In this document: piece after piece, positions 1 through 64,000 of the stretch
Position numbering within the stretch: position 1 is the stretch's first letter
How the letters are laid out: each line of letters opens with the position of its first letter
Assembly (NCBI RefSeq): GCF_030408395.1
Contig: NZ_CP046980.1
Span: forward strand, 496,001-560,000
Source of the DNA: Corynebacterium aquatimens
GTDB taxonomy: Bacteria; Actinomycetota; Actinomycetes; Mycobacteriales; Mycobacteriaceae
Direction of reading: 5' to 3'
DNA: 64,000 nucleotides
Program-made: the position numbers and the translations under genes
Notes under the pieces: model-generated
The model's input: the letters and a program-made list of their open reading frames with translations, nothing else
Databases searched by the model: none
Told to the model about the DNA's origin: nothing

Positions 1-258
1 GAAGATGGCGGCGGCGAAGGGGGTGTAGGTGAAAGGGAGGCGGCCGAAGATTCCGCCGTCGTAGAGGGGGACGCCGTCGAGGACGCGTTCGCCGCCGCGC
101 ATATAGATCCACAGGTCAAGTGGCATGCCGCCTTCGAAGGGCCAAGGGTCGAATACGGTTTTGATGTAGTCGTCGGTGACCCAGTATTGGTAGCCGAACA
201 GACCGACGAGCACGCTCAAGATGCACAGGATCGTCGTTTGCCCAGTCAACCGTTTCAC
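1..258 (-). CDS. GT87-type polyprenol-phosphate mannosyltransferase, N-terminal part (cut by window edge)
   Basis: The reverse strand reads an open frame from a GTG at 258 to the window edge (86 codons). It begins VKRLTGQT, then a hydrophobic segment (TILCILSVLVGLFGYQYWV), then an extracytoplasmic stretch with PLDLWIYMRGG and GVPLYDGGIFGRLPFTYTPF. The DLxxY...G..LYxG pattern followed by PFxYxP is typical of the first loop of GT87 (DUF2029) alpha-1,2-mannosyltransferases, which build lipomannan or lipoarabinomannan from polyprenyl-phosphomannose in actinobacteria. The start lies 44 bp from the divergent acyl-CoA ligase start. The rest of the protein is outside the window, so the exact enzyme cannot be named. 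Confidence 0.6.
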   Translation of the reverse strand, partial: MKRLTGQTTILCILSVLVGLFGYQYWVTDDYIKTVFDPWPFEGGMPLDLWIYMRGGERVLDGVPLYDGGIFGRLPFTYTPFAAAIF

Positions 259-302
259 AGGTGGGATCGTACGCGTGTCAACAGGTGGCGTAGGGTGGCG
301 AC

Positions 303-2054
303 ATGACCGATGGCACGAACAATTTTTCTGCTCCTATCCCTGCGCAGAACGGTGGGCGCGCGCCGTGGCTGGATTTCTATCCAGAGTGGACGGCGCATTC
401 GTTGGACTACGAAGACGAAACGCTGGTGGATATCTACGAGGCGAATCTAAAGCGCAACGCCGATAAGCCGGCGACGCGTTTCTTTGGCCGGGGGCACACC
501 TATGCGGAGTTGGACAAGCAGGTGCGCGCCGCCGCGGCGGGCCTGCATGCCGTGGGTGTGAGCAAGGGCGACCGAGTGGCGATCATGCTACCGAATTGCC
601 CGCAACATGTCGACGCTTTTTTCGCCGCGCAGTTGCTCGGTGCGGTGGTGGTGGAGCATAACCCGCTGTACACCACGAATGAGCTTCGACCGCAGTTCGT
701 AGACCATGGGGCGAAGGTAGCGATCGTGTGGGACAAGGTCGCTGACACCCTCGGCCCGATCCGCGATGACGGAGGGACGGCGCTGGACACGATCGTCAGC
801 GTAAACATGACTAAAGCGATGCCGCGGTTGCAGCAGCTGGCGTTGAAGTTGCCCGTCGCTAAGCTCGCGCGGGCGAGGGAGTCGTTGACGGGGGAGCCGT
901 CGATAAGCGTGGTGCCCTGGGAAAAGTTTGTGGCGACGGGGCGCGCGCACGTGGTCGCGCGGACGGACATTCAATCAGCGGATCCGGCACTGATTTTGTA
1001 CACCTCGGGCACGACAGGCGCGCCGAAGGGAGCGCCGCTAACGCATGCGAACCTGCTGGCGAACCCGAAGCAGGGGCGCGCGTGGGTGAAAGAATTGCAG
1101 CAGCCTGGGCAACGAATGCTTGCCACGCTGCCGTTCTTCCACGCGTATGGGCTGACGTTCTCGCTGACCCTCACCGTGCTGATCGGCAGCGAGCTGATCC
1201 TGTTGCCCGCGCCCACGATGGAGCTGATCATGGGGGCGATGAAAGCGAAGAACCCGCCGACGTTCGTGCCGGGGGTGCCAACGGTTTTTGAACGCATTGT
1301 GGACACCGCGGAGGCTGAAGGCGTGGATCTTTCCGCGGTACAAACAGGGTTTTCTGGGGCCTCGTCGCTGCCCGCGGAAGTCATTGAGGGATGGGAGCGC
1401 GCTACTGGCGGGCGTCTCGTGGAGGGCTATGGGCTTACGGAAACCTCGCCGATCCTGGTCGGTAATCCGCCTACCGACGAGCGTCGACCAGGTTACATCG
1501 GCATCCCATTCCCTGACACGGACGTACGCATTGTCAACCCCGATAATCCCGATGAGGAAATGCCCTACGGTGAAGCCGGTGAGCTCATCGCCCGTGGCCC
1601 GCAGGTCTTCGGTGGCTACATCAATAACCCTGAGGCGACAGCAAAGGTGTTCCACAACGGGTGGTTCCGCACCGGTGACATGGCTGTTATGGAGCCGGAT
1701 GGCTTTATCAAGCTCGTTAGCCGCATCAAGGAGCTGATCATCACCGGGGGATTCAATGTTTACCCGGCGGAGGTCGAGGAGGTCATGCGCCGCCACCCAG
1801 ACATCGCGGAGGTTGCGGTCGTGGGGCGCCCGCGGCACGACGGTTCCGAGGACGTCGTCGCGTGTGTTGTGCTTGAGGACACGGCACGGCTCGACCCGGA
1901 GGGGCTGAAGAGTTACGCGCGCGAGAATCTCACCCGCTACAAGGTTCCGCGTGATTTTTACCACTTCGAGGAGCTCCCGAGCGACCAGCTGGGCAAGATT
2001 CGTCGCCGCGAGGTGCGCGATGTGCTGCTCGCGCGGATTGAGGCGGAGTTGTGA
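303..2054 (+). CDS. fadD: long-chain fatty acid-CoA ligase
   Basis: A 583-aa AMP-forming acyl-CoA synthetase of the ANL superfamily, which activates fatty acids to acyl-AMP and then acyl-CoA. Visible motifs are the P-loop LYTSGTTGAPKG (about residues 231-242), the aryl/acyl motif GYGLTETSP (about 375-383), the hinge region GWFRTGD (about 453-459), GFNVYPAEVEEV, and the C-terminal catalytic lysine in LGKIRRREVR (about 564). The length is normal for FadD. The ATG at 303 follows a 44-bp divergent intergenic gap. The stop overlaps the GTG of the ZIP transporter by 4 bp (GTGA), so the two are probably co-transcribed. The exact chain length used cannot be read from sequence. Confidence 0.92.
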   Translation: MTDGTNNFSAPIPAQNGGRAPWLDFYPEWTAHSLDYEDETLVDIYEANLKRNADKPATRFFGRGHTYAELDKQVRAAAAGLHAVGVSKGDRVAIMLPNCPQHVDAFFAAQLLGAVVVEHNPLYTTNELRPQFVDHGAKVAIVWDKVADTLGPIRDDGGTALDTIVSVNMTKAMPRLQQLALKLPVAKLARARESLTGEPSISVVPWEKFVATGRAHVVARTDIQSADPALILYTSGTTGAPKGAPLTHANLLANPKQGRAWVKELQQPGQRMLATLPFFHAYGLTFSLTLTVLIGSELILLPAPTMELIMGAMKAKNPPTFVPGVPTVFERIVDTAEAEGVDLSAVQTGFSGASSLPAEVIEGWERATGGRLVEGYGLTETSPILVGNPPTDERRPGYIGIPFPDTDVRIVNPDNPDEEMPYGEAGELIARGPQVFGGYINNPEATAKVFHNGWFRTGDMAVMEPDGFIKLVSRIKELIITGGFNVYPAEVEEVMRRHPDIAEVAVVGRPRHDGSEDVVACVVLEDTARLDPEGLKSYARENLTRYKVPRDFYHFEELPSDQLGKIRRREVRDVLLARIEAEL

Positions 2055-2857
2055 TCTTCGGGGTGGAGGCGCCCGCGTTCGCGGTGGCTTTTGGGATCAG
2101 CCTTTTCGCAGGCTTATCGACGGGCCTTGGTGGGCTCATCGTCGCCCTCAAGCGCCATCCTGGGGAGAGGTTTTTGGCGGCGGCACTGGGGTTTTCCGCC
2201 GGGGTGATGATTTATATCTCCCTGATGGAGTTGCTTCCCTCGGGGCTAGACGAGCTCGCTGGGGCTGGGTTGGGCGGCAGCGAGGTGTGGGGGACGGTCG
2301 CGTTTTTCGCCGGGATTGCGCTGATCGCTGTGATCGACCGCGTGGTGCCTGAAGACATCAATCCGCATGAGATCGCTGCCGAATCTGGCTCACCGGCCTC
2401 CATCGCGCGCATGCGCAAGGTCGGGCTGATGACTGCTTTAGCGATTGCGATCCACAACTTCCCGGAGGGGTTCGCCACATTCTTCGTTGCTCTAGCGGAC
2501 CCCCAGGTTGCGGTGCCCATCGCCGTCGCGATCGCGATTCACAATATTCCTGAAGGCGTCGCCGTTGCCGTCCCGATCCGCGAGGCCACGGGTTCCAAGT
2601 CGAAGGCCGCGTGGTGGGCGACCATTTCTGGGCTCGCGGAGCCGCTCGGCGCCCTGGTTGGGTTCGCCCTGCTTCAGCCGTTCATTGGTCCGGTAGCGCT
2701 GGGTGTCGCGTTTGCGGCGATAGCGGGGATTATGGTGTTCGTGAGCGTCGATAAGCTTCTGCCCACGGCGATTCAGACGGGCCGCCACCACGCGGCAGTC
2801 TACGGCTTGGTCGGTGGCATGGCGATAATGGCGTTAAGCCTCCTTTTGCTGCAGTAA
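2051..2857 (+). CDS. zupT: ZIP family metal transporter, zinc importer ZupT-like
   Basis: A 268-aa polytopic membrane protein with about eight hydrophobic segments. It carries the two ZIP signature helices: HNFPEGFATF (about residue 134) and HNIPEGVAVAVPIR (about 163), whose His, Asn and Glu side chains line the metal path in this family. Known ZupT proteins import Zn(II) and other divalent cations across the cytoplasmic membrane. The GTG start overlaps the acyl-CoA ligase stop, so translation is probably coupled. It contains two copies of the iterated 11-mer discussed in the findings (2112 and 2746). Metal specificity is inferred from the family only. Confidence 0.9.
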   Translation: MIFGVEAPAFAVAFGISLFAGLSTGLGGLIVALKRHPGERFLAAALGFSAGVMIYISLMELLPSGLDELAGAGLGGSEVWGTVAFFAGIALIAVIDRVVPEDINPHEIAAESGSPASIARMRKVGLMTALAIAIHNFPEGFATFFVALADPQVAVPIAVAIAIHNIPEGVAVAVPIREATGSKSKAAWWATISGLAEPLGALVGFALLQPFIGPVALGVAFAAIAGIMVFVSVDKLLPTAIQTGRHHAAVYGLVGGMAIMALSLLLLQ

Positions 2858-2866
2858 GCTGCGGTC

Positions 2867-3718
2867 ATGCGGCTCACTTCTTTATTCTCCACCCCCGAAC
2901 TCCCTCCCGTTGGCGGCGGCGTCGCTGTGGTCACCGGCGCAACGTCAGGCATCGGGGAGGCCACCGCGCGCATGCTTATCGACGAAAACTTTTCCGTCAT
3001 CGGCACCACCCGTGACCCGTCGAACGTTGCGCGGCCTATCGCTGGCGTGACGTACGTGGGCCTTGATCTGGCGGACCCGGAGTCAATCGCGACGTGCGCC
3101 GCGTCCATCCTTGAGGTGGGTGTGCCTGAGGTGATCGTGAACAACGCCGGTGAATCCCAGTCGGGGCCCTTCGAAGAACTTCCGCGGGAGGCCATTGAGC
3201 GCCTTTTCCAGGTCAACGTGATCGGCCACGTCGACCTCACCCAGCGCCTATTGCCCGCGATGCGCGACGCCGGGCGCGGACGAATCGTAATGGTTGGGTC
3301 AATGCTGGGCAGTTTCCCGTTGGGGTTCCGGTCCTCTTACGTAGCGTCCAAGGCTGCGATCAAAGGCTTCGCATCCGCCGCGCGCCGGGAACTCGCGCCG
3401 TTTGGCATCGGGATCTCCACCGTCGAGCCCGGCTCCATCGCCACCGGCATCTCCCAGCGACGCACCCGATACATTGACACGGACGGGCCGTATGCCGCCG
3501 ACTACACCCGGATGGCCCGTGCCCTCGACGCCAATGAGTCCCGGGGTATTACCGCCGAGCGCGTCGCCCGCGAAATCTTAAAGCCGATCAGCGCGACCCG
3601 GCCCCGCCCGCACTACGCCACCGGGTCGATGGCGCCCGTGGCCTTCCCGCTCTCGCGGGTCGTGCCGCAGCAGGTCATGCTCAACGTGTTGTCCGCCAAG
3701 CACGATCTGCTTGACTAA
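2867..3718 (+). CDS. short-chain dehydrogenase/reductase
   Basis: A 283-aa classical SDR. The NAD(P)-binding motif TGATSGIGE lies at about residues 24-32, NNAGE at about 91, a serine in VGSML at about 144, and the catalytic pair in SSYVASK at about 155-161. The protein has an N-terminal extension of about 20 residues before the Rossmann fold. It starts 9 bp after the ZIP transporter and is probably in the same transcript. The substrate cannot be inferred; the catalytic residues appear complete. Confidence 0.85.
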   Translation: MRLTSLFSTPELPPVGGGVAVVTGATSGIGEATARMLIDENFSVIGTTRDPSNVARPIAGVTYVGLDLADPESIATCAASILEVGVPEVIVNNAGESQSGPFEELPREAIERLFQVNVIGHVDLTQRLLPAMRDAGRGRIVMVGSMLGSFPLGFRSSYVASKAAIKGFASAARRELAPFGIGISTVEPGSIATGISQRRTRYIDTDGPYAADYTRMARALDANESRGITAERVAREILKPISATRPRPHYATGSMAPVAFPLSRVVPQQVMLNVLSAKHDLLD

Positions 3719-3855
3719 GTTGTGGCCTTTCTGGCTGGCCTGTGGAAAACTTTTGCGTGCTGTGAGCTTGCAGTTTTCCCTATTTTTGAGGGGTTATCCA
3801 CAGGGGCGTGCTGTGGAGGAGTGGGGGTGTCGGTGGCCGGATTAGGGTTCGAGAC
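3719..3855. promoter_or_regulatory. intergenic region with DnaA-box-like TTATCCACA upstream of HNH gene 1
   Basis: This 137-bp gap holds a perfect 9-mer TTATCCACA at 3794-3802, 53 nt before the preferred HNH start. A similar partial match, TGTGGAAAA, lies near 3740. The second HNH paralogue has the same 9-mer in the same orientation upstream. DnaA binding is inferred from the consensus only. Confidence 0.4.
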
Positions 3856-5160
3856 ATGTCCTTTACGTCATTGCTCGCTACGGTTACGGCCACAGGTCTT
3901 CACGCCCTGGCCGATTTTGACCGTGACGCAGCGTTGGCCGCGGGTTTGAGTTCCACCACGGTGAACAATTGGAAGTCGCTGCACGAGCTGTATTACGGGT
4001 CCAGCGCGTGCCCGAAGCAACAGCGCATTGCGCGCGAGCTGGCTATTGAGGGCGCTTTTAGCTTCGACCAACTCCTCCTCATCGAGCGCCGTCTCCGCGC
4101 CGCCGGACTTCACCGCACCGCGAAGCGCACCTGGAAGCTCCGGCAGAAGCTCCTTGCGGCACCGTGCACGTACGCGTCACTGGAGCGTGCCGTGAAGAAA
4201 CTCGTGGAGGTCAAGCCCGCGCCGCCACAGGATCGCATCAGCTTTTCAAAATCACGCGAGGGCAAGCGGACGTTCTCCGTCACCGCGAATGAGCGTGATC
4301 TCGCTGACCTTGAGCACGCCCTGTCCGAAAACCTCGACCTTGCCGCGCCCGCCGGACCGCAAATGCTCTCGCGTTTCATCTCCATGCTTCGCGATGGCGG
4401 GGGGTTCGCCGTCCCCGTCTCCGTCCCTAGGCCGCAGTTGCTTGTGCCACTCGAGGCCCACGTAAAAGTGCTGGGGGACATCGGGGACGACACGCTCCTC
4501 GGGCTTACCGACGGCACCTCCATCCCCGCCTCCCAATACCTCTCACAGTTCTTCGCCGATCCGTCCTACGGGCTTGAAGTCGCCCTGTTCCATCCGGTGG
4601 AAGGACCCGTGAATCTGTTCCGCGCCGAGCGCCACGCCAACGCCAAGCAACGAGCCCTCGCGAAAGCGAACATGCCCGTGTGTGTCGTCCCGGGCTGCCG
4701 CCAACCCGCGGACAATTGCCAGATGCACCACATGAAAGCCTGGAAGCACGGCGGCTACACCAACGTGAGCAACCTCGTTCCGTTGTGCCGGTACCACAAC
4801 CAGATCAACGACGATGATGCCAACATCGCCGACACCACCACCGCAACCGGCGCCACCGCCGCCGCCCCCGCTGGCGCAGCCACCGCCCCCGCCGCCGACG
4901 ATCCTCACTTCGGAGGCCGCGACCCCAGCGCCCGCCCTAGTCGCCGGGCCAAACGGAAGAAACGTAACCCCGGGGATGTCGTCCCGGTTGGAGCTGTCCC
5001 GATGTGGCGGTCCCCCAAGGGTTTCCTCGTACCCAATGACGCTCATCCGAATTACAGATTCGGTGCCATGTTCACCCTTTTCCCCGACCTGGTGCCCGCT
5101 CCCGCGCGACAAGGAGCCCCACCGACTAGGTACGATCCTGAACTCTGGTCCAACGGATAG
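3856..5160 (+). CDS. DUF222-type HNH endonuclease domain protein (paralogue 1)
   Basis: The preferred start is ATG at 3856 (MSFTSLLATV), giving 434 aa; an upstream in-frame start at 3808 would add 16 residues unlike the paralogue. The N-terminal two thirds is the helical DUF222-like region. The C-terminal part carries a zinc-type HNH motif: CVVPGC (about 275), CQMHHMKAW (about 288), then NLVPLCRYHN. After the HNH motif comes a low-complexity Ala/Thr/Pro stretch, then a basic segment. It is clearly paralogous to the minus-strand gene at 24.7-25.8 kb (shared AAPAGPQ and HRTAK..KLR regions). Many actinobacterial genomes carry several copies; the biological role is not established. Confidence 0.8.
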   Translation: MSFTSLLATVTATGLHALADFDRDAALAAGLSSTTVNNWKSLHELYYGSSACPKQQRIARELAIEGAFSFDQLLLIERRLRAAGLHRTAKRTWKLRQKLLAAPCTYASLERAVKKLVEVKPAPPQDRISFSKSREGKRTFSVTANERDLADLEHALSENLDLAAPAGPQMLSRFISMLRDGGGFAVPVSVPRPQLLVPLEAHVKVLGDIGDDTLLGLTDGTSIPASQYLSQFFADPSYGLEVALFHPVEGPVNLFRAERHANAKQRALAKANMPVCVVPGCRQPADNCQMHHMKAWKHGGYTNVSNLVPLCRYHNQINDDDANIADTTTATGATAAAPAGAATAPAADDPHFGGRDPSARPSRRAKRKKRNPGDVVPVGAVPMWRSPKGFLVPNDAHPNYRFGAMFTLFPDLVPAPARQGAPPTRYDPELWSNG

Positions 5161-5250
5161 CAGCCGCGCTTAGCCAGCCGCGCCTGCTCCGCGGGGAAGC
5201 TCGCGGAGTTGGGCCCCTCTGGCGGCGCTAATCCCTCTACTGTGGTGGGC

Positions 5251-5679
5251 ATGGGTCTACTTCGATTTGTTCTCAACGTTATTTGGCTCGTCACGGCGGG
5301 CATTTGGCTGTTCCTTAGCTACGTGCTCGCGGGAATCGTTGCGTGCCTCCTTGTCGTGACGATTCCTTTCGGTCTCGCATCCTTCCGCATTGCAGGCTAC
5401 GTGCTCTGGCCGTTTGGCCGCGAGGTCGTGGAAGTCCGCCGCGGCGGTGTCATGGGCGGTGTCATGAGCGGTGTGGGCAACGTCGTGTGGTTCCTCATCG
5501 CTGGGCTGTGGCTAGCAATCGGGCACATCATCACGGCGTTTGCCCAGGCGGTCACGATCATCGGTCTGCCCATGGCGTGGGCGAACCTGAAACTCATCCC
5601 GGTCACGTGCTTCCCCTTCGGTAAAGAGATTGTTGATTCTTCGGATGACCGCTCGCGGTTTGTGCCGGTTACGAGGTAG
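5251..5679 (+). CDS. YccF domain (DUF307) inner membrane protein
   Basis: A 142-aa protein with two repeats of the YccF unit: a hydrophobic helix followed by TIPFGLASFRIAGYVLWPFGREVV in the first (about 32-58) and GLPMAWANLKLIPVTCFPFGKEIV in the second. The matched PFG(R/K)E(V/I)V ends define the family. The ATG at 5251 is preferred because the protein there starts directly with a membrane helix (MGLLRFVLNVIWLV); the longer frame begins with a TTG and an unrelated leader. It is a small membrane protein of unknown function, monocistronic, between the HNH gene and a tRNA cluster. Confidence 0.8.
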   Translation: MGLLRFVLNVIWLVTAGIWLFLSYVLAGIVACLLVVTIPFGLASFRIAGYVLWPFGREVVEVRRGGVMGGVMSGVGNVVWFLIAGLWLAIGHIITAFAQAVTIIGLPMAWANLKLIPVTCFPFGKEIVDSSDDRSRFVPVTR

Positions 5680-5845
5680 GTGACCGGGTCACTTCGAGTT
5701 CCCGTCTAAGAAGCCGCTTGGCCCGATGGTTGTTGCAAAGCTGGCATCGGTCTTGAGTGCCGCCTTATCGGGGCGCTGACCTTGTGGTTTGTTGGCTGCG
5801 CCGGGGGTGGCTTATGATGATCAAGCTGTTTACAGCACGGCTTAA

Positions 5846-5921
5846 GCCCCCATCGTCTAGAGGCCTAGGACTCCGCCCTTTCACGGCGGCAACACGGGTT
5901 CGAATCCCGTTGGGGGTACCA
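5846..5921 (+). tRNA. tRNA-Glu (TTC)
   Basis: A complete cloverleaf with acceptor GCCCCCA pairing TGGGGGT, anticodon TTC in the loop CCTTTCACG, the T-arm GGTTCGAATCC, and an encoded CCA end. First of a four-tRNA cluster. Confidence 0.93.
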
Positions 5922-5922
5922 A

Positions 5923-5996
5923 GGCCCTGTGGCGCAGTTGGTTAGCGCGCCGCCCTGTCACGGCGGAGGTCGCGGGTTCAAGTCCCGTCAGGGTCG
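5923..5996 (+). tRNA. tRNA-Asp (GTC), copy 1
   Basis: Cloverleaf with acceptor GGCCCTG/CAGGGTC, discriminator G, anticodon GTC and T-arm GGTTCAAGTCC. It begins 1 nt after the tRNA-Glu CCA. No CCA is encoded here (GCTCA follows), unlike copy 2. Confidence 0.93.
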
Positions 5997-6137
5997 CTCA
6001 GAGAGTGACAACCGGTGGAAGCTGGTAATTTGCTCCTAGTCTGTGGAGATGTGTAACATAGCCACTCGTGCAAACAGCCGGAACGGCCGCAAGGTTAGGT
6101 CCGCACAAGCACAAAATTTCATACTTGGTTCATACCT

Positions 6138-6214
6138 GGCCCTGTGGCGCAGTTGGTTAGCGCGCCGCCCTGTCACGGCGGAGGTCGCGGGTTCAAGTCC
6201 CGTCAGGGTCGCCA
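6138..6214 (+). tRNA. tRNA-Asp (GTC), copy 2
   Basis: The 74-nt body is identical to copy 1, 141 bp downstream of it. This copy encodes CCA (6212-6214). The spacer between the copies (5997-6137) shows no gene. Confidence 0.93.
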
Positions 6215-6243
6215 CGGAATCTCCAAAAGGATTTCGTAGACCT

Positions 6244-6316
6244 GGCCAGATAGCTCAGTTGGTAGAGCACACGCCTGAAAAGTGTGGGGTCGCCGGTTCG
6301 ATCCCGGCTCTGGCCA
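6244..6316 (+). tRNA. tRNA-Phe (GAA)
   Basis: Cloverleaf with acceptor GGCCAGA/TCTGGCC, discriminator A, anticodon GAA in CTGAAAA, and T-arm GGTTCGATCCC. Last gene of the tRNA cluster, followed directly by a strong terminator. Confidence 0.93.
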
Positions 6317-6323
6317 CTTTTAT

Positions 6324-6361
6324 GCCCGCTGCCCCGCAGATTTTCTGTGGGGGCAGCGGGC
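6324..6361 (+). terminator. terminator of the tRNA cluster
   Basis: A GC-rich inverted repeat (GCCCGCTGCCCC with GGGGGCAGCGGGC around a short loop) followed by TTAGTCTTTT, 7 nt after tRNA-Phe. Confidence 0.8.
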
Positions 6362-6437
6362 TTAGTCTTTTAGGCTCCTGCGCCGCCGCATCCGTCGCGG
6401 CGTCCATCGCCGCGGCCGTCGCCGTAGAGTGGTAGCT

Positions 6438-6725
6438 ATGAGTGACAACATTGAGATCACAAACCAGGAAGCGCACCATCGTTACGTCATTACGATTGGC
6501 GGAGAGGACGCCGGATTCGCCAACTACGTCGACGTCGACGATTCGCGGCGCGAGTTCAACCACACCGTTGTCTACCCGGAGTTTCGAGGGCAAGGCGTAT
6601 CTGGGAAGCTCATTGAGCACGCGCTTAACGACGCCCGCGAAATGCACAAAAAAGTAATCCCCTCGTGCTCAGCCGTGGACGGTTTTATTACGAAGCACCC
6701 TGAATACGAAGACCTCCGCGCTTAA
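6438..6725 (+). CDS. small GNAT-like N-acetyltransferase (YidJ/COG2388 type)
   Basis: A 95-aa protein consisting of little more than the acetyl-CoA-binding half of a GNAT fold. The motif YPEFRGQGVSGKLIEHALND (about residues 46-65) matches the R/Q-x-x-G-x-G/A signature, followed by PSCSAVDGFITKHPEY. The ATG at 6438 (MSDNIEITNQ) is preferred over an upstream TTG. COG2388 proteins are stand-alone minimal acetyltransferases; the substrate is unknown. It is convergent with cysE. Confidence 0.8.
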   Translation: MSDNIEITNQEAHHRYVITIGGEDAGFANYVDVDDSRREFNHTVVYPEFRGQGVSGKLIEHALNDAREMHKKVIPSCSAVDGFITKHPEYEDLRA

Positions 6726-6839
6726 CCCCACACCTCCGCGGTCCTGCGCGGCTTAAGCCTCGAGGCGAAGGGGCAGGGCAGGAAACCGCACGCAGGCACG
6801 CAAGCACGCAAGTAGACAAGCCAGCGCGGGGAGGTGGGG

Positions 6840-7433
6840 TTAGATCGAGTAGTAGTCGGAGCGGGGGTCGACGTAGCGGTCTGGGTCGACGAGGTGCTTG
6901 CGCTCCTCGGGCTTGCGGGGGCGGCACTTGGCGGGCACACCGGTGGCGATGCAGTTCGGCCCAATGCTCTTTGTTACGACAGCATTGGCGCCAATCGCAG
7001 AGCCTTCGCCGATAGTGATGGGGCCGAGCACTTTGGCGCCGGCACCGATGGTCACGTTGTCTTCGATCGTCGGGTGGCGCTTGGTTTGGGTGAGAACCTG
7101 CCCGCCCAGGGTGACGCCGTGGTAGATCATCACGCCATCGCCAATTTCGGTGGTCTCACCGATCACTACGCCCATGCCGTGATCGATGAAGAAGCGGCGG
7201 CCGATGGTGGCGCCGGGGTGGATCTCAATGCCCGTCGCAAAGCGAGTGATTTGAGCAAGGACTCGTGCCGGCCCCTTGAAACCACGGGTCCACAATGCGT
7301 GGTTAATGCGGTGCATCCAGATAGCATGCAGCCCGGAATACACCAGCGCGTTTTCCACGTCGCCCCGGGCGGCGGGGTCGTGCGCCCGGGCATTAGAAAG
7401 GTCCTCACGGATCATGCTCAGCACGTTCACCAT
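6840..7433 (-). CDS. cysE: serine O-acetyltransferase
   Basis: A 197-aa protein of the SAT family that makes O-acetylserine from serine and acetyl-CoA, the first step of cysteine synthesis. The N-terminal helical part ([24 protein letters not shown]) is followed by the left-handed beta-helix with hexapeptide repeats, including [22 protein letters not shown] (about 92), the active-site histidines in that stretch, and [20 protein letters not shown]. This short form is usual in Gram-positives. The ATG at 7433 has an AGGT-type ribosome site. It lies downstream of cysK on the same strand with a gap of about 50 bp, so a cysK-cysE operon is likely. Confidence 0.93.
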
Positions 7434-7484
7434 GAGGACCTACCTTAATTCAATCGTCCGGGCCACGAGTGGCCGGGGCGAGGG

Positions 7485-8429
7485 TTACTCGCGGATGTCG
7501 TCGTAAAGCAGCGTGGAGATGTAACGCTCGCCGAAGTCGCAGATGATCGTCGCGATGGTCTTGCCAGCGTTCTCTGGGCGAGACGCGACCTCCAGGGCGG
7601 CCTTCACGTTGGCGCCGGTGGAGATACCGCCCAAGATGCCGTCCTTCTCTGCAAGTGCGCGAGACGTGGCGACGGCGTCTTCGTTGGAGACGGTGATGAC
7701 CTCGTCGATGATGTCGCGGTTCAGCGTGCCCGGGATGAAGTTAGCGCCCATGCCCTGGATCTTGTGGGGGCCTGCCTGGCCCTCGCTCAGCAGCGGCGAG
7801 GCCGACGGCTCAACGGCGATGAGCTTGACGTCCGGGTTCTGCTCCTTAAGGAACTTGCCGGCGCCGGAGATGGTGCCGCCGGTGCCCACGCCAGCGACGA
7901 GGATGTCGATCTGGCCGTCGGTGTCATTCCACAGCTCAGGGCCGGTGGTGTTGTAGTGGACGGTTGGGTTTGCTTCGTTCTCGAACTGGCGGGCAAGGAC
8001 GGCGCCCTCGTTCTGCTCCACGATCTCGTTGGCCTTTTCCACGGCGCCCTTCATGCCGGCGGCACCCGGGGTCAAGATGATCTCTGCGCCGTACGCCTTG
8101 AGGATCACGCGGCGTTCGACGGACATGGTCTCCGGCATGGTCAGGATGACCTTGTAGCCGCGGGCTGCGCCAACCAGTGCCAATGCGATGCCGGTGTTGC
8201 CGGACGTTGCCTCGACGATGGTGCCGCCAGGCTTGAGTTCGCCGGATGCCTCTGCGGCGTCGACGATTGCTTTACCAATGCGGTCTTTCACGGAGTTGGC
8301 GGGGTTGAAGAACTCCACCTTGCCCAGGATGCGCGCCTCGGCGGCGTCGGTGCCTTCCTTGATTCCGTGCAGCTCAACCAGGGGTGTGTTGCCGATTGTG
8401 TCCAGAATGTTGTTGTAAACGTTTCCCAT
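7485..8429 (-). CDS. cysK: cysteine synthase (O-acetylserine sulfhydrylase)
   Basis: A 314-aa PLP enzyme of fold type II that makes cysteine from O-acetylserine and sulfide. The PLP lysine is in NSVKDRIGK (Lys about 46). The substrate-binding loop is TSGNTG (about 73-78), and the PLP phosphate site is GVGTGGTISG. The ATG at 8429 (MGNVYNNIL) is preferred; the longer frame adds a non-conserved MWCRLSA leader. Together with the downstream cysE it forms a cysteine module. It is divergent from ramA with about 220 bp between starts. Confidence 0.94.
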   Translation of the reverse strand: MGNVYNNILDTIGNTPLVELHGIKEGTDAAEARILGKVEFFNPANSVKDRIGKAIVDAAEASGELKPGGTIVEATSGNTGIALALVGAARGYKVILTMPETMSVERRVILKAYGAEIILTPGAAGMKGAVEKANEIVEQNEGAVLARQFENEANPTVHYNTTGPELWNDTDGQIDILVAGVGTGGTISGAGKFLKEQNPDVKLIAVEPSASPLLSEGQAGPHKIQGMGANFIPGTLNRDIIDEVITVSNEDAVATSRALAEKDGILGGISTGANVKAALEVASRPENAGKTIATIICDFGERYISTLLYDDIRE

Positions 8430-8649
8430 AGCCGACAGCCTACACCACACATTCCAGCAACGCTAGACCGAGCTGTCCAAAAACTCTGAACCGCGCAGTT
8501 TGGGGGGATTTTTCCCGATTTGGTTACCCCCGGGATGCCGTTATTATGTTCTCTGTGCCCCCCTTTTTGAGGGACTGCGGGTGTACTCAATCGGGGGCAG
8601 TACGCAATGAGCCGCGGAGAGTGGCTGAGGTCGTGTGAAGGAGTCTCTG
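8430..8649. promoter_or_regulatory. divergent cysK/ramA promoter region
   Basis: This 220-bp gap contains several G- or C-runs: TTTGGGGGGATT near 8498-8510, TTACCCCCGGG near 8524, TGCCCCCCTTT near 8556 and TCGGGGGC near 8592. RamA of C. glutamicum is known to bind short G-run or C-run stretches and to repress its own gene, so autoregulatory sites are plausible here. This is inference from motif shape. The ribosome site AAGGAG at 8638-8643 supports the GTG start of ramA at 8650. Confidence 0.4.
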
Positions 8650-9498
8650 GTGACAACAGTGGAATCCCAGCGGGTGAAGGACGATGATGATGCGATTCGC
8701 GCGTCACTCACCGCCCTGAAGACAGCAACGGGTATTCCTGTCGCAATGTATGGCACCCTGCTTGCGGACGATCGTTTGCAGATCACCCAGTGGATCGGCC
8801 TGCGCACGCCGGCGCTGCACAATTTGGTGATTGAGGCCAATCAGGGTGTCGGCGGTCGCGTGGTGTCGACGCGCCGGGCAGTGGGTGTGAGCGATTACAT
8901 GCGCGCAAACGTCATTTCCCATGAGTATGACTACGCGATTCAGGATGAGGGATTGCACTCGATCGTTGCGGTTCCGGTGATCGTCCACAGGGAGATCCGT
9001 GGGGTGCTCTACGTCGGCGTCCACTCGCCGGTGCGCTTGGGGGACAAGGTCATCGAGGAAGTCACCATGACGGCCCGCTCGCTGGAGCAAGACCTCGCCG
9101 TCAATTCTGCTTTACGACGATCGGAGGGCGGCAAAACCGCCTCCAACCCTGGCCGGGCTATGAATGGCGCGGAGTGGGAGCAGATTCGCGCCACGCACTC
9201 GAAGCTGCGGATGCTTGCGAACCGCGTTGAGGATGATTCTGTGCGCCGCGAGCTCGAGCAGCTGTGCGACCAAATGGTTTCCCCGGTGCGCGTAAAACAA
9301 TCAACGAAGCTTTCCGCTCGTGAGCTGGACGTTCTGTCCTGTGTGGCACTAGGTCACACCAACGTTGAAGCAGCGGAAGAAATGGGTATCGGTGCGGAAA
9401 CCGTTAAGTCCTACCTGCGCAGCGTGATGCGTAAGCTCGGTGCCCACACTCGCTATGAAGCGGTGAATGCGGCGCGGCGTATCGGCGCGCTCCCGTAA
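8650..9498 (+). CDS. ramA: LuxR-type transcriptional regulator RamA (acetate and carbon metabolism)
   Basis: With the GTG at 8650 the protein is 282 aa, the length of C. glutamicum RamA. AAGGAG lies 6 nt upstream of this GTG; an in-frame GTG at 8635 would overlap that ribosome site. Residues of about 20-160 form the GAF-like sensory region (SLKTATGIPV, HSIVAVPVIVHREIRGVLYVG). The C-terminal LuxR helix-turn-helix is TKLSARELDVLSCVALG...NVEAAEEMGIGAETVKSYL. In C. glutamicum RamA activates acetate, TCA-cycle and sugar-uptake genes and acts opposite RamB; the same regulon is inferred here. The gene order with cysK/cysE and murA supports orthology. Confidence 0.93.
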   Translation: MTTVESQRVKDDDDAIRASLTALKTATGIPVAMYGTLLADDRLQITQWIGLRTPALHNLVIEANQGVGGRVVSTRRAVGVSDYMRANVISHEYDYAIQDEGLHSIVAVPVIVHREIRGVLYVGVHSPVRLGDKVIEEVTMTARSLEQDLAVNSALRRSEGGKTASNPGRAMNGAEWEQIRATHSKLRMLANRVEDDSVRRELEQLCDQMVSPVRVKQSTKLSARELDVLSCVALGHTNVEAAEEMGIGAETVKSYLRSVMRKLGAHTRYEAVNAARRIGALP

Positions 9499-9522
9499 TG
9501 TTTTCCAGTACCCTTGGCAAGC

Positions 9523-10776
9523 GTGAAGGAACGCTTTCTGGTCACTGGTGGAAACCCGCTTCACGGCGCAGTGCGTGTCGTTGGGGCGAAAAACAGCGTG
9601 CTGAAACTCATGGCCGCGGCTCTGCTCGCGGAGGGCACGACCACGCTGAATAATTGCCCGGAAATCCTTGATGTCCCGCTCATGCGGTCGGTGCTGGAGG
9701 GGCTTGGATGCGCCGTCGAGATTGATGGCTCTGTCGTGCGTATCACGACTCCGGCGCAGATTTCCTCGCTTGCTGATTTTGATGCGGTGCGGCAGTTCCG
9801 TGCGTCGGTATGCGTGCTTGGCCCGCTGACCGCGCGCTGCGGTGAGGCGAAGGTTGCGCTGCCGGGCGGCGATGCGATTGGTAACCGCCCACTGGATATG
9901 CACCAGTCGGGCTTGGAGAAGCTTGGCGCCACCACTCACATCGAACACGGCGCTGTAGTGGCCCGTGCGGAAAAACTCACGGGTGCGAAAATCAACCTCG
10001 ATTTTCCTTCGGTTGGCGCGACCGAAAATATTCTTACGGCAGCAGTACTTGCCGACGGCACGACGACCCTGGACAACGCCGCCCGCGAACCAGAAATCGT
10101 CGATCTGTGTGAGATGCTCAACCAGATGGGGGCGAAGATTAGCGGTGCGGGGACGTCCACGTTGGTGATTGAGGGCGTCGATAAGCTTGAGCCCACGGAA
10201 CACACCGTCGTGGGCGACCGAATCGTCGCTGGTACGTGGGCGTATGCGGCGGCAATGACCCAAGGCGACGTGACGGTTGGCGGGATTGCGCCGCGCCACT
10301 TGCACCTGGCCTTGTCGAAGCTGAAGACCGCAGGCGCGAACGTGGAAACCTATGAATCCGGCTTCCGCGTGCGGATGGATGGCCGCGCGAAGGCGGTTGA
10401 CTACCAGACCTTGCCGTTCCCGGGATTCCCCACGGACCTCCAGCCCATGGCCATCGCGCTTAACGCGGTTGCGGAGGGAACCTCCGTGATTACGGAGAAC
10501 GTTTTTGAATCTCGCTTCCGCTTTGTTGATGAGATGCTTCGGCTTGGTGCCGACGCGACCGTTGATGGCCACCATGTTGTCCTTCGCGGGGTGGAGCAGC
10601 TGTCGTCGACCGAGGTCTGGTCTTCCGACATCCGCGCCGGCGCCGGCCTTGTTCTCGCTGGTCTGGTGGCTGACGGCGACACCGTCGTCCATGACGTCGC
10701 GCACATTGACCGCGGCTACCCGCACTTCGTCGAGGACCTCACATCGCTTGGTGCGTCCATTTCCCGCGTCAGCTAA
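9523..10776 (+). CDS. murA: UDP-N-acetylglucosamine 1-carboxyvinyltransferase
   Basis: A 417-aa enzyme that transfers enolpyruvyl from PEP to UDP-GlcNAc, the first committed step of peptidoglycan synthesis. Features seen are [19 protein letters not shown] near the N terminus (Lys and Asn of the active site) and [14 protein letters not shown]. In the catalytic loop the sequence is [11 protein letters not shown]: the usual Cys (Cys115 of E. coli) is Asp (about residue 117), as in mycobacterial MurA. That change is known to give intrinsic fosfomycin resistance. The GTG at 9523 ([10 protein letters not shown]) is preferred; TTG at 9514 would add three residues. It starts 24 bp after ramA. Confidence 0.92.
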
Positions 10777-11521
10777 TCGCTTCGCGCGAAAAACCGCAGG
10801 TAAACGCATGCTTTACGACGGATCCCCACCCCTTTTCCCCATTTAACCCGAAACACGTCCAAGAAACCGCGTAAAAACGGGGTGTGAGCAGGGAATTTGT
10901 GTTGTGCGTGGACGGTGTGTAACTTAGTTCAAGTCAGCGCGACCGACAACGCCTCGCCGACTGGCCCGAGAAAACATCGGGAGTTCGGTTTTAAAGAGTG
11001 GCGGTAGGAAAACGAGTGTTGGCAAGACTCTCACTTAAGACTTCATTATGAGGCGAGTTTGACTCCGCTTCATGTGAGTGTGTAGGGTCATCCAAGCTGC
11101 TTGATCGGATTGCTTGTGTGGTTCGGTGGGTGTGCGTGTGTTGTGTGAGAACTCGATAGTGTGCCAATTGTTTTGTTTGGATTGGTTTGTGTGATTGGCT
11201 GCATGCTTTTTTGTGTGTGGTGTGTGCTGGTTGCTGCGGCGTGAACCTTTGATGGCGTCGTGGTGTTCTGGTTGGTTGCATGGGCTGATTGGATTTTGTT
11301 GTGTTCTGGTTTTTCCTCGTCGGATGCGGGATGCAACGTTGATGCTGTGACTGCGCATGTTTTTGTGTGTGTGGTTGTGGTGTTTGGTAATTTTTGGATT
11401 TTTTTATGAGCCAGTTCATGCTTCCGGCGGCTGAGTGTTGTTGGTTGTTGGTTGTGTGGGTGGTTTGTTTTGGTTGGGTTTTGGGCTTTTCACGGCCTGT
11501 TTCACTTTGTTTGTTGAAACT
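10777..11521 (+). promoter_or_regulatory. rrn operon promoter and leader region
   Basis: A gene-free 745-bp region. A possible promoter is TTGTGT (10897-10902), 17 bp, TAACTT (10920-10925). From about 11100 the + strand becomes strongly T/G-rich, a transcribed leader with few C residues. GTTTCA...TGAAAC near 11500 could form a hairpin just before 16S. The long minus-strand open frame here is an artefact of the base bias. Promoter assignment is tentative. Confidence 0.45.
11141..11162 (+). promoter_or_regulatory. boxA-like antitermination element in rrn leader
   Basis: TGTGTGAGAACTCGATAGTG is repeated with one change in the 16S-23S spacer (about 13385-13404, CTC to CTG). Such a TGAGAACT..ATAGTG element in both leader and spacer is typical of the antitermination (nut/boxA-like) signals of actinobacterial rrn operons. 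Confidence 0.5.
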
Positions 11522-16551
<5,030 letters not shown>

Positions 16552-16670
16552 CCCCAACACAAACACGTCAGGGGCACACCAAACAAAAACACGCAAACCT
16601 CTCGTATGCAACGCGTCCACTACCCGGTCACTGACACACCACAAACACAAAACATTAAAGCCCCAAAAAC

Positions 16671-16789
16671 GTGTCGGTGGTAATAGCAGTGGGGACACGC
16701 CCGGTCCCATTCCGAACCCGGAAGCTAAGCCCACCAGCGCTGATGGTACTGCACCCGGGAGGGTGTGGGAGAGTAAGTCACCGCCGACC
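16671..16789 (+). rRNA. rrf: 5S ribosomal RNA
   Basis: GTGTCGGTGG at the 5' end pairs with CCGCCGAC at the 3' end. The internal CCCATTCCGAACCCGGAAG is the conserved 5S loop B/C region. Between 23S and 5S (16552-16670) is only A/C-rich spacer. Confidence 0.92.
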
Positions 16790-16989
16790 AACAAACAACA
16801 ACAACAACAAAATAAAACAAACAAACAAACGAATAAGCACAGCGCCCGTCGACAAGGATGCCACCCAGCACCCACCACGACGGGCGCTTCACTATCCCAA
16901 AAAACCCGCCGAAACCCGGGCACCGTCCGTTGCGTAGGATGGTTGACGCTAGAACAATGCGTGCAGGACAAAAAGACGGAGGTAGTCGA
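16790..16989 (+). terminator. rrn 3' flank with A/C-rich tract and possible terminator
   Basis: After 5S comes a 50-nt A/C-only-like tract (ACAACAACAACAACAAAA and similar). Then GCGCCCGTCG (about 16842) and CGACGGGCGC (about 16879) form an inverted repeat with a long loop. It lacks a good T-run, so termination here is uncertain. GGAGG at 16978-16982 is the ribosome site of the next gene. Confidence 0.35.
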
Positions 16990-17793
16990 GTGGGTAGGCA
17001 TGAGCGGATTGAGGACGATCCAATTATTGACGCAGGCGTGGCTCGCTCGGCGCAGGAACCTGCGGGTCGTCGCGCGGCCGCTCGGGCCGTGGACCTGGTG
17101 AAAACCTACGGGAAGGGCGACACCACTGTGTATGCCCTGAACGGTATCAACGTGGAGTTCATGGCGAATGAGTTCACGGCGATTATGGGACCGTCGGGAA
17201 GCGGAAAATCAACGCTGATGCACACGATGGCCGGCCTGGATTCGTTCACGTCCGGATCGGCATTCATCGGAGATACTGACCTGTCCACGTTGAAGGACAA
17301 GGAGCTGACGGACCTGCGTCGTGACCGGCTGGGTTTCATTTTCCAATCGTTCAACTTGGTGCCTACGCTCACGGCGGCGGAGAACATCACGCTGCCGACG
17401 GATATCGCGGGCGGCAAGATCGACAAAGCGTGGTTCAACGAGATCACGAAGCGCTTGGGCCTGTCCAATCGCCTGAGCCACCGCCCGGCGGAGCTTTCGG
17501 GTGGTCAGCAGCAGCGCGTCGCATGCGCGCGTGCGTTGGTGAGCAAGCCGGAGATCATTTTCGGCGATGAGCCCACGGGTAATCTTGATTCGAATTCGTC
17601 TCGCGAGGTGCTCGACATCTTGCGCACCGCTGTCGACCGCGACGGCCAGACGGTGGTGATTGTGACGCATGACGCGCGCGCGGCGTCGTACGCGGATCGC
17701 GTGGTGTTCCTCGCCGACGGCCAGATCGTCAATGAGATGCGCGAGCCCACCATGGAGAAAATCCTCGCCACGATGTCCGGAATCGAGGGCTAA
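16990..17793 (+). CDS. ABC transporter ATP-binding protein (MacB/LolD type)
   Basis: A 267-aa ATPase from the GTG at 16990. GGAGG lies 7 nt upstream, which decides against the much longer frame beginning at 16858 whose first 44 codons look non-coding. Motifs: Walker A GPSGSGKST (about residue 67), Q-loop FIFQSFNLVPTLTA, signature LSGGQQQR, Walker B IIFGDEPTGNLD and switch VTHD. It partners with the FtsX-like permease encoded immediately downstream (1-bp overlap). Together they are a MacB/YknYZ-type system that exports or extracts envelope substrates; the substrate is unknown. Confidence 0.9.
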   Translation: MGRHERIEDDPIIDAGVARSAQEPAGRRAAARAVDLVKTYGKGDTTVYALNGINVEFMANEFTAIMGPSGSGKSTLMHTMAGLDSFTSGSAFIGDTDLSTLKDKELTDLRRDRLGFIFQSFNLVPTLTAAENITLPTDIAGGKIDKAWFNEITKRLGLSNRLSHRPAELSGGQQQRVACARALVSKPEIIFGDEPTGNLDSNSSREVLDILRTAVDRDGQTVVIVTHDARAASYADRVVFLADGQIVNEMREPTMEKILATMSGIEG

Positions 17794-20348
17794 TGGGCGC
17801 GCTGACCAAGGTTTCTTTACGTAACGTCGGCGCCCACAAGTTGCGGCTGGCACTAACGGTGCTCGCTGTCGTGTTGGGCACGGCGTTCATTTCCGGTTCC
17901 ATGATGTTCACAAACATGTTGGAGCGCACGTTTGACTCCGCGGTGTCCAACACTTTCAGCGGGGTGGACGCAGCGGTGGAGCCCGCGGAAAATCAGGTCG
18001 CGGTGCCAGTGAAGACCGTCGATAAGATGAGGCAAAGCCCGCTTATCGACGACATCAATATCATCGATTCGGTCACCGTCGTGGTTGCACGTGAGGACTT
18101 GGAGCCGGTGCAAACCGGTGGTGCCTCGCAGGTGAGCGTCTACTATCCAGAGGACCGCAGCGCGCGCGAACCGCTCACACTGACCGAGGGCGCCGCGCCA
18201 AAGGGGGCTAAGCAGGCGATCATCAACGCTGACGGAGCGTTAAAGCATGGGATCTCGGTTGGGGACGAGATCATCGTCGTCGATACGCAAACGCGCCATA
18301 CGTTTACCGTCGTGGGCCTCTATGAGGATGAGCTTGGTACGTCTGGCGGGCTAAAGCTGCTTATCGACGAACCCACGTACCTAGACTTCTACTCCCCGCG
18401 TGAGGGGTACCCGAGCCTGGCGGTTTCGGCGGTGGAAGGCACGACGTCTGCGCAGTTGGTGAGTGAGCTGCGCGGCGAATTCCCCGATTTAAAGATCGAA
18501 GAAGGTCAGGTCGTGGCGGACCGGATCTCAAAGGAGATCCGCAACGCGTTATCGTTCATCAGCTACTTCCTCATCGCGTTCGGTCTGGTGGGTCTGCTCG
18601 TGGGCACGTTCTTGATTGCCAACACGTTCTCTATGATCGTGGCGCAGCGGACGAAGGAATTCGCGTTGCTGCGAGCACTGGGTGCGGCGCAGCGGCAGAT
18701 TACGCGGTCGGTCGTTGTAGAAGCGGTCATCGTCGGTGTGATTGGTTCAGCGGTGGGCGTCGTTGCAGGCCTTGGCATCGTCTCGCTGATCCGAGCGATC
18801 ATGGAGCGCCAAGGCGCGGAGCTGCCCGGAGCCGGCCTGGGATTGTCCTGGGACGCGGTGGTAATTCCGATACTGGTGGGCTTGGTAGTGACTGTTCTGT
18901 CCGCGTGGGCGCCAGCGCGTCGCGCGGGTCGGGTGCAGCCGGTCGAGGCGATGCGCTCCAGTGAAGCCGCGGCGCCGCAACCGTTGAAGGTCCGGACGAT
19001 TATCGGGGCGATCCTCTTGGCCGCGGGGGCTGCGTTCGTGGCGTGGGGTGTTTCCTGGGAGGACGGCTCGACGGGTAACCGGGCATCGTTGGTGGGTGTC
19101 GCGGCGGTGTGCGTGATCGTCGGGCTGTTCCTCGCGGGGCCGGCGCTCTCACTGCCGATCGTGCCTGGCTTGGGGCGCGTACTTGGAGCGCCGTTTGGCG
19201 CTGTGGGGTCGTTGGCTGCGACGAACTCGAAGCGCAACCCGCGGCGCGTTGCGGCGACGGCGTTTGCGCTCATGCTGGGCATCGCTCTGGTCACGGTCAT
19301 TGGCATGCTCGGGGCGACGATGCAGCGCAGCGTGGACGACGTTTTAGAAAACGAGGTTAACGCTGACTACGTCATGTACGGCCCGCAAATGGGATCGTTC
19401 CCGATTCCGGCTGATCTGCCCGAGCGCGTTGCCAAGGTGGACGGGGTGACAGACGTGATGTCCAACGCGAACGCCCCGCTCACCGTCAATGGCAAGTATG
19501 AGATTGGCTTCGGGGGCGAGGGCGTCTCCACGGTTTTGTCGGGTGACCCCGCCAAATTGCTCAAGCTTGACGTTGTCGAAGGCGTGTCCGATTTAAGCGG
19601 CGGCGGAGTGCTGATGAACGCCACTAAAGCCGAGGAAATGGGCGTCAAGGTGGGCCAGGAGGTGGAAATTGCTGCACCGGGGGTCTCGCCGAAGAAGGTG
19701 AAAGCACCCGTCGTCGGGTTGTTCGGGGACAGTAATATTCTCAGCGGTTGGGCGATCGCCGAACCGACAGCAAAGGACGTGCTGCCCCCACAGATGTTCA
19801 TGGTCGCGATGGTCGGCGTGAACAATGACGGTTCGGTCACCGACGAACAACTGCGGATCAACCTGGAAAACGCGGTGAAGCAGGACATCGTCGTGCAGGT
19901 CTACACCGCGAAGGAAGTGGGCGGCGAGGCCTCGAAGTTCATCGACCAGATGTTGTCGATTCTGTATGCCCTGTTGTCCTTAGCCGTGGTGATCGCGATT
20001 CTGGGCATCGTCAACACGCTCACGCTGTCTGTCATTGAGAGGCGTCAGGAAATTGGCATGCTCCGTGCCGTCGGTACGCGACGCGGCCAAGTGCGCCGCA
20101 TGATCGTTCTGGAAAGCGTTCAGATCGCGATCTTCGGCGCGCTTCTGGGCATTGTCACCGGCTTGATTCTGGGCTGGGCGTTCTTGACGGTGCTGAAGGA
20201 CCAGGGCTTAGAAAACATCGCGATCCCGTGGACGATGCTGGCCGTCGTGCTTGTGTCCTCCGTGGTCGTGGGGCTTGTCGCCGCGGTCTGGCCGGCGGTG
20301 CGCGCTGCACGCACGCCACCGCTGGACGCGATCGTCGACGAAAACTAG
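17793..20348 (+). CDS. FtsX-like ABC transporter permease
   Basis: An 851-aa membrane protein with two FtsX/MacB permease units. An N-terminal helix (LALTVLAVVLGTAFISGSMMF) is followed by a large extracytoplasmic domain, three helices near residues 245-380, a second pair of helices near 400-500, another extracytoplasmic domain with G/V/A-rich content, and three C-terminal helices with the conserved ERRQEIGMLRAVGTRRGQVR. Eight to ten membrane segments of this duplicated form are typical of actinobacterial type VII-like ABC permeases. The start overlaps the ATPase stop. Two copies of the iterated 11-mer (18041, 18359) and one near-match (18018) occur within 350 bp. Confidence 0.9.
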   Translation: MGALTKVSLRNVGAHKLRLALTVLAVVLGTAFISGSMMFTNMLERTFDSAVSNTFSGVDAAVEPAENQVAVPVKTVDKMRQSPLIDDINIIDSVTVVVAREDLEPVQTGGASQVSVYYPEDRSAREPLTLTEGAAPKGAKQAIINADGALKHGISVGDEIIVVDTQTRHTFTVVGLYEDELGTSGGLKLLIDEPTYLDFYSPREGYPSLAVSAVEGTTSAQLVSELRGEFPDLKIEEGQVVADRISKEIRNALSFISYFLIAFGLVGLLVGTFLIANTFSMIVAQRTKEFALLRALGAAQRQITRSVVVEAVIVGVIGSAVGVVAGLGIVSLIRAIMERQGAELPGAGLGLSWDAVVIPILVGLVVTVLSAWAPARRAGRVQPVEAMRSSEAAAPQPLKVRTIIGAILLAAGAAFVAWGVSWEDGSTGNRASLVGVAAVCVIVGLFLAGPALSLPIVPGLGRVLGAPFGAVGSLAATNSKRNPRRVAATAFALMLGIALVTVIGMLGATMQRSVDDVLENEVNADYVMYGPQMGSFPIPADLPERVAKVDGVTDVMSNANAPLTVNGKYEIGFGGEGVSTVLSGDPAKLLKLDVVEGVSDLSGGGVLMNATKAEEMGVKVGQEVEIAAPGVSPKKVKAPVVGLFGDSNILSGWAIAEPTAKDVLPPQMFMVAMVGVNNDGSVTDEQLRINLENAVKQDIVVQVYTAKEVGGEASKFIDQMLSILYALLSLAVVIAILGIVNTLTLSVIERRQEIGMLRAVGTRRGQVRRMIVLESVQIAIFGALLGIVTGLILGWAFLTVLKDQGLENIAIPWTMLAVVLVSSVVVGLVAAVWPAVRAARTPPLDAIVDEN

Positions 20349-20399
20349 CCGCGCCGCGCCAGCCGCCCGCCGCGGCTTCCTCGCCGGCTCAGCCCACTC

Positions 20400-20804
20400 C
20401 TACCCCGCGAATTCCGCCGGGAACACCTGCCCGCCGCCAATCACGGCGCCCAGCCAGGCGGCGAGGATGCCCAACGCGCCCGTCGCGAAGGCGTAGTGCA
20501 TGAGCGCTGCATATTCGTTGCGTTGCGCCATCTGGCCGAGCTCCTTGGCCAAGGTCGACAGCGTCGAACACGAGCCAGCAAAACCCGCGCCGGCCACAGC
20601 GGGCCAGATCCCCGGCATGGTGCTGGCGAACCCGAAAACAGCGCACCCAATCATGTTGGCCGCCCACGTCCCAGCATGGGCGCTGGGTAGGTGGGTCAGC
20701 GCCCAGCGCGTGATGCCGCCAACGAACGCACCCGCACCCACCGCGACGAGGAGTACGACGGAATCCTCGTGGAACAGCCTAAAAAGTTCGATCTGGTCCA
20801 TCAT
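20400..20804 (-). CDS. crcB: fluoride channel subunit CrcB (second of pair)
   Basis: A 134-aa protein with four membrane helices. GAGAFVGGITRWAL and the NMIGCAVFGF helix match the Fluc/CrcB signature (G..GA..R..., N.xG..xxG), and GFAGSCSTLST matches the conserved GFCGxxTTFST segment. It exports toxic fluoride. The ATG at 20804 overlaps the TGA of the upstream crcB gene (ATGATG), so the subunits are translated together. Gram-positive bacteria often encode two different subunits that act as a heterodimer. Confidence 0.88.
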   Translation of the reverse strand: MMDQIELFRLFHEDSVVLLVAVGAGAFVGGITRWALTHLPSAHAGTWAANMIGCAVFGFASTMPGIWPAVAGAGFAGSCSTLSTLAKELGQMAQRNEYAALMHYAFATGALGILAAWLGAVIGGGQVFPAEFAG

Positions 20805-21145
20805 CGTGCTCGTCTCCTGCGCGCGTCGTTACCCTGAACCCACGCGATGACGCACGCGAACATGGTTGCCGCGATGTAGGCCGCGGCGCTGATGGGGTAG
20901 ATCCGAGCGGCGGTGTGCGCGGGGGCGGAAAACGTCGAGAGACCACCCAAAAGCCCCTTGCCCCAGAAAGGCGGCGGGTCGAAAAGCCCCATCGCGTAAC
21001 ACGCCACGATGTTGATCGTCAGCGTGATGATGACTTCGGCGACAACGTTTAACGGAATCGCCGAGGTAAGCGTGAAGCGAACCAACGCGCCGAAAGAAGC
21101 GCCGACGCCGATTGCCAGCGCGTCTCTGAAACCGTTGGTGAGCAC
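20801..21145 (-). CDS. crcB: fluoride channel subunit CrcB (first of pair)
   Basis: A 114-aa four-helix protein. GVGASFGALVRFTLT and TLTINIVACYAMGLF are the GxxxGAxxR and N.xG elements; GLLGGLSTFSAPA is the conserved GxxGxxSTFS stretch. It precedes the second crcB with a 4-bp overlap. I see no fluoride-riboswitch-like leader before the start, but the upstream gap to pgm is only about 120 bp and was judged by eye. Confidence 0.86.
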   Translation of the reverse strand: MLTNGFRDALAIGVGASFGALVRFTLTSAIPLNVVAEVIITLTINIVACYAMGLFDPPPFWGKGLLGGLSTFSAPAHTAARIYPISAAAYIAATMFACVIAWVQGNDARRRRAR

Positions 21146-21267
21146 TATTCCACGCTAGTCCATTCAACGGCTTGCTCGCGTGAAGCTCGCGCGCCCACCG
21201 TGGCGAAAACGCACCAGCACGGGGACAATGGGAGATACATGCATCCACCCGCGAGCAAGGAGCACCC

Positions 21268-22923
21268 ATGGCGCACGACAGAGCTGGCCAGTTGGCACAA
21301 GAATCGGACCTGATTGACATCGCGGAGGTTGTCGCCGCGTACTACACCCGCGACATTGACGCGTCGAACCCTGACCAGCAAGTGGCGTTCGGCACGTCCG
21401 GCCACCGCGGTTCAAGTCTGGACAACGCGTTCAACGAGCAGCACATTCTGGCCACCACCCAAGCGATCGTCGACTACCGCCGCGACAACAACATTGGTGG
21501 TCCCATTTACGTCGGCCGCGACACGCACGCGCTCTCAGAGCCAGCGATGATCTCCGCGCTTGAGGTCCTCGTGGCCAATGAGGTGCACGTGCTTGTCGAC
21601 GATCGGGGGCGCTACACCCCGACCCCCGCCGTGTCGCATGCGATTTTGTCGCACAATGCGTCGTTAAGCGGCGGCGTGACGGGCACGGACCCGAAGCGCG
21701 CTGACGGCATCGTGATCACCCCCTCGCACAATCCGCCGCGTGACGGCGGTTTCAAGTACAACCCGCCGTCAGGCGGCCCAGCAGACACGGACGCAACGGA
21801 CTGGATTGCGGCGCGGGCCAATGACTACCTTGCGAACGCCCTGGAGGGCGTTCGCCGAACGTCGATAAGCGGCGTGCTCGATGACAAGGTGTCGCGCCAC
21901 CCGTTCATGGACAATTACGTCGCTGACCTGCCAAACGTGGTGGACATTGACGCGATCAAAGCCTCCGGCCTGAAAATCGGTGCCGATCCAATGGGCGGCG
22001 CCAGCGTCGACTACTGGGGCGCGATCGCTGAGGCGCATGGGCTGAACCTCACCGTGGTCAACCCCAGCGTGGATGCGACCTGGCGATTCATGACTCTCGA
22101 CACCGACGGCAAGATCCGCATGGACTGCTCCTCGCCGAACTCCATGGCCAGCCTCGTGCACAACCGTGACAAGTACGACATCGCCACGGGCAACGACGCG
22201 GATGCGGACCGCCACGGCATCGTCACCCCGGATGCCGGCCTGATGAACCCGAACCACTACCTGGCTGTTGCCATTGAGTACCTGTTCAGCCACCGCGACG
22301 GCTGGGGCGCGGAGACGGCAGTGGGCAAGACGCTGGTGTCGTCGTCGATGATCGACCGCGTCGTGGAGTCGCTCGGCCGCACGCTCGTCGAGGTCCCCGT
22401 TGGGTTCAAGTGGTTCGTGCCTGGGCTTATCGACGGCACCATCGGCTTCGGCGGCGAAGAATCCGCTGGTGCATCCTTCCTGCGCAAAGATGGAACCGTG
22501 TGGTCCACCGACAAGGACGGCCTGATCATGGACCTGCTGGCCAGCGAGATCACCGCTGTGACCGGTAAGACCCCGTCGCAGCGCTACCGCGAGCTGGAGG
22601 AGAAATTCGGCGCGCCGCTCTACGCCCGCACCGACGCCGAGGCGAACCGCGAGCAAAAGGCCATCTTGAAGAAGCTCTCGCCCGAGCAAGTCACCGCGTC
22701 CACCCTGGCTGGCGACGACATCACCGCCAAACTCACCGAAGCACCCGGCAACGGCGCCGCCATCGGCGGGTTGAAGGTGACAACCGACCGGGCCTGGTTC
22801 GCCGCACGACCTTCCGGCACCGAGGACAAGTACAAGATCTACGCCGAGTCCTTTGCCGGCGAGGAGCACCTGGCCAAAGTGCAAGACGAGGCGCAGAAGC
22901 TGGTCGCCGACGTTCTCGGCTAA
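21268..22923 (+). CDS. pgm: phosphoglucomutase, alpha-D-glucose phosphate-specific
   Basis: A 551-aa enzyme that interconverts glucose-1-phosphate and glucose-6-phosphate, feeding glycogen, trehalose and cell-wall sugar synthesis. The phosphoserine loop is [15 protein letters not shown] (Ser about 153). The metal loop is DADADRHG (about 311). The sugar-binding loop is [11 protein letters not shown], and the phosphate-binding loop is [15 protein letters not shown] near the C terminus. The start ATG at 21268 has AAGGAG upstream. Divergent from the crcB pair. Confidence 0.95.
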
Positions 22924-22940
22924 ACCCCTCGGCCGCAGTC

Positions 22941-22963
22941 CTCGGCCGAACCCTTCGGCCGAG
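22941..22963 (+). terminator. perfect hairpin after pgm
   Basis: CTCGGCCGAA, loop CCC, TTCGGCCGAG: a perfect 10-bp stem 17 nt after the pgm stop. No T-run follows, so it may stabilise the mRNA end rather than terminate. Confidence 0.5.
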
Positions 22964-22995
22964 ACGCACGCTGTTCATGCGGTAGGGTTTCAGTC

Positions 22996-23532
22996 GTGAC
23001 TACTAGCGTGAACATGGCCGAGCAATCGGCCGAACAGTCGGCCGAGCAGTCGGTCGAGTCCGGCGCCGATCCTGTCGCCCCCTCCAGCACGCGCGACAGG
23101 ATCTTGGACATCCTGTCTGCGCTGGTGCGTTTCGGGTTGGGTTTGATGTGGGTCTATTCAGGGTCCACCAAACTGGGCAACTTGATGGGCGTGTCCCAAA
23201 ACATTGCGGCATATGAAATTTTCACTCTCGAATGGTCGCAGTATCTGGCGCAGGTCATCGGGCCGCTCGAGATTGCCGGCGGCTTGATGTTGCTGCTTGG
23301 AATCAAGATCCGTGAGTCTGGCTGGGTCTCTATCGGCGTGCTGGTCTTGTTCATCATTGGCCTGTACTCCGCTCATGCGCGAGGTCTCGAGATCGACTGC
23401 GGCTGTTTCGACCCAACCGCTTCGCAGGAGCCGTCGAACCTGTTGATGGTGATCGCTCGCGATGTTGTACTCATCGCGGTCACGCTGTTCATGATCTGGC
23501 GGCCGTATACTAGGTTCGCTGTTTATCCATAG
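22996..23532 (+). CDS. MauE/DoxX-like membrane protein
   Basis: A 178-aa protein. The N-terminal cytoplasmic tail has a four-residue repeat (EQSA, EQSA, EQSV) coded by near-identical 12-nt units. Four membrane helices follow. A pair of cysteines in EIDCGCFDP lies at the end of the third helix region. MauE-type proteins with such a CxC pair work as membrane electron donors or acceptors for thiol-disulfide proteins. The next gene is a DsbA-like thioredoxin 39 bp downstream, so the two probably form one extracytoplasmic disulfide-handling unit. The GTG start at 22996 has only a weak ribosome site. Confidence 0.8.
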   Translation: MTTSVNMAEQSAEQSAEQSVESGADPVAPSSTRDRILDILSALVRFGLGLMWVYSGSTKLGNLMGVSQNIAAYEIFTLEWSQYLAQVIGPLEIAGGLMLLLGIKIRESGWVSIGVLVLFIIGLYSAHARGLEIDCGCFDPTASQEPSNLLMVIARDVVLIAVTLFMIWRPYTRFAVYP

Positions 23533-23571
23533 GCCGCAAATACACATTCAATCGAAAAAAGAGGTACCCCT

Positions 23572-24333
23572 GTGACCACGAAGGCAACGCGTGTTGACAA
23601 GTCGCGCTCCGTCAAAAACCCCAACGACAAGTCGGGAGCATCTTTCGGCCTGATCTTGGCCGCCCTGCTGCTCGTTGTTGTTGTAGTGATCGGCCTCATC
23701 TACTGGAATGGCCGAGAAAAGCAGCAGGAAGCGGCCGAAGCCCCAGTCATCGAGGGGCTCGAGATGGAGTACAACAAGGACGAGGGCATCATCAAGCTTT
23801 CGTCGAACAAGACCAACGATGATTCCATCCCCACCGCGTTGTTCCAGGACTACAGCTGCTCCTACTGTGGAGAGCTCGCGCGTGCAACTGACGCGGACAT
23901 GATTCAGAAGGTTCAAGACGGCGAGATCACCGTCGAGATTCGTCCGCTCATTTTCTTGGATCAAGGCGCGGTCAATCACTCCACGCGTGCGCTTGCTGCA
24001 TCGCTCGCGCTTGTCGACGAAGGAAACCCCAGCCTCTACTCGGCCTTCAACCGAATCATGATGGAACGCCAAGCCGAGATGTACCAGAATTCCAGCGCTG
24101 AAACGTTCGCTAATCTAGCCGATCAGCTCGGGGCGTCGAAGGAGACCGTTGATAAGATCCGCGACGACAGTTACGTAGAGGCAGCACAGGACATTGGCGC
24201 TAAGAACGCTACGTGGTTGAACGAGAACACCGGCTCGGTGTCGTCGCCACGCGTGTTCATCAACGGTGAGGAATACACCGAGGATCAGAAGAACTGGCTC
24301 ACCGACGGTCTCGCAAAAGCCCGCGAGAAATAA
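23572..24333 (+). CDS. membrane-anchored DsbA-family thiol-disulfide oxidoreductase
   Basis: A 253-aa protein. A signal anchor (FGLILAALLLVVVVVIGLIYW, about residues 24-44) is followed by an extracytoplasmic thioredoxin fold with the active site SCSYCGE (CSYC, about 98-101). A cis-proline loop follows in SSPRVFINGEEYT. This is the layout of actinobacterial DsbA-like oxidases that help fold exported proteins. GAGGT lies a short distance before the GTG at 23572. It is paired with the upstream MauE-like gene. Confidence 0.85.
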   Translation: MTTKATRVDKSRSVKNPNDKSGASFGLILAALLLVVVVVIGLIYWNGREKQQEAAEAPVIEGLEMEYNKDEGIIKLSSNKTNDDSIPTALFQDYSCSYCGELARATDADMIQKVQDGEITVEIRPLIFLDQGAVNHSTRALAASLALVDEGNPSLYSAFNRIMMERQAEMYQNSSAETFANLADQLGASKETVDKIRDDSYVEAAQDIGAKNATWLNENTGSVSSPRVFINGEEYTEDQKNWLTDGLAKAREK

Positions 24334-24346
24334 CCCTTCCCTAACC

Positions 24347-24379
24347 GGCACGCCCCTTGCTGGCGATTTGGGGCGTGCC
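24347..24379 (+). terminator. inverted repeat after dsbA-like gene
   Basis: GGCACGCCCC and GGGGCGTGCC form a perfect 10-bp stem with a 13-nt loop, 14 nt after the stop codon. The T-run is poor. Confidence 0.5.
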
Positions 24380-24443
24380 TAGGGCGGGTGTATATTAAGC
24401 AAAGTTGTCGCGAGCACATCTCGTGCGACGCGCAAGTTGATAT

Positions 24444-24516
24444 GGGGCTATGGCGCAGTTGGTAGCGCACCACACTGGCAGTGTGGGGGTCACGGGTTCG
24501 AATCCCGTTAGCTCCA
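24444..24516 (+). tRNA. tRNA-Ala (GGC)
   Basis: A 73-nt cloverleaf with acceptor GGGGCTA/TAGCTCC, including the G3-U70 pair that identifies alanine tRNAs, anticodon GGC in the loop CTGGCAG, T-arm GGTTCGAATCC and discriminator A. Confidence 0.93.
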
Positions 24517-24656
24517 CTTTTAGGCAAAATCCCGGTCAGAGATGGCCGGGGTTTCATCTTTGGGCTCGGAATCAGCCCGATACCGTACGAAGGCGTGACG
24601 AGGCGCCCGTTCGCGTCGTGTGCATCGAACGGGTGTGGCGCGCGGTCGTCGTGCGG

Positions 24657-25817
24657 CTAGCTGGCGTGTTCCGTCCTCTGGTACCTCCGCGGGCCGAAGA
24701 GCAGGGCCATTGCGCCCCGCTGCGCGTTGACATCGTGTTGTACGGGGAAGCCGTGGGGTGAAACCCACACTTTATCGCCGTCGATGTGGGCGGCGGCGCC
24801 ACGTTTGCTGATATGCGGGTCGTCGTCATTGACGCGGTTGTGGTACGAGCACATGACGGTGAGGTTGGTCAGGTTCGTCGGTCCGCCCCGTTTCCACGGT
24901 GTGATGTGGTGGTACTCGCAGTGATCTGCGCTGCGGCGGCACCCAGGGAAGATGCACATCGGACTGGTGGCTCGAAGCAGTGTGCGTTGCTTATCGTTGG
25001 CGAAACGTTGCGTGTCGTACAGGTTCACCGCCCCCTCTGTTGGGTGGAAAATCGCGGCTTGAAGGAAGGGATCGTCCGCACCCATGCGCGCGATAAGCGT
25101 GTCGAGGTATTCGGCGCCGGTGACGGTGGTGCCGTCGGTAAGCTGAAGCGTGACGTCGTCGCCGTGACCTGCTGCGATTTTGATGTGCTCCTCGAGGGGA
25201 ACGAGGATCAGCGGCTCCGGAACGGCGGTGCGCACGCCCGCGCCGTCGTCGCCGCGGATGAGGTCGACAAAGGCGTCCGCGAGCTGCGGCCCTGCCGGGG
25301 CGTTGGAGTCGATGCTTTCGTTGAGGTGCCGCTCGAGGTCCTCGATGTCCCGCTCGGCTGCGGTGATGGTCACGGAGCGCATGCGTTCGCGGGAGCGACT
25401 GAACCTAACACCCGGTTGCGGCGGCTTCTGCTCGCGTGGCACGATCTTCTTCGCTTCGCGCTTGAGCGTCGCGATGGAACCGCCCACCCGCAGTAGCGCG
25501 AGACGAAGTCGCCATTGCTCCGACGCATTTTTAATGTGGGTGAGTCTGCGTTCGATCGCGATGAGCCGGTCGAGCGAATGCGACGCTTGGCGCGCGTATT
25601 CGCGGGCATCGCGTTGCTTAGCGACGAACTTCGTCGCCCCGAAATACACCTTGTGCAGTTTCTCAAGGTCTGACACGTGGCTGGTGTCTAGAGCGCCGCT
25701 GCGAGCGAGCTCCGCGTCGAACGTGGCCACGATGTCGAGCGCGCTGCCCGCCACCGCGGCGTAGTACGCGGCGAAACTTGACGGCGGGCCGGTGCGTGAG
25801 CCGGTTGCGTTTGTCAT
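24657..25817 (-). CDS. DUF222-type HNH endonuclease domain protein (paralogue 2)
   Basis: A 386-aa protein from the ATG at 25817 (MTNATGSRTG), chosen because AGGGGGAA lies just upstream; the frame extends further but without similarity. DUF222-like helical region first, then the HNH motif CIFPGC (about 311), CEYHHITPWKRGG and NLTVMCSYHN. Compared with the copy at 3.9-5.2 kb it shares the internal segments RFSRSRE..., AERDIEDLE and NAPAGPQ but lacks the Ala/Thr/Pro-rich insertion after the HNH motif. It is followed downstream by tRNA-Ala on the opposite strand. Function unknown. Confidence 0.8.
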   Translation of the reverse strand: MTNATGSRTGPPSSFAAYYAAVAGSALDIVATFDAELARSGALDTSHVSDLEKLHKVYFGATKFVAKQRDAREYARQASHSLDRLIAIERRLTHIKNASEQWRLRLALLRVGGSIATLKREAKKIVPREQKPPQPGVRFSRSRERMRSVTITAAERDIEDLERHLNESIDSNAPAGPQLADAFVDLIRGDDGAGVRTAVPEPLILVPLEEHIKIAAGHGDDVTLQLTDGTTVTGAEYLDTLIARMGADDPFLQAAIFHPTEGAVNLYDTQRFANDKQRTLLRATSPMCIFPGCRRSADHCEYHHITPWKRGGPTNLTNLTVMCSYHNRVNDDDPHISKRGAAAHIDGDKVWVSPHGFPVQHDVNAQRGAMALLFGPRRYQRTEHAS

Positions 25818-26063
25818 GAAATTCCCCCTGTTTTGTGTGCCGCGTCCGCGGCGCGTTGTGGTTGTGCTTTGCAGCATAAGCGATCGTTTCGCCTGTGAGA
25901 TTCGCTCTTGCTGCGGCTGTGGATAACTGTGCAAATCGGCCGAAATATCCCGCCCGAAAGTCCCCATCATGCTTAGTCTGACCAGCGCAAATGCTAGTTG
26001 GGCGCGATGTTATCCACAGGTTGCGCCGCGCGGCGTGCTCGCCGCGTTGGGTAGCCTAGCCCC
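25818..26063. promoter_or_regulatory. divergent intergenic region with two DnaA-box-like sites
   Basis: TGTGGATAA (25918-25926, TTATCCACA on the minus strand) and TTATCCACA (26010-26018) lie in this 246-bp gap, one oriented towards each flanking gene. No gene is seen in it. Confidence 0.4.
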
Positions 26064-26540
26064 ATGGACCGGCGTGATCTTCAGTGGCAACAACTGGACA
26101 CCCCGGTGGGCGTGATTGCGGTGGGTTCGTCGGACACGGGCGTCGCCACAGTGCGTCTCGACGGGCACGTCCCCTCCCACGCCCAGCTGCAGGGTGCCGG
26201 GGTCGGTGAGAGGGTGCGTCGTCAATTGCTCGAATATTTCGCCGGCGAGCGGACTGTGTTTGAGGTCCCCCTCGATTGGGGCGATGGCGGCGGGTTCCGG
26301 CGTGTGGTGCAAAAGGCGCTGCTGGACATCGCGTACGGCCGAACGGAAAGCTACGGCGAACTCGCGGCGCGCGTGGGCAACGCTGGCGCGGTGCGGGCGG
26401 TGGGGACCGCGTGCGCGACAAACCCACTGCCGATCATCGTGCCGTGCCACAGGGTGGTGCGCAGTGACGGGAGCCTGGGCAATTACGCCGGCGGCGTGGA
26501 GATGAAGCGGTGGTTGCTCGCGCACGAGGCCCGTGGATGA
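26064..26540 (+). CDS. ogt: methylated-DNA-protein cysteine methyltransferase
   Basis: A 158-aa single-domain alkyltransferase that removes O6-alkyl groups from guanine by transfer to its own cysteine. The active site is IIVPCHRVV (Cys about 127). The recognition helix region AVRAVGTACATNPLP precedes it, and GNYAGGVEMKRWLL follows it. The family is suicidal and single use. The next gene overlaps or follows closely on the same strand. Confidence 0.9.
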   Translation: MDRRDLQWQQLDTPVGVIAVGSSDTGVATVRLDGHVPSHAQLQGAGVGERVRRQLLEYFAGERTVFEVPLDWGDGGGFRRVVQKALLDIAYGRTESYGELAARVGNAGAVRAVGTACATNPLPIIVPCHRVVRSDGSLGNYAGGVEMKRWLLAHEARG

Positions 26541-26562
26541 AGGACCGGTTACGGTGGGGCCC

Positions 26563-27321
26563 ATGGAGACATTTACAAAGACTGGAACCGGCCCGCGCGC
26601 AGCAGAAGCCGAGGCGGCTTATCTGCGCTGGCTGCGGGAGGGTTCGAACGCGGTGGTTGAGGTCTATGGCGTCGACGCGGCGGCGAACACGCTCACCATC
26701 GAGCGGGTGGCAACGACCCGCCCCACCCGCGACGCCGCGCGCCGGGCAGGGGAGGAGCTAGCGGCGATTCACGCCATGGGCGCGGCTGCGTTTGGAGCCC
26801 CAGCGGACGGGTGGGACGGGCCGAACTACATTGGCCGCGCGCAGCAAGAATGCACCCCAACGCAGCGGTGGGCGCAGTTCTACACCGCGCAGCGCGTGCT
26901 GCCGTTCGCGCGCAAGGCACACGCGAGGGGAAACCTGGATGACGCGGGTCTAGACACCGTCACCCGGGCCTGTGAGTCGCTCGTGCGCGAGGATGAGGAT
27001 GCCCCGCTGGCGCGTATTCATGGGGACTTGTGGGCGGGCAATCTCTTGTTTTCGCCGGAGGGGCCGCGGTTCATTGATCCGGCGGCGCATGGCGGGCATC
27101 CGTTGACGGACATCGCGATGCTTGAGCTCTTCGGGGCGCCGTTCACCGGCGAGATCGCCGACGCGTACCTCGCCGCCGGGGGAGACTTAGGCCGCGACTG
27201 GCAGGCCCGCATCCCCATCCACCAGCTCCACCCGCTGGCTGTTCACGCCTACACCCACGGTGCAAGCTACGCATCGCCGCTTATCGACGCAGCGCAGACA
27301 ACCCTACGACTCCTCGGGTGA
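26563..27321 (+). CDS. fructosamine kinase family protein
   Basis: A 252-aa protein of the fructosamine-3-kinase/aminoglycoside phosphotransferase fold. The catalytic loop is ARIHGDLWAGNLLF (about 153-166) and the metal-binding motif is FIDPAAHGGHPLTDIAM (about 175). These kinases phosphorylate ketosamines on glycated proteins or small molecules, leading to deglycation. The ATG at 26563 (METFTKTG) fits the family start better than an upstream ATG at 26533 that would overlap ogt by 8 bp. The bacterial substrate is not known. Confidence 0.82.
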   Translation: METFTKTGTGPRAAEAEAAYLRWLREGSNAVVEVYGVDAAANTLTIERVATTRPTRDAARRAGEELAAIHAMGAAAFGAPADGWDGPNYIGRAQQECTPTQRWAQFYTAQRVLPFARKAHARGNLDDAGLDTVTRACESLVREDEDAPLARIHGDLWAGNLLFSPEGPRFIDPAAHGGHPLTDIAMLELFGAPFTGEIADAYLAAGGDLGRDWQARIPIHQLHPLAVHAYTHGASYASPLIDAAQTTLRLLG

Positions 27322-27327
27322 CGGTTA

Positions 27328-28185
27328 CTAGCGCCACCAAGTATCGGCGGGGCCCGGAGGCAGGTGGCGTTTGTGCTGTCCTACGGCCCACAGGTGTTCG
27401 AGGCGCTGCGCGGCGGCCGGTGGTACGGGTTTGCCCTCGAGGTAGTCGTCGATGTGTGCGTAGGTGATGCCGAGTGCTTCCTCGTCGGGGAGTGCGGGGC
27501 GGTCCTCTTCGAGGTCGGCGGTGGGAACTTTCTCGTAGAGTCGGGCGTCAGCGCCTAGGTGGGCGAGCATCGCTGCCCCTTGGCGCTTATTCAGCCCGGC
27601 AAGGGGAACAAGGTCTGCGGCGCCGTCGCCGTGCTTGGTGAAGAACCCGGTGACGTTCTCTGCGGCGTGGTCCGTGCCGATGACTAAGAGGCCTAGTTCA
27701 CCGGCGATGGCGTACTGGGCGATCATGCGCATTCTGGCTTTGACGTTGCCCTTGTTGAAATCCGTCAGCGGGCTGCCGTCGTTTCCCAGCGCGTCCGCGA
27801 CGGCGTCGCTCAGTGCCGTGGTGGCGGGTTTGATATCAACCGTCACGCGCTGATCCGGAGCGATGAAATCGAGAGCCAGTTGGGCATCATCTTCATCAGC
27901 TTGGATTCCGTGGGGGAGGCGGACGGCTACGAAGGTGGGGGAGGGGGAGGGGGAATCGTCGATAAGCGAGCGCTTTTTTATAACAGCGAGCTGAGCGAGC
28001 TTGCCGGCGAGCGTTGAGTCTTGGCCTCCGGAAATCCCCAGGACGAATCCGTGGGCGCCGGTGACCGTGAGGTAGTCAACGAGGAAATCGACGCGGCGTT
28101 CGATCTCCACCGCTGGATCGATAAAGGGAGCGGTACCCAGTGCGTTTATGATCTCTAGCTGGGTGTTTTCGTGGATGTCTGACAT
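27328..28185 (-). CDS. nadE: NH3-dependent NAD+ synthetase
   Basis: A 285-aa enzyme that amidates nicotinate adenine dinucleotide to NAD+. The PP-loop is [17 protein letters not shown] (about residues 47-63), and the downstream [22 protein letters not shown] and LAGLNKRQG motifs bind substrate. No glutaminase domain is present, so it uses free ammonia. The ATG at 28185 ([13 protein letters not shown]) aligns with the E. coli start; the frame is open further upstream but reads into the divergent MFS gene region. Only 34 bp separate the two divergent starts. Confidence 0.92.
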
Positions 28186-28219
28186 GACAGCCATCGTAAT
28201 TGTCGGCACTATGTTGGGC

Positions 28220-29605
28220 ATGAATTCACCTCTACACAGCGGCGATGCTGGCCACGGGACCGTCAACAACTACGTGCGGATGGTCGCCGCCATCGCGGCG
28301 TTCGGTGGTTTGCTGTTCGGCTACGACACGGGCGTCATGAGCGGAGCCCTGCTGTTCATCACTGACGACTTCGGCATGAGCCCGAGCCAAGAAGGCATGG
28401 TGACGGCGATGCTGCTCGTGGGGGCAGCGATCGGTGCGCTTGGGGGTGGTGCTGTCGCCGACAAGCTGGGACGGCGGATGACGCTGATCATCGCGGGCGT
28501 GTTCTTCGTGGCATTCTCGCTGTGGTGCGCGTTCGCTGGTTCGCCCGCAATGCTGGGCGCGGCGCGCACCTTCCTCGGCGTGGCGGTGGGTGCGGTGTCG
28601 ATTGTGGCGCCGATGTACATCTCTGAGATGGTGCCGGCGGCCGTGCGCGGGCGGCTGGTGTCGTTGAATACCTTGATGATTGTCGTCGGCCAGCTGATGG
28701 CGTACGTGGTCAACTCGCTGCTGGCGCCGTGGGGCAACTGGCATCTGATGCTGGGGCTTGCTGCGGTGCCGGGCGCCGTGCTGGCCGTGGGGATGTTCTT
28801 CCTGCCGGACACCCCGGTGTGGCTCGCGCGTGAGGGACGCGCGGCGGAAGCGCACGCTGTTGCGGCGCGCACGGGCATTGAAACCGACGAGTTGGCCGAA
28901 GAAACCGCGAAGGATGCTGCGCTGCGCCAGGCCCAGCGCGGCCAGTGGCGCACGCTGATGGAGACGCGGTGGATGCGATGGACTGTTTTCGTGGCCGCTC
29001 TTTTGGGCATCACGCAGCAGGTCACGGGGGTGAACGCGATCGTGTACTTCGCGCCCACGATGATGAACAAGGTGGGGTTGTCCACGTCTAATTCCGTGTA
29101 CACGGCGATGGTGATCGGTGTCGTGTCCGTCGTCGCGTGCTGGGTTGGTTTGATGCTTGTGGATCGGATCGGGCGAAAGCGTTTGCTGGTCGGCGGGCTG
29201 GTCTGCAACGTGGTGTTCTTGTCTTTGCTGGCCGTGGTGTACCGCTCCGCGGAAAACAACTCGGGGCTCGCGCTGGTTGCGTTGGCGTGTATGGCGCTGT
29301 TCATCGCTTCGCAGCAGTCTGCGGTCTCTCCGACGACGTGGCTGTTGATCTCGGAGATCGTCCCGCCCCAGATCCGCGGCGTTGGAATGGGCCTGGCTGG
29401 CCTAGCACTGTGGACCATGAACTGGGCTGTGGCACAGTTCTTCCTTCCGCTTGTCGACGGCGTCGGCGCCACAGTCACCTTCATGATCTTCGTGGTGTGC
29501 GGCATCGCGGCAACGGTGTTTGTGAAGTTCAGCGTGCCTGAGACGATGGGGCGCAGCCTCGATGATGTGGCGGGCGAAATGGAGCGGCGCTTCACGCGCG
29601 CTTGA
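28220..29605 (+). CDS. sugar porter family MFS transporter
   Basis: A 461-aa protein with twelve membrane helices. Sugar porter signatures are [16 protein letters not shown] (helix 1), [10 protein letters not shown] (loop 2-3), [12 protein letters not shown] before the central loop, [17 protein letters not shown] (helix 7), [10 protein letters not shown] (loop 8-9) and [12 protein letters not shown] at the end. The QQ..GxNaxxYY motif is the sugar site in this family, usually for proton-coupled hexose, pentose or inositol import. The ATG at 28220 gives the usual short N terminus. The exact sugar is unknown. Confidence 0.88.
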
Positions 29606-29752
29606 GTAGCGTACCCGCTCTCGCCGCGGGCGAGCAGACGATTTTGGGTCTATCGCGCACGTCAGGTAGGGTAGTAGTCCGTTATGCCCGCGGGATGCCT
29701 ATGAGGAATGCCCGTGAGGTGAAGTGAAAGCATACAAAGAAAGGAGCGCCCG

Positions 29753-29875
29753 ATGAAGGTCCGTAATTCACTCCGGTCGCTGAAGAACAAGCCGGGCGCC
29801 CAGGTTGTGCGTCGCCGCGGTAAGGTCTACGTGATCAACAAGAAGGATCCGCGCTTCAAGGCTCGCCAGGGCTAA
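29753..29875 (+). CDS. rpmJ: 50S ribosomal protein L36, zinc-independent type
   Basis: A 40-aa basic protein ([19 protein letters not shown]... ending RFKARQG). The usual four zinc ligands (CxxC...C...H) are absent, so this is the C-minus paralogue (YkgO type). AAAGGAG lies 7 nt upstream of the ATG. In other bacteria such copies replace the zinc-binding L36 when zinc is short and are controlled by Zur; I could not identify a clear Zur box here. It stands alone and is followed by a strong terminator. Confidence 0.92.
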
Positions 29876-29899
29876 GCCAATCGCGCAAGGATTCTGCTG

Positions 29900-29938
29900 A
29901 CCCGCGTTCCCCGTTAGGAGGGGGGCGCGGGTTTTGCT
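29900..29938 (+). terminator. terminator of rpmJ
   Basis: ACCCGCG...CGCGGGT with GC-rich extension, followed by TTTGCTTT, 25 nt after the rpmJ stop. Confidence 0.8.
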
Positions 29939-30287
29939 TTGGGGCTGCGGCGCGCCCCCCATGCGCGGCCCAGCCGAAGAGTGTGAACTTTGTCACGTTT
30001 GCGGCCGCTGTGCCCTAAAGGGCGGGCATAACCGCGAACGAATCTGAGAATCTTCCAAGTTTTCCGCCTGAAATTTCACCGTTGTAACCCGCATCGTGTT
30101 TTTGGGGAGGAAACCGTGAACTACATGTAGGTGATTCTAGGTCCCTATCCTGGTAATTTCATCGATGTAACTACTATATGTAGTAGCGGTTGCCAGAATT
30201 CGCTACAACGTATAGTGTTTTGCAGTGTTCGCACCGCTTCGGGTGCGGGGCCGAATCAGCGAGTTTCCAAGAAAAGAGCGCAGTTCC
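29939..30287 (+). promoter_or_regulatory. nrdH promoter region with two NrdR-like boxes
   Basis: Two partly palindromic sites, CTACATGTAG (30121-30130) and CTATATGTAG (30174-30183), resemble the NrdR-box consensus core CWATATATWG; their centres are 53 bp apart, about five helical turns. TTGCCA (30190-30195) and TATAGT (30211-30216) just downstream could be the promoter, though the 15-bp spacer is short. NrdR represses ribonucleotide reductase genes in bacteria including corynebacteria. Nothing else is seen in this 350-bp gap. Confidence 0.5.
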
Positions 30288-30521
30288 ATGTCGATCACTC
30301 TCTACACCAAGCCAGCGTGTGTTCAGTGCAATGCAACCAAGAAGGCCCTTGACCGTGCAGGCCTGCCCTACACCTTGGTGGACATCTCCATGGATGATTC
30401 CGCACGCGACTACGTGATGGCGCTGGGCTACCTGCAGGCACCGGTCGTTGAGGTCGGTGGCGAGCACTGGTCGGGATTCCGCCCGGACCGCATCCGCACC
30501 CTTGCAGAAAGCGTCGCCTAG
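30288..30521 (+). CDS. nrdH: glutaredoxin-like NrdH redoxin
   Basis: A 77-aa thioredoxin-fold protein that donates electrons to the class Ib reductase. The redox pair is CVQC at residues 11-14 after MSITLYTKPA. The motif WSGFRPDRI near the C terminus is the NrdH signature. The ATG at 30288 is preferred; the frame is open further upstream but without similarity. It heads the nrdH-nrdI-nrdE cluster. Confidence 0.93.
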   Translation: MSITLYTKPACVQCNATKKALDRAGLPYTLVDISMDDSARDYVMALGYLQAPVVEVGGEHWSGFRPDRIRTLAESVA

Positions 30522-30540
30522 CAGCGCACAAGTAAACGTT

Positions 30541-30566
30541 AAGCCGTCAGGACACGCTGGCGGCTT
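30541..30566 (+). terminator. attenuator-like hairpin between nrdH and nrdI
   Basis: AAGCCGTCAG, loop GACACG, CTGGCGGCTT: a 10-bp stem (one G-T pair) followed by CCCTTAT. A partial terminator here would give more nrdH than nrdIE mRNA. Confidence 0.45.
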
Positions 30567-30664
30567 CCCTTATGTCCGCAGCACTTAAAGCGCCGGAGGC
30601 GGGTGTGGTGAAGGCGCGGCTGGGCACCGATCGTCGATAAGCATGTGCATGGAAGGAGTGCGGC

Positions 30665-31210
30665 ATGTTGATTGTCTACTTCTCCTCCGCAACGGAAAAC
30701 ACCAAGCGGTTCGTGGAGAAGGTGGGGCTTCCAGCCCGCCGGATCCCGTTGCGTCGGGGCGACGCGCCGGTTGACGTGACGGAACCGTACGTGTTGGTGT
30801 GTCCGACGTACGGCGGAGGAGTCTCGGTGGCCGCGGAGCAGGACGTAGAGTGGGCGAATACCCACCCAGTGCCCCGGCAAGTCGAGCGCTTTTTAGACGA
30901 TGAGCACAATCGCGCGAACCTCCGCGGCGTCATCGCCGGCGGAAACTCCAATTTCGGCGCTGACTTCTGTAAGGCCGGCGACGTGATTGCAGCGCGTACG
31001 GGCGTGCCTTTTTTGTTCCGTTTTGAGCTGCTGGGCACGGAAGAGGACGTCGCTAAGGTCCGCCGCGGGCTGCTGGATAACGCTGTGGCGCTCGGCCTGA
31101 ACCCGCTGACGGCCGCAGACAGGGAAAAACTCGAGGCCGCGGAGCACGCTCGCCTCGATGAGGCCGCGCAGCGCCTCGCTCGTCTGCGACGCAAGTACGC
31201 TGTCTCGTGA
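30665..31210 (+). CDS. nrdI: NrdI flavodoxin for class Ib ribonucleotide reductase
   Basis: A 181-aa flavodoxin-like protein that supplies the oxidant used to build the manganese-tyrosyl radical cofactor of NrdF. The FMN phosphate loop is [14 protein letters not shown] (about 6-19), PTYGGG is at about 42, and [15 protein letters not shown] forms a flavin-side loop. It is longer than the usual 130-150 aa because of a charged C-terminal helix (about 145-181). GGAAGGAG precedes the ATG. One iterated 11-mer (30632-30642) lies in the leader. Confidence 0.92.
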
Positions 31211-31271
31211 CGGTCCATCACCTTCTTCTACCCCTTTTTGATAACGCACCAGTTCCAAGGAGATCTCCACC

Positions 31272-33467
31272 ATGTCGACTACGCCGCCCTCTACGTTGGG
31301 AACCCCCGCTGAGACGCACGGTCGCGCTGTAGCTGAACCCGTCGATAAGCATGAGCAGTTCGACTTCCACGCGCTGAACGCGCTGCTGAACCTCTATGAC
31401 GCGGATGGAAACATCCAGTTTGACAAGGACCGGGAGGCGGCGAACCAGTACTTCCTCCAGCACGTCAACCAGAACACGGTCTACTTCCACGATCTGGAAG
31501 AAAAGATGAAGTACTTGGTGGACAACAAGTACTACGAGCCGCACGTCCTTGACGCGTACGACTGGGAGTTCGTGAAAGAGACCTTCAAGCGTGCCTACAG
31601 CTTCAAATTCCGGTTCAAGACGTTTCTGGGCGCGTACAAGTACTACACCTCCTACACGCTGAAGACGTTTGATGGCTCGCGCTACCTCGAGCGCTTCGAG
31701 GACCGCGTGGCCATGACGTCGCTGTTCCTCGCTGATGGCAATGAGGAAGTCGCTTCGGCGCTTGTCGACGAAATTATGACCGGCCGCTTCCAACCCGCCA
31801 CACCGACCTTCCTTAACGCGGGCAAGGCGCAGCGCGGTGAACTGGTGTCCTGCTTCCTGTTGCGCATTGAGGACAACATGGAGTCCATTGGCCGCGCGAT
31901 TAACTCCTCGCTGCAGCTGTCTAAGCGTGGCGGCGGCGTGGCGCTGCTTTTGTCGAACATCCGCGAGTCCGGCGCCCCGATTAAGCGCATTGAGAACCAG
32001 TCCTCCGGTGTGATCCCGGTGATGAAGCTGTTGGAGGACTCCTTCTCTTACGCGAACCAGCTGGGCGCGCGGCAGGGCGCAGGTGCTGTGTACCTCAACG
32101 CGCACCACCCTGACATTTTGAGCTTCCTTGACACCAAGCGTGAGAACGCGGATGAGAAGATCCGCATTAAGACCCTCTCGCTCGGCGTGGTCATCCCGGA
32201 CATTACGTTTGAGCTGGCCAAGCGCAATGATGACATGTACTTGTTCTCCCCGTATGACGTGGAGCGCGTCTACGGCGTCCCGTTCGCGGATCTGTCGATC
32301 ACCGAAAAGTATGAAGAAATGGTGGAGGACCCGCGCATCCGCAAGACCAAGATCAACGCGCGCCAGTTCTTCCAGACCATCGCGGAGATCCAGTTTGAGT
32401 CCGGCTACCCGTACATCATGTTCGAAGATACGGCGAACCGCGCGAACCCGGTGAAGATCGGCCGCGTCAACATGTCCAACTTGTGCTCTGAGATCCTCCA
32501 GGTCAACACCCCGTCCGTGCTCAACGAGGACCTTACCTACAAGGAGCTGGGCCAGGATATTTCCTGCAACTTGGGTTCGCTGAACATCGCTATGACGATG
32601 GATTCTGATAACTTCTCCCGCACGGTGGAGACGGCGATTCGTGGTTTGACGGCCGTGGCGGATAAGACGTCGATTGACTCGGTTCCGTCGGTACGTGAGG
32701 GCAATGATGCGTCCCACGCGATCGGTCTGGGACAGATGAACCTCCACGGCTACCTGGGCCGCGAGCACATTGACTACGGCTCGGAGGAAGGCTTGGACTT
32801 CACCAACGCGTACTTTGCCGCGGTGATGTATGAGTGCATCAAGGCCTCCCACACGATCGCCGTGGAGAAGGGCGAACGCTTCGACGGCTTCGAACGCTCC
32901 GAGTACGCCACCGGCGAGTTCTTCGACCGCTACAACCCGGAAGATTTCCAGCCGAAGACGGAGAAGGTCAAGGCGCTGTTTGCTAATTCCACCGCGCAGC
33001 CGCCGAGCGCGGAAGAGTGGGCGAAGCTCAAGGAGGACGTCGCCCGCGACGGCATCTACAACCGCTACCTGCAGGCCGTCCCGCCGACTGGCTCGATTTC
33101 CTACATCAACAACTCCACGTCCTCGATCCACCCGATCGCTTCCAAGATTGAGATCCGCAAGGAAGGCAAGATCGGGCGCGTCTACTACCCGGCACCGCAC
33201 TTGGACAATGAGAACGTTGCCTACTTCAAGGACGCCTACGAGATCGGCTACGAGAAGATCATTGACACCTACGCGGTGGCGACGAAGTACGTGGACCAAG
33301 GCCTGTCGCTCACCTTGTTCTTCAAGGACAATGTGACTACGCGCGACATCAACAGGGCTCAAATCTACGCCTGGAAGAAGGGGATCAAGACCCTGTACTA
33401 CATTCGCCTTCGCCAGATGGCGCTCGAGGGCACGGAGGTCGAGGGCTGCGTCTCCTGCATGCTGTAG
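31272..33467 (+). CDS. nrdE: class Ib ribonucleotide reductase alpha subunit
   Basis: A 731-aa catalytic subunit that reduces ribonucleoside diphosphates. The short N terminus lacks an ATP cone, as usual for class Ib. Active-site cysteines are in GELVSCFLL (about 193) and in [10 protein letters not shown] (Asn, Cys and Glu at about 404-408). The C-terminal tail EGCVSCML carries the CxxC pair re-reduced by NrdH. The N-terminal 25 residues are extra compared with most NrdE. CAAGGAGAT precedes the ATG at 31272. Downstream come 115 bp and then nrdF. Confidence 0.94.
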
Positions 33468-34592
<1,125 letters not shown>

Positions 34593-34908
34593 GAAGGGTC
34601 GGGGACACATTCTTTGGCTCAACCTAAAACGGGGTTAGTCCTAAAGGTCTAACCGAGGATGAGGGGGAGCCAAACTGCTTTCCCAGCTTCGCTCAAGCCG
34701 CGGGTTACCCGCGGTTTACGTGTCTGAGCTGGAAAACTTCACCCGGGGGGAGATTTGCTTCTATGTGGCCAGCCCGTTGCCTGGATTTTCACTGTGGTGG
34801 CCGATAGGATGAGCGTGTATTCGTTGTGCCTTATCCCGCTCAGTTGGGTGTGGCCCGAGGATTCCCCTCGGCGTCAAGGTACGGCCGAGTTTTAACCTGG
34901 AGGATCAT
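34593..34908 (+). promoter_or_regulatory. structured leader upstream of ctaD
   Basis: Gene-free 316 bp rich in inverted repeats: GGTTAG/CTAACC (34633-34654); an outer stem around 34680-34735 (TTTCCCAGCT with AGCTGGAAA) enclosing CCGCGGG-TTA-CCCGCGG (34698-34714); CCGAGG/CCTCGG (34855-34871); and CTCGGC/GCCGAG followed by TTTT (34867-34893). The last two share CTCGG and exclude each other, as in an attenuator, just before GGAGG and the ctaD ATG. The first part could also be the nrdF terminator. I cannot assign a known riboswitch class. Confidence 0.5.
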
Positions 34909-36645
34909 ATGACTGCTGTGGCACCCCGGCTCGACACACACGTCGCGCCGACTCGTCCAGCCCCCACCGGGGATGCCAAAAAGGGCACTCGCCTGTGGGA
35001 TCTTTTGACCACCACGGACCACAAGCAGCTGGGCATTTTCTACATCATCATGTCCTTCGTGTGGTTCTTCGTCGGTGGCCTGATGGCATTGCTTATCCGC
35101 GTGGAGCTTTTCCAGCCGGGTCTGCAGTTCCTGTCCAATGAGCAGTTCAACCAGCTGTTCACCCTGCACGGCACCGTGATGCTTCTGGCATTCGGTACCC
35201 CGATCGTGTGGGGCTTTGCCAACTACGTTCTGCCGCTGCAGATCGGTGCGCCGGATGTGTCCTTCCCGCGCCTGAACGCCTTCGGTTTCTGGATCACCCA
35301 GGCCGGTATCGTCGCGATGCTGGCTGGGTTCTTGACGCCGGGTGGTGCGGCTGACTTCGGTTGGACCATGTACATGCCGCTCGCGGACTCGATCCACACC
35401 CCGGGTGTTGGCGCTGACCTCTGGATCCTCGGTGTTGGTGCAACCGGTATCGGTACCGTTGCTTCGGCGATCAACATGCTCACTACGGTGCTGACCCTGC
35501 GTGCACCGGGCATGACCATGTTCCGCATGTCTGTTTTCACCTGGACCGTCTTCGTCACCTCGATCATCGCGCTGATGATCTTCCCGCTGCTTCTTGCTGC
35601 GGCACTCGGTGTTCTGTACGACCGCAAGCTTGGCGGCCACATCTACGACCCAGCTAACGGTGGCGCGATCCTCTGGCAGCACCTGTTCTGGTTCTTCGGC
35701 CACCCCGAGGTGTACGTCCTTGCACTGCCGTTCTTCGGCGTGATCTCCGAGGTCGTTCCGGTCTTCTCCCGTAAGCCGGTCTTCGGTTACATCGGCCTCG
35801 TTTTCGCGACCTTGGCCATCGGCGGCCTGTCCATGGCTGTGTGGGCTCACCACATGTTCGTCACCGGTGCAATCCTGCTGCCGTTCTTCTCGTTCATGAC
35901 CTTCCTCATTGCTGTTCCGACCGGTGTGAAGTTCTTCAACTGGGTCGGCACGATGTGGAACGGCCACCTGACGTTCGAGACCCCGATGATCTGGGCGATG
36001 GGCTTCCTGTTCACCTTCCTCTTCGGTGGTCTGACCGGCATCATGCTGGCCTCCCCGCCGCTGGACTTCCAGCTGGCTGACTCCTACTTCTTGGTTGCGC
36101 ACTTCCACTACACGCTGTTCGGTACGGTCGTGTTTTCCTCCACTGCTGGTGTGTACTACTGGTTCCCGAAGATGACCGGCCGCATGCTGGACGAGCGCCT
36201 GGGCAAGATCCACTTCTGGCTCGTGTTCATCGGCTTCAACCTGACCTTCTTGGTTCAGCACTGGCTGGGCAACATGGGTATGCCGCGTCGTTACGCTGAC
36301 TACCTCGACACCGATGGCTTCACGCTGCTGAACCAGGTGTCCACGATCGGCTCCTTCGTCCTGGGTATCGGCTTCCTGCCGTTCATCTGGAACGTGTACA
36401 AGTCCTGGCACTACGGCGAGCTCGTCACTGTGGACGACCCGTGGGGTTACGGTAACTCCCTGGAGTGGGCCACCTCCTGCCCGCCTCCTGGACACAACTT
36501 CGTTTCCCTGCCGCGTATCCGCTCCGAGCGCCCGGCGTTTGAGCTGCACTACCCGCACATGGTCGAGGCCATGCGTCGCGAGGCTCACACGGGCCACGAC
36601 GACAAGGCGCACGGTAACCAGACCACAGAGTCGGCTTTGAACTAA
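34909..36645 (+). CDS. ctaD: cytochrome c oxidase (aa3) subunit I
   Basis: A 578-aa heme-copper oxidase subunit with twelve membrane helices. Heme a and a3 and CuB ligands are seen in [25 protein letters not shown] (His-Pro-Glu-Val-Tyr, the crosslinked His-Tyr), AHHMFVTG and [10 protein letters not shown]. The K-channel and D-channel segments are normal. It reduces oxygen at the end of the bc1-aa3 branch and pumps protons. Codon use is strongly biased (CTG, ACC, GGT), as in highly expressed genes. CTGGAGGAT precedes the ATG. Its assembly factor ctiP is 22 kb downstream. Confidence 0.96.
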
Positions 36646-36658
36646 CAAGCGCTTAACT

Positions 36659-36695
36659 TAAGCCCCGCCCCCGCAATGTTCGGGAGCGGGGCTTT
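36659..36695 (+). terminator. terminator of ctaD
   Basis: AAGCCCCGCCCCCG and CGGGAGCGGGGCTTT form a strong stem 13 nt after the ctaD stop, ending in a T-run. Confidence 0.85.
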
Positions 36696-36745
36696 AATCG
36701 TCTCTGGATTCGCCAACGCGTAGGCGAGCAAGTACAACTAAGTAC

Positions 36746-37999
36746 ATGAGTTATGCGGTCGCCCTCCAACCGGGTCTTGAACATGCTGTTATTACTCTGA
36801 CTGGCCCGGACCATCCGGGGGTGAGCGCTTCATTCTTCGCTATCTTGTCGCAGCACAACGTGCAGCTGCTTGATGTGGAGCAAGCCCACTTCCGCGGCCG
36901 GCTTGCCCTTGCGGCCTTCGCGGGTATCGCTGCTGAAAGCGTGGAAGCTTTGCGGCGGGACTTGGAGGCCTCAGCGGAGGAATCGCAGCACAACGTCTCG
37001 ATTGAAATGGGCAGTGACCTGCCGGTAGCGCCGCAGCGTCAGCGCTCCACCCACGCGGTGGTTGTGCTGGGTGACCCGGTCACGGCTGAGGCCGTGTCGG
37101 AGATCGGTCGTACCCTGGCTAGCTTCGGCGCGAACATTGACCGCATTCGCGGCATTTCGGATTACCCGGTCACGGGACTGGAATTCTCGGTGACAATTCC
37201 CGGGGTTGGGGATGAGGTGAGCCACACGGTCCGCTCGGCCCTCGCGGCCTTGTCCGCCCGCATCGGCGTGGATATCGCTATTGAGCGGGCTGGCCTGGCG
37301 CGCCGTTCGAAGCGGCTGGTGTGCTTCGACTGCGACTCGACGCTAATTACCGGTGAGGTCATCGAAATGCTGGCGGCGCATGCTGGCAAGGAGGCGGAGG
37401 TCGCCGCCGTGACGGAGCGCGCGATGGCGGGTGAACTGGACTTCGAGGAATCGCTTCGTGAGCGCGTCGCAACGCTGGAAGGTTTGGACGAGTCGGTTCT
37501 TGATGCAGTGGCGGCAGACATCGTGCTCACGCCAGGTGCGCGCACGACGATCCGCACGCTTAAGCAGCTCGGCTACAGCACCGCGGTGGTCTCCGGCGGG
37601 TTCATCCAGATCCTAGAGCCGATGGCACAGGACCTCGAGCTGGACTACGTGCGCGCGAATACGTTGGAGATCGTTGACGGTAAGTTGACGGGCCGCGTGA
37701 TTGGGAAGGTCGTCGATAGGCAAGCGAAGGCGGAGTTCCTCGCGGAGTTCGCCGAAGATTCTGGTCTCAAGCTGTCTCAGACCGTGGCTGTGGGCGACGG
37801 AGCCAATGACATCGACATGCTTACTGCAGCGGGCTTGGGCATTGCTTTCAATGCCAAGCCGGCGCTTAAGGAAGTTGCGGACACCTCGGTCAACCACCCG
37901 TTCCTCGATTCCGTGCTCTACATCATGGGCGTGCCGCGCCATGAGATCGATGCCCTTAATGAAGAAGAGGGCGTGAGCGGCAAGGTCGCGTTGAGCTAA
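36746..37999 (+). CDS. serB: phosphoserine phosphatase
   Basis: A 417-aa HAD phosphatase, the last step of serine synthesis. N-terminal ACT-like regions (VITLTGPDHPGVSASFF from about residue 16, and a second near 106-180) are followed by the HAD core: FDCDSTLITGEVIE (motif I, about 194), SGGFIQILEP (motif II), and GDGANDIDMLTAAGLGIAFNAK (motifs III and IV). The long ACT-containing form is usual in actinobacteria, where the ACT regions sense amino acids. Its stop overlaps the stop of the convergent helicase by 2 bp. Confidence 0.94.
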   Translation: MSYAVALQPGLEHAVITLTGPDHPGVSASFFAILSQHNVQLLDVEQAHFRGRLALAAFAGIAAESVEALRRDLEASAEESQHNVSIEMGSDLPVAPQRQRSTHAVVVLGDPVTAEAVSEIGRTLASFGANIDRIRGISDYPVTGLEFSVTIPGVGDEVSHTVRSALAALSARIGVDIAIERAGLARRSKRLVCFDCDSTLITGEVIEMLAAHAGKEAEVAAVTERAMAGELDFEESLRERVATLEGLDESVLDAVAADIVLTPGARTTIRTLKQLGYSTAVVSGGFIQILEPMAQDLELDYVRANTLEIVDGKLTGRVIGKVVDRQAKAEFLAEFAEDSGLKLSQTVAVGDGANDIDMLTAAGLGIAFNAKPALKEVADTSVNHPFLDSVLYIMGVPRHEIDALNEEEGVSGKVALS

Positions 38000-39975
38000 G
38001 CCTGCGCCAGACGAGACAGGGCTCCGCGAACCACGGCTGGGTCGGTGGTGGTCCAGAAGTCCGGTAGGGACGCGCGGAGGAAGCCGCCGTAGCGCTTCGT
38101 AGCTAAGCGGCTGTCAAGGACCGCCACGACGCCTTTGTCGGTTGTCGAGCGCAGCAATCGGCCGGTGCCCTGGGCTAGTAGCAAGGCTGCGTGGGTGGCG
38201 GAGACCTCCATGAATCCGGAGCGTCCGGCTGCGTCAGCGGCGTTACTCCGGGCCTTGAGCAGGGGGTCGTCGGGGCGGGGGAATGGAATTCTGTCGATGA
38301 GGACCTGGCTTAGCGACGGCCCGGGCACGTCGACGCCCTGCCACAGCGTGAGGGTGCCGAAGAGGCACGTGTCCTCTTCGGCAGCAAAGCGGTTGATCAG
38401 TGCGCCGATGGTGTCCTCGCCTTGCACCAAGATCTCGTAGGGGAGCCGGTCGCGGAGCGCCTCGGCAGCTTCGACCGCGGCGCGCTTGGACGAAAACAGT
38501 CCCAGGGTGCGCCCGCCGGCGGCGCTGATCAGCTCCGCCATTTCGTTCACGGTCTGTGCGTGGAGTCCGTCGCGCCCCGGTGGGGGCAAATGGCGGGCGA
38601 TATATAAGATGCCGCTGCGGTGCGGGTCGAAGGGGGTACCGGCGTCCATGCTGTCCCACGTGCCTCTCGGCAGCCCCCACGATGCAGCCATCGCTGTGAA
38701 GTTCCCGCCCAGTGCCAGCGTTGCGGACGTGAGCACGACTGTCTGTTCGCCGAACAGGCGCTCGCGCATGAGTGGGGCAACAGACAAGGGAGCCACAGAC
38801 ACGGAGTCACCGTAGCGCTCCGAGCGGGTGAGCCACACGACGTCGATGTGCTTCGTCGGATCGGGCTCGTCGAAAACATCAAGCACCCGGACCACGGAAT
38901 CGTGCAGTTCACCGAGATGGTTTTTTAGGTTTTCCCGTTCAGCGAAGGTCTCGGGGTCATTCGTTGATTCGCCTTCCGGGGCGCGTGCAATAGCTTCCCG
39001 GGTTTTCCAGATCCCGTCTCGCAGAGCTGCGAAGGCGCCCCTGGCGGGCTCCGAGATGGTTTCCCACCTGCCGGGGGTTTCGATGTCCAGGACGGCTGAA
39101 AAGTCGTCGATAAGCTGCTCAAGCTTCTCTTGCTCTGTCGTCGCTTTGAGCTTGCCCGCGCGGCGAGCGGCAAGCGTCAACGTCCGGGCGGTGAGCTCAT
39201 TTGTGGCCACGGAGGTGACGCGGCCATCAAGCTCGTGCGCCTCGTCAATGATCACAGCCTCATGGGAGGGCAGGACCGGAGAATCACTAAGAGCGTCGAT
39301 CGCAAGCAGCGCGTGGTTGGTCACCACGATGTCTACGTCGTGCGTGTGACGGCGCGCTGCTTCAGCAAAGCATTCCTCCCCGTGGGGGCACCGCGTAGCC
39401 CCCAGGCATTCCCGCGCTGTGACGGAGACCTGCCGCCACGCCGCATCGGGCACGCCGGGGTCAAGCTCATCGCGGTCGCCCGTGTCTGTGTCCTGCGCCC
39501 ATTCGTGGACGCGCGCAACATGGCGACCCAGCCACGAGATGTCCTCGTCGTCCATGAGCGCTTCGGGCGCGTCGTGCTCGACGGTTAGTTTGTTCAAGCA
39601 GACGTAGTTGGACCGGCCTTTTTGAATCGCGAAGGTAGGGCGCTTCGGCAAAAGTGGAGCGAGAGCGTCCACGAGGCGGGGCAGGTCACGCTCCACGAGC
39701 TGACGCTGCAAGGCCAGCGTTGCGGTGGAAATGATGACGGCGGTGTTCGTGGCCTGGGCGTGGCGGATCGCGGGGACAAGGTAGGCGAGCGACTTTCCCG
39801 TTCCCGTGCCCGCCTGCACCGCAAGGTGGCGCTGTGATTCCAGTGCGTTCGCCACGGCGTCGGCCATGGCAACCTGGCCCGGCCGGCGGGTTCCGCCGAG
39901 CTGTAAAACGGCGGCATCAAGGAGCTCCCCGGTTAAGGGGGTGTGCTGCTCCTGATCGGAGCCGGTGTCAGTCAC
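37996..39975 (-). CDS. dinG: DinG-type ATP-dependent DNA helicase
   Basis: A 659-aa XPD/DinG superfamily 2 helicase. Walker A is QAGTGTGKSLAYL (about 57). A four-cysteine iron-sulfur cluster region is visible: C in SNYVCLNKL, C in RECLGATRCPHGEECF. Walker B DEAH is in IIDEAHELDGRV. C-terminal motifs include FSSKRAAVEAAE and the arginine finger region AQGTGRLLRSTTDKG. These enzymes unwind forked DNA, D-loops and RNA-DNA hybrids during repair. GTG or ATG start at 39975. Convergent with serB and followed upstream by pncB on the same strand. Confidence 0.9.
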   Translation of the reverse strand: MTDTGSDQEQHTPLTGELLDAAVLQLGGTRRPGQVAMADAVANALESQRHLAVQAGTGTGKSLAYLVPAIRHAQATNTAVIISTATLALQRQLVERDLPRLVDALAPLLPKRPTFAIQKGRSNYVCLNKLTVEHDAPEALMDDEDISWLGRHVARVHEWAQDTDTGDRDELDPGVPDAAWRQVSVTARECLGATRCPHGEECFAEAARRHTHDVDIVVTNHALLAIDALSDSPVLPSHEAVIIDEAHELDGRVTSVATNELTARTLTLAARRAGKLKATTEQEKLEQLIDDFSAVLDIETPGRWETISEPARGAFAALRDGIWKTREAIARAPEGESTNDPETFAERENLKNHLGELHDSVVRVLDVFDEPDPTKHIDVVWLTRSERYGDSVSVAPLSVAPLMRERLFGEQTVVLTSATLALGGNFTAMAASWGLPRGTWDSMDAGTPFDPHRSGILYIARHLPPPGRDGLHAQTVNEMAELISAAGGRTLGLFSSKRAAVEAAEALRDRLPYEILVQGEDTIGALINRFAAEEDTCLFGTLTLWQGVDVPGPSLSQVLIDRIPFPRPDDPLLKARSNAADAAGRSGFMEVSATHAALLLAQGTGRLLRSTTDKGVVAVLDSRLATKRYGGFLRASLPDFWTTTDPAVVRGALSRLAQA

Positions 39976-40008
39976 AGTCGCTCACCGTTTTGCTTAGTCG
40001 TTTGTTTT

Positions 40009-41355
40009 TTAGGCAGTCGGAAAACCCTCGAAGCGGGTGTGGATTGCCGGCTCGTCCTTGGACAACGCCAGTCCCTCCCACGGCAGGGTTCGAATCTGTG
40101 CAGCGTGGTAGTCGCGGCTTTCGTGAATGTCAGCGAGATCGCTGACGATCTGGCCATCACGCATCAACGGGACGGTGAGCCCACGGGTGGTCAGTGAGGT
40201 CGTGTTTTCCGGTTCTTTGCCGAACGGGAACACCACTTCCTCGACGGCCACGCCGGACCCACGGTAGGTGCGCATCGCGGCCTTGGCGCCGCCCTTCGTC
40301 AGCTTGCCGGAGGAACGCTTCGCCACGGGGGTGCCGTCGACCTCAACGAGCTTGTAAACCAAGCCCGCCGTGGGCGCGCCGGAGCCGGTGACCACAGACG
40401 TGCCCACGCCGAAGCCATCGACCGGGTCGCCGCGCAAACCGGCGATAGCGAACTCGTCAAGGTCGGAGGACACGATGATCTTCGTGTTGTACGCTCCCAG
40501 CTCGTCAAGCTGCGCACGCACGCGCCGCGACATGACACCCAGGTCTCCCGAATCAAGGCGCACGCCACCGAGCTCAGTGCCCGCGACCTCGATCGCGTTG
40601 GCCACGCCCTGGGTGATGTCGTAGGTGTCCACGAGCAGCGTCGTCGATACGCCCAAGCTCTCAACCTGGGACCTGAACGCGGCCTTTTCATTGGGGGTGC
40701 CGTCCGGATCGGTGTGCAACAGCGTCCACGCGTGCGCGGCGGTGCCGGCGGCCGGGATGCCATAACGCAAGCTTGCTTCCATGTTGGAGGTGGAGTTGAA
40801 CCCCGCGATGTAGGCGGCGCGGGCGGATGTCACGGCAGCTTGCTCGTTCGTGCGGCGTGAGCCCATCTCCATGATCGGGCGGCCATCAGCGGCCGTGACC
40901 ATACGTGATGCGGCAGACGCCACGGCGGAGTCCGAGTTAAGGATGGACAAAATCACGGTCTCCAGCACCACGCACTCTGCGAATGTTCCGCGCACGGTGA
41001 GGATCGGGGAGTGCGGGAAGTACAGCTCGCCCTCCCGGTAGCCGTCGACCTGGCCAGTGAATTTGTAGTCCCTGAGGTAGTTCGCTGTCTGCTCGCTCAA
41101 AAAATCGGCTTTGGCAATCTGCTCCTCTGTAAAGCGGAACTTCTTAATCGCCTCAATCATGCGGCCGGTGCCAGCGACGACGCCGTAACGGCGTTCGTTG
41201 GGTAAGCGGCGGCCAAACACCTCAAAGGCGCAGGAGCGTGAGTGCGTGCCGTCCTTAATGGAGGCATCGAGCATCGTGAGCTCGTACATGTCGGTCAAAA
41301 AGGCGGTGGAAGGCTGCGCGTGGTAGGAGGCAAGATCGTCCTGCTGGCTGTTCAT
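40009..41355 (-). CDS. pncB: nicotinate phosphoribosyltransferase
   Basis: A 448-aa enzyme making nicotinate mononucleotide from nicotinate and PRPP for NAD salvage. Seen: TDMYELTML near the N terminus, [21 protein letters not shown], the phosphorylated-His region equivalent in [28 protein letters not shown] and [11 protein letters not shown]. The ATG at 41355 ([10 protein letters not shown]) is used; an ATG at 41367 is also possible, and the frame extends beyond with no similarity. It is divergent from clpS (25 bp apart). With pncA and nadE also in this window the nicotinamide-to-NAD route is well covered. Confidence 0.9.
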
Positions 41356-41380
41356 AAGATTTAACATTAGTCTGGTCCCC

Positions 41381-41680
41381 ATGAGTTCCCCCATGGCCAC
41401 TCCCGAGCTGGATGAGCAGATAGACGTCAACGTCGACGTCGCAGAGAATCTGCCATGGATGTGCATCGTGTGGGATGACCCGGTGAATCTGCAAAGCTAC
41501 GTGACCTACGTGTTCCAGACAGTCCTTGGTTACAGCCGCAAGCGTGCGCAGCAGCTCATGATGCAGGTGCATACAGAGGGCAAGGCAGTTGTCTCATCGG
41601 GTGAAAAAGACAAGGTCGAGGGCGACGTGAAAAAGCTGCACACCGCCGGCCTGTGGGCAACGATGCAGCAGGCAGGCTAA
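41381..41680 (+). CDS. clpS: ATP-dependent Clp protease adaptor ClpS
   Basis: A 99-aa adaptor that brings N-degron substrates to ClpC/ClpA. The core begins [21 protein letters not shown] (Asp-Asp-x-x-Asn of the binding pocket), followed by [15 protein letters not shown] with the conserved His. Start ATG at 41381, with in-frame ATG at 41393 as an alternative. It heads a tight run clpS, DUF2017 protein, P1 peptidase, as in other corynebacteria and mycobacteria. Confidence 0.93.
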
Positions 41681-41689
41681 GGGGGCACT

Positions 41690-42229
41690 ATGCAGCCGTG
41701 GCGCAAGAAGAAGGGGCTCATGCGCGCCCCCAAGTTCACCACCACGCTTGATCCGTTGGAGCGGGAGGTCATTGGAAACCTCACGGCCACGGTGTCTGAG
41801 GCCCTGATTGGGCGGGCGCAAAGCGCTCCGAAGGATGAATTCGCCGAGATGATGGGGCTTACCCCCGGGCACACGGAGGCGCCGGAGGATCCGTCGTTAA
41901 GCAGGCTTTTGCCTGACTTTGAACGCAGTGAGGACGAGGAATTCGAGGGCGATAACTCGCTGCTGCGTGCGCTGCATGAAAACGACATTATTAAGGCCAA
42001 GCTGAGCAACCTGCAGGTCATCAACGAGGTTTTAGGGCCCACCGGCGGCGTCGCCATAACGCTGGAGGAAATTGAGGCCCACCAGTTCGTCGCCGCGCTC
42101 AATGACATTCGCCTTTACGTTGCGTCGCAGGAAGGCGGGGGAGAGGCCGCGGAAGACGACCGCAAAAACCTCGTGGAGTGGCTGGCGTACTGCCAGGACT
42201 CGCTGCTCGAAGCAATCATGGGGGAATGA
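41690..42229 (+). CDS. DUF2017 family protein
   Basis: A 179-aa mostly helical acidic protein starting MQPWRKKKGLMRAPKF. The central GDNSLLRALHENDI and the C-terminal GGVAITLEEIEAHQFVAALND..., LVEWLAYCQDSLLEAIMG are the DUF2017 features. The family is confined to actinobacteria and regularly sits next to clpS, which suggests a link with protein turnover, but no activity is established. It starts 9 bp after clpS and its TGA overlaps the ATG of the next gene. Confidence 0.85.
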   Translation: MQPWRKKKGLMRAPKFTTTLDPLEREVIGNLTATVSEALIGRAQSAPKDEFAEMMGLTPGHTEAPEDPSLSRLLPDFERSEDEEFEGDNSLLRALHENDIIKAKLSNLQVINEVLGPTGGVAITLEEIEAHQFVAALNDIRLYVASQEGGGEAAEDDRKNLVEWLAYCQDSLLEAIMGE

Positions 42230-43254
42230 GCATGCTTATCGACGTACCGGGGCTCGCGCTTGGGCACGCAAGCCTGACCGATACCGGTGTCAGCGCCGTT
42301 GTGTCCACCTCCCCGGCGGGAATGGTGGGTGCGGTTGACGTGCGTGGCGGGGGACCGGGCACGCGCGAGACGGACCTTCTGGAACCGCACAATACGGTGG
42401 AGCGCGTTCACGCGATTGTGCTCGCTGGCGGATCCGCCTTCGGCCTCGCGGCTGCTGACGGCGCGATGGTTGAACTGGAACGCCGCGGCTACGGTTTCCC
42501 AGTGTTCGGTGAGGACAACCCGGGCCCGCGCGTGCCCATCGTGCCAGCCGCCGTGATCTTCGACCTGATCGTGGGGGATCCGAACCACCGGCCGTCCGCT
42601 GCCGACGGGGCTGCCGCGATCCGCGACGCGTTGGAGGGCACAACCTTAGATGGTGCAGTGGCTGCTGGCCCGACATCGGGCAGCGTTGGTGCGGGGTGCG
42701 GCGCCACGGCTGGAGTATTGCGTGGCGGATTCGGCCAAGCATCCCAGCAGGTTGACCAATACGTGGTCGCCGCGGCGGTGGTAGCTAATCCGGTCGGCGC
42801 GGTCATCGATCCGGCTACGGGACGGTTCTTCGGTGGCGGGGACCACCCGGACGCTACCCGCCGGGTTGACCTTGAGAAGTTCAACAATCTGGAACGGCCA
42901 ACGCCGAAGCTGAACACCACGATCGGGGTCGTGGCCACCAACGCACCGTTGGCGCCAGCGCAGCTGAAACGGTTGGCCATGACAGGCCATGACGGGATTG
43001 CACGCGCGGTGCGGCCCGCGCACTCCCCGCTGGATGGGGACACTCTTTTTGCCGTCTCTACTGCGACGCCGGAGGAGTTTTTTACTCAGTCGCGCCCACA
43101 AACAGACGTAGACCCGGTGGAGCTGATGGCCCAGCTGTCCGCGGCTTCGGCCGCGTGCGTGGAGGCTGCCATTGTAGACGCGGTGGCGTCCGCCGAATCC
43201 ACCGCCGATTCCCCCGAGCTTGGGATTACGGCGTGGAGGGACATTGCGCTGTAA
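42226..43254 (+). CDS. P1 family peptidase (DmpA/NylC-like Ntn hydrolase)
   Basis: A 342-aa protein with the ATG at 42226 overlapping the DUF2017 stop (ATGA). Family features: VGAVDVRGGGPGTRETDLL, IVLAGGSAFGLAAADG and GPTSGSVGAGCGA. Family members self-cleave to expose a catalytic Ser or Thr; here the likely site is Asn-Thr in KLNTTIGVVATN (about residue 226), as in NylC, rather than Gly-Ser as in DmpA. Substrates are usually small peptides or amides. The iterated 11-mer covers codons 3-7 (42234-42244). Substrate unknown. Confidence 0.85.
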   Translation: MSMLIDVPGLALGHASLTDTGVSAVVSTSPAGMVGAVDVRGGGPGTRETDLLEPHNTVERVHAIVLAGGSAFGLAAADGAMVELERRGYGFPVFGEDNPGPRVPIVPAAVIFDLIVGDPNHRPSAADGAAAIRDALEGTTLDGAVAAGPTSGSVGAGCGATAGVLRGGFGQASQQVDQYVVAAAVVANPVGAVIDPATGRFFGGGDHPDATRRVDLEKFNNLERPTPKLNTTIGVVATNAPLAPAQLKRLAMTGHDGIARAVRPAHSPLDGDTLFAVSTATPEEFFTQSRPQTDVDPVELMAQLSAASAACVEAAIVDAVASAESTADSPELGITAWRDIAL

Positions 43255-43296
43255 GCGTTACGCGGGGAAAGTGCGAACGCATTAAGCTAGCGACCT

Positions 43297-44076
43297 ATGA
43301 CTAGCCCTTGGGGGAACCAGCCCCAGAACCCGTACTTGAACGCGCCGACGCCGGGGCAGAATGCGCCCGGCTACCACATGGGTAACTCGTTCGGTGGGCC
43401 GGTGAGCGGCCCTGTCGGCGGACCTGGCACCCCTACCGGGCCCGCCCAGAAGCGTTCGAAGCGCTCCAGCTTCAAGTTGGGGCTGTTCTACGCCGGGGGT
43501 TTCTTGGCGGTCATCTGGATTGTCCACATCATCAACTACGGCATTTTCTTCGGCGGCCTGTCTAACTTCGGCATCTATCCCTTAGACACGTCTACCGTGT
43601 GGCACGTTTTCACGGCGCCCTTGTTGCACGCGGACTTGGAACACATCCTGTCCAACTCCGTGCCGGGTGCGTTATTCGCCTTCCTCATCGGGTATTCCGG
43701 GCACCGCGTGTTCTGGGAGGTCACCACTCTTGCCATGGCGGTTGCCGGTGCTGGCACGTGGCTGTTCGGTGGGGTGGGAACAAACCACATTGGTGCTTCC
43801 GGCATCATCTACGGCTGGCTAGGGTACCTGCTCATCCGAGGCATTTTTAACCGATCTCCGCAGCAAATTTCGCTCGGCATTTTGCTGGGCTTCATGTATT
43901 CCGGTCTTATCTGGGGAGTTCTACCCACCACACCGGGGGTGAGCTGGCAAGGCCACCTCTTCGGGGCTATCGGTGGCTTGCTTGCGGGAACCTTCATCAC
44001 CTCCGACGATCCCCCCGAGCTGGCCGCGAGCAAAATTGCCAAAAAGGAATCAAAAATGCAGGCCAAACAGCGCTGA
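43297..44076 (+). CDS. rhomboid family intramembrane serine protease
   Basis: A 259-aa protein. A cytoplasmic N-terminal tail rich in Gly, Pro and Asn (about 1-52) precedes six or seven helices. Rhomboid elements: LLHADLEHILSNSVPG (His and Asn of the oxyanion region, about 105), the catalytic serine in HIGASGIIYG (about 169), and the catalytic histidine in WQGHLFGAIGGLLAG (about 218). It cleaves within membrane segments. It follows the P1 peptidase by 42 bp. Substrates unknown. Confidence 0.9.
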   Translation: MTSPWGNQPQNPYLNAPTPGQNAPGYHMGNSFGGPVSGPVGGPGTPTGPAQKRSKRSSFKLGLFYAGGFLAVIWIVHIINYGIFFGGLSNFGIYPLDTSTVWHVFTAPLLHADLEHILSNSVPGALFAFLIGYSGHRVFWEVTTLAMAVAGAGTWLFGGVGTNHIGASGIIYGWLGYLLIRGIFNRSPQQISLGILLGFMYSGLIWGVLPTTPGVSWQGHLFGAIGGLLAGTFITSDDPPELAASKIAKKESKMQAKQR

Positions 44077-44144
44077 GGCCGTTCGACGGGCACCCACGGT
44101 GAGAGGCACCCAAACAAATTTTAAGAAAGTTAATGAGAATTAGT

Positions 44145-44156
44145 TAAGAATTCTTA
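44145..44156. promoter_or_regulatory. palindromic operator-like site upstream of marR-type gene
   Basis: TAAGAATTCTTA is a perfect 12-bp palindrome 24 bp before the ATG at 44180; TAGAGT just downstream could be the -10. MarR proteins usually repress themselves through such sites. Confidence 0.45.
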
Positions 44157-44179
44157 GTTTGTAGTGTAGAGTAATCGCC

Positions 44180-44689
44180 ATGATCAACTCTTCCGTCAAC
44201 GCACTAAAGCCCGAAGAACAGGCCACATGGGATAAAGTTTGGTCCTTTTACGTGGGGCTCCCCGCATATTTGGACGCGCAGCTGAAGCGGGATTCTGGTG
44301 TTTCCCACTTTGAGTTTCAAGCACTAAAGCGCCTCGCTGAATCTGAGAATGGCTCGCTGCGCATGTCTGAGCTTGCAGCCGCCGCCACGATGTCGCTCTC
44401 TCACCTGTCCCGCGTGGTTACGCGCCTGGCTAAGAAGGGGTACGTGGTACGCGTTCCGGATCCGTCCGATGGTCGCTCCACGTTTGCAACCCTTACCGCA
44501 ACGGGTATGGCGGTTGTGGCACGCGCGCTACCGGGGCACCAGGCTCAGCTTGGCGCTTTGCTCTTCGACGGGATTTCGGAGGAAGAGCGCACGGTCTTCG
44601 ACGGTGTTTTGGAAAAGGTCGCGGCGGTTTTAGCAGGCGGTGTTTCGCCACTTGGGTCTGGCGGCTCGCCTCAGCCGGCCGCCGCATAG
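44180..44689 (+). CDS. MarR family transcriptional regulator
   Basis: A 169-aa protein with the winged helix of MarR: LRMSELAAAATMSLSHLSRVVTRLAKKGYVVRVPDPSDGRST split over recognition helix and wing (about 55-98; the DGRST wing is diagnostic). Helices at both ends form the dimer domain. It lacks an obvious adjacent effector gene: upstream is the rhomboid protease, downstream murI in the same direction. It probably responds to a small ligand or oxidants; target genes unknown. Confidence 0.88.
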   Translation: MINSSVNALKPEEQATWDKVWSFYVGLPAYLDAQLKRDSGVSHFEFQALKRLAESENGSLRMSELAAAATMSLSHLSRVVTRLAKKGYVVRVPDPSDGRSTFATLTATGMAVVARALPGHQAQLGALLFDGISEEERTVFDGVLEKVAAVLAGGVSPLGSGGSPQPAAA

Positions 44690-44728
44690 AAGCCACCGGT
44701 GTAACTAGCCACCGGTTAAGCTTGGAGC

Positions 44729-45547
44729 GTGACCAAGCCATCTACAGCTGATAGCGCCCCAATCGGAATTTTTGATTCCGGTGTAGGGGGACTCACCGTT
44801 GCCCGGGCCATCATGGACCAACTGGGCGATGAATCGTTGATCTATATCGGGGACACAGCCAACGGGCCGTATGGCCCCAAGCCGCTGGCGCAGGTGCGCG
44901 CCCACGCCATGGACATCGCAGATGAATTGGTGGAGCGCGGATGCAAGATGATCGTGATTGCGTGCAACACTGCGACGGCGGCTTTCCTGCATGATGCGCG
45001 CGAGCGGTATTCGATTCCCGTGGTGGAGGTCATTCAACCCGCAGTCCGCCGCGCTATTGCCACCACCCGCAACGGGAAAGTGGGCGTGATTGGCACGCAG
45101 GGCACTATCGCCTCGGGCGCGTACCAGGACCTGTTTTCACTCACACCGGGGGTGGAGGTCACGGCAGCTGCGTGCCCCGCGTTTGTGGAATTCGTGGAGC
45201 GCGGAATCACATCCGGTCGCCAGGTCCTAGGGGTTGCGCAGGGGTATTTGGAACCGCTGCAGAACGCCGGTGTGGATACGTTGGTGTTGGGTTGCACCCA
45301 CTACCCGCTGCTCACGGGGGTGGTGCAGCTCGCGATAGGGGATGACGTCACCCTCGTGTCCTCAGCAGAGGAAACAGCCAAGGACGTGATGCGTGTTCTC
45401 ACCCTCAATGACCAGTTGGCACCACCGTCAGCCGAGACTGGGGTACCTCCCACCCGGGTCTTCGAATCAACCGGTGACCCAGAGTTATTCAACCGTTTAG
45501 CCACCCGATTCTTAGGCCCGCAAGTCGCCGCGATTCCCCACGCCTAG
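44729..45547 (+). CDS. murI: glutamate racemase
   Basis: A 272-aa enzyme that supplies D-glutamate for peptidoglycan. Features: [16 protein letters not shown] (about 12), GDTANGPYG (about 41), first catalytic Cys in IACNTATAA (about 79), second in LGCTHYPLL (about 189). The GTG start at 44729 fits the family. It starts a run murI, MBL hydrolase, rph, rdgB in the same direction, an order common in corynebacteria and mycobacteria. Confidence 0.94.
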
Positions 45548-45591
45548 AAGAACACTTGGAATTCCCTAGAAGTCATGGCACAGTATCTGCC

Positions 45592-46383
45592 ATGAAGCTG
45601 ACAATTCTTGGGTGCACGGGCAGCTTGTCGTCCCCGGGCAACCCAGGTTCGTCCTACCTCATCACCCAGGACACTGGAGATGAGCCCGCTGGGACCACCC
45701 CAGGGATCCTCATGGACTTCGGTCCGGGAGCCCTGGCCGCGCTCCAAGAAGTAGGGGATCCTTCCAACGCGCACCTGTTGTTCAGCCACCTTCACGCGGA
45801 CCACTGTTCGGATTCGGCTTCCCTGATCGTCTGGCGCCGTTACCACCCGCACGTTCCTGCGCAACGCCGCCACGCCATGTGGGGGCCCAGTTATGCGGCG
45901 GAACACATTGGACGCTTAGGTAGTGACGGGCCGGATGACGTCAATGACATCACGGACACGTTTGAAGTCGGCGTATGGCAGCCGGGCGTTCCCGTTGATG
46001 TCGAAGGGCTCCGCGTTACCCCGTACCCGGTGGTGCACCCAGCCCAGGAGTCCCATGCGCTCCGCGTGGAAGACCCCAGAACAGGCACGACAATTACCTA
46101 TTCGGGTGACACGGGATGGACCGAGGAACTTATCCGCGCCGCCCGTGGAGCAGATCTCTTCTTGTGCGAAGCAGCGTGGGGCCCAAGCGCCGAGGGGATG
46201 CCGGAGGGCATGCACCTCTCCGGTGCACAGGCGGGACGGATCGCGCGAGAAGCGGCCGTCGATAAGCTAGTGCTCGTTCATATACAGCCGTGGTCCGACG
46301 CGGACGCGACGCTGGCGGCTGCCCGCGCTGAGTTCGACGGCGAGATTGTTGTGGGTAAGGCGAAGGACGTCTTCATCCTCTAA
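45592..46383 (+). CDS. metallo-beta-lactamase fold hydrolase (RNase Z/cyclic phosphodiesterase-like)
   Basis: A 263-aa protein from ATG 45592 (MKLTILGCTGS). The HxHxDH metal motif is in FSHLHADHCSD (about 64-70), with further ligands in VVHPAQESHALRV, YSGDTGW and LVLVHIQPW. In mycobacteria the protein at this position next to murI and rph degrades cyclic nucleotides or is RNase Z-like; the exact substrate here is inferred. A longer frame from 45556 lacks support. It precedes rph by 36 bp. Confidence 0.85.
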   Translation: MKLTILGCTGSLSSPGNPGSSYLITQDTGDEPAGTTPGILMDFGPGALAALQEVGDPSNAHLLFSHLHADHCSDSASLIVWRRYHPHVPAQRRHAMWGPSYAAEHIGRLGSDGPDDVNDITDTFEVGVWQPGVPVDVEGLRVTPYPVVHPAQESHALRVEDPRTGTTITYSGDTGWTEELIRAARGADLFLCEAAWGPSAEGMPEGMHLSGAQAGRIAREAAVDKLVLVHIQPWSDADATLAAARAEFDGEIVVGKAKDVFIL

Positions 46384-46419
46384 AACCTTTAAGCGGTCAG
46401 ACTCTTTAGGATGAAGAGC

Positions 46420-47154
46420 ATGACTGAATCTGCTTTTGTGCGCGCCGACGGCCGCGCGCTCGATGAAATGCGTCCCGTCCGCATCACCCGCGGCTTCACC
46501 TCCAACCCTGCTGGAAGCGTCTTGGTGGAGTTTGGCAACACCCGCGTCATGTGTACAGCGAGTGCTGAAGAAGGCGTCCCGCGCTTTAAAAAGGACTCCG
46601 GTGAAGGCTGGCTGACCGCGGAATACGCGATGCTTCCCGCCGCCACCCACGAGCGCATGCCGCGCGAATCCATGAAGGGCAAAGTCAAGGGCCGCACGCA
46701 TGAGATCTCGCGCCTTGTGGGGCGCTCTCTGCGTGCCGCTGTTGATCTCACCCAGCTGGGGGAGAACACGATCCAGATCGACTGCGACGTCCTGCAGGCC
46801 GACGGTGGGACGCGCACCGCGTCGATCACCGGCGCCTACGTTGCTCTCGCAGACGCCATTGCGCACCTCAAAGGCCTCGGCGCGGTGCCGGGCGAACCCC
46901 TCCTGCCGCCTGTCGCTGCAGTCTCCGTAGGCATTGTCGACGGCCGAATCAGCCTGGATTTGCCGTACGAAGAGGACTCGCGTGCGGAGGTGGACCTCAA
47001 CGTTGTGATGACCGAATCCGGAAACTTCGTGGAAGTCCAGGGCACCGGTGAGCACGGTTTATTCGGCCGCGCGGAGCTCGACGGCATGCTTGATCTGGCG
47101 ACGAAGGGCTGCTTCGAGCTTATCGACGCCCAGAAGCGCGCCCTGGGGTGGTAA
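46420..47154 (+). CDS. rph: ribonuclease PH
   Basis: A 244-aa phosphorolytic 3'-5' exoribonuclease that trims tRNA 3' ends. Features: [15 protein letters not shown] at the N terminus, [34 protein letters not shown] and [13 protein letters not shown], plus [21 protein letters not shown]. The ATG at 46420 ([10 protein letters not shown]) has GAAGAG upstream; ATG 46411 has no room for a ribosome site. rdgB follows 3 bp after its stop. Confidence 0.94.
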
Positions 47155-47157
47155 GGC

Positions 47158-47775
47158 GTGGGTGTTCCACTCCTCGTTGCGTCCGGCAACCCGAAAAAGC
47201 TCAAAGAACTAGAGCAGGTGCTTCACGCTGCTGGGGTCGACGGTATTGACCTAGTGAGCATGCGCGATGTTGACGCCTACGACGAACCCGTCGAAGACGG
47301 TCTCACCTTTGCCGACAACGCGCTGATCAAAGCTCGCGCCGGCGTTGCTGCGACCGGGTACGCGTGCGTGGCAGATGACTCCGGCCTGTGCGTCGACGTG
47401 CTCGGCGGAATGCCGGGGATCTTCTCTGCGCGCTGGTCCGGCAACCACGGCGACGACGCAGCAAATAATGCTCTTCTTCTTGCGCAATTAAAAGATATCG
47501 ACGACCCCCACCGCACCTGCGCTTTTACATCGTGTTGCGCATTGGTGACCCCCAGCGGGCTGGAATACACCTCCACCGGTCGGTGGGAGGGGACTCTTCT
47601 CCGCGAGCCAGTAGGGGACAACGGCTTCGGCTACGATCCGATCTTCGCACCTGCGGGGGCCACAGACCCCATCATCTCAGCCGCGCACTTAAGCCCGGAA
47701 GAAAAGAACGCCGCTTCCCACCGCGGCAAAGCGCTGACCGGGCTGGTTCCTCACATCGCTGCGCTGGTTGCCTAA
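47158..47775 (+). CDS. rdgB: dITP/XTP pyrophosphatase (RdgB/HAM1)
   Basis: A 205-aa house-cleaning enzyme removing dITP and XTP. Motifs: VASGNPKKLKELEQ (about 8), DGLTFADNALIKAR, ADDSGLCVDVLGGMPGIFSARWSG, and GDNGFGYDPIFAP. The GTG at 47158 lies 3 bp after rph, so translation is probably coupled. The adjacency rph-rdgB is widespread. Confidence 0.94.
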   Translation: MGVPLLVASGNPKKLKELEQVLHAAGVDGIDLVSMRDVDAYDEPVEDGLTFADNALIKARAGVAATGYACVADDSGLCVDVLGGMPGIFSARWSGNHGDDAANNALLLAQLKDIDDPHRTCAFTSCCALVTPSGLEYTSTGRWEGTLLREPVGDNGFGYDPIFAPAGATDPIISAAHLSPEEKNAASHRGKALTGLVPHIAALVA

Positions 47776-47777
47776 AC

Positions 47778-47800
47778 CGCCTAGTGAGTCGCACTAGGCG
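47778..47800. terminator. bidirectional terminator between rdgB and DUF3817 gene
   Basis: CGCCTAGTG, loop AGTCG, CACTAGGCG: a perfect 9-bp stem between two convergent genes, overlapping the stop of the minus-strand gene. Confidence 0.6.
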
Positions 47801-48195
47801 TTAAGCTGGAATTGCTCGGTAACCTCGCGACGGCGCCAGTGTTCAACGAAGAAGGACAAGAACGGAACCACACCCGCCAGCACAGTCACCACCCATTCCA
47901 TCGGTGCCCACCGGGCTTTGAGCCCCAAGTTCATCGTGGCTAGCAGGAACGCGATGTAGCACCAGCCGTGGGCGATGGCGACCCAGTTCAGCGCAGCGAC
48001 GTCCATGTGCAGCGCATAGTCCATGATCATGCGCGCGCACAGCAAGAGAAGCATCACGCCGGTCACCCACGCCGCGATGGAAAAAAGCGTTAAGGCGTTC
48101 TTGACCCGCTTTTTACGCTCCGGGTGGATAAGCGGCGCCGTCGTCGCTGCTCCTTGCTCATGTGGCGCAGCGTGTGGATCTTTGGCGTTGGTCAC
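47794..48195 (-). CDS. DUF3817 domain membrane protein
   Basis: A 133-aa protein from the GTG at 48195 (MTNAKDPHAAP), which AAGGA precedes at 7 nt; a TTG at 48201 is the alternative. Three hydrophobic segments (LFSIAAWVTGVMLLLL; WVAIAHGWCYIAFLLATM; MEWVVTVLAGVVPFLSFFVE) with the family's HGWxYxxFLL and PFLSFxxE(R/H) elements. DUF3817 proteins are small membrane proteins of unknown role, common in actinobacteria. It lies downstream of another small membrane protein in the same direction. Confidence 0.8.
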   Translation of the reverse strand: MTNAKDPHAAPHEQGAATTAPLIHPERKKRVKNALTLFSIAAWVTGVMLLLLCARMIMDYALHMDVAALNWVAIAHGWCYIAFLLATMNLGLKARWAPMEWVVTVLAGVVPFLSFFVEHWRRREVTEQFQLNA

Positions 48196-48230
48196 GTCCA
48201 ATTCCTTTCGCGATAGGGGTGTGTGAGCCC

Positions 48231-48737
48231 TCAGTCTGATTCGTGGTGGCCGCGGCGCGGCGCGAACCGAGCGTTGAACTCGTCGACGTTCATCGTCGGG
48301 CGGGAAGGCAAGAAATCTTCGCTGATTTTGGTCATCGGTTCGTCGCGCTTGCCACCACTAGCCGGCGGCACGCTCGCGGCTGAGGCCGACGGATCGCCGT
48401 ACTTCGCGGCATCGGCTGCGTAAAGCTCCTCCATCGAGGCATTTTCCGCGTCAATGCGCTGGTTTTCCATCTTCACCGCCTGCCGGTAGGCGAATACCGC
48501 AAACGCGCCGAAGGCTGGCCATTGCATCGCGTAACCAAGATTTTGCAGCGATCCAGTTCCGGAAGTAAAACGAGTCCACTGCCAGTAGGCCAGCAAAAGC
48601 GTGATGATGACCACCACGATGAGGAAGAGCACATGCCACGCCTTGATCTTTACGCGCTTCTTCTTCGCCCCAGGCTCCACCGCGGGCTGATCCCGGGATT
48701 CGGGATCAAGATCAGCTGATTCCTGCGGCGTAGTCAC
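48231..48737 (-). CDS. conserved corynebacterial membrane protein of unknown function
   Basis: A 168-aa protein. A charged N terminus (about 1-34, with KKKRVKIK) precedes one clear membrane helix (AWHVLFLIVVVIITLLLAYW), then WQWTRFTSGTGSLQNLGYAMQWP, a second hydrophobic stretch, and a long charged C-terminal tail. The WQWxR..SG.GtxQNLGYaxQWP segment is shared by similar actinobacterial proteins, which are sometimes labelled regulators without proof. I do not recognise a function. It is in the same direction as the DUF3817 gene with 36 bp between. Confidence 0.7.
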   Translation of the reverse strand: MTTPQESADLDPESRDQPAVEPGAKKKRVKIKAWHVLFLIVVVIITLLLAYWQWTRFTSGTGSLQNLGYAMQWPAFGAFAVFAYRQAVKMENQRIDAENASMEELYAADAAKYGDPSASAASVPPASGGKRDEPMTKISEDFLPSRPTMNVDEFNARFAPRRGHHESD

Positions 48738-48738
48738 G

Positions 48739-48820
<82 letters not shown>

Positions 48821-48885
48821 ATTGCTTCACGCATGTGAAGCGCTACATAGTGTAGCGGGTTGCCACACACTTTTGGAAATGAGTC

Positions 48886-48954
48886 TCACTGGCCCAGTCT
48901 GGTCGACTCAGTCTGACTGGCCCGGTCAGGGCCAGTCTGGGCCAGTCAGGGCTA
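48886..48954. repeat. GC-rich direct and inverted repeats of CTGGCCC/GGGCCAG
   Basis: Four copies of the CAGTCTG/CTGGCCCAGTC type motif in both orientations (CTGGCCCAGTCTGG, GACTGGCCCGGTC, GGGCCAGTCTGGGCCAGTC) lie directly downstream of bcp. They can fold into alternative hairpins and probably end bcp transcription. Confidence 0.55.
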
Positions 48955-49422
48955 CACGACGTCGCGCAGCAGTCGAGCCACGTGGCCGGTGGCCTTGACG
49001 TTGTAGAAAGCAGACTTGATAACGCCCTGCTCGTCGACCAGGAACGTGGAGCGGATGACGCCCTCGACGACCTTGCCGTAGTTCTTCTTTTCGCCGAACG
49101 CGCCGTAGGCAACCAGGGTTTCCTTGGATTCGTCGGAAAGAAGCTCGAAGTTCAGGCGGTTTTCCTCACGGAAGGTAGCGAGTTTCTCCGGTGAATCGGG
49201 GCTGATGCCCACAACGGAAATTTTTGCGTCGTTGAACAGCTCCAGGTTTTCGGAGAAGTCACATGCTTCGGTGGTGCACCCTGGGGTGGACGCCTTGGGG
49301 TAGAAGTAGACGATGACCTTCTGGCCTGCGTAATCAGACAGGGAGACGGTCTCACCCTTGTCGTTGGGAAGGGAGAAATCGGGTGCTTTGTCGCCTTTGG
49401 TCAAAACGTGTCGTTCGCTCAT
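48952..49422 (-). CDS. bcp: thioredoxin-dependent thiol peroxidase (Bcp/PrxQ)
   Basis: A 156-aa peroxiredoxin that reduces hydroperoxides. The peroxidatic Cys is in PKASTPGCTTEACDF, with the resolving Cys five residues later (about 49 and 54), the 1-Cys-helix-2-Cys arrangement of PrxQ. GDKAPDFSLPNDKGETVSL is the usual N-terminal strand pair. Monocistronic, with the tRNA-Leu gene downstream. Confidence 0.93.
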   Translation of the reverse strand: MSERHVLTKGDKAPDFSLPNDKGETVSLSDYAGQKVIVYFYPKASTPGCTTEACDFSENLELFNDAKISVVGISPDSPEKLATFREENRLNFELLSDESKETLVAYGAFGEKKNYGKVVEGVIRSTFLVDEQGVIKSAFYNVKATGHVARLLRDVV

Positions 49423-49551
49423 GCTTTCAACTGTAGTGGTCTTTAGTGCGTTCGCGTATTTAGCGTCTTAGGCTGTTGCCACGCTTGGCAGATCATTCCG
49501 CTGCATTCACAGGTAAAGTATCGTGGGAGCAAGAAACACAAGGAGATTATC

Positions 49552-49827
49552 GTGGCACGAGACATTAATGACATTCAGCGCGACATTGAGCGCACCCGTA
49601 ATCAGCTGGCCAGCACGATCGATGAGATTGCGGATCGCACCAAGCCGGAGAACGTTGCTAACAACGCCAAGAAGACGGTCACAGCGAAGCTGCAGGACCC
49701 GGCAGTGAAGAAGGTCCTGATCGGCGTTGGTGCAGGTGTTGCCGCGCTGGTTCTGGTGAAATTTGCTAACGGTCGCAAAAAGAAGAAGGAGCTCAAGGAG
49801 CTTCAGCGTCTGCTAGCTAACCGCTAG
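49552..49827 (+). CDS. DUF3618 family membrane-anchored protein
   Basis: A 91-aa protein: ARDINDIQRDIERTRNQLASTIDEIADRTKP forms the DUF3618 helix (about 2-32), followed by a second helix, one membrane segment (VLIGVGAGVAALVLVKFA) and a basic tail RKKKKELKELQRLL. CAAGGAGAT precedes the GTG at 49552. It is characteristic of actinobacteria and has no known function. Confidence 0.82.
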   Translation: MARDINDIQRDIERTRNQLASTIDEIADRTKPENVANNAKKTVTAKLQDPAVKKVLIGVGAGVAALVLVKFANGRKKKKELKELQRLLANR

Positions 49828-49844
49828 AACTTTCTCTTTGCTTT

Positions 49845-49892
49845 AAGGCCGCGGGTGCGGCGGTGTTAGATCACCGTTGCGCCCGCGGCCTT
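49845..49892. terminator. convergent terminator between DUF3618 gene and pncA
   Basis: AAGGCCGCGGG and CCCGCGGCCTT with inner GGCGGTG/CACCGTT pairing form a long stem overlapping the pncA stop. Confidence 0.65.
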
Positions 49893-50504
49893 CATTTCGT
49901 CCAAGGCAGCGTCGCCACGCTGCGTATCGACGGGGGAGCACAACTGCGACAGGACCGTCACAGCGAATCCCTCTTTAAGCCCGTCGAGCACGGTTGCGCG
50001 CACGCAGTGGTCGGTCGCGATTCCGCACACCTCTATGGAATCGATACCCTTCTCGCGCAACCAGTCGGCCATCAGCGGTGTGCCGGTCTCAGCATCGCCG
50101 GTGGATCCAGCATCGCCCGCCGCTGAGTCGTTCGTTGCCTGCGCTGCCTGAACAGCTTCGAATCCCGAATACGCGGCGGTGTAGGCGCCTTTGCGGAAGA
50201 ATTCGTCGATAAGCGAAGGCTCAATCGGCTCCCGCAGGGCGGCACCTTCTGTGCCAGCGACGCAGTGGACTGGCCACGAGTCAACAAAATCCGGGTCGTC
50301 GGAAAAGTGAGAACCCGGATCAATGTGCCAATCCTGCGTGGCGACGATGGCGGCATAGCGGTCGCGGATATCGGCAGAAGACAAAAGCCCGGCGATTCCC
50401 TGCGCTACCTTGTCACCAAGGTCTGTCGCTAAGGAACCGCCGGGGCAGAAGTCGTTTTGAACGTCGACTACGACGAGAGCTGTCGCGCTTAGAGTGGTGC
50501 TCAT
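49866..50504 (-). CDS. pncA: nicotinamidase (isochorismatase family)
   Basis: A 212-aa amidase converting nicotinamide to nicotinate. Catalytic Asp in VVDVQNDFCPGG (about 12), Lys in FRKGAYTAAYSGFE (about 99), Cys in VCGIATDHCVRAT (about 150). The same enzyme activates pyrazinamide in mycobacteria. A stretch of about 25 residues between the Lys and Cys segments (AAQATNDSAAGDAGSTGDAE) is longer than usual. One iterated 11-mer lies at 50204. The nicotinate produced is the substrate of pncB, also in this window. Confidence 0.92.
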   Translation of the reverse strand: MSTTLSATALVVVDVQNDFCPGGSLATDLGDKVAQGIAGLLSSADIRDRYAAIVATQDWHIDPGSHFSDDPDFVDSWPVHCVAGTEGAALREPIEPSLIDEFFRKGAYTAAYSGFEAVQAAQATNDSAAGDAGSTGDAETGTPLMADWLREKGIDSIEVCGIATDHCVRATVLDGLKEGFAVTVLSQLCSPVDTQRGDAALDEMKAAGATVI

Positions 50505-50528
50505 GGCTATCCACCCTAGTTGCAGCGA

Positions 50529-51218
50529 TTAGGCGCGGCCAGCTGCTTCCAGCTCGTCGTTAGCCTCGTGGATGTCGCCGCCAGGGGTTGCGAAGTCCTG
50601 GACGCTCAGCGCGCGGAACGCCAGGCCAGCCAGAGCTGCACCGACGAGCGGAGCGAGAATGTAGAGCCAGATGTTGGCCCAGTCGAAGTTGCCGTTGACG
50701 GACAGACCCAGGGCTACCGCCGGGTTGAAGCCGCCGCCGGAGATCGGGCCAACAGCGAAAGCACCGGTCATGACGGTGGCACCGATAGCAAGACCGAAGT
50801 AGGAGTTGCCGTCGGTTTCAACGGAGGTAGCAACGTTGAGAACGACCCACACCAGGATGAAGGTGAACATCAGCTCAACGAAGAACGCCGGCGTGGTCTC
50901 AATCGCTGCGGGTTCAGCGGCGGGAAGGTTAGCAAGCTTGACGACGAGCGCGGCGAGAACACCACCAGCGACCTGAGCTGCCCAGTAGACGAGCATCTCA
51001 ACGGTATCCATCTTGCCGCGGATGAAGACACCCAGCGACACGGCCGGGTTGACGTGGGCACCGGAAATGTGGCCGGTGGAGTAGACCAAAATCATGAGGG
51101 CGAAACCAACTGCCACGGGGGTGAACTCGTTGGCGTTAGCTGCGGCGGTGATGATGGCGAACACGAAGAGGAACGTAGCCAACAATTCAGCTAGGGCTTT
51201 GCGGGCAATATCAGGCAT
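50529..51218 (-). CDS. MIP family aquaporin
   Basis: A 229-aa protein with six membrane helices and the two pore loops: SGAHVNPAVSLGVF (about 58) and SGGGFNPAVALGLS (about 172). Both NPA boxes are intact. The size and a small residue pattern around the pore suggest a water-type channel rather than a glyceroporin, but this is not certain. It is 24 bp upstream of pncA in the same direction and could be co-transcribed. Confidence 0.9.
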   Translation of the reverse strand: MPDIARKALAELLATFLFVFAIITAAANANEFTPVAVGFALMILVYSTGHISGAHVNPAVSLGVFIRGKMDTVEMLVYWAAQVAGGVLAALVVKLANLPAAEPAAIETTPAFFVELMFTFILVWVVLNVATSVETDGNSYFGLAIGATVMTGAFAVGPISGGGFNPAVALGLSVNGNFDWANIWLYILAPLVGAALAGLAFRALSVQDFATPGGDIHEANDELEAAGRA

Positions 51219-51276
51219 GAAGTCCTACCTTTATAAGTGTGGGGTGCAAGGCACCGTGGATGATACGTACGAAACA

Positions 51277-51322
51277 ACGATGCCCCCTGATCTCGCATGC
51301 TGCAAGACCAAGAGGGCATCGT
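51277..51322 (-). terminator. terminator of tRNA-Lys
   Basis: ACGATGCCC and GGGCATCGT form a stem directly 3' of the minus-strand tRNA-Lys; the minus strand then reads TTGTTT, while the plus side has TTTTT, so it may work in both directions. Confidence 0.6.
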
Positions 51323-51329
51323 TTTTCTG

Positions 51330-51402
51330 TGCGCCACCAGGGACTCGAACCCCGAACCCACTGATTAAGAGTCAGTTGCTCTGCCAGTTGAGCTAGTAGC
51401 GC
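51330..51402 (-). tRNA. tRNA-Lys (CTT)
   Basis: A 73-nt minus-strand cloverleaf with acceptor GCGCTAC paired to GTGGCGC, anticodon CTT in CTCTTAA, T-arm GGTTCGAGTCC and discriminator A. Confidence 0.92.
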
Positions 51403-51725
51403 GTTAGCTGCCTTGCGCATCCGGTCTACACGTTGAAGGTGTTTACCGTGCTGCGTTTTGCAACGAGATACGAATATAGCACCCGTATCGCCAGGAAAGA
51501 AATCGCCTGCTTAAACGTAATTTTTTAAAAGGGCTGCGGACGGTGTTTCGGGGGTGAGGGATGCTTGTGAAATGCGTTTTCAATCGTGTCCTAAACGTTA
51601 GAAGATTTGCAGCAATGTTAAGTAGCGTTTTTGAAGTTTCCGCCTATAAGGTAGTGAGGGATTTTTGGTGTCCCGGCGCCATTGGTAGTCACAACTTAAA
51701 GTGACGTGGGTTGAGAGATTTTTTG
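51403..51725 (+). promoter_or_regulatory. intergenic region upstream of L,D-transpeptidase gene
   Basis: A 320-bp A/T-richer gap. TATAAG at 51645-51650 is the best -10 candidate, without a convincing -35. No ORF or strong hairpin seen. Confidence 0.3.
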
Positions 51726-52919
51726 ATGACGAAGAAGATGGTTTCGCGGTGTGTCCGCGGCATTGCTGCAGGTGTTGTGGCTATTTCGCTGACCAGCGCG
51801 TTGGCGGCATGCACTATTGAAAAGGGCCAAGACCCCGCTGCGCAAGAGGCTCAGAAGGTCGAAGAGGCCAAGCAGCATCCGCCCACCATTTCAGTCGCCG
51901 ATGGGGCGACCGATGTAGAGCCGGGCGTACCGGTCGAGGTGTCGTCGGACGCCGGGCTATCGACGGTGACGATGACCAATGAAGAAGGTAAGGAAGTCCA
52001 GGCTGAGATGGCCCCGGATTCCAAGACCTGGAAGTCGACGGAGCCGCTGGGCTACGGCAGGACCTACACGGTGGAAGCGTCCACTGCGGAAGGCAAGACT
52101 GCAACGTCGAAGTTCACCACCGTCATGCCAGCAATGCAGACGACGTTATCCGTGAACCCGCAGGAAAACAGCACGGTGGGTATCGCGCAGGCCATTAACT
52201 TCTACTTCGACGTTGCCCCGGCGGACCGCAAGGCGGTGGAGGACGCGATCATCATCGAGACCTCTAACAACACAGAGGGCGCGTTCTTCTGGACCAACGG
52301 CACGATCCTGAAGTGGCGCCCGAAAGAGTTCTGGCAGCCCGGTACCCAAGTGACGGTGCGTGCTGATATCTACGGCAAGGACCTTGGTGGCGGCGTCTAC
52401 GGCGCTGCCGATACGGGCACAAAGTTCACCATTGGCGAAGACATCCGTGCTGTCGTGGACAATGCGACGAAGATGTTGACCGTGTACAACAACGGCGCTG
52501 AAGTGAAGTCCATCCCGGTTTCTCTGGGAAGGGACGGCGGTATGTGGGATACCCCCAACGGCATCTACGTTGTGGGCGACAAGCACCCGTCGATGGTGAT
52601 GGACTCCCGCACTTACGGCTACTCGCTTGAGGCCGGCGGCTACGTAACCCCAGTTTCCTACGCCACGCAGCTGTCCTGGTCCGGCATCTACGTCCACGCC
52701 GCGCCGTGGGCCTACTGGGCACTGGGCAACACGAACCAATCGCACGGCTGCGTCAACGCCACCTACGAAGACGCGCAGTGGTTCCAGGAGTACCTGCCGC
52801 AAGGTGCCCCCGTTGAGGTCAAGGGCACTGGCGGCCCGACCCTTGATGGGACCGACGGCCTGGGTTACTGGAACATCAGCTGGGAAGACTGGAAGAAGGG
52901 CAGCCCGACCCTGCAGTAG
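51726..52919 (+). CDS. L,D-transpeptidase lipoprotein (YkuD domain)
   Basis: A 397-aa lipoprotein from ATG 51726. The signal peptide ends at the lipobox LAAC (Cys about 28). Two Ig-like domains (about 45-135 and 136-240) precede the YkuD catalytic domain with HAAPWAYWALG and the active-site SHGCVNATYEDAQWF (Cys about 342). The C-terminal extension GLGYWNISWEDWKKG is typical of LdtMt2-type enzymes. It makes 3-3 crosslinks in peptidoglycan outside the membrane. GAGAG lies upstream of the start. Confidence 0.94.
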   Translation: MTKKMVSRCVRGIAAGVVAISLTSALAACTIEKGQDPAAQEAQKVEEAKQHPPTISVADGATDVEPGVPVEVSSDAGLSTVTMTNEEGKEVQAEMAPDSKTWKSTEPLGYGRTYTVEASTAEGKTATSKFTTVMPAMQTTLSVNPQENSTVGIAQAINFYFDVAPADRKAVEDAIIIETSNNTEGAFFWTNGTILKWRPKEFWQPGTQVTVRADIYGKDLGGGVYGAADTGTKFTIGEDIRAVVDNATKMLTVYNNGAEVKSIPVSLGRDGGMWDTPNGIYVVGDKHPSMVMDSRTYGYSLEAGGYVTPVSYATQLSWSGIYVHAAPWAYWALGNTNQSHGCVNATYEDAQWFQEYLPQGAPVEVKGTGGPTLDGTDGLGYWNISWEDWKKGSPTLQ

Positions 52920-52934
52920 AAACTGAATACAAAG

Positions 52935-52981
52935 AACCGCCCCGGTTCACTTCGATCTAAGAAGTGTGAACCGGGGCGGTT
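52935..52981 (+). terminator. terminator of the L,D-transpeptidase gene
   Basis: AACCGCCCCGGTTCACTTC pairs with GAAGTGTGAACCGGGGCGGTT split by a 2-nt bulge; a very strong stem 15 nt after the stop. Confidence 0.85.
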
Positions 52982-52991
52982 GTACTTTGTC

Positions 52992-53031
52992 GGGGTGGCT
53001 GACGGGGCTCGAACCCGCGACACCCAGGATC
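52992..53031 (-). repeat. att duplication: 3' end of tRNA-His (island far end)
   Basis: Forty bases identical to 56843-56882, covering the T-arm, acceptor 3' strand and part of the anticodon stem. The sequence diverges immediately on both sides; the CCA end is changed to CCG. No complete tRNA can fold here. Confidence 0.85.
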
Positions 53032-53438
53032 TTGACGGACAACTTCAGTACCTGTACGTATATGGCCTTAAGTAGTGGTCAACGATGTTTTATCTACTGT
53101 GGGCTACTGCCGGATACGTGCTGCTACTGAATCGCTTAACGTACTTTTTAACGTACTTCTCCGTACCCCTCCGATTCCTCTATTTGAATCGGACGATTTT
53201 GCAGGGAAGACACGATTGCTCACTAAAGGGACTCTTCGCGTTTGGGAGTGCGTAGGTCGTTTTCGGGGTGCTTGGGTGTGGCACAAGATGTGGGGGTCCT
53301 TGCTGGGTTAAGGATTTAGGTGTTCAAGCCAATCTGAAGGCAACAAGGACCCTGCAATGCAGCCTAGTTCCAACATCGTCGCCAGGAGAAACTGAAATCA
53401 CAGGGCAACTGGCGAACGCTAGTTCTGTCCGAGATCGA
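53032..53438. other. island left-end non-coding region
   Basis: About 400 bp without a credible gene. It holds two direct copies of TTAACGTAC 12 bp apart (53136-53144, 53148-53156), which are candidate integrase arm sites, and a 20-bp tandem repeat at 53419-53458 reaching into the end of the next gene. Confidence 0.5.
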
Positions 53439-53458
53439 CTAGTTCTGTCCGAGATCGA
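53419..53458. repeat. 20-bp tandem repeat at 3' end of AhpD-like gene
   Basis: Two perfect head-to-tail copies of CTAGTTCTGTCCGAGATCGA. The gene reads through the inner copy and stops at the junction (TAG at 53439-53441). Confidence 0.8.
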
Positions 53459-53915
53459 AAGGCGTGACACCGGAAAGGCTGTTCGGATCGAGCCTCGTGG
53501 TGATGCCGATCCTGTTCCACGCGTTGATCGTGACAATCGCCATCAGCAGATTGCGCGCGCCCTTTTCCCCGTGAAGGCGCTCAACGCGATTCCAGAGCTC
53601 ATCTGGCACGGATTCTTCGCCGCAGATCTTCGTCACTGCATCGGTGAGCTCTAGGGCCGCGCGCTCTTCATCGGAGAAGACATCGGGAGTTTCCGTCCAG
53701 TTCTCCACACGGCCGATTTTCTCTTCCGTCCAGCCGTCTTTCCTAGCATCGCGGCGGTGCATAGCAAGGCAGTATGTGCACTGGTTGATTGCAGAGGCCC
53801 GCAGCTGCACGAGATGCGAGTAATCCTTGTCCACACGGGTCCGCACGTACGTCTCCATACCGAGCATGGGCGCGTAGGCGACTTTCGGGATTGGTTTCCG
53901 GTTATTCGGTGCCAT
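53439..53915 (-). CDS. carboxymuconolactone decarboxylase/AhpD-like protein
   Basis: A 158-aa protein with the AhpD core INQCTYCLAMHRRDAR (CxxC...H, about residues 44-56). This redox triad acts as alkylhydroperoxidase in related proteins, so peroxidase or thiol chemistry is more likely than decarboxylation. The second half (FSDEERAALELTDAVT, GEKGARNLLMAIVTINAWNR) is the standard family continuation. ATG at 53915. Carried in the tRNA-His island, divergent from the LysE-type gene. Specific substrate unknown. Confidence 0.85.
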   Translation of the reverse strand: MAPNNRKPIPKVAYAPMLGMETYVRTRVDKDYSHLVQLRASAINQCTYCLAMHRRDARKDGWTEEKIGRVENWTETPDVFSDEERAALELTDAVTKICGEESVPDELWNRVERLHGEKGARNLLMAIVTINAWNRIGITTRLDPNSLSGVTPFDLGQN

Positions 53916-54128
53916 GCAGGAAGTCTACATCTCACCCGACCACTCGCATCAGTCAATCTTCCAGATCTATCGATGGCCTAGCGGGGGAAAGCAACGGCAG
54001 GAAAACGCCGCTTAAAGGCAAGGCAAAAGCGTGCCACTAAAGTGGTGACTTGGGCCATGTTCCGATTAGTCGCCTGACAGGAGTGGCTGGCACATCAGCG
54101 TAGGACCACCAGGGGTTGAGGGAGAGTA

Positions 54129-54782
54129 ATGGTAATCGGAGATTTTCTCGCGCTAATCGGCGTGTTCGCTGCCGCGGTGGCAGTGCCTGGTCCTGATGTT
54201 GTGCAGATTATTCGTTTCAGTGTGAAATCTCGGGCCGCTGGCGTAGCGTGCGCTACGGGGATCATGGCGGGGTACGCAGTCTGGATCGCTGCGTCGCTGC
54301 TGGGGTTAAGTGCCCTCATGCAAGCTGCGCCCCAATTGCTCGCCGTTCTACAACTGGTTGGTGGGGCTTACCTTCTCTACATGGGGTTTGGCGCGGTGCG
54401 TGGCGGGCTTCGAGCCTGGCGATCGGGCGAGTCGGCAGCTCTGCCTACGAATCTTCACGATCAGTCAGTGGAAACGCGCAAGGCTTTTGGGGTTGGGATG
54501 GCAACGAACCTATCGAACCCTAAGTCGGTACTGTTCTTCGGAGCAGTATTTGCGCAGTTTGTAAAACCCGATATGGGTGCAGAGTGGATGCTACTGATTC
54601 TCGTCACTCTCTTTGTTGTGGGCTTTGTGATGTCGGCTGGCTTTGCGCTTCTCGTAGATGTTTTTTCCAGCTTTCTGTCCCGCTACGGCCACTTCGTCGA
54701 TATGGGCACAGGCTCGATTTTTATCGTGTTAGCTCTATGGATGCTTGGAGAAGGTGCTGCGAGCTTGGTGTCAGCTCGCTAG
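54129..54782 (+). CDS. LysE/RhtB family amino acid exporter
   Basis: A 217-aa protein with about six membrane helices. The N-terminal VAVPGPDVVQIIRFSVKSR contains the family PGP motif, then GAYLLYMGFGAVRGG, NLSNPKSVLFFGAVFAQF and a C-terminal helix. RhtB-type proteins export amino acids or derivatives. GAGGGAGAG precedes the ATG at 54129. Island cargo; it ends 26 bp from the convergent integrase remnant. Substrate unknown. Confidence 0.88.
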   Translation: MVIGDFLALIGVFAAAVAVPGPDVVQIIRFSVKSRAAGVACATGIMAGYAVWIAASLLGLSALMQAAPQLLAVLQLVGGAYLLYMGFGAVRGGLRAWRSGESAALPTNLHDQSVETRKAFGVGMATNLSNPKSVLFFGAVFAQFVKPDMGAEWMLLILVTLFVVGFVMSAGFALLVDVFSSFLSRYGHFVDMGTGSIFIVLALWMLGEGAASLVSAR

Positions 54783-54808
54783 TTCAACTCACTGCAGCGC
54801 ACGCATGT

Positions 54809-55234
54809 CTACTTTGGTGTGTCTACGAAAGTACGTGCGTGCGTGGTCGCTCGAAGGAGTGCTTCGACGTTGGCGCGGTCGTTGTAGTACTCGTCTGCGA
54901 TCTGCTCGGTGTGGCCGAAAATGTTCGCCCGTGTCCTCGCGTCCATCGCGTCGGCGTACACGCCGTGCAGTGTGGCGCGCCATGAATGGCTGCGAAGGTC
55001 GCGAAGAATCTCGACACCCGTCTCGTCGGCGATCTGTGAGTACAGCTCGGGCACCTTGTCGTCGGCGTTGGTCGCGTCCCATGCGCTCGCCGTCGTCGTT
55101 GGTGAGCCTACGACGAAACGCTCGTTGTCCTCGCGGTGTGTACGCAGGTATTCGATGCGCAGCGTCGTGCCACGGCGCTGCGGAGACAACAGCAGCAACA
55201 GCATCAGGCTGCCACGCCAGATTTCTAGAATCTT
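54809..55234 (-). pseudogene. tyrosine recombinase (integrase), C-terminal remnant cut by IS
   Basis: The minus strand carries only the C-terminal catalytic part of a phage-type integrase: LRDLRSHSWRATLHGVYAD (His-x-x-Arg box), FGHT and the nucleophile in ADEYYND. Reading upstream continues in frame (WRGSL) to the IS junction at 55234. If the IS and one target copy are removed, the frame meets a stop codon (TAA) within about six codons, so the N-terminal part was lost before the IS came in. Its place beside the tRNA-His attachment site fits the island's own integrase. Confidence 0.75.
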
Positions 55235-55396
55235 GGGTTAAGTGACAAAATGTGTGTCTGATTTCCGGTATATCTGCTGATCAGGCTGCATAAATCGGGC
55301 TCGAATAGGGTTTTTCGCCTTATTCTGGCTCGTTTTTCGTTCAATCCACCGGAATGGCACCTTCATGTGCTAGCGGGGTGTTGGTGTGCTTTCCCG

Positions 55397-56581
55397 GTGA
55401 CACCAAACAGACCACGATGCCCCTCATGTCATGGGGAAACAAAGAAAAACGGTCCCACTCCCAAAGGCTCCACTAGGTGGCGGTGCAAAGACTGCGGAGC
55501 CACCTTCATACGCCACCGCACCGACCAAACCCAAGCTCGGGACTTCACAGCGTTTCACGCCTACGTCACTGGCACAGCGTCACTTAACGACGTAGCTGGT
55601 ACCTTGAACGTCTCCCGCCGCACGCTCGACCGCCGGTTCGCCCCGTTTTGGCTCATCGATGTTCCCAACACCCCAGACCCACACCGGGTCTACGACCAGA
55701 TTTTCATCGACGGCACCTACACCGACGCTGGCTGCCTGCTGGTTGCCGCAAGCCGCGACCACGTCATCGCCTGGCACTGGGCTAAAAGCGAATCAGCCCA
55801 CGCCTACACTCAACTACTAAGCGGCATCGCCGCACCGTTATGCGTCGTCCTCGACGGCGGCCAAGGCGCCTTATCCGCCATCAAAGCCTGCTGGCCCAAC
55901 ACGCTGATCCAGCGCTGTCTCGTCCATGCCCAACGCGTTGTCCGCCGCTACACCACAACACGCCCCCGCACCGATGCCGGCAAGGCCATCTATGCACTAG
56001 CGCTGAAACTGACCACGATCACCACCGTGGACCAAGCCCGGGAATGGACGCTGCGTCTACACGACTTCGCAGTGGTCTACAAGGCCTTCCTCAACGAGAA
56101 AACACTCCTACCCAAAGAGCGCCGCACCCTCAACCACCAATGGGAATGGACCCATATCCGTGTGCGTAGGGCTTACAACTCGCTTGTGCACCTTTCACGC
56201 AACAACTGGCTGTTCACCTACCTCCAACCCCCGACAGACGCACTCGAACCCGACCGGTGGGCAGCAACCACCAACAGTCTTGAAGGCGGGATCAACGCCC
56301 AACTCAAACGCATCGCTGACGCCCACCGCGGCAGATCAGGAGAGCGGCAACGCAAAATGCTCGAATGGTACCTGCACTCGAAAACGCAACTGCCTGACGC
56401 CCCATTACAGATCGCCAGGCAGTGCAGGTTCGGACAAGATCAACTCGCCAAAGTTCCCGATCTCGTCACTAAAGACCGAAACGAATCCGACCATCAAACA
56501 GGCCGACCAGCCTTCTACGACAACGCTATCCCAACCGACTACGAACACTCAGTAGGAATCAGAAAAGGACCCCTCAAATAA
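55397..56581 (+). CDS. IS1249-family transposase
   Basis: A 394-aa transposase. An N-terminal zinc ribbon (CPSCH...CKDC, about 7-32) is followed by HTH-like LNDVAGTLNVSRRTLDRR, then the catalytic core with IDGTYTD (first Asp), VVLDGGQGALSAI (second Asp) and the C-terminal Glu region NSLEGGINAQLKR. It appears intact. A GTG at 55367 would add ten residues; GTG 55397 (MTPNRPRCP) puts the zinc ribbon at the usual place. The last 24 codons lie within the duplicated IS end. Confidence 0.85.
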   Translation: MTPNRPRCPSCHGETKKNGPTPKGSTRWRCKDCGATFIRHRTDQTQARDFTAFHAYVTGTASLNDVAGTLNVSRRTLDRRFAPFWLIDVPNTPDPHRVYDQIFIDGTYTDAGCLLVAASRDHVIAWHWAKSESAHAYTQLLSGIAAPLCVVLDGGQGALSAIKACWPNTLIQRCLVHAQRVVRRYTTTRPRTDAGKAIYALALKLTTITTVDQAREWTLRLHDFAVVYKAFLNEKTLLPKERRTLNHQWEWTHIRVRRAYNSLVHLSRNNWLFTYLQPPTDALEPDRWAATTNSLEGGINAQLKRIADAHRGRSGERQRKMLEWYLHSKTQLPDAPLQIARQCRFGQDQLAKVPDLVTKDRNESDHQTGRPAFYDNAIPTDYEHSVGIRKGPLK

Positions 56582-56769
56582 CAAAAAGCGTGCCCCACCG
56601 GCGACACGCCGACCAGACACACTTTTTGTCTATTAACCCGCCTTCTACGACAACGCTATCCCAACCGACTACGAACACTCAGTAGGAATCAGAAAAGGAC
56701 CCCTCAAATAACAAAAAGCGTGCCCCACCGGCGACACGCCGACCAGACACACTTTTTGTCTATTAACCC
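56510..56769 (+). repeat. 130-bp perfect tandem duplication of the IS right end
   Basis: 56510-56639 and 56640-56769 are identical: the transposase C-terminal codons, its stop, and the right inverted repeat. The second copy is not preceded by the rest of the gene. Confidence 0.9.
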
Positions 56770-56803
56770 AGAATCTTTAACGTACCCGGCGATTAAAGCA
56801 ATG

Positions 56804-56842
56804 TACCCCGTAACCTGTTGATACAGGTCACGGGGTATTTTT
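56804..56842 (+). terminator. terminator-like hairpin beside tRNA-His
   Basis: TACCCCGTAACCTG and CAGGTCACGGGGTA (one mismatch) followed by TTTTT. It reads in the plus direction, stopping transcripts from the island before they cross the minus-strand tRNA-His. Confidence 0.6.
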
Positions 56843-56844
56843 GG

Positions 56845-56918
56845 GGTGGCTGACGGGGCTCGAACCCGCGACACCCAGGATCACAACCTGGTGCTCTACC
56901 AGCTGAACTACAGCCACC
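56845..56918 (-). tRNA. tRNA-His (GTG)
   Basis: A minus-strand cloverleaf with the extra G-1 opposite C73 that identifies histidine tRNAs, acceptor GTGGCTG/CAGCCAC, anticodon GTG in TTGTGAT, T-arm GGTTCGAGCCC. CCA is encoded (56842-56844). Its 3' 40 bp are the island attachment site. Confidence 0.93.
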
Positions 56919-56943
56919 ATCGCTGCGTTTGAAGCAGCTTGAC

Positions 56944-57639
56944 CTACCTTAGTTCAGATGCTGGCGATTGCAAAAACCGCTGGTAGGCGGCCTCAGATTC
57001 GCCTGCTGATTTCGCAGCTTCCGAACCCGAGGGGCCTGGGGTGCCCACGAAGAGCGCGCGGCGGTAGTAATCGAGCTCCCTAATTGATTCCACAATGTCC
57101 GCGAGTGCACGGTGCGCCATGCCTTTTTCTGGCTGGTTGTAGTAGGCCTTCGGGAACCATCGTCGGGCGAGTTCTTTGATGGTGGACACGTCGATCATGC
57201 GGTAGTGCAGGGCTTGATCAAGCCGCGGCATGTATTCGCGGATGAATGCGCGGTCCGTGGCAATCGAGTTTCCTGCCAGCGGTGGACGTTCGTAGGAGCA
57301 ATGCTTATCGACGAGCTCTAAAACGGCTGCTTCAGCCTCGGCCAGCGTGATTGTGGACGCGCGCACCTGCTCGGTGAGACCGGACGTTCCGTGCATGTTA
57401 CGCACAAAGTCATCCATCTCCGCCAACTCATCCTCGGTGGCGTGAACGACCATATCGATGCCGCCGTCGAGAATGTTCAGGTCTGCGTCAGTGATTAGTG
57501 CAGCTACTTCTACGATGACGTGCCGGCGGACGTCAAGGCCCGTCATTTCCAGATCGATCCATACGATGCGGTCGTATTTCTCTGACCCTTCGGTGCCCTC
57601 AGGGGCTGGCACGGTACCCGTATTCTCCGTCTCGCTCAT
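56944..57639 (-). CDS. orn: oligoribonuclease
   Basis: A 231-aa DEDDh exonuclease that finishes RNA decay by degrading short oligonucleotides. Motifs: [12 protein letters not shown] (first Asp, Glu), [19 protein letters not shown] (second Asp), and [14 protein letters not shown] (His and last Asp). About 20 residues precede the core and a 30-residue tail follows ([17 protein letters not shown]). It directly flanks the tRNA-His gene. Confidence 0.93.
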
Positions 57640-57713
57640 GCCTCACAACGCTAGCAATTTCACCGCGGCCGCGGTCAGGCCGCCTAAAAAGAAGGGTTTG
57701 CGCAGCAAGGCCC

Positions 57714-58514
57714 TCACGACATTTTGGAGTAGAACCATCCCATGACTGGCGCGAGTGCGCCGCGAGGTGCGTAGGAGGAGACTGCGTCCATGGCCTTTGA
57801 CAGGGGCCCGGGGGTGACGCGGCGGCGGTTCTTTTTCATTGCGGCGATTGTCTCTGCTGAGCAGGATTCGTACGTCGTCCACAGGAAGTCGGGCACTACC
57901 TTGTCGACGATTGATTGCTCTTCTTCGGGGACTACGGCATCGCGCACCGGTCCCGGTGCGAGCAGGGTGCAGTGGACGCCTGTTTTCTTGAGTTCGTAGT
58001 GCAGTGATTCCGTAAAGGTGTTCACGCCGGCTTTGGTGAACACGTACGTTGCGTTGTTGGGAATCGGGACGTTGCCCGCTGCGGAACCGACGTTGCAGAC
58101 GGCGCCTTCGCCGCGTGGAACCATGGTGTCCAGTGCGGCTTTGGTCAGGCGGAACACTGCAGTTGCGTTGAGGGCGAACTGGTTCGTCTCATAGTCCCAG
58201 TCCTGGTCCATGAATGGGCCGAAGGACGCGATGCCAGCGGAGTTGACGATGATGGTGACGGTCTTGTCCGAAATGAGGTCGCAGAGCGCGTCGACGTCGG
58301 ATTCGACGGATAGGTCGCGGGCTTCCACTATCACGTCGACTCCGTGCGCGGAATTCAATTCGGTTGCAAGGCTGCGCAGAACATCTTCGCGTCGCGCGAC
58401 GATGATGAGGTTGTAGCCCTCCGCCGCGAAATCGCGCGCCATCGCTTCACCAATGCCTTGGCTGGCACCGGTGATCAGTGCGTATGAGTTTGTGGATGGT
58501 TGAGGAAAACCCAT
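57714..58514 (-). CDS. short-chain dehydrogenase/reductase
   Basis: A 266-aa SDR. TGASQGIGEAMARDF (about 16-30) is the cofactor loop, VNSAG is at about 93, CNVGSAAGNVPIPNNATYVFTKAGV holds the catalytic Ser and the Tyr-x-x-x-Lys pair (about 140-163). A C-terminal hydrophobic tail (YAPRGALAPVMGWFY) suggests membrane contact. The ATG at 58514 follows directly on the stop codon of the small upstream ORF (TAA then ATG), indicating coupling. Substrate unknown. Confidence 0.85.
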   Translation of the reverse strand: MGFPQPSTNSYALITGASQGIGEAMARDFAAEGYNLIIVARREDVLRSLATELNSAHGVDVIVEARDLSVESDVDALCDLISDKTVTIIVNSAGIASFGPFMDQDWDYETNQFALNATAVFRLTKAALDTMVPRGEGAVCNVGSAAGNVPIPNNATYVFTKAGVNTFTESLHYELKKTGVHCTLLAPGPVRDAVVPEEEQSIVDKVVPDFLWTTYESCSAETIAAMKKNRRRVTPGPLSKAMDAVSSYAPRGALAPVMGWFYSKMS

Positions 58515-58694
58515 TTACTCGTCGGAGTCTTTCTCAACGCGCTCTTGGAATTCCTGGTCTGCTTCGGGGTCCGCGAGGTCGTTCACGCTATCGCCAATTG
58601 GCCCAGCGGAGAGGCCGGAAGGGCGGCCGTTTTCACCCTGGTTTTCGTATTCGCGAAAGTCGGGGATTTCTTTCTCTTTGTTGTCTTCGCTCAT
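58515..58694 (-). CDS. small acidic conserved-looking protein
   Basis: A 59-aa frame from ATG 58694: MSEDNKEKEIPDFREYENQG and on to ...QERVEKDSDE. It is rich in Asp and Glu, has no membrane segment and no cysteine, and its TAA touches the ATG of the SDR gene. Codon use looks coding (G/C at third positions: most Glu and Asp codons GAA/GAC). No function is recognised; the ribosome site is weak. Confidence 0.55.
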   Translation of the reverse strand: MSEDNKEKEIPDFREYENQGENGRPSGLSAGPIGDSVNDLADPEADQEFQERVEKDSDE

Positions 58695-58783
58695 GCGTAC
58701 CAGCTTAGCTATTTTCGCATTCCCGCGACCGGCAAAGGATGTACACGGCAGTTAAAAAAGACGGGTGACCAGCAGATATTCTG

Positions 58784-58857
58784 CGCCCCCAGCAGGATTC
58801 GAACCCGCGACCAGCCGGGTAGAAACCGGATGCTCTAATCCACTGAGCTATGGAGGC
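58784..58857 (-). tRNA. tRNA-Arg (TCT)
   Basis: A 74-nt minus-strand cloverleaf: acceptor GCCTCCA/TGGGGGC, anticodon TCT in the loop TTTCTAC, T-arm GGTTCGAATCC, discriminator G. Confidence 0.92.
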
Positions 58858-59010
58858 TTGGCGTTTCCCACCGCTTACAGCTGCGGCGGTTCACACGGCG
58901 CGTTCATCCTAACTCACTTGGGGGTGCAACCCCTAGTTGCTTGGTCGTTGCTGCCGAAAAGGATGTTCACCGGTTTAGGATGTCTAGCGGTGAAAAGTAG
59001 GGTTGAGTGC

Positions 59011-61050
59011 ATGTCTGAAGATGGCGAGGGCGATATCCAGGAGAAGGGCACAGCAGTGGGCACACATCGCCCGCGGGCTGTAGCCGCGTGGCCGATGTAC
59101 GTTGCTTCTGCTGTCGTGGCAGCGGTGGTTGCGGGCGCGCTGTCGTACTCGTTCTTGGGGGAGTCGCTGGCCGCGCTGGGTATTCCTGATCCTGGCGTGA
59201 TTACTACGTTTGGTTTGCCGTTTTTGCGGGGAATGGCATGGATGCTGATGGCGCTCGCGACTGGGTCGTGGATGTTTTCCGCATTCTTGATTCCGCCTGA
59301 CGCGCTTGAGCTTCACGACGCTCACCTGACGGTTGATGGCCACATCGCGTCGCGGACTGCGTCGCTTGCAATGCTTGGTGTGGCCGCTATTTCTTTGGTG
59401 ATGGTCCCACTAGTGTTGTCGGATGTGTCGGGAACCCCATTCGCTGATGTGGTGTTCGCACCCGGATCGTGGGCGTTGGCGCTGGACAAGGTCGCGGACG
59501 CGCAAGTGTGGGGTCTTGTTGCCCTGTTCGCAATGGTGGTGGGTTTCAGCGGTCTCATCGTCGGTGGGGCGAGGGCATCGTGGGGCTCACAGGTGGCGCT
59601 TTTTCTGGGTTCGATCGTCGTGATCATGCCCCTCGGGATGTCTGGGCACTCCGCGGCGGGTGGTAACCACGATTACGGCACGAATTCCTACCTGTGGCAC
59701 CTCACATTCCTCGTGATCTGGGTCGGTGGGCTTATGGCTTTGGTGGCCCATGGCCGACGCCTCGGCCCCCATCAAATTGCCGCGGTGAAGCGTTACTCCG
59801 TGATCGCGCTGTTCGCGTTCTTCGCGATGATGATCTCAGGGGTAGTCAACGCACTTATCCGCGTGCGTATCGACGACCTGTTGTCAACGGCGTACGGGGG
59901 AGTGATCCTGGCTAAGGTCGTTGGTCTTGCGGTGTTGGGGTTGCTTGGCTTTGCGCATCGTCAGATCACCATTCCGCAGCTCGCTACAAAACCCGCGCTA
60001 TTCGGACGCGTGGCATTCGTGGAAGTCTTAGTCATGGCCTTGGTTACGGGGTTGGCGGTGTCGCTGGGGCGCACCCCGCCGCCGGCACCGGTGAATCCGA
60101 ATCTCACCGCGATGGAAATCCAGATGGGCTACAACCTCTATGAGGCGCCGGGCTTTTGGAAGTCCTTCACAATGTGGCGTTTTGAAGTGCTCTTCAGCGT
60201 CATCGCGATTCTGCTCGCTGTGTACTATTTGCACCTCACGCAAAGGGTGAAAGGGTGGGACCACCGTCGCACTGCGTGGTGGCTCGCGGGGTGTGCGTTA
60301 ATCGTGGTGACCTTGTCATCCGGAATCGGTATGTACATGCCTGCGGCGTACTCGATGCACATGGTCGTGCACATGACGCTTTCGATGGGTGTGCCGGTCT
60401 TCCTTGTGATGGGCGCGCCGCTGACGTTGGTGAAAGAAGCTTTCCCCGCGGGCGAATTCAATGCGCGTGCTTGGGTTGAAGCCTTAGAACAATCAACGCT
60501 TCTGCGCGTGGTTACGTATCCGCCGATCAACACTATCCAGTTCCTCGTAATCTTCTACGTGTTGTACTTGTTCCCCAGCTTGTATGCGCTCGCCATCTCG
60601 GAGCATGCCGGCCACGTGATTATGAACCTGGTGTTCTTGGTCTCCGGCTACATCTACTTCTGGGATCTCATCGGTCCGGACCACATTCCGCACCGCCAAA
60701 AGATTCCGATGCGCTTCGCGTGGTTTGTCGGGTCTATGCCGCTGCACTTGTTCATGGGCGTGTACTTGATGCAGCTCAACGTCGTTTTGGCGGAGGACTT
60801 TTACCATTCGCTGCAGTTGCCGTGGGACCCGGACCTGCTCAAGGACCAAAAAGTCGGCGGTGGCATCGGCTGGGGTTCTGGTTCATTCCCGCTGGCCATC
60901 GTCTTCATGATCCTCCTGGTTGGCTGGCTTAAAGAAGACCGAGCCGAGGCGCGGGAGCGGGATCGCCGCGAGGACGAATCGGAAGATGAGGAGTGGCGGG
61001 CCTACAACGAGATGCTTGCGCAGGCGGCAGTCCAGAGGAAACAGCGCTAA
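59011..61050 (+). CDS. ctiP: CopD-CtaG fusion, copper transport and insertion protein for cytochrome aa3
   Basis: A 679-aa membrane protein from ATG 59011. The N-terminal half has about eight helices of the CopD copper-resistance type (LPFLRGMAWMLMALATG, HLTFLVIWVGGLMALVAHGRR). The C-terminal half is the CtaG (caa3 assembly) domain with MYMPAAYSMHMVVHMTLSMGV rich in Met and His, HAGHVIMNLVFLVSGYIYFWDLIGPD and PLHLFMGVYLM. The same two-domain protein in C. glutamicum, CtiP, is needed to supply copper to cytochrome aa3. ctaD is in the same window. The frame upstream of 59011 runs through tRNA-Arg and is not coding. Confidence 0.9.
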   Translation: MSEDGEGDIQEKGTAVGTHRPRAVAAWPMYVASAVVAAVVAGALSYSFLGESLAALGIPDPGVITTFGLPFLRGMAWMLMALATGSWMFSAFLIPPDALELHDAHLTVDGHIASRTASLAMLGVAAISLVMVPLVLSDVSGTPFADVVFAPGSWALALDKVADAQVWGLVALFAMVVGFSGLIVGGARASWGSQVALFLGSIVVIMPLGMSGHSAAGGNHDYGTNSYLWHLTFLVIWVGGLMALVAHGRRLGPHQIAAVKRYSVIALFAFFAMMISGVVNALIRVRIDDLLSTAYGGVILAKVVGLAVLGLLGFAHRQITIPQLATKPALFGRVAFVEVLVMALVTGLAVSLGRTPPPAPVNPNLTAMEIQMGYNLYEAPGFWKSFTMWRFEVLFSVIAILLAVYYLHLTQRVKGWDHRRTAWWLAGCALIVVTLSSGIGMYMPAAYSMHMVVHMTLSMGVPVFLVMGAPLTLVKEAFPAGEFNARAWVEALEQSTLLRVVTYPPINTIQFLVIFYVLYLFPSLYALAISEHAGHVIMNLVFLVSGYIYFWDLIGPDHIPHRQKIPMRFAWFVGSMPLHLFMGVYLMQLNVVLAEDFYHSLQLPWDPDLLKDQKVGGGIGWGSGSFPLAIVFMILLVGWLKEDRAEARERDRREDESEDEEWRAYNEMLAQAAVQRKQR

Positions 61051-61090
61051 GACAGCCGATACGGCGGGCGGACACGCTACTGGTTGAACG

Positions 61091-61128
61091 GCCTGTGGAT
61101 AACTTCGAGTTATCCACAGGCTTTTTTT
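61091..61128 (+). terminator. terminator of ctiP with DnaA-box-like arms (copy 1)
   Basis: GCCTGTGGATAACT, loop TCG, AGTTATCCACAGGC, then seven T: a perfect 14-bp stem. Each arm contains the 9-mer TTATCCACA. Confidence 0.85.
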
Positions 61129-61190
61129 CGGCATCAAAAAAGCCTGTGGATAACTTCGAGTTATCCACAGGCTTTTTTGATGCCGAAAAA
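61124..61190. terminator. 67-nt perfect palindromic hairpin with DnaA-box-like arms (copy 2)
   Basis: The same 14-bp stem and TCG loop as copy 1 but extended by AAAAAA/TTTTTT and CGGCATC/GATGCCG to 32-bp perfect arms. A-run before and T-run after make it a bidirectional terminator; four TTATCCACA sites lie within 100 bp counting copy 1. Confidence 0.8.
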
Positions 61191-61293
61191 TGTTTGTCGG
61201 ATCGCGGGTAATGCTTATGTACATCACGCACAAACGCGTGATGCGAAAACACCAAACATGAAATCAACTCATGAAATTTAAAGGAGAAAAACA

Positions 61294-61986
61294 ATGGCAC
61301 AGCTACCCGTAACAATTTCCGGAAACCTGATTGAAGACCCTCGATTCCTTAAATTCAAAAGCGGTACGACACTGACAAAAATGCGTGTTGCAACATCGCG
61401 CCGGGTTATGACGAATGACCTGGACCCGAACGGCAAGCCCGTGTGGGAAGACACTGATTCCCTTTACCTTGACGTGGAGTGCTGGGGACAGCTCGCGGTG
61501 AACACCCACGTTTCCCTAAAGAAAGGCCTCCCCGTCATCGTGGTGGGGCGTTTGGTCACGGAAAAGTGGGAAGAGACCCTCGAGAATAGTAAGGATGTAG
61601 TGTTCCGCTACCGCACGATTATGAAGGCGAACCAAGTAGCACTGGAACTTAGCCGTCACCAAGCCGCATGGAAGGCGTCCAACGTTCAAGAGCACAGTTT
61701 GGACGAACTCGATGCACCGCGTGTGAAGACGGCTGATGAGATAGCTGAAGCGGAAAATGGAGCGGCTGCCACGACAGCGGACTCATCCGATTCCGGCCAA
61801 TCACACGGAGAGCAAGCAGCCGACCACTCTTCCGGTGCGTCGGATGGCGTGATTCAGCGCAGCATGCCTCTCAACCGCCAGCAGACCGCCCACCTCGAGG
61901 ATCCAAACCAGCAGAACGCGCAGCGTTCACAACAGCAGGAGGACGCGGAAGCGGCAGAGCTGTCAGAAGACACTGTGCCTTACTAA
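61294..61986 (+). CDS. ssb: single-stranded DNA-binding protein (ssb paralogue)
   Basis: A 230-aa protein. The OB fold occupies about residues 1-120 (ISGNLIEDPRFLKFKSGTTLTKMRVA, WEDTDSLYLDVECWG, VSLKKGLPVIVVGRLVTEKW). The rest is an acidic, Gln-rich unstructured tail ending EDTVPY, not the DDIPF-type tip that recruits partners in the main SSB. The sequence differs from the canonical rpsF-ssb-rplI locus, so this is probably an accessory SSB; that is inferred from context only. Preceded by the DnaA-box-like hairpins. Confidence 0.82.
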   Translation: MAQLPVTISGNLIEDPRFLKFKSGTTLTKMRVATSRRVMTNDLDPNGKPVWEDTDSLYLDVECWGQLAVNTHVSLKKGLPVIVVGRLVTEKWEETLENSKDVVFRYRTIMKANQVALELSRHQAAWKASNVQEHSLDELDAPRVKTADEIAEAENGAAATTADSSDSGQSHGEQAADHSSGASDGVIQRSMPLNRQQTAHLEDPNQQNAQRSQQQEDAEAAELSEDTVPY

Positions 61987-62026
61987 ATCCCGGACTAAAT
62001 CCCGGCCGAACGTTGACCGGTGGCAG

Positions 62027-62065
62027 CCTTCACCGGTGAACGTCCCGCATAGCCACCGGTGAAGG
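62027..62065. terminator. inverted repeat between ssb and ettA
   Basis: CCTTCACCGGTG and CACCGGTGAAGG form a perfect 12-bp stem with a 15-nt loop, 40 nt after ssb; no T-run. Confidence 0.5.
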
Positions 62066-62126
62066 TGATGTACCCTTTGTGGTGTTTGAACCTTGAAAAA
62101 TTCTTGCTCCATGAAGGGGAAATTAC

Positions 62127-63797
62127 GTGGCTGAGTTCATCTACACGATGAAAAACGTTCGCAGGGCTATCGGTGACAAAGTCATTCTGGACAACGTCAC
62201 CATGGCCTTTTACCCCGGCGCCAAGATCGGTGTCGTGGGACCCAACGGCGCGGGTAAGTCCTCGCTGCTGAAGATCATGGCGGGCCTGGACCAGCCGAAT
62301 AATGGTGAAGCGTTCTTGGATCCTGGCGCCACCGTCGGAATCCTGCTTCAAGAGCCGCCGTTGAATGAGGAAAAGACGGTTCGTGAGAACGTCGAAGAGG
62401 GTCTCGGCGACATCTTCACCAAGAAGCAGCGATTTGAGGAAATCGCAGCCGAAATGGCAACGAACTACTCCGATGAGCTGATGGAAGAGATGGGCAAGCT
62501 CCAAGAGGAGCTCGATGCCGCGGATGCGTGGGAGGTTGACTCCAAGATCGAGCAGGCCATGGACGCACTGCGTTGCCCGCCGCCGGATGAGCCTGTGACC
62601 CACCTGTCTGGTGGTGAGCGCCGTCGAGTAGCGCTGGCGAAGCTCCTGCTTAGCGAGCCTGACCTGCTTCTTCTTGACGAGCCGACGAACCACTTGGACG
62701 CCGAGAGTGTTCTGTGGCTGGAGAAGCACCTGCAGGACTACCCGGGTGCTGTCTTGGCCGTGACCCACGACCGCTACTTCCTGGACAACGTCGCCCAGTG
62801 GATCTGTGAGGTCGACCGCGGCAAGCTCTACCCGTACGAGGGCAACTACTCCACGTACCTGGAAACGAAAGCTCAGCGCCTTGAGGTTGCAGGTAAGAAA
62901 GACCAGAAGCTGCAAAAGCGTCTGAAGAACGAACTCGAGTGGGTTCGCTCCTCCCCGAAGGCCCGCCAGGCAAAGAACAAGGCCCGCCTGGAGCGCTACG
63001 AGGAAATGGCGGCAGAAGCAGAGAAGTACAAGAAGCTCGACTTCGAAGAAATCCAGATCCCGACCCCGCCGCGTTTGGGTAACAAGGTGGTTGAAGTCAA
63101 GGATCTGGACAAGGGCTTCGATGGCCGCGTGCTTATCGACGATCTGTCGTTCACGCTGCCCCGAAACGGCATCGTCGGTGTGATTGGCCCGAACGGTGTG
63201 GGTAAAACGACCCTCTTCAAGACCATCGTTGGCCTGGAAGAGCCGGACTCGGGAACCGTCGACGTCGGTGAGACCGTGCAGTTGTCATACGTGGACCAGA
63301 ACCGCGCCAACATCGACCCCGAAAAAACCGTGTGGGAAGTCGTCTCCGACGGCTTGGACTACATCCACGTTGGACAGAACGAAATGCCGTCGCGCGCCTA
63401 CCTATCCGCCTTCGGCTTCAAGGGCCCGGACCAGCAGAAACCGTCGAAGGTTCTCTCCGGTGGTGAGCGCAACCGCCTCAACCTGGCTCTGACCCTGAAG
63501 CAGGGCGGAAATCTGATCCTCCTCGACGAGCCGACAAACGACCTCGACGTGGAAACCCTGGGCTCACTAGAGAACGCTCTCCAGCAATTCCCGGGCTGCG
63601 CCGTAGTGATCTCGCACGACCGCTGGTTCCTTGACCGCACCTGCACCCACATCCTGGCCTGGGAAGGCAACATCGAAGAAGGCAAGTGGTTCTGGTTCGA
63701 AGGCAACTTCGGAGACTACGAAAAGAACAAGGTCGAGCGTCTCGGTGAGGAAGCCGCCAAGCCGTCCCGCGTTACGCACCGCAAACTGACCCGTTAG
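62127..63797 (+). CDS. ettA: energy-dependent translational throttle protein EttA (ABC-F)
   Basis: A 556-aa ABC-F protein with two ATPase domains and no membrane segment. First: GPNGAGKSSLLK (about 37), LSGGERRRVAL, LLLDEPTNHLD. Linker (P-site tRNA interaction motif) about 245-300, rich in Lys and Arg. Second: GPNGVGKTTLFK (about 354), LSGGERNRLNLA, LLDEPTNDLD. It binds the ribosomal E site and gates the first peptide bond according to ADP/ATP level. GTG start at 62127 with GAAGGGG upstream. Strong codon bias suggests high expression. Confidence 0.94.
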   Translation: MAEFIYTMKNVRRAIGDKVILDNVTMAFYPGAKIGVVGPNGAGKSSLLKIMAGLDQPNNGEAFLDPGATVGILLQEPPLNEEKTVRENVEEGLGDIFTKKQRFEEIAAEMATNYSDELMEEMGKLQEELDAADAWEVDSKIEQAMDALRCPPPDEPVTHLSGGERRRVALAKLLLSEPDLLLLDEPTNHLDAESVLWLEKHLQDYPGAVLAVTHDRYFLDNVAQWICEVDRGKLYPYEGNYSTYLETKAQRLEVAGKKDQKLQKRLKNELEWVRSSPKARQAKNKARLERYEEMAAEAEKYKKLDFEEIQIPTPPRLGNKVVEVKDLDKGFDGRVLIDDLSFTLPRNGIVGVIGPNGVGKTTLFKTIVGLEEPDSGTVDVGETVQLSYVDQNRANIDPEKTVWEVVSDGLDYIHVGQNEMPSRAYLSAFGFKGPDQQKPSKVLSGGERNRLNLALTLKQGGNLILLDEPTNDLDVETLGSLENALQQFPGCAVVISHDRWFLDRTCTHILAWEGNIEEGKWFWFEGNFGDYEKNKVERLGEEAAKPSRVTHRKLTR

Positions 63798-63817
63798 AGC
63801 TCTCACGAGCTCTAACG
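63792..63817. terminator. hairpin overlapping the ettA stop
   Basis: CGTTAGAGCTC, loop TCAC, GAGCTCTAACG: an 11-bp perfect stem that includes the ettA stop codon. No T-run. Confidence 0.55.
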
Positions 63818-63918
63818 AGGAAAACAACAAAGGACGAGCTCTAACGAGGAAAACCCACCAAGCGCGAGCTCTAACGAGGAACCCCCCAAGCGCGAGCTCG
63901 CACGAGCAAGTAGAAAAG
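63806..63918. repeat. about 3.5 tandem copies of a 28-30 bp unit after ettA
   Basis: CGAGCTCTAACGAGGAA is repeated three times (63806, 63835, 63865) with variable A/C-rich fillers, then a degenerate fourth CGAGCTCGCACGAG. Each unit can pair with the others' GAGCTC cores. Confidence 0.75.
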
Positions 63919-63929
63919 GTATTTGAGAC

Positions 63930-64000
63930 ATGTCTGCTGAACAGATCGAGCACATCGAGGCCCACAACTTCATTCCGCTGCGGTGGAACGACTTTGACCG
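63930..64000 (+). CDS. thioesterase-like (hotdog fold) protein, N-terminal part (cut by window edge)
   Basis: ATG 63930 opens MSAEQIEHIEAHNFIPLRWN and runs DFDR into the window edge. The phrase PLRWNDFDR resembles the beginning of 4HBT acyl-CoA thioesterases (RWxDxDxxGHxNN). In corynebacteria a thioesterase commonly follows ettA. Too little is present to be certain. Confidence 0.5.
   Translation, partial: MSAEQIEHIEAHNFIPLRWNDFD

Follow-up and report, generated by a model that had tools for sequence, protein, structure and literature searches.

A strand-symmetric word iterated over Corynebacterium chromosomes as a candidate uptake-type self tag

The described systems closest to the word analyzed here are the uptake sequences of Gram-negative bacteria, the HIP1 repeat of cyanobacteria, and Chi and KOPS, the last two being polar relative to replication. 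In the Pasteurellaceae the uptake sequence (USS) is AAGTGCGGT, its receptor is predicted to be ComN/PpdA, and in H. influenzae its flanks are AT-rich; in the Neisseriaceae the uptake sequence (DUS) is the 12-mer ATGCCGTCTGAA, with ComP as receptor; HIP1 is GCGATCGC. Descriptions of uptake words cover two Gram-negative families (PMC5031613), the Neisseriaceae dialects are reported to be congruent with phylogeny (PMC3630211), with 2,245 and 3,269 copies of eikDUS in two genomes (Frye 2013, PMC3630211), and HIP1, itself an iterated word, is presented as associated with orphan methyltransferases (PMC4390886). Tad pili with ComEA and ComEC are reported to transform the actinobacterium Micrococcus luteus (PMC6370729, PMC6667448), and no report of natural transformation of Corynebacterium was among the matches listed in the literature.

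The window analyzed is a 64-kb stretch of the Corynebacterium aquatimens genome (G000; 2,524,396 bp, one contig), in which a sequence-only reading had noticed 21 exact copies of an 11-mer, CGTCGATAAGC. The iterated word is a real observation: a recount gave the same 21 copies, 10 on the plus and 11 on the minus strand, the first at 898 and the last at 63131-63141. It tops the 11-mers of the window for over-representation (21 observed against 0.2 expected under a 4th-order Markov model), and matches with at most one mismatch number 40, against a mean of 1.12 and a largest value of 6 in 100 dinucleotide shuffles of the window. The family CGTCG-NN-AAGC likewise has 40 copies, compared with 1.3 in shuffles. 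Intergenic copies exist, as had been claimed, but they amount to 3 of the 21 exact copies (27957, 30632 and 33504) rather than two gaps, with 1 of the 19 non-exact family copies also intergenic. In the list below, exact words are exact matches to CGTCGATAAGC, family copies are matches to the family pattern, and intergenic position was assigned by a simple gene caller.

898..908, +, exact word
2112..2122, −, exact word
2746..2756, +, exact word
2974..2984, −, exact word
10176..10186, +, exact word
18041..18051, −, exact word
18359..18369, −, exact word
21860..21870, +, exact word
22425..22435, −, exact word
27279..27289, −, exact word
27957..27967, +, exact word, intergenic
30632..30642, +, exact word, intergenic
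31340..31350, +, exact word
33504..33514, −, exact word, intergenic
39105..39115, +, exact word
42234..42244, −, exact word
46257..46267, +, exact word
47118..47128, −, exact word
50204..50214, +, exact word
57303..57313, −, exact word
63131..63141, −, exact word
854..864, +, family copy CGTCG-CT-AAGC
4503..4513, −, family copy CGTCG-GT-AAGC
6623..6633, −, family copy CGTCG-TT-AAGC
7233..7243, +, family copy CGTCG-CA-AAGC
7499..7509, +, family copy CGTCG-TA-AAGC
9109..9119, −, family copy CGTCG-TA-AAGC
10810..10820, −, family copy CGTCG-TA-AAGC, intergenic
17192..17202, +, family copy CGTCG-GG-AAGC
21591..21601, −, family copy CGTCG-AC-AAGC
21659..21669, +, family copy CGTCG-TT-AAGC
24009..24019, −, family copy CGTCG-AC-AAGC
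25133..25143, +, family copy CGTCG-GT-AAGC
25616..25626, −, family copy CGTCG-CT-AAGC
29449..29459, −, family copy CGTCG-AC-AAGC
31760..31770, −, family copy CGTCG-AC-AAGC
38308..38318, −, family copy CGTCG-CT-AAGC
41892..41902, +, family copy CGTCG-TT-AAGC
50936..50946, −, family copy CGTCG-TC-AAGC
59310..59320, −, family copy CGTCG-TG-AAGC

Over the whole of G000 the exact word occurs 515 times (257 forward, 258 reverse) and its reversed control 0 times, and CRTCG-NN-AAGC occurs 1,473 times against 73 for the reversed control. The sequence-only reading took the 11-mer itself as the unit, but the conserved word is wider, and among the forms of CGTCG-NN-AAGC the 11-mer is the most frequent. 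In an 864-kb sample of G000 all 16 centres exceed 4th-order Markov expectation (AT 183, TC 43, TT 40, AG 35, GC 32, among others), and each CATCG-NN-AAGC form has 0 or 1 copy, near or below expectation. A C is also accepted at position 9, and position 11 is less strictly kept. A sharp border was nearly right, but there is a mild preference at −1 (T 53%) and at +12 (A/G), which probably comes partly from codon phase. Likewise, the copies had been described as lying in several reading frames, but one frame is strongly favoured: of the 139 genic exact copies in the sample, 114 begin at the third codon position, a phase spelling V-x-K or L-x-D. This shared phase is the one observation that would suit an origin in composition, codon or amino acid bias, or in a dispersed repeat element. 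Such an origin is extremely improbable given 183 exact copies observed for 1.8 expected in the sample, the near absence there of forms with A at position 2, flank preferences that are only mild, 44 of the 183 copies falling outside genes by the simple gene caller, and a position-2 dialect that is sharply bimodal across species. Even under a 5th-order Markov model, itself containing the word, family copies number 485 against 26 expected.

The word is carried by sister species within the genus, and neither of the two outcomes that the sequence-only reading would have taken as refutation occurred. In C. vitaeruminis, a 19-kb stretch holds 11 copies of the family word. It reaches at least four times its control in 184 of 242 Corynebacterium genomes (median 1,129.5 copies) and stays below 2.5 times control in 50, and outside the genus, in 30 sister genera represented by 140 genomes, it never exceeds 2.7 times control. 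Over the 184 word-bearing genomes the strand z has an SD of 0.8 and a maximum of 2.1. At position 2, G predominates in 169 of these and A in 15, with no genome intermediate (30–70% A), and the favoured centre varies between genomes. On a 39-genome tree the six A-dialect genomes form one clade and the word-less lineages number ten, all separate. The A dialect may nevertheless not be one clean clade, because a G-dialect genome off the tree (G034) has a ComEA resembling that of the A-dialect G001. Among genomes without the common word, G011 offers a clear replacement, a word of its own with 644 copies against 6 for its control that is unrelated to CGTCG-NN-AAGC. Weak GGCGTC-words occur in G080 and G241, no replacement was found in G042, and none was evident in the sampled sequence of G010 and G028.

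At orthologous sites between species the word is conserved in 25 of 69 cases, against 8.6 expected from codon background, and this conservation is accompanied by turnover. Near-misses are rarer in word-bearing than in word-less genomes at positions 1 (12 vs 19 per Mb), 2 (13 vs 34) and 10 (25 vs 48), as if turned into full words; they are commoner at positions 3 (112 vs 79), 4 (60 vs 18), 9 (163 vs 43) and 11 (74 vs 43), and equal at position 5. This pattern bears on the possibility that the word resembles HIP1 in being maintained by a DNA methyltransferase or a repair bias, with no role in uptake. The signature of Vsr-type repair is a single transition, unlike the loss of near-misses at several positions seen here, and methylation alone accounts neither for a word fixed at 9 of 11 bases nor for an unrelated word taking its place. 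The linkage of iterated HIP1 to orphan methyltransferases (PMC4390886) would speak for such a cause, but the likeness to HIP1 proposed in the sequence-only reading fails because HIP1 is palindromic and the Corynebacterium word is not, CGTCGNNAAGC being, when read directly, not self-complementary. We consider maintenance of this kind quite improbable.

The word is evenly spread over the G000 chromosome (11.2 per 20 kb, variance 9.75, Poisson-like), with 237 leading and 258 lagging (p=0.37). There is no strand bias, as claimed earlier, and no KOPS-like polarity is seen in G000. A RecBCD Chi site is excluded as well, because RecC (PF04257) was found in 0 of 80 genomes with a positive E. coli control. 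Close inverted pairs, usual but not required in the DUS/USS class, are not enriched, 9 neighbouring pairs of mixed orientation lying less than 60 bp apart in 877.7 kb of G000, so that paired words as terminators are also rejected. In the secondary contigs of four word-bearing genomes, a small sample of presumed plasmids, the word has 0 copies in 64.1 kb for about 25 expected from per-genome word densities with rounded genome sizes. Alternatively, the word could be where an intracellular chromosome protein binds or stops, one that requires many sites spread evenly and was changed or lost in some lineages. Such a protein might be a nucleoid organiser, a nuclease of recombination or repair (AdnAB, for example) or a defence nuclease that tells self from non-self. 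The even spread and the conservation of sites are consistent with this, a nuclease could read the word as a mark of self given that the sampled secondary contigs lack it, and transformation genes are kept in word-less genomes. We nonetheless regard it as unlikely: replication polarity of the Chi or KOPS kind is lacking, RecC is absent, known Chi words are unlike a two-part 11-bp word with a free centre, and a search that covered RecC yielded no candidate.

Mere presence of the transformation genes does not account for the word, as ComEC, TadA, DprA and ComEA are common to word-bearing and word-less genomes. ComEC was found in 241 of 242 Corynebacterium genomes and, with the G000 protein as query, in 40 of 40 word-less ones; a TadA-type ATPase in 80 of 80 (79 over the cut-off), including all 40 word-less; DprA in 80 of 80 (70 over the cut-off), again including 40 of 40 word-less genomes, of which only G028 and G112 fall below 170 bits; and a ComEA-like open frame at 21 of 21 loci. 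Flp pilin was present at 40 of 40 Tad loci. Relatives of the G000 TadE pilin were found at 19 of 20 Tad loci from word-bearing genomes and at 12 of 20 from word-less ones, and of its TadE2 at 16 of 20 and 12 of 20; TadE misses fall mostly within one part of the tree, and the misses of both may represent divergence. None of these pilins cleanly separates word-bearing from word-less loci, and no feature of ComEA does so for genomes. The residue preceding the second hairpin of ComEA (K/R/P versus S) was considered as a dialect reader and rejected once further genomes were included, because S occurs in G034 and G240, both of the G dialect. No receptor for the word was found among the Tad pilins and ComEA compared.

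Rates of evolution were also compared, with relaxed selection on competence genes in word-less lineages as the candidate reading. In up to 20 genomes, word-less lineages showed faster evolution of ComEA (p=0.0003), ComEC (p=0.006), the helicase (p=0.002) and, on terminal branches, TadA (p=0.03); among eight control genes, nadD alone did so too (p=0.046). In the larger set (terminal branches, 31 tips of 38 genomes) TadA and the helicase each gave p=0.066. The difference vanishes when the helicase replaces TopA or LepA as yardstick, and for TadA against helicase plus TopA it gave p=0.20 by mean distance and p=0.47 by terminal branch. When ComEC bits were set against TopA bits in 79 genomes, the word-less label had t=-1.9, and the ComEC difference was absent in both TopA-matched bins containing both groups (p=0.91 and 0.36; 49 of the 79 genomes).

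From the patterns above we infer a receptor, an uptake bias and a drive, and on this analysis the word is somewhat more probably than otherwise a self tag that resembles uptake sequences and serves transformation through Tad, ComEA and ComEC. The transformation machine of Corynebacterium, made up of the Tad/Flp pilus, ComEA, ComEC and DprA, would have a surface DNA receptor that favours word-carrying DNA, same-species tagged chromosomal alleles would be taken up and recombined more often, and such biased exchange could accumulate and maintain about a thousand copies on both chromosome strands. A change of receptor would shift the word, as from the CGTCG to the CATCG dialect, or replace it, and loss of receptor specificity or an end to transformation would let it erode. 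The broader proposal is that sequence-tagged natural transformation is genus-wide in Corynebacterium, that it is a third independent origin of uptake words, the first Gram-positive one and the first read by a Tad pilus and ComEA, and that dialects and replacements act as mating-type-like barriers between species; here we judge the case evenly balanced. Tags of the uptake type would be a novelty in this part of the tree of life. If it is one, a third unrelated system would make self-DNA tagging a repeated solution, and Corynebacterium, important in medicine and industry, would be implied to transform naturally, from which strain engineering could gain by tagging DNA with a species' own word. 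Corynebacterium would also make it testable why uptake words evolve, since the two dialects and one clear replacement among the genomes examined, and the ten word-less lineages on the 39-genome tree, serve as natural experiments.

Compared with known systems, the word is like Chi and KOPS a short, over-represented chromosomal word, but it has no replication polarity in G000 and RecC is absent from the 80 genomes searched. Like HIP1 it is iterated over the whole chromosomes of a clade and low in some members, but HIP1 is palindromic and tied to methyltransferases and the Corynebacterium word is directional. The likeness to Neisseria and Haemophilus suggested from the window is partly supported. 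It extends to copy number, to equal use of the strands without replichore skew, to sites that are conserved yet turn over, to dialects among species, to the presence of uptake genes and to absence from the small secondary-contig sample; it is weakened by uptake genes being present in word-less genomes too and by the lack of any excess in G000 of close inverted pairs, which in DUS and USS form terminators. With USS it shares a similar copy number, symmetric strands and dialects, but the word differs and its flanks are nearly free. It departs from DUS in an unrelated sequence built of two fixed blocks (CRTCG and AAGC) around a free 2-bp centre, in having no receptor found, and in its hosts, which are Gram-positive actinobacteria, have an outer layer of mycolic acids and possess Tad pili in place of type IVa ones. 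Like DUS, it is non-palindromic, present at thousand-scale copy number per chromosome, and divided into several phylogeny-following dialects with a common core, with relatives that lack it.

The exact word CGTCGATAAGC was the top-ranked 11-mer of the window, with 21 copies (10 on the + strand, 11 on the −) compared with 0.2 under a 4th-order Markov model, and matches with at most one mismatch numbered 40 against 1.12 expected. In the genome holding the window (G000; one contig of 2,524,396 bp, with the window at 496001-560000), exact copies numbered 257 + 258 and the reversed control was absent; a sample of the window plus 40 stretches, 864 kb or 34% of the genome, held 183 against 1.8 expected. 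Across that sample all 16 centres of CGTCG-NN-AAGC exceeded expectation, with AT preferred and 485 family copies in total, and each form of CATCG-NN-AAGC occurred once or not at all; in the window the family numbered 40 versus 1.27 in shuffles. Position 9 also tolerated C (105 copies) and position 11 was less strict. Near-misses per Mb, compared between G000 and 832 kb pooled from word-less genomes (CRTCGNNAAGC below 2.5 times its reversed control), were fewer in G000 at positions 1 (12/19), 2 (13/34), and 10 (25/48), more numerous at positions 3 (112/79), 4 (60/18), 9 (163/43), and 11 (74/43), and 23/23 and 111/136 at positions 5 and 8. Given the tolerance of the centre and this per-position pattern, the unit is directional and consists of two blocks on either side of a free 2-bp centre, with stringent reading at some positions.

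The exact word was present at least once in 234 of 242 Corynebacterium genomes (range 0-782 copies). CRTCGNNAAGC, which covers both dialects, reached at least four times its reversed control in 184 of the 242 (median 1,129.5 copies, range 153-2,032), with 50 word-less and 8 intermediate, and outside the genus it was at most 2.7 times its own control in 140 genomes from 30 other genera of the family. Small samples of named records agree with this distribution: there were 3 exact copies in C. lipophiloflavum and 4 in C. sp. p3-SID1145 (the nearest named records by CtaD, at 88% and 90% respectively), 11 family copies in 19 kb of C. vitaeruminis, and, in about 21.7 kb, 1 and 0 family copies in C. 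sp. HMSC04H06 and C. sp. CNJ-954. The CtaD matches confirm Corynebacterium as the genus of G000.

Copies were evenly distributed in G000, at 11.2 per 20 kb with a variance of 9.75 over 42 intervals, and no strand or replichore preference was seen there (leading 237, lagging 258, p=0.37), nor any enrichment of close inverted pairs. KOPS was excluded because the word lacks replichore polarity in G000, HIP1 because the word is not palindromic, and a RecBCD Chi site because RecC was found in 0 of 80 genomes. A home-made caller predicted 695 genes (83% coding) and placed 44 of the 183 exact copies in the G000 sample between genes; of the 139 genic copies, 114 began at the third codon position and 83 ran against the gene versus 56 along it. 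The window has a 6.4-kb gap without family copies at 10821-17191, enclosing the following feature:

11524-16789, rRNA operon (16S, 23S, 5S)

Elsewhere in the window, two HNH-endonuclease-domain proteins are encoded at 3808-5160 (450 aa) and 24657-25970 (437 aa), and two near-identical tandem hairpins, each followed by a T-run, lie at 61091-61178. Their stems spell GTTATCCACAG, which we take to resemble a DnaA box, and TTATCCACA occurs four times within 76 bp; the pair may be a double terminator, or else a cluster that binds DnaA.

Among the 184 rich genomes, the share of copies reading CATCG was at least 72% in 15 and at most 25% in the remaining 169, and codon bias was excluded because the dialect is bimodal across genomes. 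On a midpoint-rooted tree of TopA and helicase from 39 genomes (20 word-bearing, 19 word-less; some nodes weak), the six A-dialect genomes formed a single clade and the word-less genomes fell in ten separate lineages. Off the tree, G034 is of the G dialect (CATCG in 144 of 961 copies) with a ComEA resembling that of the A clade, and dialect history may therefore be less simple than one clean A clade. Samples from intermediate and word-poor genomes yielded the variant words CATCGGCAAGC in G001, CGTCGGCAAGC in G005, and CGTCGAGAAGC in G075. One genome without CRTCGNNAAGC enrichment, G011, had its own word, CGCGRCGTCAT, 644 times (315/329; reversed control 6), compared with at most 26 copies in each of 57 other genomes searched. 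Weakly iterated GGCGTC-type words (GGTGGCGTCA, GGCGTCAAT, CGGCGTCGAT) were observed in stretches L191, L193, L203, and L224-L228 of the word-less genomes G080, G176, and G241, and are possibly further dialects; no replacement word was evident in the sampled stretches of G042. In G062 a CRISPR-array-like repeat unit with more than 70 copies (L150-L153) dominated the k-mer counts of the 80-kb sample.

At orthologous codon positions in word-bearing species, 25 of 69 sites retained all nine specified bases against 8.6 expected from same-phase windows (p=4e-7). The sites came from 11 locus pairs, which are not independent because certain pairs have a genome in common. Word sites are thus held between species, yet about two thirds turn over. 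On secondary contigs of G012 (44.5 kb), G033 (144.6 kb), G037 (31 kb), and G022 (4.1 kb), each sampled in part, the family word had no copies in 64.1 kb, where the whole-genome densities of these four genomes predict about 25. By eye, two of the four carry transposase-like genes (L232, L234) and one a ParA-like gene (L232), and we infer that the four are plasmids.

Copies on the scale of a thousand, on both strands and without polarity, together with dialects, turnover, and a lack of copies in the small sample of secondary contigs, form the combination that preferential uptake of DNA from the same species is considered to generate in Neisseriaceae and Pasteurellaceae (PMC3630211, PMC5031613, PMC12616744). 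It is therefore proposed, with somewhat better than even confidence, that the word is a DNA uptake tag, which a putative receptor of the Tad/ComEA system would read. The G000 Tad locus includes TadA, a Flp-type pilin (DUF4244), and a DEAD-box helicase, with TadB and two TadE-like proteins assigned from position alone, and ComEA (HhH; SLBB below threshold) adjoins ComEC. The ComEC of G000 (L121:8513-9922) is 469 aa with the Competence domain and no other Pfam domain, open frames in several word-less genomes span 650-880 aa, and the ComEC match in word-bearing G014 and G015 contains an in-frame TGA stop. Passages of PMC6370729 and PMC6667448 describe transformation in another actinobacterium, Micrococcus luteus, as needing Tad/Flp pili together with ComEA/ComEC.

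Against an uptake tag, word-less genomes retain competence genes. Of 242 genomes, 241 have ComEC. Open frames resembling ComEA and ComEC were seen in G000 and in each of 20 further genomes retrieved (12 word-less, 8 word-bearing), and both TadA (from the helicase/secretion neighbourhood) and DprA in all of 80 genomes, 40 word-bearing and 40 word-less for TadA, with 79 and 70 above cut-off, respectively. DprA scored below 170 bits (family cut-off 191) only in word-less G028 (57 bits) and G112 (124.5 bits), whose ComEA/ComEC rank with the most divergent ones in the set. No pilin or ComEA feature was found that cleanly separated word groups or dialects. A test for faster evolution in word-less lineages, covering up to 20 genomes, gave p=0.0003 for ComEA, 0.006 for ComEC, 0.002 for the helicase, and 0.03 for TadA, with 1 of 8 control genes also at p<0.05, and the difference was not sustained in wider genome comparisons. 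A rather improbable alternative is that the word is a genome-wide binding site of a putative intracellular protein. Some competent bacteria, such as Bacillus, do without uptake words; if the word is an uptake tag, the word-less lineages may therefore have lost specificity rather than competence.

In the open-licence PMC literature, the exact word or its complement matched five papers, none of them on Corynebacterium by title, and among the matches listed there was no report, by title or start of abstract, of an uptake word, iterated word, or natural transformation in Corynebacterium; the Corynebacterium motifs described in passages of PMC5217627 are CRISPR repeats. Uptake words themselves are already known, and what appears new here would be the branch in which they occur and their architecture.
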